Shown in pieces: positions 1 to 36,657 of a DNA stretch of 36,657 nt (position 1 is the first letter of the stretch; each line of letters opens with the position of its first letter). This DNA is from Gaiellales bacterium. GTDB lineage: Bacteria > Actinomycetota > Thermoleophilia > Gaiellales > JAICJC01. The stretch covers positions 1 to 36,657 of the forward strand of contig DASUHM010000041.1 of NCBI GenBank assembly GCA_036273515.1. Reading direction: 5' to 3'. The position numbers were made by a program, and so were the translations under genes. The notes under the pieces are model-generated. The model saw only the letters and a program-made list of their open reading frames with translations. It made no database searches and was not told the DNA's origin.

Positions 1-1900
1 CGCCGACGTCGAGCGGCGGCCGGCCCCGGACGCCCGCCAGGAGCGGCGCCCCGCGCAGCGAGCGCAGCAGCCGCTCGGCGGCGACGGCGTCGAGCGGCGC
101 CAGGTCGATCGCGACGTCCTCGAACACCTCGGCGTAGACCCCGCCCAGCCCGACCATCGCGACCGGGCCGAAGCGCGCGTCGGTGCGCGCGCCGACGATC
201 AGCTCGACCCCCTCGTGCAGCGGCGCCATGCGCTCGAGCGAGAGCGTCTTCGGCGCCAGCCGCTCGACCAGATCGTGCACCGCGACGACCAGCGCGGCCG
301 GATCGGCGATGCCGACGATGACGCCACCCGCATCCGACTTGTGCAGCGCGTCGACAGCCTTGAGGACGACCGGGTAGCCGAGATCGCCGGCAGCGGCCAG
401 CGCCTCCTCGGGGCCCGTCACCCGCACGGCGGGGGCGAACGGCACGCCCGCTGCCTCGAGCAGCGCGCGGCTGCCGAAGTAGCCCGGCTCGATCGGCTCG
501 GTGGAGGCAGGCGGGAGGGACGGCGCCCCCAGCGGGCGCGGCCGCGTGCGCAGGCCGGCCAGCGCGCCGGCGGCTGCCTCGATCGCGGTGTAGACCGGCA
601 CGCCGCCCTCGCGCAGCGCCTGGGCCGTCGGCGAGTCGGCGTACATCGAGTGGGCCACCATCGGCCGCCCGGTCTCGGCGACCGCCACCGTGATCGCACG
701 GGCGACGTCGACCTCCGCGGCGGCGAAGTGCTCGGAGTACTGGCTGTAGCCGCCGAAGTAGCCGGTCAGGAGCACGCCGTCGACCTCGCCTGACTCGAGC
801 AGGGTGCGCGACACGTTTGCGTAGGAGTTGAAGTCCTGCTCGCCGCCGCCGGCCAGGTCCACCGGGTTGCGGGTCGCGGCGGTGTGCGGAAGCTGGGCCG
901 CGAGCGCCGCCGAGAGGTCGTCGGAGAGGCGCGGCAGCTCGAGCCCCGCCGCGGTGGCGACGTCGCAGGCGACCGCGCCGTGGCCGCCGCCGTCGCCGAC
1001 GACGGCGATGCGGTCGCCGCGCAGCGGATGGGTGCGCACGAGCGCCTCGATCAGGTCGACCATCTGGTGCGGCGTCTGCACGACGTGCACGCCGGCCGCC
1101 CGGGCGGCGGCGGCGACGACGGCCGTGTCGCTGACGAGAGCGCCGGTGTGCGAGCGGGCGGCACGGGCGCTCGCCTCGGACGCACCCACGGTGAGGAGCA
1201 CGACCGGCTTGCCCGCGGCGGCGGCCGCGTCGACGAACGCGCGGCCGTCGCGGAAGTCCTCGGCGTAGACGGCGATCACGTCGGTGACAGGGTGCTCGGC
1301 GAACGCGGTGACGAGCTCGGCCAGGTCGACGTCGGCCTGGTTCCCGATCGAGGCGAAGCGCGAGAAGCCGAGCCCGGCCTCGCGGGCCAGGATCCCGAGC
1401 TCGAGGGCCAGGTTGCCGCTCTGCGACGCGAGCCCGATCGACCCGGGCGGGAACTCGTTCGACGCCAGGCCGAGGTCGGATCCCGCGTCGTAGACACCCA
1501 GGCAGTTCGGCCCGAGGAGGACGGCGCCGGCGTCGCGCACGCGCCCGACCAGGGCCCGCTCGCGCGCGCTGGCCTCGTCGCCGAGCTCGCCCAGCCCGGC
1601 CGTGATGCCGATCAGCGCTCGGGCGCCGGCGGCGAGCGCGTCGTCGACGGTCTGCTCGAAGGCGGCGGCGGGCACCGAGACGACCACGAGCTCGGGCGCG
1701 TCGGGAAGCTCGCTGAGCGACCGGTAGGCGCTTCGGCCGAGGACGTTCCCGCCGTTGCGATTCACCAGGTAGACGGGCCGGCGGTGCTCACCCTTGAGCG
1801 CGCCGCGGCCGAGCCAGTTGCCCCACTTGGCCGGGTCGTCGGAGGCGCCGACGACGGCCACGGAGCGGGGATCGAAGAGCGCGCGCAGGTCTCGTGCCAT
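1..1900 (-). CDS. ADP-forming acyl-CoA ligase (acetate-CoA ligase family), C-terminus cut by window edge
   Basis: By family, this enzyme interconverts an acyl-CoA plus ADP and phosphate with the free acid plus ATP. The visible 633 residues begin with a CoA-binding Rossmann domain (VAVVGAS, residues 14-20). A succinyl-CoA-ligase-like domain follows, with the motif SHTGAL whose H251 matches the phosphohistidine of the family. An ATP-grasp segment starts near residue 500 (PVVLKA, then HKSDAGG). The normal family length is about 700 residues, so only the last part is missing beyond position 1. The start at 1900 fits the family N-terminus (MARDLRALFDP); an in-frame ATG at 1918 adds six residues and cannot be excluded. 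No Shine-Dalgarno is seen. It is the outermost gene of the amine/acyl-CoA block; its substrate is unknown. Confidence 0.9.
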   Translation of the reverse strand, partial: MARDLRALFDPRSVAVVGASDDPAKWGNWLGRGALKGEHRRPVYLVNRNGGNVLGRSAYRSLSELPDAPELVVVSVPAAAFEQTVDDALAAGARALIGITAGLGELGDEASARERALVGRVRDAGAVLLGPNCLGVYDAGSDLGLASNEFPPGSIGLASQSGNLALELGILAREAGLGFSRFASIGNQADVDLAELVTAFAEHPVTDVIAVYAEDFRDGRAFVDAAAAAGKPVVLLTVGASEASARAARSHTGALVSDTAVVAAAARAAGVHVVQTPHQMVDLIEALVRTHPLRGDRIAVVGDGGGHGAVACDVATAAGLELPRLSDDLSAALAAQLPHTAATRNPVDLAGGGEQDFNSYANVSRTLLESGEVDGVLLTGYFGGYSQYSEHFAAAEVDVARAITVAVAETGRPMVAHSMYADSPTAQALREGGVPVYTAIEAAAGALAGLRTRPRPLGAPSLPPASTEPIEPGYFGSRALLEAAGVPFAPAVRVTGPEEALAAAGDLGYPVVLKAVDALHKSDAGGVIVGIADPAALVVAVHDLVERLAPKTLSLERMAPLHEGVELIVGARTDARFGPVAMVGLGGVYAEVFEDVAIDLAPLDAVAAERLLRSLRGAPLLAGVRGRPPLDVG

Positions 1901-1918
1901 GGCGGCGTATGCTCGCAT

Positions 1919-2037
1919 GGCGGCGCACCAAGCGGGGTCAGACCCCTTTTGGTGCAGGCACCGCCGCCTGCCACGACCCCGCCAATAGGGGTCACACCCC
2001 CGCTTGGCGGGTCCGGCAAGGTGGGGACTGTCCCCGG
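1919..2037. repeat. Cluster of three GC palindromes between two minus-strand genes
   Basis: The gap holds GGGGTCAGACCCC (1934-1946), a one-base variant GGGGTCACACCCC (1988-2000) and a related palindrome GGGGACTGTCCCC (2023-2035). The outer flanks CCAAGCGGGG and CCCCGCTTGG are also inverted, so the first two units could fold on each other. The last unit lies two bases from the TAA stop of the amine oxidase. Likely roles are a terminator or a REP-like repeat. Confidence 0.7.
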
Positions 2038-3342
2038 TTACCGCTCCAGGATCGCCCGCGCCGCAGCGCGGCCCGTGCGCACCGCGCCCTCCATATAGCC
2101 GGCGATCCAGTGATCCGAGCCGGCCACGTAGAACGGCGGCTCGTGGGCTCCGTGCAGGCGGCCCACCGCCATCACGTCGCCGGGCGCCCACTGCGTCACG
2201 TAGCCGAGCGTCCACGGGTCGACGCCCCAGTCGCGCTGCAGGTAGGCGACCGGGTCGCGGGCCTGGTCGTCGTAGACCCGCGCGAGCGCGTCCAGCATCT
2301 CCGCCCGGCGCAGTTCGTCGGCCGCGGAGAGGTGGTGCAGGAGCCGTTCGGGCGGGACGAGGATCGAGAGCACGCCCTCCCTCTGCGGCCACGTCGAGCC
2401 GAACAGGTTCTCGCTCTCGCACAGGCCGTTCTGGCCCAGGTCGCGCCAGAACGACGACCGGTAGGCGACGACGACCTTGCCGGCGCGGGCGTGGCGCTGC
2501 CGCCGCAGCGACGCCAGCCGCTCCGGCGAGATCCCCTCGAGCGCGATGTCGCGCAGCGGCCCGACCGGCACGGCGCAGACGACGGCGTCGCCGGTCACCC
2601 GCGAGCCTTCCGCCAGGGAGACCTCCACCCCACCGTCGACGGCGATCCGGCGCACGGGCGCACCGAGCCGCAGCCGGTCGCCCAGCTCCTCGGCCATCCG
2701 CAGCGCGACCGTCGCCGACCCCTCGGCCACCGTCTGGTTCTCCCACACGTCGAGGTCGTACTCGCCCAGCGAGCCGGAGGCGGCGTCCATCCGCAGCACC
2801 GCGAGCAGCGACGTGCGCTCGCCCGAGCCACCGGCCAGGCTGAGCGCCGTCAGCTCGCGCGCGCGAACGAGCGCCGGCGAGGCACCCACCTCGCGCAGCC
2901 AGCCGTTCACCGACAGCCGGTCGAGCCGCTCCGCGTCGGGGTGGCTCCACGGGTCGTCCGGGTCGACCGAGCGCGACAGCTCCATGAACAGCCCGCCGAC
3001 GCGGGCGGCGTCCTCGCGGTCGGCCTCCGTCATCCAGGGGGCGAAGTCGCCGCGCCAGGTGCCGTCGACCAGGTCGAACGTCGTCTCGCCCGGCTCGGCG
3101 ACGTAGCTCGGCCGCGTCGTCAGGCCGAGCTCCGCCACGAGCTCGAGGTAGGCGGTGTGGAAGTCGCCGACGAGCTCGCCGCCGAGCTGGACGGTGCGGC
3201 CATCGGCAATCTGGGCCTGCTCGACGCGGCCGCCGGGGCGGTCGCGCGCCTCCAGCACGACGACGTCGCAGCCGGCGGCCGCGAGGTCGCGCGCCGCCGC
3301 GAGCCCGGCCAGGCCGGCGCCCACGACCACAACCTTCGTCAT
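2038..3342 (-). CDS. Flavin monoamine oxidase family FAD-dependent oxidoreductase
   Basis: The 434-residue protein has an N-terminal FAD-binding motif GAGLAG (residues 8-13), the acidic ribose-binding E31 and a GGR motif shortly after. Its C-terminus carries the amine-oxidase signature AGSDHW...GYMEGAVRTG, which closes the FAD site. Family members oxidise primary or secondary amines, polyamines or amino acids with release of an aldehyde and hydrogen peroxide. The start at 3342 was chosen because VVVVGAGLAG directly follows it; a longer frame reaches 3453 but only through the upstream gene. The ATG overlaps the preceding stop by four bases, so the two genes are translationally coupled. A polyamine-type importer downstream makes an amine substrate plausible, but the exact substrate is not shown. 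Confidence 0.9.
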   Translation of the reverse strand: MTKVVVVGAGLAGLAAARDLAAAGCDVVVLEARDRPGGRVEQAQIADGRTVQLGGELVGDFHTAYLELVAELGLTTRPSYVAEPGETTFDLVDGTWRGDFAPWMTEADREDAARVGGLFMELSRSVDPDDPWSHPDAERLDRLSVNGWLREVGASPALVRARELTALSLAGGSGERTSLLAVLRMDAASGSLGEYDLDVWENQTVAEGSATVALRMAEELGDRLRLGAPVRRIAVDGGVEVSLAEGSRVTGDAVVCAVPVGPLRDIALEGISPERLASLRRQRHARAGKVVVAYRSSFWRDLGQNGLCESENLFGSTWPQREGVLSILVPPERLLHHLSAADELRRAEMLDALARVYDDQARDPVAYLQRDWGVDPWTLGYVTQWAPGDVMAVGRLHGAHEPPFYVAGSDHWIAGYMEGAVRTGRAAARAILER

Positions 3343-3755
3343 CGCGCGTCCGGGCCGTGCACCCGCTGGAGGAGCGACTGCACACGGTCGCGCTCGGCGT
3401 CGACGACCGGCTCCTCGCCGGGCACGGTGAGCGCCAGCAGGTAGTGGTTCCACAGCACGTCGACGACCAGGCCGGCCAGCGCGTCGGGTTCGAAGCGGTC
3501 GAGGTAGCGCGCGAGCAGCTCCCGCGGCTCGCGCAGGTACGCCAGCCAGTCCCGATAGGAGCCGTGCAGGATGATCCGCTCCACCCGCTGGATCTCGGCC
3601 TGCTCGCCCCCGGCCGGCTCGTCGAGCGCGGCCCGCAGCGCGGCAACCGCGGCGGGCAGCTGGGACTCGCCCTCGGGGGTCAGGAACAGCCAGCGGTCGC
3701 GCCAGTCCTCGTCGTGCGCGAACGCGGTCTTCGGTGCGGAGACGTTGACGCTCAT
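3339..3755 (-). CDS. Unknown 138-residue protein, coupled to the amine oxidase
   Basis: I do not recognise a family. The sequence is soluble, acidic and probably all-helical, with many Leu/Ala/Arg heptads and no membrane segment or cysteine. It starts MSVNVSAPKTAFAHDEDW and ends four bases inside the amine oxidase start, an ATGA coupling that argues for a joint role. It is transcribed divergently from the TetR gene, and the palindromic operator at 3772-3793 lies 17 bases upstream of its start, so the same repressor probably controls both directions. It could be an accessory or chaperone-like partner of the oxidase; this is inference from position only. Confidence 0.75.
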   Translation of the reverse strand: MSVNVSAPKTAFAHDEDWRDRWLFLTPEGESQLPAAVAALRAALDEPAGGEQAEIQRVERIILHGSYRDWLAYLREPRELLARYLDRFEPDALAGLVVDVLWNHYLLALTVPGEEPVVDAERDRVQSLLQRVHGPDAR

Positions 3756-3771
3756 CGGGTCGGCGGGGTAT

Positions 3772-3793
3772 CCTGACTGATCAGTCAGTCAGG
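3772..3793. promoter_or_regulatory. Palindromic operator, probable TetR binding site
   Basis: The arms CCTGACTGA (3772-3780) and TCAGTCAGG (3785-3793) are perfect inverted repeats around four bases. A second register gives the uninterrupted 16-bp palindrome CTGACTGATCAGTCAG (3773-3788). The site lies in the 51-bp divergent gap between the unknown protein and the TetR gene. It overlaps a possible -10 box TATCCT (3769-3774) of the TetR gene, so autoregulation is likely. Confidence 0.8.
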
Positions 3794-3806
3794 ACTCAAC
3801 ACCATC

Positions 3807-4418
3807 ATGACCGAGCCCACCGCGAATCGCAAGCACCTGATCCTGGACGCCGCCTGCAGGGCGATCGCGACCAATGGCGCCGCCGCCGTGCGCGTGTCCG
3901 ACGTCGCCCGCGAGGCCGGCGTCTCGACGGCGCTCGTGCACTACTACTTCCCCTCCCGCGCCGAGGTGATCGTCGAGGCGTTCGCGCACGCCGACGACCT
4001 CGCCGACGCTGTCGCGGAGGAGCATCTCGCGCAGCTCGCGAACGGGCGCGAGCGGGTGGAGCGACTGATCCTGACGTGGGCCGGCGACGACCCCGCCATC
4101 CGCACGAACTGGGCCGTCTGGAACGAGATGTGGCAGTACGCGGCCCACAACGACGAGGCCCGCGTCATGGTCGCCGAGTCGCATCAGCTGTGGCTCGACC
4201 AGGTCGCCCAGCTGATCGCGGAGGGAGTCGCCGACGGCTCGATCCGGTCAGACGTGGACGTCGACGGCGCCGCCCGGCGGCTGGCCGCCTGCGTCGACGA
4301 CTGGGGCCGCGAGACGCTGATCGGGATGCGCACGCCGGCGGGGATGCGGACAGCGCTCGCCGCCGCGACGACGCACGAGCTCGGGCCCGTGCACCGCGCC
4401 CGGGGGAGGGCGGCATGA
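3807..4418 (+). CDS. TetR/AcrR family transcriptional regulator
   Basis: The 203-residue protein has a classic TetR N-terminal domain. A helix-turn-helix lies around residues 29-50 (VSDVAREAGVS, then LVHYYFPSRAE). A helical ligand-binding domain follows, resembling the BetI type in its WAVWNEMW segment. Such repressors respond to a small molecule that is often the substrate of neighbouring genes. A perfect palindrome sits directly upstream, as expected of an autoregulated repressor. Its stop overlaps the Rieske oxygenase ATG (ATGA), so regulator and enzyme are made from one message. I infer that it controls both the oxygenase/importer side and the divergent amine oxidase side; the inducer is unknown. 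Confidence 0.92.
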   Translation: MTEPTANRKHLILDAACRAIATNGAAAVRVSDVAREAGVSTALVHYYFPSRAEVIVEAFAHADDLADAVAEEHLAQLANGRERVERLILTWAGDDPAIRTNWAVWNEMWQYAAHNDEARVMVAESHQLWLDQVAQLIAEGVADGSIRSDVDVDGAARRLAACVDDWGRETLIGMRTPAGMRTALAAATTHELGPVHRARGRAA

Positions 4419-5572
4419 GCGCCGACGTCGCCCCTCGCACCCTGCCGGCGTGGGCGTATCGCAGCCCGGAGCTGTACCAGGCCGAGCGGCGCGAGATCTT
4501 CGCCCGCAACTGGCTCCTGGTCGGGCACGTCAGCCAGGTGCGCAAGCCCGGCGACTACGTCTCGATGACGGTCGCCGGCGAGCCGATCGCCGTCGTCCGC
4601 GGCAAGGACGGCGAGCTGCGGGCCTTCTCGAACGTCTGCCGCCACCGCGCCGCCCGCGTCCTCGACGGCGCCGGCAACTGCGGCAAGGCGATGCGCTGCC
4701 CCTACCACGGCTGGACCTACGGGCTCGACGGAAGCCTGCTGGCGATCCCCGAGAAGACCGGCTTCCCCGGCTTCGACAAGGACGCGAACGGCCTCTGGCC
4801 GCTCTCGGTCGGCGTCGCCTCCGGCTTCGTCTTCGCGAGCCTCTCGCCCGAGCCGCCGCCGCTCGCCGAGTACCTGGGCCCGTTCCAGGAGTGGCTCGCG
4901 CCCTACCGGCCGGAGCGGCTGGTGAAGAACGCGGAGGCGACCGACATCCTCCCGATCAACTGGAAGAACTCGATCGACAATTACCTCGAGGGCTACCACA
5001 TCCCGGTCGGCCATCCCGGCCTCCTGCGAATGCTCGATTACAAGCGGTACCTGGTCGAGACGACCGGCTCGCGGGTGTCGATCGCGCGCAGCCCGATGCG
5101 CGACAAGACGTCGCAGAACCTCCAGGAGCGGCTCTACCAGCGGCTGATGCGGCCGATGCCGGGCCTGCGCGAGCCGGAGAACCGGGAGTGGAACTTCATC
5201 TTCGCGTTCCCCGCGATGACGTTCAACCTCTACCCCGACCAGATCGACTTCTGGCTCAACTACCCGCTGGACGAGCGCCGCACCCTGTCGGTGTGGCAGT
5301 CGTTCCGGCCGCCCGAGACGGCCGGCCGCCGCGACCGGATCGTCCGCCGCCTGAACACGAGGATCAACAGCCTCGTCCAGCACGAGGACAACGACCTGAC
5401 CGCCCGCGTGCAGGAGGGGCTCGGCTCGAGCCTCTACCGCGCCGGGGTGATCGGGGCGCGCGAGAACGGCCTTCTGCACTTCCACGACCTGATCAGAGAC
5501 GCCATCCCCGCGACGGCGATCGACGACGAAGACGAGGGCGTCCGTGCCCTCGCCGCCGGGGCGCCTGCGTGA
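4415..5572 (+). CDS. Rieske non-heme iron oxygenase, alpha subunit type
   Basis: The 385-residue protein contains a Rieske [2Fe-2S] motif with C75, H77, C95 and H98 (CRH...CPYH), followed by the catalytic mononuclear iron domain. Iron ligands H195 and H200 appear in the motif DNYLEGYHIPVGH, and the conserved segment VQHEDNDL lies near residue 325. Enzymes of this group hydroxylate aromatic rings or N-demethylate/oxidise quaternary amines (choline, carnitine and betaine oxygenases). The DNYLEGYH form and the amine-type importer next door favour a quaternary-amine-like substrate, which remains inference. No reductase or ferredoxin partner is encoded in the window. The start overlaps the TetR stop; a longer frame reading back to 4076 is a shadow over that gene. 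Confidence 0.93.
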   Translation: MSADVAPRTLPAWAYRSPELYQAERREIFARNWLLVGHVSQVRKPGDYVSMTVAGEPIAVVRGKDGELRAFSNVCRHRAARVLDGAGNCGKAMRCPYHGWTYGLDGSLLAIPEKTGFPGFDKDANGLWPLSVGVASGFVFASLSPEPPPLAEYLGPFQEWLAPYRPERLVKNAEATDILPINWKNSIDNYLEGYHIPVGHPGLLRMLDYKRYLVETTGSRVSIARSPMRDKTSQNLQERLYQRLMRPMPGLREPENREWNFIFAFPAMTFNLYPDQIDFWLNYPLDERRTLSVWQSFRPPETAGRRDRIVRRLNTRINSLVQHEDNDLTARVQEGLGSSLYRAGVIGARENGLLHFHDLIRDAIPATAIDDEDEGVRALAAGAPA

Positions 5573-5654
5573 ACGAGCGCACACCCTCGGAAACGTCAAA
5601 CCGGCCCGGGGGGAGTATCGTCGTAGCGAGCGTGATCCATCACGGGAGGGACCG

Positions 5655-6941
5655 ATGACGCTGCATCCGAAGGAGCCGCGCGGCCACACGCGGCGTGATC
5701 TGCTGGCCCGCGCCGGGGGCGCGGCGCTCGGCATCTCGAGCGCCGGGTCGATCCTGGCGGCATGCTCGAACAGCACCTCGACGGGCGGCGGGCCGAGCAG
5801 TGCCGGCGCGGCGCCGACCGGCCCGGGCGGCCTGCCCCTGGCCCGGCCTGACACGCGCGTCACGCTGCCGCGCTGGGAGGACCCGATCGCGTCCGGGCTG
5901 AAGCCCGAGACCGGCGGCACGTTCCAGGTCTACAACTATCCGGACTACCTGTACACGAAGCTCCTCAAGGAGTTCTGCGCCAAGTACGACGTCACGCCGG
6001 TCTACACGCCCTTCGACAACATCGCGTCCGGCATCCAGCGGCTCGCCTCCGGCTCGGTGCATCCCGACGTCATGGAGATGACGCCCGACAACCTCGACCA
6101 GGTCGTTGCCGGCAGGCTCATCAAGCCGCTGAACCTCGACTACATCCCGAACCTGCAGAAGAACATCTGGCCGCAGCTGGTCTCCCCGTTCTACGACGTC
6201 GGCTCCCGCTACACGGTGCCCTACACCTGCTACGCGACGGGGCTGTTCTGGCGCAACGACCACGTCAAGCAGGACATCGCGTCGATGAAGCAGCCGTGGG
6301 ACATCCTGTGGGAGTCACAGTCCTACAGCGGCAAGGTGGCCCTGCTCTCCGAGGACCGCGAGACCATCGCGATGGCGCTCCTGCGGCGCGGGATCACCGA
6401 CATCAACACCGAGGATCCCAAGCTGATCAACCGCGCCGTCGACGACCTGAAGCAGCTCTACGGCATCTGCAACATCAAGGTCGGCGACTCGCAGTACCAG
6501 ACGATCCCCGAGGGCACCGCCTGGCTGAACCAGGCCTGGTCGGGCGATCCGCTCGCCGGCTACTTCTACTACATGCCCAAGGGCACCTCGCCGAAGGTGC
6601 TCTCCTACTGGAAGGCGCCCAAGGGCCACGTCCCGGTCCAGAACGACTGCTGGTCGATCTGCGCCACGACGAAGAAGCCCGTGCTGTCGCACCTGTGGCT
6701 GAACTACATGTCCGACAACGGCGTCGCCTACTCGAACTTCGTGAACTTCAACGGCTACCAGCCGCCGCTGAACGAGATCGACCCGGCCACGCTCGTCAAG
6801 AAGGGGGTCATCCCCGAGACGCTCAACACGTGCGTGCTCACGAACGACGACTTCGGGCCGGCCTCCATCCAGGAGATGACCCTGACCGACGCCGGCCGGG
6901 CGCTCTGGCAGAACGGCTACTCCGAGTTCCTGGCGGGATAG
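5655..6941 (+). CDS. Spermidine/putrescine-type ABC transporter substrate-binding lipoprotein
   Basis: The 428-residue protein is the extracytoplasmic ligand receptor of the importer encoded just downstream. Its N-terminus combines a twin-arginine motif (RRDLL, residues 13-17) with a lipobox ILAAC ending at C37, so it is probably Tat-exported and lipid-anchored. A Ser/Gly/Thr linker follows, then a PotD-like fold starting VYNYPDYLY. The start at 5655 has a good Shine-Dalgarno (GGGAGG, 5645-5650) and places the signal correctly; the upstream in-frame extension to 5544 is unlikely. PotD-like receptors bind polyamines but also other amines, opines or sulfonates, so the ligand is open. The order receptor, permease, permease, ATPase forms one operon-like unit after the Rieske gene. 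Confidence 0.93.
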   Translation: MTLHPKEPRGHTRRDLLARAGGAALGISSAGSILAACSNSTSTGGGPSSAGAAPTGPGGLPLARPDTRVTLPRWEDPIASGLKPETGGTFQVYNYPDYLYTKLLKEFCAKYDVTPVYTPFDNIASGIQRLASGSVHPDVMEMTPDNLDQVVAGRLIKPLNLDYIPNLQKNIWPQLVSPFYDVGSRYTVPYTCYATGLFWRNDHVKQDIASMKQPWDILWESQSYSGKVALLSEDRETIAMALLRRGITDINTEDPKLINRAVDDLKQLYGICNIKVGDSQYQTIPEGTAWLNQAWSGDPLAGYFYYMPKGTSPKVLSYWKAPKGHVPVQNDCWSICATTKKPVLSHLWLNYMSDNGVAYSNFVNFNGYQPPLNEIDPATLVKKGVIPETLNTCVLTNDDFGPASIQEMTLTDAGRALWQNGYSEFLAG

Positions 6942-6944
6942 CGG

Positions 6945-7835
6945 ATGTATCCCCGCTGGCTCTGGCGAGGGTTCGCGCTACCGGGCGTCGTCTGGCTGAT
7001 CCTGCTCTTCATCATCCCGTTCTACGCGGTGACCGCGGTCGCCTTCGGGCAGGTCAACCCGACGCTGCTCACACCGGAGCCGGTCTGGAACCCGCTCCAA
7101 TGGAACGTCGGATGGATGAACGAGGCCATCACCCGCCTGCGGCCGGGCGGCGACCTGTGGGTCGTGGTCGTGCGCACGATCGAATACGTGGTCGTCTCGG
7201 TCGGGATGTGCATCGCGATCGGCTATCCGGTGGCCTACTACATCGCCCGGCACGCGACGCGGACGAAGAGCCTGCTCCTGATCCTCCTGATCCTGCCGCT
7301 CTGGATCAGCTACCTGATGCGGATGCTGGCGTGGGTGAACCTGCTCGCCCCGGACGGCTACGTGAACCGGTTCCTGGTGTGGAGCCACGTCATCAGCACG
7401 CCGTACGGCTGGCTCGACGGGCGCCCGATCACCGTGGTCTTCGCGCTCATCTACGGCTACATCCCCTTCTTCATCCTGCCCCTGTACGCCTCGCTCGACC
7501 GGATCGACAAGAGCTTCCTCGAGGCGGCCCGTGACCTCGGCGCGAGCCCGGTCCGCACCTTCCTGCACGTGACCCTGCCGCTCTCGAAGACCGGCATCCT
7601 GGGCGGGTGCGTGCTGGTCGCCCTGCCGATGTTCGGCGACTACTACACCCCGAACATCGTCTCCGGCGCACCGACCACGTCGATGCTCGGAAACCAGATC
7701 GACCTCTACTTCCACTACACGTCGCAGCCGACGATCGGCGCGGCGCTGACGCTGATCCTGTCCGTGTTCCTCGTGGTGCTGATGGCCTACTACATGGTCA
7801 CGGTCGCCCGGGCGACGAAGGAGCAGCAGGCATGA
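6945..7835 (+). CDS. ABC transporter permease, PotB type
   Basis: The 296-residue integral membrane protein has about six hydrophobic helices (for example LPGVVWLILLFIIPF near the start). The cytoplasmic EAA loop, EAARDLGASPVRTFLHVTLP, contacts the ATPase. With its partner downstream it forms the translocation channel of the amine-type importer. It starts three bases after the receptor gene, and its stop overlaps the next ATG (ATGA), so both permeases are likely made in equal amounts. Length and loop are normal for the family and I see no defect. The local gene order matches potD-potB-potC-potA-like systems, although the ATPase gene comes last. Confidence 0.93.
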   Translation: MYPRWLWRGFALPGVVWLILLFIIPFYAVTAVAFGQVNPTLLTPEPVWNPLQWNVGWMNEAITRLRPGGDLWVVVVRTIEYVVVSVGMCIAIGYPVAYYIARHATRTKSLLLILLILPLWISYLMRMLAWVNLLAPDGYVNRFLVWSHVISTPYGWLDGRPITVVFALIYGYIPFFILPLYASLDRIDKSFLEAARDLGASPVRTFLHVTLPLSKTGILGGCVLVALPMFGDYYTPNIVSGAPTTSMLGNQIDLYFHYTSQPTIGAALTLILSVFLVVLMAYYMVTVARATKEQQA

Positions 7836-8773
7836 CCACGACGACGTCCGCGCCTCCACGCACCGCGGCCCCAGCCCCGCGGCCCTCGGCCGGGCGGCGC
7901 ATCCGCTCCTGGTTCGCCAACCCGTGGGGCCGGCCGCGTTTCCTGGTGCTGATCACCTGGACGTACATGATCTGGGCGATCGTCCCGGTGCTGATCGCGG
8001 TGCAGTACTCGTTCAACGACAGCCGCTCGCGCACCATCTGGGCCGGCTTCTCGACCCGCTGGTACATCAGCGACCCGAGCTCCGTCATCAACGACCCGAC
8101 CCTGTCGTCGGCGCTGCAGCAGAGCCTGAAGCTGGCCGCGGCCGATGTGATCATCGCGACGCCGATCGGCGTGCTGCTGGCGCTCGGCCTGGCCCGGTGG
8201 CGGGGGCGCGGCTCGGGGACGTCCAACTTCATCATGCTGTTCCCGCTCGTGACCCCGGAGATCGTGATGGGCGTGTCGCTCCTGCTCGTGTTCACGAACC
8301 TCTTCACGTTCATCCACACGGGCACCTTCGCCCAGATCCTCGGCCACGTCACCTTCTCGATCTCATACGTGGTGGTGATCGTCCGCGGGCGCCTGTTCTC
8401 GATCGGGAGACAGTACGAGGAGGCGGCCGCCGATCTCGGCGCGTCGCCGCGCGTGGCGCTCGTGAAGGTGCTGCTGCCGCTGCTGACGCCGGCGATCGTG
8501 GCGGGCGCGGCCATCTGCTTCGCGATCTCGATCGACGACTTCGTGATCTCGTACTGGCTCTCGAGCGGCGGCAACACGACGACCGTGCCGATGGCGATCT
8601 ACGCGGCCACCCGCGCCGCGCCGCTGCCGTCGACGAACGCGATCGCCACGATCCTCTCCCTGATCACCCTCGCGTCGGTCATCCTCGGCTACGTCGGCTA
8701 CCGCGTCTTCACGCGCGGCGAGCGCCAGGCAGGCCAGGGCATGGTCGGCGACATGGCGGCCTTCGACATCTGA
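7832..8773 (+). CDS. ABC transporter permease, PotC type
   Basis: The 313-residue protein is the second permease of the importer. A proline- and alanine-rich cytoplasmic tail (residues 1-30) precedes about six membrane helices. The EAA loop reads YEEAAADLGASPRVALVKVL, and the motif SIDDFVISYW near residue 230 is typical of PotC proteins. The start overlaps the previous stop by four bases. The proline-rich tail is somewhat long for the family but begins at the only convincing start. It dimerises with the upstream permease by family knowledge. The next gene, the ATPase, begins 40 bases later behind its own -10 box, so extra ATPase can be made independently of the permeases. Confidence 0.93.
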   Translation: MTTTTSAPPRTAAPAPRPSAGRRIRSWFANPWGRPRFLVLITWTYMIWAIVPVLIAVQYSFNDSRSRTIWAGFSTRWYISDPSSVINDPTLSSALQQSLKLAAADVIIATPIGVLLALGLARWRGRGSGTSNFIMLFPLVTPEIVMGVSLLLVFTNLFTFIHTGTFAQILGHVTFSISYVVVIVRGRLFSIGRQYEEAAADLGASPRVALVKVLLPLLTPAIVAGAAICFAISIDDFVISYWLSSGGNTTTVPMAIYAATRAAPLPSTNAIATILSLITLASVILGYVGYRVFTRGERQAGQGMVGDMAAFDI

Positions 8774-8801
8774 TGGGCCGCGTCCGACTTCGGATGATTG
8801 G

Positions 8802-8807
8802 TAGGGT
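8802..8807 (+). promoter_or_regulatory. -10 box TAGGGT of the ATPase gene (leaderless start)
   Basis: TAGGGT lies exactly six bases before the ATG at 8814, the spacing seen at many other starts here. It implies an internal promoter within the transporter operon. Confidence 0.55.
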
Positions 8808-8813
8808 GGTTTG

Positions 8814-9929
8814 ATGGCAGGCGAAGTCTCCCTGGTCGACTTGGTCAAGCGCTTCGGCGACGTCGCCGCGGTGGCCGGGATCAACGTCGACATGCCGAGC
8901 GGCGAGTTCTTCTCGATGCTGGGCCCGTCGGGGTGTGGGAAGACGACGACGCTGCGGATGATCGCGGGGTTCGAGCAGCCGACCGAGGGCAGGATCCTTC
9001 TGGACGGCACCGATATGGCCTACACGCCGCCGCACAAGCGGAACGTCAACACCGTCTTCCAGAACTACGCCCTGTTCCCGCATCTGAACGTGCACGACAA
9101 CGTCGCGTTCGGCCTGCGCCGGCAGAAGGTGGGAAAGCAGGAGCTTCGCCAGCGTGTCTCCGAGGCGCTCGAGCTGGTGCAGCTGAACGGGTTCGAGAAG
9201 CGAAAGCCGGGGCAGATGTCGGGCGGCCAGCAGCAGCGCGTCGCGCTGGCGCGCGCGCTCGTCCTGAAGCCGGCGGTGCTGCTTTTGGACGAGCCGCTGG
9301 GGGCGCTCGACGCGAAGCTGCGAAAGGCGCTCCAGATCGAGCTCAAGGCGTTGCAGCAGCAGGTCGGGATCACCTTCGTCTACGTCACCCACGACCAGGA
9401 AGAGGCGCTCACGATGAGCGACCGCATCGCGGTCATGGCCGACGGCCGGGTGGAGCAGATCGGCCCGCCCCAGGAGGTGTACGAGGCGCCCGAGACGGTG
9501 TTCGTGGCCGACTTCCTGGGCGTGTCCAACATGATGGACGCAGACGCCGTCGGCGGCGCCAACATCTGCCGTCTGATGGTCGGCGACTTCGAGCTCGACG
9601 CGCTCAAGGGAAAGACCGACGCCCGCGGCCCAAGCAAGGTCACCATCCGCCCCGAGCGCGTCCACCTGGAAGACCAGGACACGAGCGGCCCCAACCGCAT
9701 CCCCGGCATGGTCGAACGGCTCGTCTACCTCGGCAACAGTGTCCAGGTCATCACCCGCCTCGCCATCGGCACCACGATCCAGGTGCTCGTCCAGAACGCC
9801 GGCGAAGAGATCCCCTGGAAGCAGGGCACCCCCATCCAGGCCTACCTGCCACCCGAAGCGCTGCGCGTGCTCACCGACACCGGCGCCGCGCTCGCCAAGC
9901 TCGACGAAGAAGCGGTCGAGCCGGTCTAG
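8814..9929 (+). CDS. ABC transporter ATP-binding protein, PotA type
   Basis: The 371-residue ATPase powers the amine-type importer. The Walker A motif GPSGCGKTT spans residues 37-45. The signature MSGGQQQRVALARAL, Walker B VLLLDEPLGALD and the switch histidine in THDQEEA follow in order. A C-terminal regulatory TOBE-like domain occupies roughly residues 270-365, as in PotA and related importers. A TTG at 8811 would add one residue, but the ATG at 8814 lies six bases behind the box TAGGGT and is preferred. All catalytic residues are intact. The gene closes the transporter block; the enoyl-CoA hydratase gene begins four bases after its stop. Confidence 0.95.
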   Translation: MAGEVSLVDLVKRFGDVAAVAGINVDMPSGEFFSMLGPSGCGKTTTLRMIAGFEQPTEGRILLDGTDMAYTPPHKRNVNTVFQNYALFPHLNVHDNVAFGLRRQKVGKQELRQRVSEALELVQLNGFEKRKPGQMSGGQQQRVALARALVLKPAVLLLDEPLGALDAKLRKALQIELKALQQQVGITFVYVTHDQEEALTMSDRIAVMADGRVEQIGPPQEVYEAPETVFVADFLGVSNMMDADAVGGANICRLMVGDFELDALKGKTDARGPSKVTIRPERVHLEDQDTSGPNRIPGMVERLVYLGNSVQVITRLAIGTTIQVLVQNAGEEIPWKQGTPIQAYLPPEALRVLTDTGAALAKLDEEAVEPV

Positions 9930-9933
9930 CAGC

Positions 9934-10725
9934 GTGGCCGCGGCGCCGGACGAGGAGACCGTCTCCGTCCGCCGCGAGGGCGCGGTCGCAGTCGTCGAGC
10001 TGCGCCGTGAGCGCAAGCTGAACGCGCTCTCGACCGCGATGGAGGAGCGGCTGGACGCCGCCGTCGCGAGCGCGGACGTGCGCGAGAGCCGCTGCGTGGT
10101 CTTCGCCGGCGGCGCGCGGGCGTTCTCGGCGGGCGCCGACGTCACCGAGTTCCGCGACGCGGACGCCGCCTCGGTCGCGGCCTACTACGCCGGCACCGGC
10201 GGCGTGTACGAGCGGATCGCGCGGCTGCCGCAGCCGACGCTCGCGGCCGTCTCGGGGTACTGCCTCGGCGGCGGACTCGAGCTCGCCCTCGCCGCCGACA
10301 TCCGCATCGCCTGCCCCTCGGCCGACTTCGGCCTGCCCGAGGCGGGGCTCGGCATCATCCCGAGCTCCGGCGGCGTGCTGCGGCTGACCCGCGCGGTCGG
10401 CCCCGCCCGAGCGAAGGAGCTGATCCTGCGCGGGCGCCGGTTCGGCGCGGACGAGGCGCACGCGATCGGTCTCGTGGCCGAGGTGGCGGACGATGCGCGC
10501 GCCCGGGCGCTCGAGATCGCCGCCGAGCTGGCCGCGCGGCCGCCACTCGCCCTGCGGACCGCCAAGGCGACGATCGACCTGGCCGCGGAGTCGTCGCGCG
10601 AGGCGGCGGTCCTGATGGAGCAGCTGGCCTACGGCATGCTGGCCCAGACGCCGGAGGCACAGGACGCAGCAACCGCCTTCACCGAGAAGCGCGAATCGGG
10701 GTCAGACCCCGAACGGCGGCGGTGA
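9934..10725 (+). CDS. Enoyl-CoA hydratase/isomerase family protein
   Basis: The 263-residue crotonase-fold enzyme likely hydrates a trans-2-enoyl-CoA in beta-oxidation or side-chain degradation. The oxyanion-hole segments are FAGGARAFSAGAD and YCLGGGLELA, and both catalytic glutamates of true hydratases seem present (in GGGLELA and in FGLPEAGLG). The GTG start at 9934, four bases after the ATPase stop, gives the usual family N-terminus; the frame runs on upstream only as a shadow. The last ten residues (ESGSDPERRR) are encoded by the repeat GGGGTCAGACCCC and its flank, so the C-terminus has been extended or replaced by a repeat. The substrate is unknown. Confidence 0.92.
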   Translation: MAAAPDEETVSVRREGAVAVVELRRERKLNALSTAMEERLDAAVASADVRESRCVVFAGGARAFSAGADVTEFRDADAASVAAYYAGTGGVYERIARLPQPTLAAVSGYCLGGGLELALAADIRIACPSADFGLPEAGLGIIPSSGGVLRLTRAVGPARAKELILRGRRFGADEAHAIGLVAEVADDARARALEIAAELAARPPLALRTAKATIDLAAESSREAAVLMEQLAYGMLAQTPEAQDAATAFTEKRESGSDPERRR

Positions 10726-10761
10726 CAGTTCCGTGACGGAAACGTTCGGGGTCTGACCCCG
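10697..10761. terminator. Large hairpin of two inverted GGGGTCAGACCCC repeats between convergent genes
   Basis: The arm CGGGGTCAGACCCCGAACG (10697-10715) is repeated as its exact reverse complement at 10743-10761, with a 27-base spacer. Each arm is also palindromic by itself. The structure lies between two convergent genes and touches the stop of the beta-propeller gene at 10762, so a bidirectional terminator or REP-type pair is likely. No T-run follows. Confidence 0.75.
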
Positions 10762-12324
10762 TTACCGCGGGCGGCCGACCAGCACGCCGCCACCGTACAG
10801 GCCGACGTAGATGTGGCGATCGCCGGAGACCGCCAGGTCGCTCGGGTTGACGGCGGCCGACCGGAAGTAGTCGGTGGCGACGTCGATCCCGCCGACGAGC
10901 ATCCGGCGCGGGTTCGAGAGCGACAGTTCATAGCGGACGCCGCCACGGTTCCGGACGAGCGCCGGCGGGTGCAGGCGCGGCATGTCGTTCGGGGTCTGCT
11001 GGCAGTTCCCCCAGTGATCGAGCGTGTGGATGCCCTTCCAGTCGGTGTCCGTCGCCCAGGCCTCGCCCGCCCGCGGGCCGGCCTGCACCTGGATGATCTC
11101 GGAGCCGTCGAGGCCGTTCATCGCGGGTCGCCAGATCTTGCCGCCGTCGCGGGTGGCCATGATGCCGCTGCGGCCGGCCGAGTAGCAGATGTTCGGGTTG
11201 GCCGGGTCGACGGCGAGCTGGCTGACCGAGTAGCCGTGCTTGGCGAGGCCCGGCCAGGACGACGCCAGCCACCAGTTGCGGTTCGTGCCCAGCACCTGGT
11301 TGGAGATGTTGACGGGCTTCGTCGTCCAGACGAAGGTGCGGCCGGCGTTCGTCGACTTCGCGATGTAGCGGTGGTCGGTCATGCCGATCCCGTTGCCGAC
11401 CCAGAGGACGCCGCCGTGGCCGGAGACCGACGAGAGATGACAGCCGCTGAACGTCGCCGGCGCGAGCTGCGTCCACGCGCCAGTCGCGTTGACGCGGTAG
11501 AGCCCGAACGTGCCGCAGGCGGCGTAGACGACGCCGTCGACGACGGCGATGTCCTCGACCACGGCCGGCGCCCCTGGGACGGGCGCCACCGTGGCCGTGC
11601 CGCGAGGATTCGTGATCCGCCAGACCTGCGAGCCGGCCCGGTCGCTCGTGCGGAAGCTGGCCGCGAGCAGCGAGCCGTCAGGGCAGATGCAGAGGGCCGC
11701 CCAGGCCAGCTGCGGCGCGACGGCCGGGAGGCCGAGCGGCACGAGCGTGGCGCCGCCGTCCTGGGAGCGCATCAGGCCCTGGCGGGTCAGCATGTAGACG
11801 TACTCCTTGCCCGACGCGGAGTCATAGTCGACCGCGATCAGGTGGCCGACGGCGCGGGGGACGGCCCCGGCTGTGCCGTGGGGCAGGTAGGTCGAGAAGC
11901 CGACGTGCGTGTTGCGCCGCTCGAGCTTGAGCGAGCCGGGGGCGACGGCGCCGAGGTAGCCCTGGTTCGAGGCGTTCTTGAGAACGCCGATCCCGAAGTA
12001 GCGCAGGCCCGGCGTCTTGCGGGAGTACGCCACTGCGCGCCCGTAGATCGCGCCAATTGACGTGGCGCCGGTCATCGTCGGATACCAGAGGTCGCCGCCC
12101 GTACGGGTGGCGAACTCGCCCCAGACGTCGCCGGCCGCCGCCGCGCAGCCCGGGTTGAGCGGGTCGGTGGCCATCGCGTTGCAGTAGCCGCCGCCGTCCA
12201 TCGCGCCCTTGCTCCAGGTGTACGACGGGCGGGTCGCGGCGTGCACGACGACGCCGGCCAGCAGGTTGGTCTGTGCCACCATGCCGGCCGCGCCCACGAG
12301 CAGTCCCCGACGATTCAGCCTCAC
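10762..12324 (-). CDS. Secreted beta-propeller (BNR/sialidase-like repeat) protein
   Basis: The 520-residue protein starts with a twin-arginine-like signal (LNRRGLLVGAAG) followed by a hydrophobic stretch and an AxA-like cleavage region, so export is likely. The mature part holds several BNR-type turns (SQDGGATLV, STNAGRTFVW, TRDGGKIWRP), the repeats of a seven- or eight-bladed propeller as in exo-sialidases, xyloglucanases and Ycf48-like proteins. I cannot assign a substrate or catalytic residues. The GTG start at 12324 was chosen because it places the signal at the N-terminus; the frame is open further upstream, to 12624, only over the divergent dehydrogenase. A second, shorter BNR protein lies at 17417. 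Confidence 0.8.
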   Translation of the reverse strand: MRLNRRGLLVGAAGMVAQTNLLAGVVVHAATRPSYTWSKGAMDGGGYCNAMATDPLNPGCAAAAGDVWGEFATRTGGDLWYPTMTGATSIGAIYGRAVAYSRKTPGLRYFGIGVLKNASNQGYLGAVAPGSLKLERRNTHVGFSTYLPHGTAGAVPRAVGHLIAVDYDSASGKEYVYMLTRQGLMRSQDGGATLVPLGLPAVAPQLAWAALCICPDGSLLAASFRTSDRAGSQVWRITNPRGTATVAPVPGAPAVVEDIAVVDGVVYAACGTFGLYRVNATGAWTQLAPATFSGCHLSSVSGHGGVLWVGNGIGMTDHRYIAKSTNAGRTFVWTTKPVNISNQVLGTNRNWWLASSWPGLAKHGYSVSQLAVDPANPNICYSAGRSGIMATRDGGKIWRPAMNGLDGSEIIQVQAGPRAGEAWATDTDWKGIHTLDHWGNCQQTPNDMPRLHPPALVRNRGGVRYELSLSNPRRMLVGGIDVATDYFRSAAVNPSDLAVSGDRHIYVGLYGGGVLVGRPR

Positions 12325-12370
12325 ACCCCGGGGATCGGACGCGAGTGGTCGTTCTTTAGGCCGCCCTCGG

Positions 12371-12376
12371 TACGAT
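12371..12376 (+). promoter_or_regulatory. -10 box TACGAT of the hydroxyacid dehydrogenase gene
   Basis: TACGAT stands six bases before the ATG at 12383, predicting a leaderless transcript. It lies in the 58-bp divergent gap with the beta-propeller gene; I saw no clear -35 hexamer. Confidence 0.6.
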
Positions 12377-12382
12377 CGGGGG

Positions 12383-13240
12383 ATGCGCGGCCGGGTGCTG
12401 ATCTGCGACACCGAGTTCCCGATCGCGACGGCGCGCGAGATCCTGCCGGAGGCCGAGGCGGGGAGCGTCGCGGACGCCGGGCCGGGCATCGCCGCGCTGC
12501 TCGTCTCGCCCGAGTCGCCGGTGAGCGCCGCCGACATCGCCCGGGCCCCGGACCTGCGCCTGATCGCCACGGCGAGCGTCGGCACCGACCACATCGCGAT
12601 GGACGCCGCGCAGGCCCGCGGCATCGACGTGGTGAACGTGCCCGACTACTGCGTCGAGGAGGTCTCCGACCATGCGCTGGCGATGGTCGTTGCGCTGCGG
12701 CGCGGGCTGATCGCCGGCGACCGGTCGGTGCAGGCGGGAGCGTGGGACTGGACGGCGGTGGGCGCGATCGGCCTGCTGACAGGCACTCGTCTCGGGGTGA
12801 TCGGCTTCGGGCGGATCGGCCGCCGCCTGGCGGCGAGCGCGGAGGCGCTCGGCATGGAGGTGCGCCACCACGATCCGTTCGTCGCCGGCGGCATGGAGCT
12901 CGACGACCTGCTGGCGTGGGCCGACGCGATCTCGCTGCACAGCCCGCTGACCGAGGAGACGCGCGGCATGATCGACGAGCACCGTCTCGGACTGATGCGG
13001 CCGGGCGCGATCCTCGTGAACACGGCCCGCGGCGCCGTCGTCGACCGCGAGGCGCTGAAGGCGGCGACCCACGTGCAGGCCGCGTTCGACAACGTCTGGG
13101 AGCGGCCGCCGGGGGCCGACCTGCTCGGCCTGCCCCACCTGACGATGACGCCCTACGTCGGCTGGTACTCGGCCGGCCGGGAGCTCGAGCCGTACCTGCG
13201 CGCGGCGCAGGCGGTCGCCGAGGCGCTCAGCGCCCGATGA
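12383..13240 (+). CDS. D-isomer-specific 2-hydroxyacid dehydrogenase family protein with altered active site
   Basis: The 285-residue protein has the NAD-binding motif GFGRIG (residues 141-146) and the substrate-binding arginine in NTARG (R216), both typical of the D-2-hydroxyacid dehydrogenase/CtBP family. The usual catalytic histidine of the TPH motif is replaced by tyrosine: residues 256-258 read TPY, within TMTPYVGWYS. The glutamate region (normally DVFExEP) reads DNVWERPP. Catalysis may therefore be changed or lost; a regulatory or binding role is possible. It is short for the family (about 310-330). The start at 12383 follows a -10 box by six bases. It converges with the acyl-CoA dehydrogenase gene, overlapping it by 14 bases. 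Confidence 0.88.
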   Translation: MRGRVLICDTEFPIATAREILPEAEAGSVADAGPGIAALLVSPESPVSAADIARAPDLRLIATASVGTDHIAMDAAQARGIDVVNVPDYCVEEVSDHALAMVVALRRGLIAGDRSVQAGAWDWTAVGAIGLLTGTRLGVIGFGRIGRRLAASAEALGMEVRHHDPFVAGGMELDDLLAWADAISLHSPLTEETRGMIDEHRLGLMRPGAILVNTARGAVVDREALKAATHVQAAFDNVWERPPGADLLGLPHLTMTPYVGWYSAGRELEPYLRAAQAVAEALSAR

Positions 13241-14393
13241 GGCTGCGGGAGATGATGAGGCGCTGGATGTCGGACGTGCCCTCCTCGATCTCCTCGAGCT
13301 TGGCGTCGCGCATCCACTTCTCGACCGGGTACTCGCGCGAGTAGCCCCACCCGCCGAGCGTCTGCACGGCCGCCCAGGTGCACCAGGTGGCGGCCTCGGA
13401 CGCGAACAGCTTCGCCATCGCAGCCTCGGCGGGCACGTGCCTGCCGGCGTCCATCGAGCGGGCGGCGCGGTGGGTGAGCAGGCGGGCGGCGTCGATCCGC
13501 GTGGCCATGTCGGCGAGCCGGAACCCGACGGCCTGGTGGTGGCCGATCGGCTTGCCGAAGGCCGTGCGCTCGCGGGCGTACTCGGTGGCGTACTCGAGCG
13601 CCGCCCGGGCGATGCCGATCGCGCCGGCGGCGAGATGGATGCGTGACTCGTCGAAGGTGTGCATCAGGCTGTAGAAGCCCTTGCCCTCCTCGCCGAGCAG
13701 CCTGTCGGCGGGCAGGTCGACGTCCTGCAGGAAGACCTCGGTCGAGACGATCGCGCGCTGGCCGTGCTTTCGCATCGGCTCGCCGAACGAGACTCCGGCG
13801 TCGCCCTTCTCGACCACGAACGCGGTCACGCCGCGCGCGCCGGTGCCCGGCGCGACGGTCGCGAAGATGACGTAGTACTCGGCCAGGCCGCCGTTCGAAA
13901 TCCAGGTCTTCTGGCCCTGGAGCCGGTAGCCGGGGCCCGTGCGGGTCGCGGCCGTGGTCATCGCCGCGGCGTCGGAGCCCACGCCGGGCTCGGTCGACGC
14001 GAGCGCGGTCAGCGGCGGCTTCGGGCCGCACAGCGGGCGCAGCCAGCGCTCGCGCTGCTCGGGCGTCCCCACCTCGATGAGCGGCCGGGCGAAGAAGCCC
14101 GCCGACGTGATCAGGTTGCCGATTCCGGCGCAGCCCCAGTTCAGCTCCTCCTGGACGATGCAGCCCGTCAGGACGTCGCCGATGCCGCCGCCGCCGACCC
14201 CCTCGGGGAGCATGAACGACGTCAGGCCGACGTCCGCCGCCCTGTAGACGACCTCGAGCGGCGAGACGACGTCGGACTCGTCCACCTCGGCCGCGATCGG
14301 CCGGATCTCGGCCCGTGCGAACTCGCGCGCCAGCGCCTGGATCTCGCGCTGATCGTCGGTCAGATCGGTGGTGTTCGCCGCCGGGGTCGCCAT
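13227..14393 (-). CDS. Acyl-CoA dehydrogenase
   Basis: The 388-residue flavoenzyme carries out the first alpha,beta-desaturation of an acyl-CoA, passing electrons to an electron-transfer flavoprotein. The FAD/substrate segment ALASTEPGVGSDAAA and the C-terminal EEGTSDIQR, with E371 at the position of the catalytic base, are intact. Length is normal. The start at 14393 lies ten bases behind a possible -10 box TACGCT (14404-14409); an upstream ATG at 14423 sits only two bases from another box and is less likely. With the ligase and hydratase it supplies most steps of a beta-oxidation route, but it is not in an operon with them. Chain-length preference cannot be read from the sequence. Confidence 0.93.
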   Translation of the reverse strand: MATPAANTTDLTDDQREIQALAREFARAEIRPIAAEVDESDVVSPLEVVYRAADVGLTSFMLPEGVGGGGIGDVLTGCIVQEELNWGCAGIGNLITSAGFFARPLIEVGTPEQRERWLRPLCGPKPPLTALASTEPGVGSDAAAMTTAATRTGPGYRLQGQKTWISNGGLAEYYVIFATVAPGTGARGVTAFVVEKGDAGVSFGEPMRKHGQRAIVSTEVFLQDVDLPADRLLGEEGKGFYSLMHTFDESRIHLAAGAIGIARAALEYATEYARERTAFGKPIGHHQAVGFRLADMATRIDAARLLTHRAARSMDAGRHVPAEAAMAKLFASEAATWCTWAAVQTLGGWGYSREYPVEKWMRDAKLEEIEEGTSDIQRLIISRSLIGR

Positions 14394-14424
14394 GGGCCGC
14401 GACAGCGTATCCGAGGGGACCATC

Positions 14425-14430
14425 TAGACT
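14425..14430 (+). promoter_or_regulatory. -10 box TAGACT of tRNA-Ser
   Basis: TAGACT ends 13 bases before the mature tRNA 5' end. The same hexamer stands at the same kind of distance before tRNA-Arg, which supports it as a promoter element. Confidence 0.5.
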
Positions 14431-14443
14431 ACGCCGGCCTCCC

Positions 14444-14532
14444 GGAGGGGTGGCAGAGTGGTTGAATGCGGCGGTCTCGAAAACCGTTACTGGGCGTTAG
14501 TTCAGTCGAGGGTTCGAATCCCTCCCCCTCCG
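14444..14532 (+). tRNA. tRNA-Ser, anticodon CGA
   Basis: The acceptor arm GGAGGGG pairs with CCCCTCC, with discriminator G at 14532. The anticodon loop CTCGAAA sits between CGGT and ACCG, giving anticodon CGA, which reads UCG. A long variable arm marks a class II tRNA, as expected for serine, and the T arm contains TTCGAAT. The CCA end is not encoded. Length is 89 bases. Confidence 0.96.
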
Positions 14533-14586
14533 CTTACCCGCCTCCGCCCGCGACCGTCCGTCGTTCGGCGTGCCGTCGGGCGCGGC

Positions 14587-14718
14587 TCACATGCGGTGGG
14601 CAACTGACCAGCTGTTCCAGATCCCGTCCATGAGCGCCGCAGTAACGCCGCCCGCCGCGCCCATCAGCACACCCGCGACGACCGCACCCCACCAGGTGTC
14701 CGGCACCCTCCTCCACAT
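14587..14718 (-). CDS. 43-residue membrane miniprotein
   Basis: The short frame codes for one hydrophobic, glycine-zipper-like helix (WWGAVVAGVLMGAAGGVTAAL) between tryptophan-rich ends, so a single-pass membrane peptide is likely. I know no family. Two facts support that it is real: 37 of 43 third codon positions are G or C, and the ATG lies exactly six bases behind a -10 box TATGCT, the pattern of other genes in this window. It stands alone between tRNA-Ser and the VOC gene, which is divergent from it. A role in membrane stress or as a toxin-like peptide would be speculation. Confidence 0.55.
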   Translation of the reverse strand: MWRRVPDTWWGAVVAGVLMGAAGGVTAALMDGIWNSWSVAHRM

Positions 14719-14724
14719 GCATCC

Positions 14725-14730
14725 AGCATA
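14725..14730 (-). promoter_or_regulatory. -10 box TATGCT of the miniprotein gene
   Basis: Read on the minus strand, TATGCT is followed by six bases and then the ATG at 14718, predicting a leaderless message. Confidence 0.5.
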
Positions 14731-14787
14731 CGGGGCCGGGACAGGCTCCGTGCGCTCGATCGACCGCCGGTCTGGCAAGATTGCGGC

Positions 14788-15141
14788 GTGGAACGCGTCC
14801 TCGGAATCGGCGGGTACTTCCTGCGGGCGGCCGACCCGGCCGCCCTCGGCGTCTGGTATCGCGAGTGCCTGGGCCTCGACGCCGACGAGAACGGCGTCTG
14901 GCGGCAGGAGGACGGCATGACGGTGTTCGCGACGTTCGACCACGACACCGAGTACTTCGGCTCCCGCACCCAGCAGACCATGCTCAACGTCCGCGTCCGC
15001 GACCTCGATGCGATGCTCGCGCAGCTGCGCGACAGGGGCGCGGACGTCGACCCCGAGACCCAGGAGATGGAGGGCGTCGGCCGGTTCGGCTGGGTCACCG
15101 ATCCGGAGGGCAACCGGATCGAGCTGTGGCAGCCCGGCTGA
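14788..15141 (+). CDS. VOC family (glyoxalase/bleomycin-resistance fold) protein
   Basis: The 117-residue protein is one vicinal-oxygen-chelate module pair: an N-terminal half with GYFLRAADPAALGVWYRE and a C-terminal half ending WVTDPEGNRIELWQP. The DPEGN...ELWQ ending carries the metal-ligand glutamate typical of the fold. Members act as lyases, dioxygenases or resistance proteins, and the substrate cannot be inferred here. The GTG start at 14788 is the first codon giving the family N-terminus; a weak box CAAGAT lies six bases before it. The stop codon sits in the loop of a perfect hairpin shared with the convergent membrane-protein gene. Confidence 0.88.
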   Translation: MERVLGIGGYFLRAADPAALGVWYRECLGLDADENGVWRQEDGMTVFATFDHDTEYFGSRTQQTMLNVRVRDLDAMLAQLRDRGADVDPETQEMEGVGRFGWVTDPEGNRIELWQPG

Positions 15142-15149
15142 GCCGGGCT
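15131..15149. terminator. Bidirectional hairpin terminator with the stop codon in its loop
   Basis: AGCCCGGC (15131-15138) and GCCGGGCT (15142-15149) form a perfect 8-bp stem around TGA, which is the VOC stop codon. The minus-strand gene on the other side also ends at 15149. No T-run follows. Confidence 0.65.
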
Positions 15150-15808
15150 CAGGTCAGGATGTTGACCGCCCGCGCGACCACGAGGACGCCGACGACCACG
15201 GAGACGCCCTCCTCTGCCATCATCATCACCTTCGCCCACGGCTTGATCGCCGAGACGTCCGTCGGGCTGAACGCCATCGCGGTGTTGAACGACAGGTGCA
15301 GGTAGTCGACGAACGTCGGGTACCAGCCCTCGCGGACGTGCTCGGGGGCCGACATCTCCGGGAAGAGGAACGCCGGCTTGATCGTCGAGCCGGCCGCCCG
15401 GGCCGCCGGCCCGCCGCGGTCGAGATCCCAGTACCAGAGGCCGAACGCGATCATGTTGGTCAACCAGATGATCCCGCCGCAGGCGAGCAGCACGCGGGCG
15501 GTCTGGGTGAACGGCTCGCTGTAGATGATGCTGATGACGAGCTTCACCGACGACCCGCCGTTCACGAGCGTGATCAGGCCGATCAGCCCGCCGGTCGTGT
15601 ATCGGAGCCACCTCGCCTGGCGATCGATCTTGCCGGGATCGCCGACGATCAGCACGACGATCAGGACGACCAGCAGGACGAGGAAGACGCCGCGGGCATC
15701 GTTCACCCGGAGCTCCGGCGGAAGGAACGTCCGCAGGACGCCGGTGACGAGCACGGCGGCCGCCATCGGCCAGCGGCTCTCGCCCCGCTCCGTCTGTTCA
15801 GGCGCCAC
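15149..15808 (-). CDS. Polytopic membrane protein of unknown function (DUF1345-like)
   Basis: The protein has about four to five membrane helices (for example GVFLVLLVVLIVVLIVG and LLACGGIIWLTNMIAFGLWY). It ends with a conserved-looking segment in which FNTAMAFSPTD is followed by an amphipathic stretch and a last helix ending ARAVNILT. I recognise this ending from actinobacterial proteins sometimes compared with ion channels or DUF1345, but the function is unknown. The frame is open to an ATG at 15955. The extra 49 codons have only about 75 % G/C at third positions against about 90 % in real genes, so I placed the start at the GTG at 15808, giving 219 residues. The gene converges on the VOC gene. 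Confidence 0.75.
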   Translation of the reverse strand: MAPEQTERGESRWPMAAAVLVTGVLRTFLPPELRVNDARGVFLVLLVVLIVVLIVGDPGKIDRQARWLRYTTGGLIGLITLVNGGSSVKLVISIIYSEPFTQTARVLLACGGIIWLTNMIAFGLWYWDLDRGGPAARAAGSTIKPAFLFPEMSAPEHVREGWYPTFVDYLHLSFNTAMAFSPTDVSAIKPWAKVMMMAEEGVSVVVGVLVVARAVNILT

Positions 15809-15987
15809 GCGACGCCCACTCTCGGGCGCGGAGGCTCCCCCGGGGTCACCCCAACGGGACGAATCGAGGAAGCGCGGGAGTGCGGCTCCGGCCCGGGTCT
15901 CCTGCCAGAGGGACCGAAGCCGCGACCACCGGGGTCCCGGCGTAGCACCGGGCATAAACCCCCACCCCTGCCGGGTATGCGGCCGGA

Positions 15988-16188
15988 ATGGCGAGCGGGC
16001 ACGGATCGACCCCCCGCGAGGTCTGGGCGCGCGTGGAATGCATCATGCGCGGCTACCGGGGGCCCTATCACTGGACGGAGGACTGCCTCACGCGGGCCGA
16101 GTCTCTGGTGGCGATCGATCGCGACCGGGCAGCGGCGATGTCGAACCTGCGCCCCTGCAAGCTGTGCACGTCGCGCCGCCGCCGCTGA
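15988..16188 (+). CDS. 66-residue protein with a possible Ada-like zinc motif
   Basis: The small protein contains GPYHWTEDC about 25 residues before RPCKLC, followed by a basic tail SRRRR. The spacing and the RPCKxC ending resemble the zinc-binding module of Ada (methyl transfer to a cysteine) and small DNA-binding proteins with that module; the ligands would be C33, C57 and C60 plus H28 or another residue. Sixty of 66 third codon positions are G or C, so the frame is almost certainly coding. A degenerate -10 box TATGCG lies six bases before the ATG at 15988. It may bind DNA or sense alkylation, but nothing next to it supports a repair role. Confidence 0.65.
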   Translation: MASGHGSTPREVWARVECIMRGYRGPYHWTEDCLTRAESLVAIDRDRAAAMSNLRPCKLCTSRRRR

Positions 16189-16558
16189 CGGCCGCCGGGA
16201 AGTGATTCCCTCGCGGCATAGGGCGACACCAACGCCGCATTTGTTGCCCACGACCCGACGCGTTATCGTCCACGGCGGGCCAGCTCGGGCGCACAATCCA
16301 CCCTCCACCCGACCTGGCATCTGGGCATCACGAAGGTCGCCGCATGCCCGGCCTCCCCCACGCAGACACGCGCGAGGTATGCGGCGGCCTTGCCCCGATC
16401 CTGCGGCGAAACGAAGGCCGCCGGTTCCAGGGGCTCCCTTGCGAACCAGCGGCCTTCAGGTCTAGACCACCCCGGCTCGTCGCCCGGAGAGGTACGCTCA
16501 AGCGTACGTCCGGGTGCGCCGAGATCTCAATGGGGATTAACCCCCAACCGGCCCGGAG
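16189..16558. other. Gene-free region of 370 bp
   Basis: No frame here has convincing codon use. It holds a perfect inverted repeat, GTACGCT (16492-16498) and AGCGTAC (16501-16507). A weak hairpin, TGGGG/CCCCA (16531-16546), could end the minus-strand gene that stops at 16559. I see no RNA gene that I recognise. Confidence 0.5.
16492..16507. repeat. Perfect inverted repeat GTACGCT-CA-AGCGTAC
   Basis: The two 7-bp arms are separated by two bases in a non-coding region, about 50 bp past the end of a minus-strand gene. A protein-binding site is possible; no gene start lies close by. Confidence 0.5.
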
Positions 16559-16930
16559 TCAGTTGGTGCGATCCTCGCCCGTGAGGTGCTCGATTTCCTC
16601 GCGCGCCCGGTCCATGAAGGACGCCTTCTCGGGGATGATCTGAGCGCTCTCGGGCGGGTCGTGCACCGGCAGGTGGCGGCACGCCTCGCAGCTGATCGTC
16701 AGCGTCACGCGGCCCGCGTCGTCGATCTCGCCGACCTTCGCCGCCTCGACGTAGTGCGGCCGGTCGGCGTAGTTGTGGAAGGAGAACCCGGTGTGATGGG
16801 TGATGGCGAGGCCGTCGAAGATGTCCTCGTTCTCGTCGCCGACGACGAGGAAGACGACCCCGACCTGGTCGCCGTCGCTCCCGTGTACCGCCCACCCGTG
16901 CTGGATCATCTTCCAGGAGACCGCCGTCAT
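16559..16930 (-). CDS. PRC-barrel-like (DUF2171-type) small protein
   Basis: The 123-residue protein starts with MIQHGWAVHGSDGDQVG and continues with VVGDENEDIFDG and YVEAAKVGEID, followed by GRVTLTIS. This arrangement resembles PRC-barrel or DUF2171 proteins, small beta-folds found alone or in ribosome-maturation and photosynthetic proteins. The second part contains CEAC and an acidic helical tail. The function is unknown. The start is supported by a box TAGGAT seven bases upstream, whose TA overlaps the stop codon of the cupin gene. It follows the cupin by ten bases on the same strand, so read-through from the cupin promoter is also possible. Confidence 0.75.
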   Translation of the reverse strand: MTAVSWKMIQHGWAVHGSDGDQVGVVFLVVGDENEDIFDGLAITHHTGFSFHNYADRPHYVEAAKVGEIDDAGRVTLTISCEACRHLPVHDPPESAQIIPEKASFMDRAREEIEHLTGEDRTN

Positions 16931-16937
16931 GAGCCGG

Positions 16938-16943
16938 ATCCTA
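16938..16943 (-). promoter_or_regulatory. -10 box TAGGAT of the PRC-like gene
   Basis: On the minus strand TAGGAT is seven bases from the ATG at 16930. Its first three bases are also the TAG stop of the upstream cupin gene. Confidence 0.5.
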
Positions 16944-17360
16944 CTCCAGGTCGCGCCGCTTGATGACGTCCTGGTCGCCGGCCGAGAACCGGCGCCGGCG
17001 GTCCACGTCGGCGGGGTCGACCATCTCGCCGTCACGCTCGACGTAGCCGTCGCGGCCGCCGATCGCGAGCAGCACGAGATCGTCGCCGCCGGCGTTCCAG
17101 AACCGCCGCGGCGTGGTCGTCTCGACGTGCACGGCGCCGCCCGGCCCGAGCTCGAAGGACTCGCCCTCCACCTCGAACCCGGCCGTCCCGGCGTGGACGA
17201 AGTAGAGCTCGTCCTGGCGGCGGTGGAAGTGGTTGAACCACTCCGTGCCGGGCGGAAGGACGATCGCATTCACGCCGAACGCCGTCACGCCCAGCTCCTG
17301 GCGCAGCTTGCGGAAGACGCCGGGCCCGAGCTCGTCGATCGTCGTCACCCGGTGTGCCAT
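16941..17360 (-). CDS. Cupin domain protein
   Basis: The 139-residue protein has one conserved cupin core. Motif 1 is FNHFHRRQDELYFVHAG, with the two histidines and the glutamate that bind a metal, and motif 2 is represented by the beta strands around GGAVHVETTTPRRFWNAGG. Single-domain cupins include isomerases, dioxygenases and storage or regulatory proteins, so no reaction can be given. The start at 17360 follows a -10 box TAGAGT by six bases. It heads a short tandem with the PRC-like gene and is divergent from the secreted beta-propeller gene. Confidence 0.88.
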   Translation of the reverse strand: MAHRVTTIDELGPGVFRKLRQELGVTAFGVNAIVLPPGTEWFNHFHRRQDELYFVHAGTAGFEVEGESFELGPGGAVHVETTTPRRFWNAGGDDLVLLAIGGRDGYVERDGEMVDPADVDRRRRFSAGDQDVIKRRDLE

Positions 17361-17366
17361 TCGGGC

Positions 17367-17372
17367 ACTCTA
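17367..17372 (-). promoter_or_regulatory. -10 box TAGAGT of the cupin gene
   Basis: TAGAGT on the minus strand is six bases from the ATG at 17360. The divergent box TATGAT (17404-17409) lies only 31 bp away. Confidence 0.55.
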
Positions 17373-17403
17373 GAGCGGGCGAGTGGCCGCGGCCGGAGCG
17401 GGG

Positions 17404-17409
17404 TATGAT
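17404..17409 (+). promoter_or_regulatory. -10 box TATGAT of the secreted propeller gene
   Basis: TATGAT is seven bases before the ATG at 17417, which favours that start over the ATG at 17405 inside the box. Confidence 0.55.
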
Positions 17410-17416
17410 CTCGCCG

Positions 17417-18532
17417 ATGCGGAGGCTGCCAAGGAGGGGGCGCGTCGGCGCGGCGGCGGTGCTGGCGCTCACGGCGCTGGCCGGGACGCCCGCGGCCGCG
17501 ACGGCCCACCACCCGCCGTCCTGGCACGTCGTCCACCACGGAGGCAGCGCCGACCTGCGCGCGATCAGCCCGGTCTCGCGGCGCGTCGTCTGGGCGAGCG
17601 GCAGCGGCGGCACGGTGCTCCGGACCACCGACGGCGGCCGCTCGTGGAAGAACGTCGGCCCGAAGGGGACGAGCGCGCTCGAGTTCCGCGGCATGAAGGC
17701 CTTCGACGCCCGGCATGCCGTGCTCATGTCGATCGGCGACCACCCCGGCGACTTCCGCACGTACCTGACGTCCGACGGCGGCCGCCACTGGCGGGTGACG
17801 AATCAGAACACCAGCCCGCAGGCCTTCTACGACTGCATGTCGTTCTTCGACCGCCGCCACGGGCTCATCCTGAGCGACCCGGTCAACGGGCGCTTCCGCA
17901 TCCTGATCACCGCGAACGGCGGCCGCAGCTGGCATGTGAACCCGGCCCGCAACATGCCGAGGGCGCACTCGCCCGACGAGTTCGGGTTCGCCGCCTCGAA
18001 CGAGTGCATCACGACCTCGGGCAGGCACGACGCCTGGTTCGGCAGCGGCGGCACCGCCGGCGGGCGCGTCTTCGGCTCGACGGACGGCGGCCACCACTGG
18101 AAGGTGTCGCAGACGCCCATCGCGAGCGGCGACAGCTCCGGCATCTTCGCGGTCGCGTTCCGAAACGGCCTGCAGGGCCTCGCCATCGGCGGCGACTTCG
18201 CCAACCCGGCCACCGCGCCGCGGTCGCTCGCCCTGACGGCGGACGGCGGCCGCACCTGGACGCTCGTCGCCGACAGCGCCGCCCCGAACGCGTACCGCTC
18301 CGGCGCGACCTTCGTCCCGCACACCGCGGGCACCGCGCTCGCCGTCGGCCTGACCGGCAGCGACATCTCGACCGACGGCGGCTTCTCGTGGACGCGCTTC
18401 GACCGCGGCAGCTTCGACGCCGTGGTCTGCACGCCGCACGGCTCATGCTGGGCGTCGGGCGCGAACGAGCGCATCGGCGTCCTGCGGCGCGAGAACGCAA
18501 TTGACATCCTCGGCGGACGCCAATTGCGTTAA
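17417..18532 (+). CDS. Secreted BNR/Ycf48-like beta-propeller protein
   Basis: The 371-residue protein begins with a basic, then hydrophobic signal peptide (residues 1 to about 30, ending AAATA). Repeated BNR turns follow (TTDGGRSWKN, TSDGGRHWRV, TADGGRTWTL and STDGGFSWTR), giving a propeller like that of the photosystem II assembly factor Ycf48 and plant-type oxidoreductase-like proteins. Function outside the cell is unknown. An ATG at 17405 with a weak GGAG upstream would add four residues, but it overlaps the likely -10 box. The last 13 codons lie in a perfect inverted repeat that also covers the stop, so the C-terminus may stem from a repeat insertion. A longer relative lies at 10762-12324. 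Confidence 0.82.
   Translation: MRRLPRRGRVGAAAVLALTALAGTPAAATAHHPPSWHVVHHGGSADLRAISPVSRRVVWASGSGGTVLRTTDGGRSWKNVGPKGTSALEFRGMKAFDARHAVLMSIGDHPGDFRTYLTSDGGRHWRVTNQNTSPQAFYDCMSFFDRRHGLILSDPVNGRFRILITANGGRSWHVNPARNMPRAHSPDEFGFAASNECITTSGRHDAWFGSGGTAGGRVFGSTDGGHHWKVSQTPIASGDSSGIFAVAFRNGLQGLAIGGDFANPATAPRSLALTADGGRTWTLVADSAAPNAYRSGATFVPHTAGTALAVGLTGSDISTDGGFSWTRFDRGSFDAVVCTPHGSCWASGANERIGVLRRENAIDILGGRQLR
18494..18530. terminator. Inverted repeat over the 3' end of the propeller gene
   Basis: AACGCAATTG (18494-18503) and CAATTGCGTT (18521-18530) are perfect inverted arms around 17 bases. The right arm supplies the T of the TAA stop (18530-18532). It could be a terminator or the end of a small repeat element. 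Confidence 0.6.
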
Positions 18533-18589
18533 GGGCTGAGCCCCGGCGGGTGGACGGTCGCCCGCCCACCCGCCGTGCTCGGCCAGCCG

Positions 18590-19430
18590 TGCGCGAGGCG
18601 GGGCAGGGGTTGCTCCGCGGCGTGCGCCGGAAGTTCTCGAACCGGACCTCCGGCTGGAAGCCGGCGCCCGGGAAGATCATCCGGAACAGGTGGCCGGACT
18701 CGGTCTTGACGTTCCCGCCGAAGTCCCGCTTGTGCGGCAACAGGTCGCCGCCCTGCACCCGGCGGGAGTTGTGGCCGCGGGTGGTCGGGCTCGAGATCAT
18801 GAGCGGCGACTCGTGCAGCTTGGCGATCCATCCTCCGGTTCGAGCGTGCCCGGCCAGTCGCGCTGGGACGACGTTCCGTCCCATCCGGCGGGGCCGGGTC
18901 GGTGCAGTCGCCGCCCTCGCCGTCGATGGCATCGCAAGTACTCGAAGTGACCGATCTCGTCCGCGAACGCCAGGTTGTTGGCGTGCGCCGCCCACGTGTT
19001 CCCGCACGGGACGGCGGTGTCGTACATCGGGTGGAACGCATACGGCTGCACGTGGCATTTGGCCGAGTCCGGCTGGAACATGATCTGGCCGAAGCCGTTG
19101 CGCGTGCTGGCCGTCATCGACCCGTGCTGGCCCGTGTTCTGGTCGGCCGGGAAGCTGTCGATCGTGAGCGCGGCGCACCACTGCCGCGCGGTGCAGCCGA
19201 AGCCGTCGAACTGGGGCACGTGACCCGGCGAGTACCACTGCACCTCCATGAACGCGTTGCCGGGGTGCTTGCCGATGTAGTTCGGCGAGCTCGGGTTCGG
19301 GCTGACCTTGTTGTTCGCGTCGGAGTCCGGCGTGCAAGCACATGATCTCGGCGGCCTCGCAGGCCTGCCCGTACTCCTCCTCGTGTCCGCTCGAGCCGAT
19401 CGCCGCCTGGCTCGATCCGAGCACGCCGAC
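18590..19430 (-). pseudogene. Decayed secreted protein gene with frameshifts and an internal deletion
   Basis: Pieces of one protein appear in three minus-strand frames. The main piece (about 18940-19340) reads YIGKHPGNAFMEVQWY, then CTARQWCAALTIDS, then FGQIMFQPDSAKCHVQPYAF, and ends near GHFEYLRC. Directly after, another frame continues CDAIDGEGGDCTDPAP, and a third continues IAKLHESPLMISSPTT down to an end like that of the family (NPCP). From memory this is an actinobacterial family of secreted proteins of unknown function with a GKHPGxAFMEMQFY core. In that family a long stretch separates the 'DQNTG' and 'GSMTAS' segments, but here they are fused, so an internal deletion is likely. No start or signal peptide is clear. 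Assembly errors could explain single frameshifts but hardly the deletion. Confidence 0.65.
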
Positions 19431-19476
19431 AAATCGCCGCCAGGAGCACGGCGACGACTTCGCGACGTCGCCTGGA

Positions 19477-19929
19477 TTACTGCGGGAGCGGCACGGCCAT
19501 CACCGCCAGCTCGCGCCCCCACTCCGACGTGGTCGTGCGCACCCGCCGGCCGCCCATCCGCGCGTAGAACCCGAGCGCGTTCGGCTCGGCCTCCCACTCC
19601 AGCGCCGTCGCGCCCAGGCCGGCGGCGCGCTCCGCGGCGTGGCGGAAGAGCTGCGACCCCGCGCCGCGGCGCATCCAGGCCGGCTCGACCCACAGGTGCT
19701 CGAGCACGCAGACGGCCTCATCCGGAGGCAGAACCTCGGCCCAGCCGACGGCGACCCCGTCCACCTCGGCGACGAAGGCGCGGGCGCCCACGAGCCGTTC
19801 CGGCGACAGGTCGAGCGCCGCCGCCCACGCGCGCACGCGCTCGCGGTCGTAGCCCCAGAAGCCCTTGGCCGCGGCCGTGATCTCGCGCAGCCGCTCGCCC
19901 TCGTCGGGGTGCGCGGGCCGGATGACCAT
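19477..19929 (-). CDS. GNAT family N-acetyltransferase
   Basis: The 150-residue protein has the GNAT order: an N-terminal strand MVIRPAHPDEGERL, the central strand LEHLWVEPAWM, then the acetyl-CoA pyrophosphate loop RRGAGS and a C-terminal segment ALEWEAEPNALGFYARMGG. By family it moves the acetyl group of acetyl-CoA to an amine; the acceptor is unknown. The start at 19929 lies six bases after a -10 box TAGGGT, so the message is predicted to be leaderless. It stands alone between the pseudogene and the divergent CBS-domain gene. Confidence 0.9.
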   Translation of the reverse strand: MVIRPAHPDEGERLREITAAAKGFWGYDRERVRAWAAALDLSPERLVGARAFVAEVDGVAVGWAEVLPPDEAVCVLEHLWVEPAWMRRGAGSQLFRHAAERAAGLGATALEWEAEPNALGFYARMGGRRVRTTTSEWGRELAVMAVPLPQ

Positions 19930-19935
19930 TGGCGC

Positions 19936-19941
19936 ACCCTA
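19936..19941 (-). promoter_or_regulatory. -10 box TAGGGT of the GNAT gene
   Basis: On the minus strand TAGGGT stands six bases before the ATG at 19929, matching the spacing at other genes here. Confidence 0.55.
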
Positions 19942-19972
19942 ACCAGGCGGCACTGACGGCGGCGCATGGGAC

Positions 19973-19978
19973 TAGATT
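19973..19978 (+). promoter_or_regulatory. -10 box TAGATT of the CBS/MgtE-N gene
   Basis: TAGATT is nine bases before the ATG at 19988, giving a leader of only two or three bases. Confidence 0.45.
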
Positions 19979-19987
19979 CTCCCCGCG

Positions 19988-21253
19988 ATGGCCACCGCGA
20001 CGCCGCCCATGGTGCTGCACCTCTCGCTGATCGTCGGCGGCACGCTGCGCGACCGAAACGGGGGACGGCTCGGGAGCGTCGACGACCTGATCGTGCATCT
20101 CGGCGAGGACTACCCGCCCGTCACGGGAGTGCTGGCGCGAGTCGCGGGCCGGCAGGTCTTCGTCCCGGCGTCCGAGCTCGCCGAGATCGCGCACGCGCGC
20201 GTCGAGATGGTGTCCGACCGGATCGACCTCCAGCCGTTCGAGCGCCGGGAAGGCGAGGTGCTGCTGCGCAAGGACGTGCTCGACCGCCAGCTGATCAACA
20301 TCGACGGCGCCCGGCTCGTGCGCGCGAACGAGATCGAGATCGCCCGGATCGAGGGCTGGTACCGGGTCGTCGGGGTCGACACCGGCCTGCGCGGCATCGT
20401 CCGCCGGGTGGTGCCGCGGCGGGTCGGCACCAACATGCCGCCCGGCGCGTTCCTCGACTGGGCGAGCGTCGAGGCGTTCACGGGCCACGTCCCCACGGTG
20501 CGCCTGCGCATCCCCCATCCCAAGCTGGCCCGGCTCCACCCGGCCCAGCTGGCCGACCTGGTCGAGGCGGCGTCCCACAACGAGGGCCGCGAGATCATGA
20601 CCGCCGTCGGCGACGACAGCGAGCTCGAGGCGGACGTCTACGAGGAGCTCGACGCCCAGCACCGGCGCGAGTTCGTCGAGGAGCGGCCCGACGAGGAGGT
20701 GGCCCAGCTGCTGGAGCGAATGGAGCCGGACGACGCCGTCGACCTGCTCGGCGACCTCCCCGACGAGCGGCGCGAGGAGGTCGTCCGCCTGCTCCCGCCC
20801 GTGCAGCGCCGGCGCGTGCGCGCCCTGGCCGGCTACGACCCGGCCACCGCCGGCGGCCTCATGAGCCCCGAGTTCGTGTGCCTGTACGCGCAGGCGTCGA
20901 AGGCGGAGGCGATCGAGCGGATCGAGCGCAGCCGCGCCCCTGCGGACACGCTGGCCTGGGTCTACGTGATGAACCTCGACCGCCGTCTCAAGGGCGCGAT
21001 CGCGCTCGCCGACCTGCTGCGCGCGCCGTCCGACGGCACGATGGGCGACGTCGCCACTTTCCTGCCGCCGCGCGTCTCGGCCGAGGCCGGGCTCGAGGAG
21101 GTCGCGCGGCTCATGACGGACTATGACCTGACCGTCGTCCCGGTGGTCGACGAGCGCGACCAGATCATGGGCGTCGTCAGCGTCGACGACGTGCTCGAGA
21201 TGGTGCTGCCGCGTGGCTGGCGGCGCCGGTTCGACGTGCTGGGAGCTGATTGA
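19988..21253 (+). CDS. PRC-barrel / MgtE-N / CBS domain protein, no transmembrane part
   Basis: The 421-residue protein has PRC-barrel-like segments in about residues 10-165 (RLGSVDDLIVHL and its repeat VVGVDTGLRGIV). An MgtE N-terminal superhelical domain follows at about 175-280 (LARLHPAQLADLVEA...LERMEPDDAVDLLGDLP), then a CBS pair to the end (MSPEFVCLYAQ, VVPVVDERDQIMGVVSVDDVL). MgtE-N and CBS domains are the Mg2+-sensing cytoplasmic gate of the MgtE channel, but the channel helices are absent here. The stop overlaps a TTG of the next gene, an Nramp relative, so it may sense Mg2+ and regulate that carrier. This is inference from gene order and domains. Confidence 0.9.
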   Translation: MATATPPMVLHLSLIVGGTLRDRNGGRLGSVDDLIVHLGEDYPPVTGVLARVAGRQVFVPASELAEIAHARVEMVSDRIDLQPFERREGEVLLRKDVLDRQLINIDGARLVRANEIEIARIEGWYRVVGVDTGLRGIVRRVVPRRVGTNMPPGAFLDWASVEAFTGHVPTVRLRIPHPKLARLHPAQLADLVEAASHNEGREIMTAVGDDSELEADVYEELDAQHRREFVEERPDEEVAQLLERMEPDDAVDLLGDLPDERREEVVRLLPPVQRRRVRALAGYDPATAGGLMSPEFVCLYAQASKAEAIERIERSRAPADTLAWVYVMNLDRRLKGAIALADLLRAPSDGTMGDVATFLPPRVSAEAGLEEVARLMTDYDLTVVPVVDERDQIMGVVSVDDVLEMVLPRGWRRRFDVLGAD

Positions 21254-21261
21254 GAGGATGG

Positions 21262-22587
21262 ATGGCGGGCCGTGTATCTGCGCTGCGCGCGTTTCGCCAC
21301 CGCCTCCTCCGCGGCAGGTCGGACGGCGCACCCCGCGGCCCGCTCAGCCGCGGCACCGCCCGCCTGCTCGCCGTCATCGGCTTCCTCGGGCCGGGCCTGA
21401 TCGCCGCCAACGCCGGCAACGACGCCGGCGGCATCGCCACCTACTCGGCCGTCGGCGCGCGGTACGGCTTCGACCTCCTGTGGATGATGGTGGTCATCAC
21501 GGCCTCGCTGATCGTGGTGCAGGAGATGGCCGCGCGGATGGGTGCCGTCACCGGCAAGGGGTTGGCCGAGCTGATCCGCGAGCAGTACGGCGTGCGCTGG
21601 TCGCTGTTTGCGACCACCTCCGTGCTGATCGCAAACGTCGGCATCTGCATCTCGGAGTTCGTCGGTATCGGCGCGGCCCTCGGCCTGGCCGGCATCCCCG
21701 CGCAGGTGTCCGTGCCGATCGCCGCGGTCGGCGTCTGGCTGCTCCTGATCCGCGGCTCGTACAAGGTGGCCGAGCGCATCTTCGTGCTGATGACGATCAC
21801 GTTCTTCGCCTACCCGATCGCCGCGATCCTGGCCCGGCCGGACTGGGGCTCGGTCGGCCACTCGATCGTCGCCCCCGACATCCACGACTCGCGCGCGTAC
21901 CTGTTCCTCTTCATCGCGACCGCGGGCACGACCATCACGCCGTTCATGCAGCTCTACGTCCAGTCGGCCGTGGTCGAGCGCGGCGTCGGCGTCGACGAGC
22001 TGAACATGGAGCGGGCCGAGGTGACCTCGGGGTCGATCTTCGCGAACCTCGTCGCGATGTTCATCATCATCGCCACCGGCGCGACCCTCTACCTGCACGG
22101 CGAGCACGACATCTCGACGGCGTCGCAGGCGGCCAAGGCGCTCGAGCCGTTCGCCGGCCAGTACGCAGAGGTGCTCTTCGCCGTCGGCCTGCTGGGCGCC
22201 AGCCTGCTCGCCGCCGCGATCCTGCCGGTCACCGCCGCGTACGTGATCGCGGAGACGTTCGGCTTCGAGAAGGGGATCAGCCGCCGCATCCACGAGGCTC
22301 CGGTCTTCGTCGCGGTGATCACCGCCCTGATCCTGATCGGCACCATCGTCGCGATCATCCCCGGCATCCCCGTCATCGCCCTGCTGGTCGGCGTGCAGGT
22401 CGTGAACGGCGCGCTGCTGCCCGTGCTCCTGATCTTCATCTGGCGGCTCGCGAGCGACCGCGAGCTGATGGGCGACTACCGCAACGGCCGGTTCTTCAAC
22501 GTCATCGCCGGGCTGACGGTGGTGGCGACGTCGGCGCTCTCGATCACCCTTCTCGCCGTGACCATCGGCGCGCCCTTCTTGTCGTGA
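21262..22587 (+). CDS. Nramp-family divalent cation transporter with non-canonical metal motifs
   Basis: The 441-residue carrier has about eleven membrane helices. The helix-1 motif, DPGN in canonical Nramp carriers, reads DAGG (residues 54-57). The helix-6 motif, normally MPH, reads TPF (residues 226-228, in AGTTITPFMQ). The metal-binding aspartate is kept, but the methionine that favours transition metals is gone, as described for Nramp-related Mg2+ transporters. Such a change points to Mg2+ rather than Mn2+ or Fe2+. The ATG at 21262 has AGAGG four bases upstream; a TTG at 21250 overlapping the previous stop is an alternative. Its 3' end carries a 26-bp tandem duplication. Coupling to the MgtE-N/CBS gene supports a Mg2+ role. 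Confidence 0.9.
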   Translation: MAGRVSALRAFRHRLLRGRSDGAPRGPLSRGTARLLAVIGFLGPGLIAANAGNDAGGIATYSAVGARYGFDLLWMMVVITASLIVVQEMAARMGAVTGKGLAELIREQYGVRWSLFATTSVLIANVGICISEFVGIGAALGLAGIPAQVSVPIAAVGVWLLLIRGSYKVAERIFVLMTITFFAYPIAAILARPDWGSVGHSIVAPDIHDSRAYLFLFIATAGTTITPFMQLYVQSAVVERGVGVDELNMERAEVTSGSIFANLVAMFIIIATGATLYLHGEHDISTASQAAKALEPFAGQYAEVLFAVGLLGASLLAAAILPVTAAYVIAETFGFEKGISRRIHEAPVFVAVITALILIGTIVAIIPGIPVIALLVGVQVVNGALLPVLLIFIWRLASDRELMGDYRNGRFFNVIAGLTVVATSALSITLLAVTIGAPFLS

Positions 22588-22609
22588 CCATCGGAGCGCC
22601 GTTCCTGTA
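22558..22609 (+). repeat. 26-bp tandem duplication at the Nramp gene end
   Basis: The stretch at 22558-22583 is repeated with few changes at 22584-22609. Read in its own frame, the second copy again codes VTIGAPFL followed by TAG at 22608, so it probably keeps the ancestral stop. The duplication shifts the frame and creates the present stop at 22585-22587. Confidence 0.7.
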
Positions 22610-22613
22610 GGTT
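22608..22613 (+). promoter_or_regulatory. -10 box TAGGTT of the hydrolase gene
   Basis: TAGGTT is seven bases before the GTG at 22621 and overlaps the relic stop codon of the duplicated Nramp end. Confidence 0.5.
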
Positions 22614-22620
22614 CCCGCGC

Positions 22621-23463
22621 GTGCGCGAGGAGCCGTTCTCGGTTCCGGTCGGCGGCGGGGAGCTCGCCGGCCACCGCGGCGGCGACGGGCCGCCGGCCCT
22701 GATCCTGCACGGCGGCCCGGCCTGGCCGGACTACACCGAGGGCCTCGCCGCCGAGCTCGGCGGGCTGCTCGAGACGCACCGCTACACCCAGCGCGGCACG
22801 CGGCCGTCGACGATGGAAGGCCCGTTCACGATCGAGGCGCACATGGACGACGCGGTCGCGGTGCTCGACCACTTCGCGATCGAGCGGGCCTGGGTCGTCG
22901 GCCACTCGTGGGGCGGGCACCTGGCGCTGCACCTCGTGGTGGCGCACCCCGACCGGCTGCTCGGCGTGATCTGCGTGAACGCGCTGGGCGCGTTCGACCG
23001 CGTGTTCGCGGAGTTCGGGGCCAACCTGCGCCGCTCCATGCGCCCCGAGGATGTCGCCCGGATCGAGGAGATCGAGGACAGCCGCCGCCGCGGCGAGGTC
23101 ACCGAGGCCGCCCTCGTCGAGCGCTCGCAGCTCGTGTGGCCGCGCTACTTCGCCGACCCGGACGCCGCGCCGCCGCACCCGGCCGACCGGATCGGCGTCG
23201 AGTGCTCGACCGGGACGAACGCGTCGATCTCCGACCACTTCAACCGCTTCACCCTTGCCACCGGCCTGCCGTCGGCGAAGCTGCCGGCGCTCTTCCTGCA
23301 CGGCGAGCGCGACCCGCTGCCGGTGTCGTCGTCGCTCGAGGCGGCCGCCCTCGTGCCGGGCGCCTGGGTGGAGACGATCCCGGACTGCGGCCACTTCCCC
23401 TGGCTCGAGCGCCCGGGCGAGATCCGCCGCGCGGCCGAGCGCTTCCTGCCTACCCCTGAATAA
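22621..23463 (+). CDS. Alpha/beta hydrolase, proline-iminopeptidase-like
   Basis: The 280-residue enzyme has the oxyanion motif HGGP (residues 30-33) and the nucleophile elbow GHSWGG with S96. The acid is probably the aspartate in GERDPLP and the base the histidine in DCGHFPW. The layout matches prolyl aminopeptidase-like and related hydrolases, but the substrate is unknown. The GTG start lies seven bases after a -10 box. The TAA stop is followed at once by an ACGGGGTCAGACCCC repeat shared with the convergent cytochrome gene. A second, related hydrolase is found at 32238-33155; the two share only the fold and motifs. Confidence 0.9.
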   Translation: MREEPFSVPVGGGELAGHRGGDGPPALILHGGPAWPDYTEGLAAELGGLLETHRYTQRGTRPSTMEGPFTIEAHMDDAVAVLDHFAIERAWVVGHSWGGHLALHLVVAHPDRLLGVICVNALGAFDRVFAEFGANLRRSMRPEDVARIEEIEDSRRRGEVTEAALVERSQLVWPRYFADPDAAPPHPADRIGVECSTGTNASISDHFNRFTLATGLPSAKLPALFLHGERDPLPVSSSLEAAALVPGAWVETIPDCGHFPWLERPGEIRRAAERFLPTPE

Positions 23464-23483
23464 ACGGGGTCAGACCCCCGTTA
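23461..23483. terminator. GGGGTCAGACCCC hairpin joining two convergent stop codons
   Basis: The arms TAAACGGGGTC and GACCCCCGTTA meet around a central A, with small bulges. The left TAA is the hydrolase stop, and the right TTA is the reverse complement of the cytochrome stop at 23481-23483. It is probably a bidirectional terminator formed by the dispersed repeat. Confidence 0.65.
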
Positions 23484-24143
23484 GTCATCGGCGTCCCACT
23501 TGGGGTGGTGACGGCGGGCCCAGTCGCGCCGCACCGTGCCGAGCACCATGCCCCGCAGCGAGTGGCGGGTCGAGGCGTTGACCAGCACCAGGTAGAGGTG
23601 GCCGGCGACCAGCGGCACGGCGATCCAGGTGGCGATGTCGTGGACGAGGATCGCGCTCGTGCGCCCGCGCACGGCCGCGTCGGTCTCCTGCAGATACATG
23701 AGCAGGCCGCTGACCGAGAACACCAGCATGAGCCCGAAGACCACGGCGGTGTTCAGCTTCTGCCCCGCGTTGAAGCGGCCCTGCGGCGGCTCGTCGCCGC
23801 GCCGCGTCACCGCCCAGCGCATCCAGCGCAGATCGTCCTCGTCGAAGCGGTCGACCTCGGAGGCGGTGCGGCGCAGGCGCCCGCCGGTGTCGCTCGCGAC
23901 CAGGACGACGAGCCCCGCCCAGAACGCGATCGCAGCGCCCAGGTGGAGCGACTTCCACAGGCGCCGGTTGGCCGCCAGCTCGGCGAACGCCGGCAGGTAG
24001 AGGATCAGGCCGGTGGCGAGCAGGATGAGGAACGTGACCGCGAGCAGCCAGTGGAGCGAGCGCTCCTCCGGCCAGAACCGGCGCACGTAGACCGGCCGCG
24101 GCCGGCCGCGCTCAGTACCCGTTCGAGCGGCCGACCCAGGCAT
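23481..24143 (-). CDS. Cytochrome b561 / formate-dehydrogenase-gamma-like membrane subunit
   Basis: The 220-residue protein has four membrane helices. Histidines suited to bind two b hemes occur in RSLHWLLAVTF, KSLHLGAAIAF, LVHDIATWIAV and AGHLYLVLV. This is the plan of the b-type cytochromes that carry quinol electrons to molybdoenzymes. It begins inside the end of the molybdoenzyme gene (32-bp overlap), so the two proteins probably work as one membrane complex, comparable to the MsrP-MsrQ pair. The start at 24143 has no Shine-Dalgarno; GTG codons about 20 residues further in could also serve, as the family core begins VRRFWPEERSLHW. Confidence 0.88.
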   Translation of the reverse strand: MPGSAARTGTERGRPRPVYVRRFWPEERSLHWLLAVTFLILLATGLILYLPAFAELAANRRLWKSLHLGAAIAFWAGLVVLVASDTGGRLRRTASEVDRFDEDDLRWMRWAVTRRGDEPPQGRFNAGQKLNTAVVFGLMLVFSVSGLLMYLQETDAAVRGRTSAILVHDIATWIAVPLVAGHLYLVLVNASTRHSLRGMVLGTVRRDWARRHHPKWDADD

Positions 24144-24792
24144 CGACGTCGTAGCCGTTCTGCTCCCAGAACCCGGGCTCGAGCTGCGGCACGAGCTCGA
24201 TCCGGTGGAGCCATTTCACGCTCTTGTAGCCGTACATCTCGGGGATCACGAGCCGCATCGGCGACCCGTGCGCGCGCGCCAGCGGCTGCCCTTGCATCGT
24301 GTGGGCGAGCATCACGTCGGGCAGGGTCGTCTGCTTCATCGAGAGCGTGTCGACGTAGCCGCGCTCCATCGAGACGAAGTTGGCGTAGCGGGCGCTCGGC
24401 AGCGGCTCGACCATGTCCCACAGCGTCTGCAGGCGCACGCCGCGCCAGTGCACGTTCGAGACCGTCCACCCGGTGACGCAGTGGAAGGTGTTCGTCTGCG
24501 AGACCGCCGGCAGGGCACGCACCTCGGGCCATGTCAGCGTGACCGGCTTGCGGACGTGGCCGGTGATCTCGAGCCGGTAGTCGGCGGGATCGAACGTCGG
24601 CCACGGCGGGTTGATCGCGTAGATGCGCCAGCCGGTCGGGAAGACGTCCTTGATCGCGTTCGGGACGATCGAGCCGGCGTCGGCGATCGGGGCGTGCAGC
24701 GCCGAGGTGATGCGGTCGCCGAAGAGCAGGCCGATCCCGCCGGCGCCGACCACCGAGAGGAATGCCGCGCGGCCGATGCGTCGTTCACCCAT
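24112..24792 (-). CDS. Sulfite-oxidase-like (MsrP/YedY-type) molybdopterin oxidoreductase
   Basis: The 226-residue protein is one oxidoreductase molybdopterin-binding domain. The molybdenum-ligating cysteine is C105 in TFHCVTGW. Further conserved parts are WRGVRLQTLWDMV and GSPMRLVIPEMYGYKSVKWL. Its N-terminus (RRIGRAAFLSVVGAGGIGLLF) is basic then hydrophobic and may be an export signal or an anchor, although the twin-arginine motif is not perfect. By family it reduces or oxidises an S- or N-oxide, or a similar substrate, at the outer face, with electrons exchanged through the overlapping cytochrome b. A weak -10-like CATACT lies seven bases upstream. Which compound it acts on is open. Confidence 0.9.
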   Translation of the reverse strand: MGERRIGRAAFLSVVGAGGIGLLFGDRITSALHAPIADAGSIVPNAIKDVFPTGWRIYAINPPWPTFDPADYRLEITGHVRKPVTLTWPEVRALPAVSQTNTFHCVTGWTVSNVHWRGVRLQTLWDMVEPLPSARYANFVSMERGYVDTLSMKQTTLPDVMLAHTMQGQPLARAHGSPMRLVIPEMYGYKSVKWLHRIELVPQLEPGFWEQNGYDVDAWVGRSNGY

Positions 24793-24842
24793 CCCTCGCA
24801 GTATGCGGCCGATCGGTTGGCGTTACACGTGCGCCGGTCACA

Positions 24843-24861
24843 GTGTTCCGGTTCTTGCAAG
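24843..24861 (+). repeat. GGTTCTTGCAAG element, copy 1
   Basis: The core GGTTCTTGCAAG (24850-24861) lies between the molybdoenzyme start and the EamA gene end. With its left flank GTGTTCC it matches copy 3 at 18 of 19 positions. CTTGCAAG is itself palindromic. Confidence 0.6.
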
Positions 24862-24871
24862 GAGCGGCCGG

Positions 24872-25804
24872 CTATTCCTGCGGCGTGACCACGGGCGGCA
24901 CCCGTGCGCGCTGCGCCCATACGACCGATCCGATCACCGTCAGCGCGACCAGCACGGTCGGCGCCGTCACGTGCTCGTTCAAGAGCAGCGCCGACCAGAC
25001 GAGCGTCAGCAGCGCCTGCAGCTGCTGCACCTGCCCGCCGCGCGCGATGCCGGCCAGCGAGAGGCCGCGGTACCAGGCGAAGAAGCCCAGGTACATCGAG
25101 GACACGCCGAGCAGCACCAGCGAGAGCCACTCCGTCCCCGACGGACTGTACGAGCCGCGCGTGAACCACCACAGCCCGGCCGAGAGCGGGATGGTGAGCG
25201 GTAGCGCCAGCACGACGACCCACGAGATGACCTGCCAGCCGGGCATGGCGCGGGTGACCGTCGCGCCCTCGACGTAGCACCACGACGACATGAGCACGGC
25301 CCCGACCACGAGCAGGTCGGCCAGGAGGTCGTCGCCGCCGCCGGCGCGCGAGAGCGCGAAGACGACCAGTGCCGCGGTGCCGATCCCGGCCGCCGCCCAG
25401 AACTGCCAGCTGACCCGCTCGTGCGTCCGCATGACGGCGATGAGCGCGGTCGTGAGCGGCATGAACGCGGCGATCACCGCCACGTGCGCCGACGTCGTGC
25501 GCTCGAGCGCGAGCGCCAGCAGGATCGGCCAGCCGAAGACGGCGCCGAGCATCGTGAAGACGATCGGCCGGCGCAGGTGCGGCGGCGGGAGCTGCGCGCG
25601 TGTCAGCGCGAGCAGCGCCGCAGCGATCACCCCGGCGATGACCGCGCGGCCGGTGGCGGTCAGGTACGGGCTGAACCCGCCGACCGCCTCCTTCGTCAGC
25701 GGCACAGAGAACGAGAACATCAGCACGCCCGCGAACGCCCACGCCAGGCCCTCCCGCCGCACGGAGACGGGTGCGACGGCGCCCGGAGTCGTGGTCGCAT
25801 CCAC
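24872..25804 (-). CDS. EamA/DMT-family transporter
   Basis: The 310-residue membrane protein has about ten helices arranged as two EamA repeats, starting GLAWAFAGVLMFSFSVPLTKEAV and later VVGAVLMSSWCYVEGATV. Drug/metabolite exporters of this kind move amino acids or small metabolites out of the cell; the substrate is unknown. The frame is open to 26035, but the GTG at 25804 lies seven bases after a -10 box TACGCT (25812-25817), so I placed the start there; a GTG at 25822 would add six residues. It is divergent from the lactonase-like gene, and the gap between them contains a copy of the GGTTCTTGCAAG repeat. Confidence 0.9.
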   Translation of the reverse strand: MDATTTPGAVAPVSVRREGLAWAFAGVLMFSFSVPLTKEAVGGFSPYLTATGRAVIAGVIAAALLALTRAQLPPPHLRRPIVFTMLGAVFGWPILLALALERTTSAHVAVIAAFMPLTTALIAVMRTHERVSWQFWAAAGIGTAALVVFALSRAGGGDDLLADLLVVGAVLMSSWCYVEGATVTRAMPGWQVISWVVVLALPLTIPLSAGLWWFTRGSYSPSGTEWLSLVLLGVSSMYLGFFAWYRGLSLAGIARGGQVQQLQALLTLVWSALLLNEHVTAPTVLVALTVIGSVVWAQRARVPPVVTPQE

Positions 25805-25811
25805 CGCCGAG

Positions 25812-25817
25812 AGCGTA
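25812..25817 (-). promoter_or_regulatory. -10 box TACGCT of the EamA gene
   Basis: TACGCT on the minus strand is seven bases from the GTG at 25804 and decides that start. Confidence 0.5.
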
Positions 25818-25856
25818 TCCACGGGCGCCGCCGGGACGTGGCAGCGGGAATCGTCG

Positions 25857-25868
25857 GGTTCTTGCAAG
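25857..25868 (+). repeat. GGTTCTTGCAAG element, copy 2
   Basis: The 12-base core lies in the divergent gap between the EamA and lactonase-like genes. It may be part of a regulatory site or a dispersed repeat. Confidence 0.6.
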
Positions 25869-25919
25869 GAACGGGCAAGGGCCCGGAAAGACCGCCTCCC
25901 TAACGTGCTTCGAGTACGA

Positions 25920-25940
25920 CGCCCGGCCTCCCGCCGGGCG
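25920..25940 (+). promoter_or_regulatory. Hairpin in the 5' leader of the lactonase-like gene
   Basis: CGCCCGGC (25920-25927) and GCCGGGCG (25933-25940) form a perfect 8-bp stem with a 5-base loop, 19 bases before the ATG and 10 bases before the ribosome binding site. It could tune translation or message stability. Confidence 0.5.
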
Positions 25941-25959
25941 CAAGCGACTCGGAGGGAGC

Positions 25960-27042
25960 ATGCAGATGAGACGACGATGGTTGGTACCGCTCGGCGCGCT
26001 CGCCGCGCTGGCATTCCCGGCGACGGCGGCCGCACACACCGGCGGCCAGGCCGTGTTCACGCTGGCGAACGGGACGTCCGGCAACCGGGTGCTCGTCTTC
26101 GCCCGCGGGCACGACGGCACGCTCGCGCCGGCCGGCTCGGTCTCGACGGGCGGCGCGGGCACCGGCGTCACCGCGACGACGCAGGGCGCGCTCGCACTCA
26201 GCCCGGACGGCCGCCGCCTCTACGCGGTCAACGGCGGGTCGGGCACGATCGCCGTCTTCGCGGTGCACGGCGCCCACCTGCGGCGCCTGGCGGTCGTGTC
26301 GTCCGGCGGAGCGGGCCCCGCCAGCGTGACCGCCGGCCACGGCCGCGTGTACGTGGTGAACGCCGGCGCGCTGAACGTCGTCGGCTTCCGCGTCACCGGC
26401 GGCGGCCTGCGCCGCATCCACGGCGGCTCCGAGCCGCTGGCCTCGGGTGACGCGGGCCCTGCCCAGGTGTCGCTCAACCCGGCCGGAACAGCCCTCGCCG
26501 TGACGAACCCCGGCTCGAGCACGATCGACACCATCACGCTGCGGCGCGACGGCGCGATCGGTCGCCTGCGCTCGTTCGCGTCGGCCGGGGCGGCCCCGTT
26601 CGGGTTCGGGTTCACCCGTGACGGCGTCCTGGTCATCTCGGACGCGCACCAGGCGCCGACGAGCGCGGCGTCGTCGTACCGGATCGGCCACACCGGGGCG
26701 CTGCGGCTGCTCTCGGGGCCGGTCTCGGCCAACCAGCTGGCCGCATGCTGGGTCGCGATCGCCGGCCGGATCGCATACACCGCCAACGCGGGCAGCGGGA
26801 CGATCTCGGCGTTCCGCGTCGACGGCCACGGCCGCCTGCACCTGCGCGGCGTCGCCGCCAGCCCCGGATCGACGAGCACGCCGCTCGACGAGTCCGTCAC
26901 CCCCGGCGGCGGCTACCTCGACGTCCTGACCAGCGGCCTGCACAGCATCACGAGCTACCGCATCGGCAGCGGCGGCACGCTGACGCCCGTCGGCTCGGTC
27001 GGCGGCCTGCCCGCGGGCGACACCGGCGTCGCCTCCTCGTAG
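25960..27042 (+). CDS. Secreted lactonase-fold (YVTN) beta-propeller protein
   Basis: The 360-residue protein has a signal peptide (MQMRRRWLVPLGALAALAF, cleavage near ATAAAH). Seven similar blades follow, with typical strands RVLVFARGHDGTLAP, GALALSPDGRRLYAVN, RIAYTANAGSGTISAFRV and SITSYRIGSGGTLTPVG. The fold is that of 6-phosphogluconolactonase-like and muconate-cyclase-like propellers. Export makes a cytosolic lactonase role unlikely, so its job outside the cell is unknown. The start at 25960 has a perfect GGAGGGAG ribosome site, and the gene has a real leader with a hairpin, unlike many neighbours. A strong terminator follows 11 bases after the stop. Confidence 0.87.
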   Translation: MQMRRRWLVPLGALAALAFPATAAAHTGGQAVFTLANGTSGNRVLVFARGHDGTLAPAGSVSTGGAGTGVTATTQGALALSPDGRRLYAVNGGSGTIAVFAVHGAHLRRLAVVSSGGAGPASVTAGHGRVYVVNAGALNVVGFRVTGGGLRRIHGGSEPLASGDAGPAQVSLNPAGTALAVTNPGSSTIDTITLRRDGAIGRLRSFASAGAAPFGFGFTRDGVLVISDAHQAPTSAASSYRIGHTGALRLLSGPVSANQLAACWVAIAGRIAYTANAGSGTISAFRVDGHGRLHLRGVAASPGSTSTPLDESVTPGGGYLDVLTSGLHSITSYRIGSGGTLTPVGSVGGLPAGDTGVASS

Positions 27043-27053
27043 CGACACCCCTT

Positions 27054-27080
27054 CCGGGCGCCGGACCGGCCGGCGCCCGG
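27054..27080 (+). terminator. GC-rich hairpin terminator
   Basis: CCGGGCGCCGG (27054-27064) and CCGGCGCCCGG (27070-27080) form a perfect 11-bp stem with a 5-base loop just after the lactonase-like gene. No T-run follows, as is common for terminators in such genomes. Confidence 0.75.
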
Positions 27081-27105
27081 GGGGAACCACGCGAGTTTCG
27101 AGGCC

Positions 27106-28260
27106 ATGCCGTGGCAGGACAGGGACGGCCGCCTCGTGGGGACCGCGTTCGTGCTCCACGCGACGCTCGTCGGCACGTGGGCGGGCCGGGTGCCGGCGAT
27201 CAAGCATGCGCTCGGCCTCTCCGACACCGCGCTCGGCGCAGCCCTGTTCGGGATGGCGGCCGGGACGTTGCTCGGCAGCTGGTGGGGCGGCCGCCTGGCC
27301 CGGCGGCTGGGACCTGCGACCGTCGTCCGCGGCGGCATCCCGGCGATGGCCGCGGCCCTGGTCGCGTCGGCGTTCGCGGCCGACCTGGCCGCGCTGTTCG
27401 CCGCGCTCGCCTGCTTCGGCATCCTCGGCGCGATCGTCGACGTCGCGATGAACACGATCGCCGTCGCGGTCGAGCGAGACCGCCGGCGGCCGCTCATGTC
27501 CGGCTTCCACGGCGCCTGGAGCGTCGGCCTGCTGCTGGGTGCGCTCGGCGCCAGCGCCGCGGCCGCTGCCGGCGTCGGCCCCGAACGCCACTTCGCGGCG
27601 GTCGCCGTCATCGTCGCCGGCGTGGCGGTGACCGTCCTGGCCGCCCTCCCCCACCCGGCGCCGCCCGTCCGGGCGGCCGGGCAGGGGCAACCGGCCTGGT
27701 CGGCCGAGCTGGTCGTCCTCGGCGCGATCGCCTTCTGCAGCTTCTTCGCCGAGGGCGCGGCGGCCGACTGGAGCGCCGTCTACCTGCACGACCGGGCGGG
27801 GGCAGGAGCGGCGCTCGCCGCCGCGGCCTTCGCCGGCTTCTCGGTCGCGATGGCCGCGTCGCGGCTGACGGGCGACCGGATCGTCACGGTGGTCGGGCCG
27901 GTCGCCCTCGCCCGGCGGGCAGGGCTCACCGCCGCGGCCGGGCTCGGGCTGGCCCTCGCCGTGCCGGTGCCCGGCGCGGGCATCGCCGGCTTCGCGCTCA
28001 TGGGAGCCGGGCTGGCGCCGATCGTCCCGCTCGTCCTGAGCGCCGCGGGGGCGGTCGCCCACGGCGTCGAGGAGACACTCGCGCGCGTCCTTCTGATCGC
28101 GTACACGGGATCGATCGTCGGCCCGGCCGCGATCGGGTTTGCGGCCGGCCGGGTGGAGCTGCGGGCGGCGCTCCTGATCCCGCTCGCGCTGATCGTCTGC
28201 ATCGTCCTCGGCGCCGGCCGGATCCAGCCGGCCCAGGGCGGCGAGCTTGCAAGAACCTGA
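27106..28260 (+). CDS. Major facilitator superfamily transporter
   Basis: The 384-residue carrier has about twelve hydrophobic helices. Its N-terminal part (FVLHATLVGTWAGRVPAIKHALGLSDTALGAALFGMAAGTLLG) is like that of the FucP/YbjJ-type MFS group of small-molecule carriers. The loop-2/3 motif GGRLARRLGP lies at residues 57-66. The substrate is unknown. The ATG at 27106 has a -10-like GAGTTT seven bases upstream but no ribosome site. Its last codons (GELART) lie within the inverted third copy of the GGTTCTTGCAAG repeat, so the repeat defines the protein end. It is followed by the response regulator gene on the same strand, which has its own -10 box. Confidence 0.9.
   Translation: MPWQDRDGRLVGTAFVLHATLVGTWAGRVPAIKHALGLSDTALGAALFGMAAGTLLGSWWGGRLARRLGPATVVRGGIPAMAAALVASAFAADLAALFAALACFGILGAIVDVAMNTIAVAVERDRRRPLMSGFHGAWSVGLLLGALGASAAAAAGVGPERHFAAVAVIVAGVAVTVLAALPHPAPPVRAAGQGQPAWSAELVVLGAIAFCSFFAEGAAADWSAVYLHDRAGAGAALAAAAFAGFSVAMAASRLTGDRIVTVVGPVALARRAGLTAAAGLGLALAVPVPGAGIAGFALMGAGLAPIVPLVLSAAGAVAHGVEETLARVLLIAYTGSIVGPAAIGFAAGRVELRAALLIPLALIVCIVLGAGRIQPAQGGELART
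28246..28257 (-). repeat. GGTTCTTGCAAG element, copy 3 (inverted)
   Basis: The core is read on the minus strand and forms the last sense codons of the MFS gene before its TGA stop. With its flank it matches copy 1 at 18 of 19 bases. Confidence 0.6.
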
Positions 28261-28288
28261 ACACCCTTCCGGCCCGCCCTGACACCGG

Positions 28289-28294
28289 TACGCT
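28289..28294 (+). promoter_or_regulatory. -10 box TACGCT of the two-component operon
   Basis: TACGCT lies six bases before the ATG at 28301, predicting a leaderless operon message. Confidence 0.55.
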
Positions 28295-28300
28295 GGTGGC

Positions 28301-28990
28301 ATGGCGTCGACGGCACCATCACCGCGTGTCCTCGTCGTCGACGACGAGCCGGTGGTGCGCGACGTGCTCACCCGCTACCTCACGCACGAGGGCTTCGAGG
28401 TGGACGCGGCCGCCGACGGCCACGCCGCGCTGACCGCGATCGAGGCGCAGCCCCCGAACGTGATCGTGCTCGACCTGATGCTGCCGAAGCTGAGCGGCCT
28501 CGAGCTCCTGCGGCTCGTCCGGCTCGAGAGCAGCGTCCCGGTGATCATCCTGTCTGCGAAGGTGAGCGAGCGCGAGCGGATCGCGGGCCTCGAGCTCGGC
28601 GCCGACGACTACGTGACGAAGCCGTACTCGCCCGGCGAGGTGGTGGCGCGCGTGCGCGCCGTCCTGCGCCGCGGCGGCGGCGAGCCGCGGGCACCGCTCG
28701 AGTTCGGCGAGCTCGTGGTCGACCCCTTCAGACGCGAGGTCAGGCGTGGCGGCGAGGTCGTCCGCACGACCCGCAAGGAGTTCGACCTGCTCCTGCGGCT
28801 GGCGTCGAGCCCGGGGCGGGTCTACACGCGCGCCGAGCTCGTCGAGTCGGTGTGGGGCTACGTGTGGAGCGGCGACACCGAGACCGTGACGGTGCACATC
28901 CGGCGGCTGCGGGCGAAGATCGAGGACGACCCATCGCGGCCGCGCCGGCTGGTGACCGTGCACGGCGTCGGATACCGGTTCGACGCATGA
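28301..28990 (+). CDS. OmpR-family response regulator
   Basis: The 229-residue regulator has a receiver domain with the acidic pair D14-D15, phosphoacceptor D58 (VIVLDLMLPK), the switch S85 and K107 (DDYVTKPYSP). A winged-helix DNA-binding domain follows from about residue 130 (TRKEFDLLLRLASSPGRVYTRAEL, then VTVHIRRLRAKIEDDP and GVGYRFDA). It is phosphorylated by the kinase encoded next, whose ATG overlaps its stop (ATGA). Targets cannot be read from the sequence; the cupin and ABC exporter genes downstream are candidates by position only. Start choice: ATG six bases after a -10 box. Confidence 0.95.
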   Translation: MASTAPSPRVLVVDDEPVVRDVLTRYLTHEGFEVDAAADGHAALTAIEAQPPNVIVLDLMLPKLSGLELLRLVRLESSVPVIILSAKVSERERIAGLELGADDYVTKPYSPGEVVARVRAVLRRGGGEPRAPLEFGELVVDPFRREVRRGGEVVRTTRKEFDLLLRLASSPGRVYTRAELVESVWGYVWSGDTETVTVHIRRLRAKIEDDPSRPRRLVTVHGVGYRFDA

Positions 28991-30105
28991 GCGAGACGCT
29001 TCGCCTGGTCGCGCTGCTCGGGCCGATCGCGCTGGCGACGCTCGTCACATCCCTCCTCGCCCGGCGGCTCGCGACCCGGGCCGGGCTCGCGTACACCCTG
29101 ATCGCGATCGCCGTCATCGCCTCGCTCGTGACCGTCGTCGACCTGCTCGTGCTGAGCCACTTCATGCTGATCTCCCCCGACAACCCGGCCGAGCTCGTGT
29201 CGGTCGCGCTCTACTCCGTGACTGCGGGGGTGGCGGCGGCGCTGATCGTCGGGCGGTCGAACACCCGCGCGCTCGCCCGCCTCGTCGCAACCGCCCGGTC
29301 GCTTGGCGAGAACCGGCTCGACGCGCGCGCCGGCGAGCTGCGGGCAGCGCCCGAGCTGCGGCTGCTGGGCGAGACGCTCGACGCGGCAGCGGCCCGGCTC
29401 GAGTCGGGCATCGAGGCCGAGCGCGCGGTCGAGGCGCAGCGGCGCGACCTCATGACCTCGCTCTCGCACGACCTGCGCACGCCGATCGCGAACCTGCGGG
29501 CGATGGTCGAGGCGATCGACGACGGCATCGTCCGCGATCCCGAGACCGTCGCGCGGTACACGGCCGAGATGCGCCGGTCGGTAATGGCGCTCGTGACGAT
29601 GGTCGACGATCTCTTCGAGCTCGCCCAGCTGGACGCGGCGGAGTTCGCCCGCGACGCCCGCTCGACCTCGCTCGCCGAGGTGGTCGAAGGGGCGCTCGAC
29701 CTGTGCCGGCCCGAGGCGGCCGAGAAGGGCATCCGCATCGGCGTCGACCTCGCCGGCGCCGGGGCCAGCCAGTGCTCGCCGAAGCTCGCCCGGGTCGTCC
29801 ACTCGCTGCTCGACAACGCCGTCCGCTACACGCCGGCGGACGGATGGGTGACGCTTCGTGCCCGGGCGGGCGCCGACGGCATCAGGCTGTCGGTGGAGGA
29901 CAGCGGCCCGGGGATCGCGGCCGACGAGCTGCCGCGGGTGTTCGAGGCGTTCTGGCGTGCCGATCCGGCCCGCTCGAGCCGGGGCTCGGGGCTCGGGCTC
30001 ACGCTCGCGAAGCGCATCGTCGAGGCGCTGGGCGGCCGCATCGAGGCGTCGAGCACGCCGGAGCGCGGCTCGCGATTCGACGTCTCGGTGCCGACGCGGG
30101 CGTAG
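28987..30105 (+). CDS. Sensor histidine kinase
   Basis: The 372-residue kinase has two clear N-terminal membrane stretches (around residues 6-24 and 36-58) and a third hydrophobic segment near 72-88, with hardly any extracellular loop. It may thus sense within the membrane or by a partner protein. A HAMP-like linker leads to the dimerisation domain with H161 (SLSHDLRTPIANL). The ATPase domain follows with N box LLDNAVRYTP, G1 box DSGPGIA and G2 box SRGSGLGLTLAKRIV, all intact. It is coupled to the response regulator by a four-base overlap. The nearby cupin gene begins behind its own -10 box, so the operon probably ends here. Confidence 0.95.
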   Translation: MSETLRLVALLGPIALATLVTSLLARRLATRAGLAYTLIAIAVIASLVTVVDLLVLSHFMLISPDNPAELVSVALYSVTAGVAAALIVGRSNTRALARLVATARSLGENRLDARAGELRAAPELRLLGETLDAAAARLESGIEAERAVEAQRRDLMTSLSHDLRTPIANLRAMVEAIDDGIVRDPETVARYTAEMRRSVMALVTMVDDLFELAQLDAAEFARDARSTSLAEVVEGALDLCRPEAAEKGIRIGVDLAGAGASQCSPKLARVVHSLLDNAVRYTPADGWVTLRARAGADGIRLSVEDSGPGIAADELPRVFEAFWRADPARSSRGSGLGLTLAKRIVEALGGRIEASSTPERGSRFDVSVPTRA

Positions 30106-30127
30106 CAGTCCCTGCGGGAGACCTGGC

Positions 30128-30133
30128 TAGGCT
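30128..30133 (+). promoter_or_regulatory. -10 box TAGGCT of the cupin/ABC operon
   Basis: TAGGCT lies six bases before the GTG at 30140, the standard leaderless spacing here. Confidence 0.55.
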
Positions 30134-30139
30134 GCCGCC

Positions 30140-30535
30140 GTGGGCTTCCGCGCAATCTCTCCCGGCGAGCCGGACTGGATCACCCGGCCGCGCGAGCCCG
30201 GCGAGCCGGCCCGGCACGTCGCCGAGTTGAGCGAGCTCGCGGGCTTCGCCCACTCGCGCGCGAACGTCTGGCGCTACGAGCCCGGCGCCCGCGGCCGCCG
30301 CCACCGCCACCCCACGCACGAGGAGACGTTCGTCGTCCTGGAGGGGACGCTCTCGATGTACCTGGGCGACGACCCGGAGCGGTGCGACATGCAGGCGGGC
30401 GGCATCGTCCATGTCGAGGCGGGAACGGCGCTCCAGGCGGCGAACCACGGCGCCGAGGAGCTGCTCGTCTACGTGTACGGGGCGCCGCCCGAGACCGAGG
30501 ACGAGCGCGTCGAGCTGCTCGAGCCGGCCGTCTAG
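30140..30535 (+). CDS. Cupin domain protein
   Basis: The 131-residue protein has a complete cupin core: motif 1 RRHRHPTHEETFVVLEGTL, with three histidines and a glutamate for a metal, and motif 2 around GGIVHVEAGTALQAANHGAEEL. It is followed after nine bases by the ABC exporter ATPase gene, so the three genes probably form one operon. A ligand-sensing or detoxifying role next to an exporter would fit, but no reaction can be given. The GTG start is supported by the -10 box. The C-terminus is rich in acidic residues. Confidence 0.88.
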   Translation: MGFRAISPGEPDWITRPREPGEPARHVAELSELAGFAHSRANVWRYEPGARGRRHRHPTHEETFVVLEGTLSMYLGDDPERCDMQAGGIVHVEAGTALQAANHGAEELLVYVYGAPPETEDERVELLEPAV

Positions 30536-30544
30536 CAGCCGCCC

Positions 30545-31384
30545 GTGACGGTCGCCTTCGCCGCCCAGGATCTGCGCAAGCGCTTCGGCCGCACCGTCGC
30601 GCTCGACGGCGTCAGCCTGCACGTCGACGCGGGCGAGCTGGTCGGGCTGCTCGGCCCGAACGGCGCCGGCAAGTCGACGCTCGTCAAGATCGGCTGCGGC
30701 CTCGTGCGCCCGACCGCCGGTACGGCGACGGTGTGCGGCGCGCCGGCCGGGTCGCCCCCGGCGCGGGCCAGCCTCGGCTACCTGGCCGAGCTCTTCCGCT
30801 TCCCCGGCTGGATGACTGCCGACGAGCTGCTGCGCATGCACCAGGGCCTGACCCGGTCGGACGGCGGCGCTGCCGAGCGCGGGCGCCTGCTCGAGCTGGT
30901 TGGCCTTGCGGACGTCGCCGAACGCCGGGTCGAGACGATGTCGAAGGGCATGCAGCAGCGGCTCGGGATCGCCCAGGCGCTCGTTGCCGGCCCGCCCATG
31001 CTCGTGCTCGACGAGCCGACGAGCGCGCTCGACCCTGCCGGCCGGCGCACGGTGCGCGACATGCTCGAGGAGCTGCGATCAGGAGGCACCGCCGTCCTCC
31101 TGAACTCGCATCTCCTGAGCGAGATCGAGCTCGTGTGCGACCGGGTCGTGATCATCAACCGCGGCCGCGTGGTCGCGCAGGGCACGCCCGAGCAGCTGAC
31201 CGCGGCGGGCGGTGTCGAGATCGAGACCGGCTCGGGCGCGCGCCGGTATGACGCTACGCGCGAGCAGATCCCCGCGCTCGTCGCCGAGCTCGTGGCTGCC
31301 GGCGAGCAGGTGTACGAGGTGCGGGCGACGCGCTCGACGCTCGAGGAGGCCTACCTGGAGGCGGTCGAGGGGGAGATGGGATGA
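30545..31384 (+). CDS. ABC transporter ATP-binding protein (exporter type)
   Basis: The 279-residue ATPase has Walker A GPNGAGKST (residues 37-45) and Walker B LVLDEPTSALDP. Its signature is MSKGMQQRLGIAQAL, in which SGGQ is changed to SKGMQ, a variant common in ABC-2 type exporters. The switch histidine is in NSHLLSE. A C-terminal extension of about 70 residues is typical of exporters of antibiotics or other natural products. Its stop overlaps the start of the permease gene (ATGA). The GTG start at 30545 follows the cupin stop by nine bases. The cargo is unknown. Confidence 0.94.
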   Translation: MTVAFAAQDLRKRFGRTVALDGVSLHVDAGELVGLLGPNGAGKSTLVKIGCGLVRPTAGTATVCGAPAGSPPARASLGYLAELFRFPGWMTADELLRMHQGLTRSDGGAAERGRLLELVGLADVAERRVETMSKGMQQRLGIAQALVAGPPMLVLDEPTSALDPAGRRTVRDMLEELRSGGTAVLLNSHLLSEIELVCDRVVIINRGRVVAQGTPEQLTAAGGVEIETGSGARRYDATREQIPALVAELVAAGEQVYEVRATRSTLEEAYLEAVEGEMG

Positions 31385-32241
31385 ACGGCGCCGGCGTGAT
31401 CGTGCGGGTGACGCTGCGGGAGTGCCTGCGCCGCCGCGTGCTGGTCGTCGTCGCGCTGCTCACCGTCGCGTTCCTGGCGCTCTACTCCGTCGCCACGCAC
31501 TTCGCGTTCTCGGCCGTGAACACCGCGAGGGTGCACCAGAACGGGACGCTCGTCGACGCGAACGCCCTCGCCGGCGCCACGCTGCTCGGCCTGGCGATGT
31601 TCGCGACGCTCTTCCTCGGGGCGGTGCTCGCGGTGTTCCTGACCTTCAACGTCGTTCGCGGCGACGCCGAGCAGGGCCTGCTCCAGCCGATCGTGGTGCG
31701 GCCCATCGGGCGGACGGTCTTCGTCGCCGCCCGCCTCGGCGCGGCCTGCGGCCTGTGTGCGTCGTACACCGCGCTCGTGTACGGCGCGAGCGTCGTCATC
31801 ACCGGGCTCGAGGGCGGCTGGTGGCCCGACAGCATCGTCATGCCCGGCGTGGCGCTCGCGGCCGCCGTCTGCATCCTCGCGGCGATCTCGCTGCTGGGCT
31901 CGGTCTACCTGTCGACCATCGCCAACGGGATCGCCGTGCTCATGATCTACGGCGCCGGGCTGGTCTCGGGGCTGCTCGGGCAGATCGGCTACTCGCTCCC
32001 CTCGGAGCGGCTGCAGCAGATCGGCAAGGTCGCCTCCTGGGCGCTGCCGTTCGACGCGCTCTACCAGGCCGGGCTGCATGCCCTCACCGCCGACACGAGC
32101 GGTTTCACCGGCGTGATCGTGCACCTCGGCCCGTTCGGCGGCGCCCAGGGCGCCGGGCCGCTGCTCGGCGTGTGGGCGGTCGGGTACGCGACGGTCGTGC
32201 TGGCCGCGACGGCGGTCGGGCTGAAGCGCCGCGACCTCTAG
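31381..32241 (+). CDS. ABC-2 type transporter permease
   Basis: The 286-residue membrane partner of the preceding ATPase has about six helices, starting at an amphipathic N-terminus (IVRVTLRECLRRRVLVVVALLTVAFLALYS) and including ATLFLGAVLAVFLTFNVV and AVCILAAISLLGSVYLS. This matches ABC-2 or NatB-like permeases. Extracytoplasmic loops are short. Its start overlaps the ATPase stop by four bases, so a stoichiometric complex is expected. It ends four bases into the convergent hydrolase gene. The transported compound is not evident. Confidence 0.92.
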   Translation: MNGAGVIVRVTLRECLRRRVLVVVALLTVAFLALYSVATHFAFSAVNTARVHQNGTLVDANALAGATLLGLAMFATLFLGAVLAVFLTFNVVRGDAEQGLLQPIVVRPIGRTVFVAARLGAACGLCASYTALVYGASVVITGLEGGWWPDSIVMPGVALAAAVCILAAISLLGSVYLSTIANGIAVLMIYGAGLVSGLLGQIGYSLPSERLQQIGKVASWALPFDALYQAGLHALTADTSGFTGVIVHLGPFGGAQGAGPLLGVWAVGYATVVLAATAVGLKRRDL

Positions 32242-33155
32242 TCGTGTTGGGCGAGCCAGGCGCCCACGACCTGCATGAACCGGTCGCGCTCCTCGACATG
32301 CGGCATGTGCGACGAGTCCTCGAACACGACCCACTCCGAGCCGGCGATGCCCTGCTGGAGCGTCTCCTGGAGCGCCGGCGTGGCCTCGTCGTGGCGGCCG
32401 GAGACGAGCAGCGTCGGCACCTGGATCTCGCCGAGCCGGTCCTTCGACTGCCAGTCGCGGATCGAGCCGACGACGTGGAACTCGCTCGGCCCGTTCATCG
32501 TGTGGTAGACGGTCGGGTCGCGCTCGATCCACTCGAAGGCCGCAATCACCTCGGGCGGCATCGGGTCGAGCCGGCAGACGTGGCGCCCGTAGAAGACGTG
32601 GCAGGCCTCCATGTAGGCCGGGTCGTCGGTGGTGCCCGCCTCCTCGTGGCGGCGCAGGGTCGCCTCGACCTCGGGCGGCAGGTCGGCCCGCAGCCGGTTG
32701 GCCTCGGAGACGAAGTCGGGGAACGACGCCGCCGTGTCGGCGAGGACGAGCGACCGCAGTCCGGCCGGCCGCGTGAACGCGTACTCCTGAGCGAGGAAGC
32801 CGCCCCACGACTGGCCGAGCACGTGGTGGCGGTCGGCGATCCCGAGGGCCGAGACGAGGCTGTGCAGCTCGCGGACGAAGAGGTCGACCGTCCAGAAGTC
32901 GGCGCCGCGCTCCGGGTAGTGCCTGCTACGGCCGTTGCCGAGCTGGTCGTAGTGGACGACGCCGCGGCCGGAGGCGAGGTCGGCCATCGACAGCAGGTAG
33001 TCGTGCGTCGCGCCCGGCCCGCCGTGCAGGAGCACGAGCGGCGCGCCGCCGGACTCGAGGTCGCCCGTGACCCGGAACCAGGTCTCGGCGACCTCGCCGT
33101 TGCCGAGCTCGAACTGGAGTGTGCCCTCGCGGGTCGGGTCAGCTGCCTGGGCCAC
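32238..33155 (-). CDS. Proline iminopeptidase-family alpha/beta hydrolase
   Basis: The 305-residue enzyme has oxyanion motif HGGPG (residues 44-48), YDQLGNGRS near residue 70 and nucleophile elbow GQSWGG with S116. The acid is probably the aspartate in SGRHDEATP and the base the histidine in DSSHMPH. The whole pattern, including a helical cap with MEACHVFYGRHVCRLD, is that of proline iminopeptidases and tricorn-interacting aminopeptidases, which release N-terminal proline or similar residues from peptides and amides. The GTG start at 33155 follows a -10 box TAGGAT by six bases. It is divergent from the PQ-loop-like gene, and the two -10 boxes overlap. Confidence 0.92.
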   Translation of the reverse strand: MAQAADPTREGTLQFELGNGEVAETWFRVTGDLESGGAPLVLLHGGPGATHDYLLSMADLASGRGVVHYDQLGNGRSRHYPERGADFWTVDLFVRELHSLVSALGIADRHHVLGQSWGGFLAQEYAFTRPAGLRSLVLADTAASFPDFVSEANRLRADLPPEVEATLRRHEEAGTTDDPAYMEACHVFYGRHVCRLDPMPPEVIAAFEWIERDPTVYHTMNGPSEFHVVGSIRDWQSKDRLGEIQVPTLLVSGRHDEATPALQETLQQGIAGSEWVVFEDSSHMPHVEERDRFMQVVGAWLAQHD

Positions 33156-33161
33156 GACGCG

Positions 33162-33171
33162 ATCCTACACT
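33162..33171. promoter_or_regulatory. Two overlapping divergent -10 boxes, TAGGAT and TACACT
   Basis: On the minus strand TAGGAT (33162-33167) stands six bases before the GTG at 33155. On the plus strand TACACT (33166-33171) stands six bases before the ATG at 33178. They share the two bases TA, so only one polymerase can open this site at a time. Confidence 0.6.
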
Positions 33172-33177
33172 TGCCGC

Positions 33178-33759
33178 ATGCTCTGGCTGTTCGGCATCGT
33201 CTCCGGCCTCCTCCAGGCGCTGGCCTGCGTGCCGTACGTGCGGGACATCCTGGCTGGTAAGACGAAGCCGCACCGGGGAACGTGGGCGATCTGGTTCACG
33301 CTGTCGCTGATCGTCCTGCTCTCGCAGCGTGCCGACGGCGGCAGGTGGAGCCTGCTCATGGCCGTGTCGCAGCTGCTCGGGACGTGCCTGATCCTGCTGC
33401 TCTCGATCCGCCGAGGCGTGGGAGGCTCGAGCCGGCTCGACATCCTGCTGCTCGCGATCGCCGCCCTCGGCGTGGTCGGCTGGTACCTGGCCGGCGACCC
33501 GACCATCGCCACGCTGTGCGTCGTGATCTCCGACCTGGTCGCGGTCGTGATGATGATGCCGAAGACGTACGCCGACCCGTACTCCGAGACGCTCTCGGCC
33601 TACGTGATGAGCGCACTGAGCGGCGCCTGCGCGCTCGTCGCAGTCGGGTCGCTGGACTTCGGGCTCATCGTCTACCCGGCGTACATCGTCTGCGCCGACC
33701 TGGCGGTCGCCGCGATCGTGCTCACGCAGCGCCCGCAGATCCCGACCGCGGCCGACTAG
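33178..33759 (+). CDS. PQ-loop/SWEET-like membrane protein
   Basis: The 193-residue protein has about six membrane helices. The first part (LQALACVPYVRDILAGKTKPHRGTWAIWF) resembles PQ-loop and semi-SWEET proteins, where a helix with a proline is followed by a charged loop and a tryptophan-rich helix. A similar segment occurs near residue 125 (MMMPKTYADPYSETLSAYV), suggesting an internal repeat. Small carriers of this kind move sugars or cationic amino acids; the substrate is unknown and the assignment is tentative. The ATG follows a -10 box TACACT by six bases, which supports the start. tRNA-Arg lies downstream. Confidence 0.7.
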   Translation: MLWLFGIVSGLLQALACVPYVRDILAGKTKPHRGTWAIWFTLSLIVLLSQRADGGRWSLLMAVSQLLGTCLILLLSIRRGVGGSSRLDILLLAIAALGVVGWYLAGDPTIATLCVVISDLVAVVMMMPKTYADPYSETLSAYVMSALSGACALVAVGSLDFGLIVYPAYIVCADLAVAAIVLTQRPQIPTAAD

Positions 33760-33790
33760 GGGAAGCGGGATGCGGCGTCGCGGAGGCCGA

Positions 33791-33796
33791 TAGACT
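33791..33796 (+). promoter_or_regulatory. -10 box TAGACT of tRNA-Arg
   Basis: TAGACT ends 11 bases before the mature tRNA; the identical hexamer precedes tRNA-Ser at 14425. Confidence 0.5.
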
Positions 33797-33807
33797 CCGA
33801 CGCTCAC

Positions 33808-33880
33808 GCGCCCGTAGCTCAGGGGATAGAGCGCTGCCCTGCGGAGGCAGAGGCCGCACGTTCGAATCGTGCCGGGCGCA
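33808..33880 (+). tRNA. tRNA-Arg, anticodon GCG
   Basis: GCGCCCG pairs with CGGGCGC, with discriminator A at 33880. The anticodon stem CTGCC/GGCAG encloses loop CTGCGGA, giving anticodon GCG, which reads CGC and CGU. D arm GCTC/GAGC and T arm GCACG/CGTGC with TTCGAAT are regular. The CCA end is not encoded. Most bacteria use ACG (read as inosine) for these codons, so GCG is unusual. The 3' end is probably the attachment site of the element that follows. Confidence 0.94.
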
Positions 33881-33904
33881 TGGTTCAACCAAGCGGTTTT
33901 CCAT

Positions 33905-34108
33905 ATGCCAGAAACCCCCAAAACACAGGGATTCGTCCTCCGGCCTCTTCCCCCGGACATCCACGGACAGGCGTCGAGTCGGGCGCAGCGCGAGCGGATT
34001 GCGGCAGCGTACTGGGACGGGCTGACCCCTGATCAAGAGGAATGGGCTCTCCGAAAAATGGGCGTCCATCAGATGGGGCAAACGACCGAGACCTTGCTCC
34101 CGAGCTAG
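33905..34108 (+). CDS. 67-residue unknown protein of the element
   Basis: The frame codes MPETPKTQGFVLRPLPP followed by a helical part (SRAQRERIAAAYWDGLTPDQEEWALRKMGV) that looks like a compact alpha-helical domain. I know no family. The frame is open to 33869 inside the tRNA, so the ATG at 33905 is the first sensible start; no ribosome site is visible. A perfect hairpin starts with the base after the stop, which supports a real transcript. Codon use is mixed like the rest of the element. It may be an accessory protein of the element. Confidence 0.45.
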   Translation: MPETPKTQGFVLRPLPPDIHGQASSRAQRERIAAAYWDGLTPDQEEWALRKMGVHQMGQTTETLLPS

Positions 34109-34128
34109 CCGCCAGGAGCACCTGGCGG
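34109..34128. terminator. Bidirectional hairpin terminator
   Basis: CCGCCAGG (34109-34116) and CCTGGCGG (34121-34128) form a perfect 8-bp stem with loop AGCA. It lies right after the small ORF and before the end of the convergent DUF3102-like gene. Confidence 0.7.
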
Positions 34129-34169
34129 TCGTACCAGCGGCGACGGGAACCGCGCGTCCCATAGCCGCG

Positions 34170-34889
34170 TTACCGCCACAGGTTGGCGGCGGTGGCGGCG
34201 AGCGCTTGTACGGCGTCGTCGAGCGCGCCGTAGTGGCTGCTCATGTCCTGCATCGCCCGATGGAGCCTGTCGGCAAGCTCTCGGTCGAGAGCTACTTGGC
34301 CTGCGAGCGCTCGGGCGGTGAGGCGTTCGGCCTTCCTCGTGGCCAGGTAGAGGGCTTTGCGGGCGCGGTGGAGGTCGGTGAGGACGGGGGTGGGCTTGCT
34401 GGGGGGCCGATTGGTCTTCCGCTTCATCATGTCCCTGATGGAGGCGAGTCGCTGCCAGGCGTCGTCGTCGGTGACGAGGCTGGTGACGAAGTCGTCGTCG
34501 GTGAGGACGCGGGTGGTGACCTCGCCGACGCTGACCCGCTCGGCGGGTGCTTCTCCGGCAACCTCCCTGAGGGAGGTGCCTCTGGCACCACGCTCCCATT
34601 CCGTCGCGACGCGGATGTAGCGATCGGCCATCCGCCCGGAGATGGGCAGTTCCGCGTCGCACCAGGCCCGCCAGCGGGTGTAGCCGCCCTGGCGGTGGAT
34701 GCCGACCTGGCGCAGGCGCCGCAGCGTCTGTCCCAGCTTGACCGCCAGTGCCGTGCGATCCTCGGAAAACTCGCCCCGCTGGAGCCGAGCGCCGAGTACC
34801 TTGGCGCTGATGACCAACTCCGTCGCACTGTGGCTGGCCGCGCTCGCAGGAAGTGCTCGCCGATGCCTCGGCGTGATCTCCGTCCGCAT
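34170..34889 (-). CDS. DUF3102-like protein of the element
   Basis: The 239-residue protein contains RRLRQVGIHRQGGYTRWRAWCDAELPISGRMADRYIRVATEW. This resembles the DUF3102 pattern of phage and plasmid proteins, in which an organism-like 'GYxxFxxWC' helix precedes a helix-turn-helix. The rest is helical and rich in charge, with an acidic segment LTDDDFVTSLVTDDDAW and a basic linker. A DNA-binding role in control or replication of the element is likely but not proven. The ATG at 34889 has a strong GAAAGG ribosome site five bases upstream. It follows the prim-pol gene by 61 bases on the same strand, so both probably share a transcript. Confidence 0.7.
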   Translation of the reverse strand: MRTEITPRHRRALPASAASHSATELVISAKVLGARLQRGEFSEDRTALAVKLGQTLRRLRQVGIHRQGGYTRWRAWCDAELPISGRMADRYIRVATEWERGARGTSLREVAGEAPAERVSVGEVTTRVLTDDDFVTSLVTDDDAWQRLASIRDMMKRKTNRPPSKPTPVLTDLHRARKALYLATRKAERLTARALAGQVALDRELADRLHRAMQDMSSHYGALDDAVQALAATAANLWR

Positions 34890-34950
34890 GGTTTCCTTTC
34901 ACCCAGGCGTGGCCCAGGGCATCCTTGGACGGAGGAGTCGGGGCAGCGTA

Positions 34951-36168
34951 TCAGGCGGGTGGTGAGGTTTTCTGGGTCGTTGACGACCAGGTGGATGTCG
35001 CTGCGTCCGACGACCCGGCGGGCAGGTACAGGTGACCAGTGTGAACTCCGCTCGGGAACTTTCCGGCGATGGTGAGCAGGCCTTGGTCGCGGATGAAGCG
35101 GATGGCGAGCTTGGCCTGGTCTTCGGTGATGGCGCACCAGCGGCTGACGAAGCTGGCAGTGAAGGGGAACGGGTCGGGGTCGTCAGCGAGGGTTCGGGCT
35201 TGGATGAGGAGCCGCAGCCCGTCGTAGACCTTGGTCTGCGTGCTGTTTGCAGATGTGAGCGGCGGCAGGGTCACTGCGGGCGCCGCCACGACGCCGGTCT
35301 CGACCAACAGGCGGAGTTTCCAGCGCGCCAGTTCGGGCTTGTTCAGCTTGACGACCTTGCCTGCGGTGACCGCGGCGTACACCTCGGCCAGCAGGAAGAA
35401 CTCCTGGCCGTCGCGTCGGTGCCAGTCGTGGTAGACGACCGCTCCGTTCTTGTCGTGCGTGAGCGAGGCAGAGGGGTGAGTCTCCTGGTGGCCGGGAAGG
35501 ACACACCGAAAGTTCTTGCCGACGCCCTTGGCCGGGATCCCGAGGCGTTCGCATACCGCCGACACGAACCGCGCATCCTTGTCCCAGCTAGCCAGCCATT
35601 CAGATGAAGGAGTGGTACTCCCTTTACCCTTAGGAGTAAATACATTCACTCCTAAGGGTATAGTCGGTGTAGACGAAGTGAAGAGGGATGCCGCGGCTTC
35701 GTATGGCATCAGTCCGATCTCGTCGAGGCCGCGGTTGGGAACCCAGGTGTAGCTCGTTCCGATCACTGTCGGCGACGGAGGAGCGACCACGTAGCCACCA
35801 TCCGCTTTCAGGTCGCCGAAGGCCGTCTCCCTAGTCGGCATCGCCATCTCATGGTGGAGGTAGAGATGATGCCCCTTGGCTGTCTGGACGCTCGCGGTGC
35901 GGAGATCCGGTGCGGTCGCTGAGTCGTAGTCGGCTACTACCAGCTTCGAGGGCGTGCCGGTGATGATCCCGATCCCGGTGGTCGGGTCGATCGTCACCCA
36001 GTCAGCGACCTCCTCGATGGTCGCCTTATTGGTGCAGTACCTGCCCCACTCAAAGTTCCCATTCCGGCGCTTGAGCACGTTGAAGTTCGGCCTCTTTCCC
36101 TTCACCGGCACGAGCGCGAACCCGTACTCGATGTAGGTGCGTGCCCATTCGATTGTCTCGTCCAACAC
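34951..36168 (-). CDS. Bifunctional primase-polymerase (prim-pol) replication protein
   Basis: The 405-residue protein begins with an archaeo-eukaryotic primase domain. It shows the metal motif VVADYDSA (D80 and D82), the TAKGHHLYLHH motif (residues 97-106) and KADGGYVVAPPS (121-132), all standard for prim-pol enzymes of plasmids and phages. A linker near residues 165-190 is followed by a zinc-finger-like part FRCVLPGHQETHPSASL (C222, H227) and a likely winged-helix end. No helicase domain is present. Such enzymes make primers and extend them at an element's origin. The GTG at 36168 has GAAAGG just upstream; a GTG at 36198 would add ten residues. A hairpin lies within the linker codons. Confidence 0.85.
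   Translation of the reverse strand: MLDETIEWARTYIEYGFALVPVKGKRPNFNVLKRRNGNFEWGRYCTNKATIEEVADWVTIDPTTGIGIITGTPSKLVVADYDSATAPDLRTASVQTAKGHHLYLHHEMAMPTRETAFGDLKADGGYVVAPPSPTVIGTSYTWVPNRGLDEIGLMPYEAAASLFTSSTPTIPLGVNVFTPKGKGSTTPSSEWLASWDKDARFVSAVCERLGIPAKGVGKNFRCVLPGHQETHPSASLTHDKNGAVVYHDWHRRDGQEFFLLAEVYAAVTAGKVVKLNKPELARWKLRLLVETGVVAAPAVTLPPLTSANSTQTKVYDGLRLLIQARTLADDPDPFPFTASFVSRWCAITEDQAKLAIRFIRDQGLLTIAGKFPSGVHTGHLYLPAGSSDAATSTWSSTTQKTSPPA
35625..35660. repeat. 13-bp inverted repeat inside the prim-pol gene
   Basis: TACCCTTAGGAGT (35625-35637) and ACTCCTAAGGGTA (35648-35660) are perfect inverted arms around ten A/T-rich bases. They code for the linker between the two domains of the protein. 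This may be an internal origin or a primase recognition hairpin. Confidence 0.65.
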
Positions 36169-36198
36169 GTTCCTTTCGCCTGTCAGGTTCTCGTACAC

Positions 36199-36428
36199 GC
36201 ATGGGCGGAATGCCCACGCACAGGAGATATCGACAGCAAGAGCCTCCTTTTCGTTTTGCTCCCGAAATCGGGGAGCCGCGGCTCCCCGAAACTGGGGAAC
36301 CCAGGGGCCTATGTCTGGACGGCCGCTGCGGTCGTCACGCTCCGGGGGGCCAAGGCGTAAGGCCCCCTTGATAGCGACGTCGGTTCACCACGGGCAACGA
36401 CCTTCCCTCCCGTACGGGTCGCCTATGC
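36199..36428. other. Non-coding region with a perfect palindrome and a lone ribosome site
   Basis: This 230-bp stretch lies before the prim-pol gene. It has a 22-bp perfect palindrome at 36268-36289. On the minus strand there is a perfect AAGGAGG (36243-36249) followed by a TTG and an 18-codon frame that ends at 36183. The SD-to-TTG gap of three bases is short, so a leader peptide is only possible. No other gene is convincing. Confidence 0.45.
36268..36289. repeat. Perfect 22-bp GC palindrome
   Basis: The arms TCGGGGAGCCG and CGGCTCCCCGA are perfectly complementary without a spacer, centred on CCGCGG. It sits upstream of the prim-pol gene in the element. An origin, operator or terminator role is possible. 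Confidence 0.6.
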
Positions 36429-36657
36429 CTAGCCGAGCCCGCGAACGGGAACAGACAACCCAGGCTGCCCGGGCGTGCCAAGTTGCTCCCCTTTCTGGCG
36501 TGGCTCCTCGCGGGCTATCATCCGTCCGGAAGGACCGAGCGCTGCCGTGATCGCTTCCTCGTGCCTGACCGCGAGTCGATAGTCCATGGCGTAGACATAC
36601 ACGAACAAGCGTTCGACGTCTACTCCGGAGGCTGCGACTCCTGCGACGAGCATCAGC
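36429..36657 (-). CDS. Unknown protein of the element, N-terminus probably outside the window
   Basis: A minus-strand frame runs from the right window edge to a TAG at 36429. An ATG at 36653 exists, but the frame stays open to the edge, so the true start may lie outside. The visible part reads GVDVERLFVYVYAMDYRLAVRHEE, a segment that could form an amphipathic helix and strand, then becomes polar and proline/glycine-rich towards its end. No family is recognised. Codon use is like that of the element genes. It is upstream of the palindrome and prim-pol on the same strand. Confidence 0.4.
   Translation of the reverse strand, partial: LMLVAGVAASGVDVERLFVYVYAMDYRLAVRHEEAITAALGPSGRMIAREEPRQKGEQLGTPGQPGLSVPVRGLG

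Follow-up and report, generated by a model that had tools for sequence, protein, structure and literature searches.

Leaderless-type gene starts and putative -10 boxes shared by divergent genes in an order of Thermoleophilia

What does a TANNNT hexamer do when it stands at a nearly constant distance before many start codons of one genome, and what follows where two such hexamers face each other? The question is raised by a window of 36,657 nucleotides (the whole stretch of DNA analysed) from an uncultured Gaiellales bacterium (assembly GCA_036273515.1, contig DASUHM010000041.1). A sequence-only reading of this window had proposed leaderless starts as its main pattern, with TANNNT exactly six or seven bases before the ATG or GTG of at least twelve genes.

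TANNNT boxes at the gene starts of the window

The box stands exactly where it had been placed at all 13 listed positions, with a spacer of 6 bases in nine and 7 in four. Twelve of these are credible genes. The thirteenth, a 43-residue minus-strand ORF with TATGCT (14725-14730) 6 bases before ATG 14718, is doubtful: our gene finder did not call it, and a search of the order sample's other 100 genomes matched it nowhere at E ≤ 0.01, so we dropped it as a candidate leaderless small protein. Start codons are those of our own gene finder; a choice of start from coding score alone differs from the listed start in 4 of the 13 genes.

On the plus strand, putative -10 boxes precede a PotA-like ABC ATPase (TAGGGT, 8802-8807, 6 bases before ATG 8814), a 2-hydroxyacid dehydrogenase (TACGAT, 12371-12376, 6 before ATG 12383; TAGGAT in genome G002), a BNR-repeat protein (TATGAT, 17404-17409, 7 before ATG 17417; same box in G002), an alpha/beta hydrolase (TAGGTT, 22608-22613, 7 before GTG 22621; TAACTT and an ATG start in G002), a response regulator (TACGCT, 28289-28294, 6 before ATG 28301; TACATT in G002) and a cupin (TAGGCT, 30128-30133, 6 before GTG 30140; same box in G002). 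Relatives do not keep the box before 8814: the orthologue in L044 has none, and L152 has AGGAG upstream. On the minus strand they precede ATG 16930 (TAGGAT, 16938-16943, 7 bases; identical in G002), a second cupin (TAGAGT, 17367-17372, 6 before ATG 17360; by eye in a gapped alignment, TACGCT 6 before a GTG in G002), a GNAT acetyltransferase (TAGGGT, 19936-19941, 6 before ATG 19929; TAGGCT in G002) and an EamA transporter (TACGCT, 25812-25817, 7 before GTG 25804; same box in G002). An imperfect box, CATACT (24800-24805, minus strand), lies 7 bases before ATG 24792 of a molybdopterin oxidoreductase and is kept in G002. The two boxes said to lie 9 to 10 bases out were found before an MgtE-N/CBS protein (TAGATT, 19973-19978, plus strand, 9 before ATG 19988; TACATT in G002) and an acyl-CoA dehydrogenase (TACGCT, 14404-14409, minus strand, 10 before ATG 14393; TAGGCT in G002).

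The sequence-only reading saw no Shine-Dalgarno sequence at these starts; before the 13 of them no SD-like match exceeds 4 bases. Its remark on the tRNA genes was borne out: TAGACT does precede both of them on the plus strand, 13 bases before tRNA-Ser (14425-14430; gene 14444-14533) and 11 before tRNA-Arg (33791-33796; gene 33808-33880), both kept in G002. A box at spacer 6-7 occurs in 12 of 36 window genes, against a mean of 0.3 and a maximum of 3 in 500 shuffles; widening the range to spacers 6-10 gives 14 of 36 genes, where shuffles average 0.9 and reach 4 at most.

Start signals across the genome

We then counted boxes in 837 kb of the bacterium's own genome, at 784 starts picked by coding score and start codon alone. 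The enrichment at a fixed spacing that a genome-wide count was to reveal is there, as a cliff at 6 bases: spacers 0-5 hold 5 boxes in total, and spacers 6 to 11 hold 48, 30, 20, 18, 10 and 7, above a background of 1-7 boxes per offset further out. Internal in-frame ATG and GTG codons (11,565) gave 0-7 boxes per offset. Base composition could account for that background of 1-7 boxes per offset; the low, flat offset controls refute it as the source of the boxes, as do the window's 12 boxed genes of 36 where shuffles average 0.3, and we give chance practically no weight.

Another alternative is that the boxes are -10 elements of leadered promoters whose genes start further downstream behind their own Shine-Dalgarno sequences. 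Calling starts is hard in DNA of 72% GC, and only 184 of 789 starts were unambiguous by coding score. Leader lengths would vary under this alternative, yet boxes are nearly absent at fewer than 6 bases and peak at 6-7, at unambiguous starts as well (18 boxes at spacer 6, 10 at 7, none at 0-5; n=184). Boxes at 6-11 mark 40 of these 184 starts, and 25 of the 73 that head a unit; 12 of the 40 have at least 4 SD bases, compared with 20% of 11,630 internal codons. The family profile of AcpS, whose start lies behind such a box, fits from residue 2. We consider downstream starts highly improbable.

A mixture model of start signals fitted by EM, seeded with TANNNT and GGAGG and with spacers flat at the outset, arrived at spacers 6-10 for the TANNNT box. 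It classed nearly every gene (309 of 789 as TA, 474 as SD), and shuffled upstream DNA still yielded many TA calls, 151 against 297 in real DNA at a threshold of 0.5 and 30 against 171 at 0.9. We therefore rejected its 39% as an estimate of TA genes and preferred to count exact matches against offset controls. Two alignments were built from those calls above 0.8 that had an exact box. Among 179 aligned promoters there is no consistent -35, as the sequence-only reading had noted in the cases inspected there: at least 4 of 6 TTGACA bases match in 11 of 179 at a spacing of 17, a weak bump, versus 2-7 at every other spacing between 10 and 29. Among 18 aligned orthologous promoters (four of which stem from two shared elements) the first T is kept in 16, the A in 17 and the last T in 17, compared with 43 of 54 at the three middle positions, 90 of 129 in the spacer and 228 of 360 upstream. 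The T, A and T of the box are thus mostly conserved in relatives while its middle bases vary.

By exact match, 199 of 789 genes carry a box, about a quarter, with offset controls of 16-32. The share rises to 117 of 274 among divergent genes (about 43-53% in three genomes), and a box at 6-10 bases from the coding-only start is found at 69 of 274 divergent genes versus 20 of 264 close same-strand genes. Of 8 predicted tRNA and tmRNA genes, 6 also have a TANNNT no more than 50 bases away, at 11-26 bases. Could TANNNT instead act in translation, as an A/T-rich ribosome-binding element? It does keep a set distance from the start codon, and the available part of one source reports non-SD ribosome-binding sites in some bacteria (PMC9581028). 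Against this, the box also precedes tRNA and tmRNA genes, is rarer within operons and is used symmetrically in divergent pairs, and we find a role in translation very hard to credit.

Four observations lend the leaderless reading good support: the cliff at 6 bases, the scarcity of boxes within operons, their presence at tRNA genes, and the way T, A and T are conserved. The TANNNT boxes would be -10 elements of housekeeping-type promoters, at which RNA polymerase would start about 7 bases past the box, where the start codon begins; the mRNAs would therefore be leaderless or have a few leader bases, and would be translated without a Shine-Dalgarno sequence. Leaderless transcription from these boxes, together with a shared element in some divergent pairs, is very probably the best explanation of the sequence patterns. 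The claims of scale fared less well. A main pattern of leaderless starts is not supported, as boxes mark 12-14 of the window's 36 genes and about 25% of genes overall, and the density called striking does not differ clearly from that elsewhere (14 of 36 against 185 of 753, Fisher p 0.07). Nor is it out of the ordinary, since the shares match the published actinobacterial range and boxed leaderless-type starts also occur in those other families that we sampled from the class. This leaderless mode is ordinary for actinobacteria; here it would involve about a quarter of genes and be commonest in unit-heading genes.

Divergent pairs around one element

At 33162-33171 two opposed -10 boxes overlap and have key bases in common. 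The element, ATCCTACACT, lies between GTG 33155 (minus) and ATG 33178 (plus), 22 bp apart; the minus box TAGGAT (33162-33167) and the plus box TACACT (33166-33171) share the TA at 33166-33167, and all 10 bases are identical in G002. The sequence-only reading had listed both starts and overlooked that their boxes overlap. Three genomes of the order hold 69 divergent pairs with a box on each side, and 17 of these stand in one of two symmetric shared geometries, 12 with one common TA and 5 with TANNNTA; a single pair falls at any other offset up to 10.

Searches of 101 genomes of the order returned 209 shared-TA sites against 34 for a backward-pattern control, and 173 TANNNTA sites against 40, counts that are not independent because related genomes share orthologous sites. 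The 18-bp TANNNTA geometry, unexpected from the window, is thus nearly as common in the order as the 23-bp shared-TA geometry; in the own genome it occurs at one site versus five, and another order member, G013, has 1 shared pair among 20. These labels are the distances at which start sites would lie for spacers 6 and 6, as deduced from start-codon spacing.

Because one-sided leaderless enrichment inflates the counts, the backward control alone is too weak, and we added wrong-spacer, gene-level and same-strand-neighbour controls (a per-gene recount gave equal numbers). They bear on the possibility that a shared pair is an artefact, one true leaderless gene facing a false start, TA being self-complementary. 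Sharing lowers the requirement from six A/T bases to four, which makes a second box arise by chance more often at shared offsets, and 13 of 26 shared-TA loci have a called start on one side only (3 of 26 on neither). Patterns with one spacer wrong, in both orientations, gave 64 sites against the 209 and 29 against the 173. Called starts were two-sided at 10 of 26 shared-TA and 13 of 20 TANNNTA loci, as opposed to 1 of 28 loci with one start at the wrong spacer. This check used the own genome's codon model on other genomes, with the 20 TANNNTA loci hand-picked, one per genome, and 30 shared-TA and 30 wrong-spacer loci taken as the search returned them, less short-flank loci (4 and 2, respectively). 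Its first version had found 10 of 30 shared-TA and 12 of 20 TANNNTA loci divergent, and 4 of the 30 sites inside a called gene. Of 249 boxed genes whose neighbour is divergent, 25 have an opposite start codon at the shared-TA place; of 220 whose neighbour lies on the same strand, 3 do. For the TANNNTA place the counts are 10 and 3. In seven own-genome pairs, 9 of 14 starts coincide exactly with coding-only starts. We consider an artefact unlikely.

In the preferred reading, some divergent leaderless pairs, such as 33155/33178, would use one near-symmetric element both ways. Common to both strands would be either a single TA step (starts at least 22 bp apart) or the whole TANNNTA (at least 17 bp), and the element would engage one polymerase at a time.

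The arrangement appears to be enriched in this order. In 30 genomes of the class outside the order we counted 21 sites versus 20 controls for the 18-bp pattern and 24 versus 8 for the 23-bp pattern; in 261 genomes of the phylum outside the class, the 18-bp pattern is not in excess of its control (343 versus 414), and the 23-bp pattern exceeds its own by a small margin (535 versus 374). On these counts, taken against the backward control alone, we limit the claim to the order.

Relation to known promoters and meaning

Bidirectional promoters made of symmetric -10 elements were reportedly described by Warman et al. in 2021. In the available parts of two sources, divergent start sites lie mostly 18 bp apart, with 10 and 23 bp also common (PMC10268837, PMC12825309); with spacers 6 and 6, our TANNNTA pairs would place them 18 bp apart and our shared-TA pairs 23 bp apart. 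Unlike at the known bidirectional promoters, both products here are predicted leaderless protein genes, and the element therefore fills the gap between two start codons.

Leaderless genes themselves are familiar. The available text of Zheng et al. 2011 places TANNNT about 10-12 bp before the start of TA-led genes, which average 19.2% (2.3-29.8) in Actinobacteria and 39.4% in Deinococcus-Thermus (PMC3160421); our genes differ in nothing essential, and we add another method and an uncultured lineage. For M. tuberculosis, the part available of Cortes et al. 2013 gives TANNNT at 73% of primary start sites with no conserved -35, and 22% of 2,524 expressed genes as leaderless; a legend calls close juxtaposition of divergent promoters common and includes one pair with both mRNAs leaderless (PMC3898074). 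There 5' ends were measured, whereas ours are predicted, and that part of the paper does not describe a box shared at a fixed offset. In the accessible portion of its report, the csoR-cueA divergon of Bradyrhizobium liaoningense is a near precedent: its -10 elements overlap, polymerase competition is proposed, and the csoR start site by RACE is the A of its ATG (PMC5057107). It differs in that cueA has a 42-nt leader, and it is a single locus in another phylum. Leaderlessness here thus looks like what is already known for the phylum, and the shared-box pairs seem to join bidirectional promoters with two-sided leaderlessness.

We lean toward the view that symmetric -10 elements have come to serve as entire intergenic regions in this order of Thermoleophilia. 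A 7- or 10-bp element between starts 17-27 bp apart would be the promoter of both genes and fix both 5' ends, both mRNAs would be leaderless and their transcription mutually exclusive; the arrangement would be several-fold enriched here and at about the backward-control level, or little above, in the rest of the phylum. Leaderlessness supplies a base-exact ruler, since the box can be used to correct where genes start in such genomes. With shared-box pairs, the purpose of bidirectional promoters becomes a matter of a countable, conserved gene architecture. The pairs also suggest a minimum size for a divergent intergenic region with two promoters, and they predict polymerase competition between neighbours, for example between acpS and a metallo-beta-lactamase-fold gene.

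Spacing of the TANNNT box from start codons

The genome sample comprised 836,657 bases (800 kb from eight other contigs plus the window), in which a purpose-written gene finder, choosing starts by coding score and start codon only, called 789 genes; all start codons in this analysis are computed. A count over 784 of these starts bore out the leaderless pattern of the sequence-only reading: 0, 1, 1, 1, 1, and 1 TANNNT boxes (predicted -10 elements) lie at spacers of 0 to 5 bases from the start codon, then 48, 30, 20, 18, 10, and 7 at spacers of 6 to 11, and 1–7 per offset beyond. Leaderless transcription predicts such a cliff at spacer 6, because at any shorter spacer the start codon would sit upstream of the transcription start. 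In 184 genes one start was clearly the best; 40 of them carry a box at 6–11, 82 others a Shine-Dalgarno (SD)-like match, and 62 neither; for the 73 of these that head units, the numbers are 25, 26, and 22. When starts up to 5 nats from the best were allowed, 199 of 789 genes had a box at 6–10, against 16–32 in four control offset windows, as did 117 of 274 divergent genes (controls 11–19); subtracting the mid control range leaves approximately 22% of all genes and 38% of divergent genes boxed. The share in the window, 14/36, is above that of the genome, a difference that is not significant.

All 13 boxes previously listed in the window are exact TANNNT, separated from ATG or GTG by 6 (nine) or 7 (four) bases. 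Twelve of the 13 starts belong to genes called by coding score; the remaining start, 14718-, heads a 43-aa ORF without support. Of the 12 credible boxed genes, 11 match a Pfam family or have a close relative in G002, a same-genus genome with a 21,310-base contig syntenic with the window; 16930- also aligned with G002. The coding-only caller picked another nearby start for 16930-, 17417+, and 28301+, and one six codons upstream for 25804-. Counting plausible starts, 12/36 window genes have a box at spacer 6–7, whereas 500 shuffles averaged 0.3 and never exceeded 3. The 43-aa ORF (14587–14718) has a hydrophobic middle and a perfect box upstream, and no match elsewhere in the order sample (100 other genomes). 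At 8802–8814, an ABC-transporter ATPase starts 40 bp behind a same-strand gene; the 8814 box is absent from two relatives, one of which has AGGAG upstream, so a change between an SD and a leaderless signal may have occurred at this start.

Box conservation and occurrence in relatives

Across 179 aligned promoters the only standouts are the box, weak preferences beside and within it, and the start codon; a -35 element is almost absent, as three inspected cases had suggested. Eighteen promoters could be aligned with those of relatives: T1 is kept in 16, A2 in 17, and T6 in 17, versus 43/54 positions for the middle three bases and 228/360 for the 20 bases upstream. All failures at T1, A2, or T6 belong to two promoters: 8814, whose counterpart in the relative has no box, and 17360, whose G002 box is hidden by a gapped alignment. 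Within the 50 bases upstream of eight predicted tRNA or tmRNA genes, six have a box at 11–26 bases, and the two unboxed predictions have unusual lengths.

The density of boxes had been called striking; this genome is not exceptional in it. The spacing cliff recurs in other members of the order: G013 (140/464 genes boxed, controls 9–15; divergent 68/128, controls 2–8), G089 (114/398, controls 4–13; divergent 58/116, controls 3–7), and G002 (25/57, controls 0–4). Three other families of the class, one genome each, gave 21/92, 21/103, and 11/88 (controls 1–5). Zheng et al. give a leaderless average of 19.2% for Actinobacteria (2.3–29.8; PMC3160421), and Cortes et al. 22% of expressed M. tuberculosis genes, where TANNNT precedes 73% of primary start sites and a -35 is lacking (PMC3898074); the StartLink paper cites up to 40% leaderless transcripts in 21.6% of bacterial species (PMC9581028). 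In the open-licence literature we found no report of leaderless genes in Gaiella, and one paper that places Thermoleophilia in an anti-SD table.

The assembly has 98 contigs totalling 4.07 Mb, and its contig C41 is the window. Matches to the window's acyl-CoA dehydrogenase come from metagenome-assembled Thermoleophilia, the best being JAICJC010000064.1 (96% protein identity). The tRNA-Arg of the window (33808–33880) has the predicted anticodon GCG; in most bacteria the anticodon of such a tRNA-Arg is ACG. Directly downstream, 34170–36198 encodes a Prim-Pol domain protein (PF09250) and a protein without a Pfam match, in a lower-GC stretch (0.658 for 34001–36000), as in an integrated mobile element.

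Divergent genes with one shared element

The start codons of 33155- and 33178+ are separated by 22 bp, and their boxes, TAGGAT on the minus strand and TACACT on the plus strand, have the TA at 33166–33167 in common. Both boxes had been listed from sequence; their overlap into one shared element was overlooked. G002 retains this ten-base element unchanged. Among 137 divergent pairs in the genome sample, no gap falls between 6 and 21 bp and seven are shorter than 6 bp or overlapping; all seven gaps of 22–27 bp are boxed on both sides, overlapping exactly in this shared-TA manner (offset 4). One such pair comprises a metallo-beta-lactamase-fold gene and acpS, the predicted protein of which matches its family profile from residue 2 onward; the element of this pair is also in G001 and G002.

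Pooling this sample with G013 and G089 gave 259 divergent pairs, of which 69 carry an exact box for each of the two genes. Of these, 12 share a TA (own genome 7, G089 5, G013 0) and five have the whole element TANNNTA in common (offset -1; own genome 0, G089 4, G013 1); one is at offset 6, none at other offsets up to 10, 31 at 11–50, and 20 beyond. By reasoning, offsets 4 and -1 alone let overlapping boxes share their defined bases without conflict. In the three genomes an opposite start codon stands at the shared-TA place for 25/249 boxed genes with a divergent neighbor versus 3/220 with a same-strand one, and at the TANNNTA place for 10 versus 3.

Counted with sites common to related genomes included, the shared-TA pattern with spacers 6 + 6 occurs at 209 sites in 78/101 order genomes, versus 34 for the backward pattern, and TANNNTA at 173 sites in 84/101, versus 40; this genome has 5 versus 0 and 1 versus 0. 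Outside the order, the surplus relative to the backward pattern diminishes. A wrong-spacer control, with one start moved to spacer 3 and both orientations counted, gave 64 shared-TA and 29 TANNNTA sites (32 and 14.5 per orientation). In samples of 30/209 shared-TA, 20/173 TANNNTA (hand-picked), and 30/64 wrong-spacer loci, gene starts stood on both sides at 10/26, 13/20, and 1/28. At loci L231–L234 and at L235, L240, and L242, TANNNTA occupies the 17 bp that separate two GTG start codons, unchanged across related genomes of two genera with spacers slightly altered.

Precedents for the proposed shared promoters

In the open-licence literature on leaderless genes and on bidirectional or divergent promoters, we did not find the leaderless state of both partners described as an arrangement that recurs in genomes, and no paper on divergent overlapping promoters in actinobacteria came up. 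Cortes et al. approach it: a legend there mentions divergent promoters in juxtaposition, and one divergent pair whose mRNAs are both leaderless (PMC3898074). An overlap of -10 elements in which one partner is leaderless is already known from the csoR-cueA pair in Bradyrhizobium; the csoR transcript begins with the A of its ATG, and the cueA leader is 42 nt (PMC5057107). Warman and colleagues described bidirectional promoters with symmetric -10 elements, their divergent start sites mostly 18 bp apart, with 10 or 23 also common (PMC12825309, PMC10268837). With spacers of 6 + 6, the predicted starts at TANNNTA correspond to the 18-bp arrangement and those at the shared TA to the 23-bp arrangement; the geometry of these putative shared-box promoters is therefore already known.

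Follow-up and report, generated by a model that had tools for sequence, protein, structure and literature searches.

The gene pair and its setting

The window, by which we mean the whole 36,657-nucleotide stretch analysed (contig DASUHM010000041.1, positions 1-36,657, of a Gaiellales bacterium, assembly GCA_036273515.1), holds a gene for a soluble protein with PRC-like, MgtE_N and CBS domains, hereafter the module, and, 8 nt downstream on the same strand, a gene for an Nramp-family carrier. The features of the pair are as follows.

19988..21253 (+): gene for the soluble PRC/MgtE_N/CBS module, 421 aa, stop included
20009..20209 (+): first PRC-like half, residues 8-74, a weak Pfam PRC match, beta-rich in the structure model
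20255..20476 (+): second beta-rich half of the model, residues 90-163, presumably PRC-like
20534..20842 (+): MgtE_N domain, residues 183-285
20849..21205 (+): CBS pair, residues 288-406
21206..21229 (+): LPRGWRRR tail in place of the MgtE plug helix
21262..22587 (+): NRMT-type Nramp carrier gene, 441 aa from its ATG, stop included
21421..21432 (+): TM1 site motif DAGG, residues 54-57 (DPGN in MntH)
21928..21945 (+): TM6 site motif TTITPF, residues T223-F228 (A..MPH in MntH)

An alternative TTG start at 21250 would lengthen the carrier to 445 aa and create a 4-nt overlap with the module gene. Third-codon-position GC is alike in the two open reading frames (0.96-0.97), and both genes, together with their flanking genes, recur in conserved order in another Thermoleophilia assembly (L004; 90%/89% identical), which takes the pairing far beyond chance. 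The coupling of a soluble PRC/MgtE-N/CBS protein to an Nramp relative, as proposed in the preliminary description, is thus borne out by the Pfam matches, the same-strand spacing and the gene order in L004. A single 884-aa module-carrier reading frame that appeared in L004 was rejected as a frame artefact, as the module stop codon is present. Scans for sigma-70 promoters and terminators gave no matches, no M-box was found in the window, and only ~59 bases separate the module gene from a divergent GNAT gene. Further afield in the window lie a gene for a BNR/YCF48-like beta-propeller repeat protein (17354-18532, +) and, at 23481-24792 (-), a molybdopterin oxidoreductase gene adjoining that of a cytochrome b561-type membrane protein, resembling a YedYZ-like pair.

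The carrier

By its sequence, the carrier is a member of the NRMT clade of the Nramp family. The open reading frame matches the Pfam Nramp profile with an E of 4e-91, and its site residues D54, G57, T223 and T226 conform to the NRMT signature of PMC8806188, in which DxxG replaces DxxN in TM1 and TxxA/T replaces A/CxxM in TM6. The closest PDB relative is EleNRMT (7qia, E 4e-107), with an MntH as runner-up (3e-28); identity is 46% to EleNRMT vs 25-27% to MntH-type carriers, and in the tree the carrier nests in the EleNRMT clade, split from MntH with support 100. Residues of the proton path are also gone, His232 of MntH being replaced by Phe in TM6 and Asp131 by Cys in TM3, which is the EleNRMT pattern. 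EleNRMT is itself a proven uncoupled transporter of Mg2+ and Mn2+ that works without H+ coupling (PMC8806188). The same genome encodes a separate, ordinary MntH with DPGN and MPH, and it is the combination of NRMT site, EleNRMT clade, lost proton path and separate MntH that leads us to expect Mg2+ as the main substrate. The genome further encodes two CorA proteins, so the pair would not be its only route for Mg2+; the MgtE membrane domain (PF01769) has no match anywhere in the window's assembly, and MgtA has none above the cut-off in the window's genome.

The substitutions of DAGG for DPGN (residues 54-57) and of TPF for MPH (within T-I-T-P-F in TM6) stand as the preliminary description had them. 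Its general premise, that Nramp relatives without the methionine carry Mg2+, is too broad: loss of the methionine is insufficient, as EcoDMT M235A admitted Ca2+ and conversion of the whole site gave no Mg2+ transport (PMC8806188), and the NrmT of Acidobacterium rescued Mn2+ uptake and Mg2+ uptake only weakly (PMC4072509).

The sensor module

The module keeps the sensor core of MgtE, and the part that contacts the pore has been swapped for the short LPRGWRRR tail. Pfam recognises MgtE_N (E 2e-22) and two CBS domains (E 3e-14); the PRC match is weak (E 0.018, below the Pfam cut-off), relatives of the module exceed that cut-off, and the structure model (pLDDT 86) places both beta-rich halves ahead of the N domain. 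The window module encodes no transmembrane domain, the MgtE pore domain (PF01769) with Asp432 being absent from it. In a fold search, the module from residue 160 onwards matches the Mg2+-bound cytosolic domain of MgtE (Z 22, rmsd 1.9, 241 residues); the matches are all to CBS or MgtE domains and are uninformative on the PRC-like half. Residues D216, D248 and D252 of MgtE_N align with the MgtE Mg2+ ligand positions E59, D91 and D95, and D380, D401 and E404 of the CBS pair align with D226, D247 and D250 (roles of the ligand sites from PMC5882242). In other words, all six of these TtMgtE positions are acidic in the module (D,D,D,D,D,E), with D226 alone a weak marker that varies among ordinary MgtE too. 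The plug-helix ligands E258/D259 of TtMgtE are R/R in the module, and the helix itself, which in MgtE transmits gating, is gone; therefore, any coupling to the carrier must differ from MgtE gating.

How might a soluble protein of this kind have arisen? Many relatives carry an extra 190-230 C-terminal residues that partly match the MgtE membrane domain, and these membrane-bearing relatives are probably Coriobacteriia, judged by closeness to EleNRMT. None of the 24 aligned membrane-bearing modules has the pore aspartate D432, which 10 of 10 ordinary MgtE have; despite the loss of the pore, most modules keep acidic residues at the cytoplasmic Mg2+ ligand sites. Loci at which the membrane region is kept and the pore aspartate lost are L163, L165-L168, L170-L174, L176-L178, L180-L183, L185, L186, L188, L189 and L195-L198; Pfam detects an MgtE domain in the C-terminal membrane region of L166, L195 and L196, and the modules of L195-L198 are located away from a carrier. 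At L175, L179, L184 and L187, carriers nearly identical to EleNRMT adjoin a module with a hydrophobic C-terminal tail of 43-48 residues, which we read as a putative single membrane helix; the accessible part of the EleNRMT structural paper (PMC8806188) makes no mention of this partner. Window-type modules, with no membrane domain, would then be the end point in a proposed direction of change, pore decay followed by loss.

Linkage across the phylum

In a sample of 246 genomes drawn from the phylum, a search with the window module (P0001) returned 91 PRC-bearing modules and 59 ordinary MgtE. An Nramp carrier lies within 4 kb of 47 of the 91 modules, directly downstream on the same strand in 43 of those 47; a DUF1003 gene is directly downstream of another 29, and 15 have neither partner beside them. 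None of the 59 ordinary MgtE adjoins an Nramp carrier or DUF1003. Co-occurrence of the two genes, raised in the preliminary description, is seen at the level of whole genomes as well: 59 have carrier and module, 8 the carrier only, 2 the module only and 177 neither. These counts ignore phylogeny, and the safer number is that of the families with adjacency, 21 when counted by hand. The only pair seen outside the phylum, from which the genome sample was taken, is in Candidatus Roizmanbacteria (L025).

Could the two genes be mere neighbours with no functional link? The two window genes do differ in tree position, and of 77 carriers 22 have a module that lies apart from them in the genome and 8 come with no module, yet adjacency in 21 families, 47 observed cases against ~0.3 expected by chance, and the fact that ordinary MgtE is never adjacent make this very improbable.

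Ties to magnesium

Two further observations connect the module with Mg2+. First, the M-box Mg2+ riboswitch was found at 13 of 46 fetched module-carrier pairs, and no Mn2+ riboswitch in the 76 loci scanned. For example, in L151 (2275-2443) an M-box sits between the module and a carrier of the longer NRMT subgroup (~530 aa), which ties that subgroup to Mg2+ as well. Second, in two assemblies of different families (L193:3093-7043 (-) and L194:2781-6731 (-)), a single 1317-aa open reading frame has the module in front and the Mg2+ P-type ATPase MgtA behind (TIGR01524, 1077 bits vs a cut-off of 611). Among 18 genomes of that order, 2 have the fusion; the two are 90% identical over the module, so a single event may lie behind both.

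Exchange of partners

The window carrier joins four members of one carrier subgroup (support 98), but the window module falls among modules whose carriers belong to the other subgroup (supports 99 and 95). A constraint joining the module to the partners of the carrier's sisters was rejected (p 0.0011, from a quick tree search). The window module and carrier are thus not strictly co-inherited, and the discordant tree positions suggest that the module can be re-paired, i.e. that partners are exchanged, which fits a self-contained sensor. One genome (G096) has a module next to an Nramp carrier and a second one next to DUF1003.

The second kind of partner, DUF1003 (PF06210), is a membrane protein for which a weak model (pLDDT 67, pTM 0.28) predicts a helical hairpin together with a long helix; a profile search found no PDB relative. 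The modules linked to DUF1003 form one clade (support 100). Examples of modules directly upstream of DUF1003 are L018:3971-5754 and L199-L204. DUF1003 is thus a candidate for Mg2+ transport; the literature searched, mostly outside subscription journals, names DUF1003 in only 2 papers and never together with magnesium.

We offer tentatively, as slightly less than an even bet, a wider proposal: that a pore-less MgtE-type channel has become an exchangeable Mg2+-sensing subunit for two NRMT subgroups, for MgtA (by fusion) and for DUF1003, that DUF1003 is an unrecognised Mg2+ transport protein, and that the window pair came about by partner exchange. If the module is such a shared Mg2+ gate, then one and the same sensor would account for how a channel family, a carrier and a pump are controlled, and the hardly studied membrane family DUF1003 would become a candidate Mg2+ protein.

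Proposed mechanism and alternatives

For the pair itself, we favour, with some confidence, a two-part Mg2+ uptake system in which an NRMT carrier is joined by a Mg2+-feedback module derived from a pore-less MgtE-type channel. The split Mg2+ system of the preliminary description, in which an unrelated carrier has acquired sensor domains of the MgtE type, is supported by the NRMT clade, the M-box in relatives, the strong co-occurrence and the MgtA fusion. The carrier would move largely hydrated Mg2+, and also Mn2+, down its electrochemical gradient without protons. Its soluble partner would derive from a channel of the MgtE type in which the pore first decayed and later disappeared; the acidic sites of the N domain and CBS pair, homologous to those of MgtE, would have kept the ability to bind Mg2+. 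With cytosolic Mg2+ above a millimolar threshold, the module would close, like the MgtE cytosolic domain, and, probably bound to the carrier from the cytosolic side, would hold it in a non-transporting state; both the docking and the inhibitory sign are suppositions. At low Mg2+, the module would relax and uptake would proceed. Elsewhere, the module would serve other Mg2+ importers, MgtA by fusion and probably DUF1003.

Such a feedback stop would be needed because uncoupled Mg2+ entry would be driven by the membrane potential; in MgtE the cytosolic domain provides one for the channel's own pore. NRMT carriers without proton coupling could let Mg2+ run in, and what shuts them off is the question on which the module bears. 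Co-expression of the Acidobacterium partner with its carrier had no effect (Shin et al. 2014; PMC4072509); that experiment sought improved rescue, which is not expected from an inhibitor, and so does not settle the matter of regulation. NRMTs function alone, whether in complementation assays or reconstituted in liposomes (PMC4072509; PMC8806188), so the partner is not required for transport.

Does the module gate the carrier at all? It might instead aid folding, insertion or stability of the carrier or hand over Mg2+, or its CBS pair might answer mainly to a nucleotide. The MgtE CBS pair does bind ATP (PMC5529423, abstract), and the coupled gene order and the loss of the plug helix also sit well with such a helper. 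The dead membrane domain of some relatives could be a scaffold. PRC-like barrels, for their part, often act as docking domains. Set against this are the published assays in which carriers are functional without the module, and the Mg2+ ligand positions, which are kept though the pore is gone and which a pure scaffold would not need; we therefore judge a helper or nucleotide role unlikely.

The choice of metal is a separate question. Were the carrier mainly an importer of Mn2+ or another transition metal, with a module responsive to that metal, the weak rescue of Mg2+ uptake by the Acidobacterium NrmT, whose gene has an MgtE-like gene adjacent and which did rescue Mn2+ uptake, would be accounted for, and EleNRMT moves Mn2+ as well (PMC8806188). 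We give this alternative little credence: the genome already has an ordinary MntH for Mn2+, related pairs have the M-box and none a Mn2+ riboswitch, the same module is fused to MgtA, and the carrier, with its proton path missing, shares 46% identity with EleNRMT, which transports Mg2+.

Comparison with known systems

Returning to the two-part Mg2+ system, its arrangement is not new. Shin et al. reported in 2014 that most nrmT genes have a gene for an MgtE cytoplasmic domain as their neighbour, and suggested that it exerts feedback control (PMC4072509), so both the arrangement and the hypothesis are already published and the window pair adds a member. What appears to be new is the DUF1003 pairing, the MgtA fusion and the pore-less intermediates; no mention of these was found in a search that lay mostly outside subscription journals, which is weak evidence of novelty.

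The nrmT operons of Clostridium acetobutylicum (Ca_c0685) and Acidobacterium capsulatum (Acp2976-Acp2977) (PMC4072509) match the window in the pair, in the order, with the MgtE-like gene upstream, and in the proposed role. The window differs in having no M-box, an optional element that only some members have, and in that its module is nearest to modules paired with another carrier subgroup; the PRC-like barrels of the window module and its LPRGWRRR tail, which stands for the plug helix, may be further differences. EleNRMT of Eggerthella lenta (7qia; eLife 2022, PMC8806188) shares with the window carrier the DxxG-TxxA/T site and the absence of both the His of the proton path and the Asp of TM3, whereas T226 and F228 of the window carrier are A and W in EleNRMT. 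EleNRMT, the best-studied NRMT, was characterised alone, with no partner. MgtE of Thermus thermophilus (2yvx/2yvy) is like the module in its N domain and CBS pair (at the Z of 22 given above) and in most cytosolic ligand positions, whereas the window module has neither pore domain nor plug helix and has gained a PRC-like N terminus. Finally, the Mg2+ P-type ATPase MgtA, a transporter unrelated to the Nramp carrier, has a module of this kind fused ahead of it in L193/L194; attached to several unrelated membrane transporters, the sensor looks like a reusable control part.
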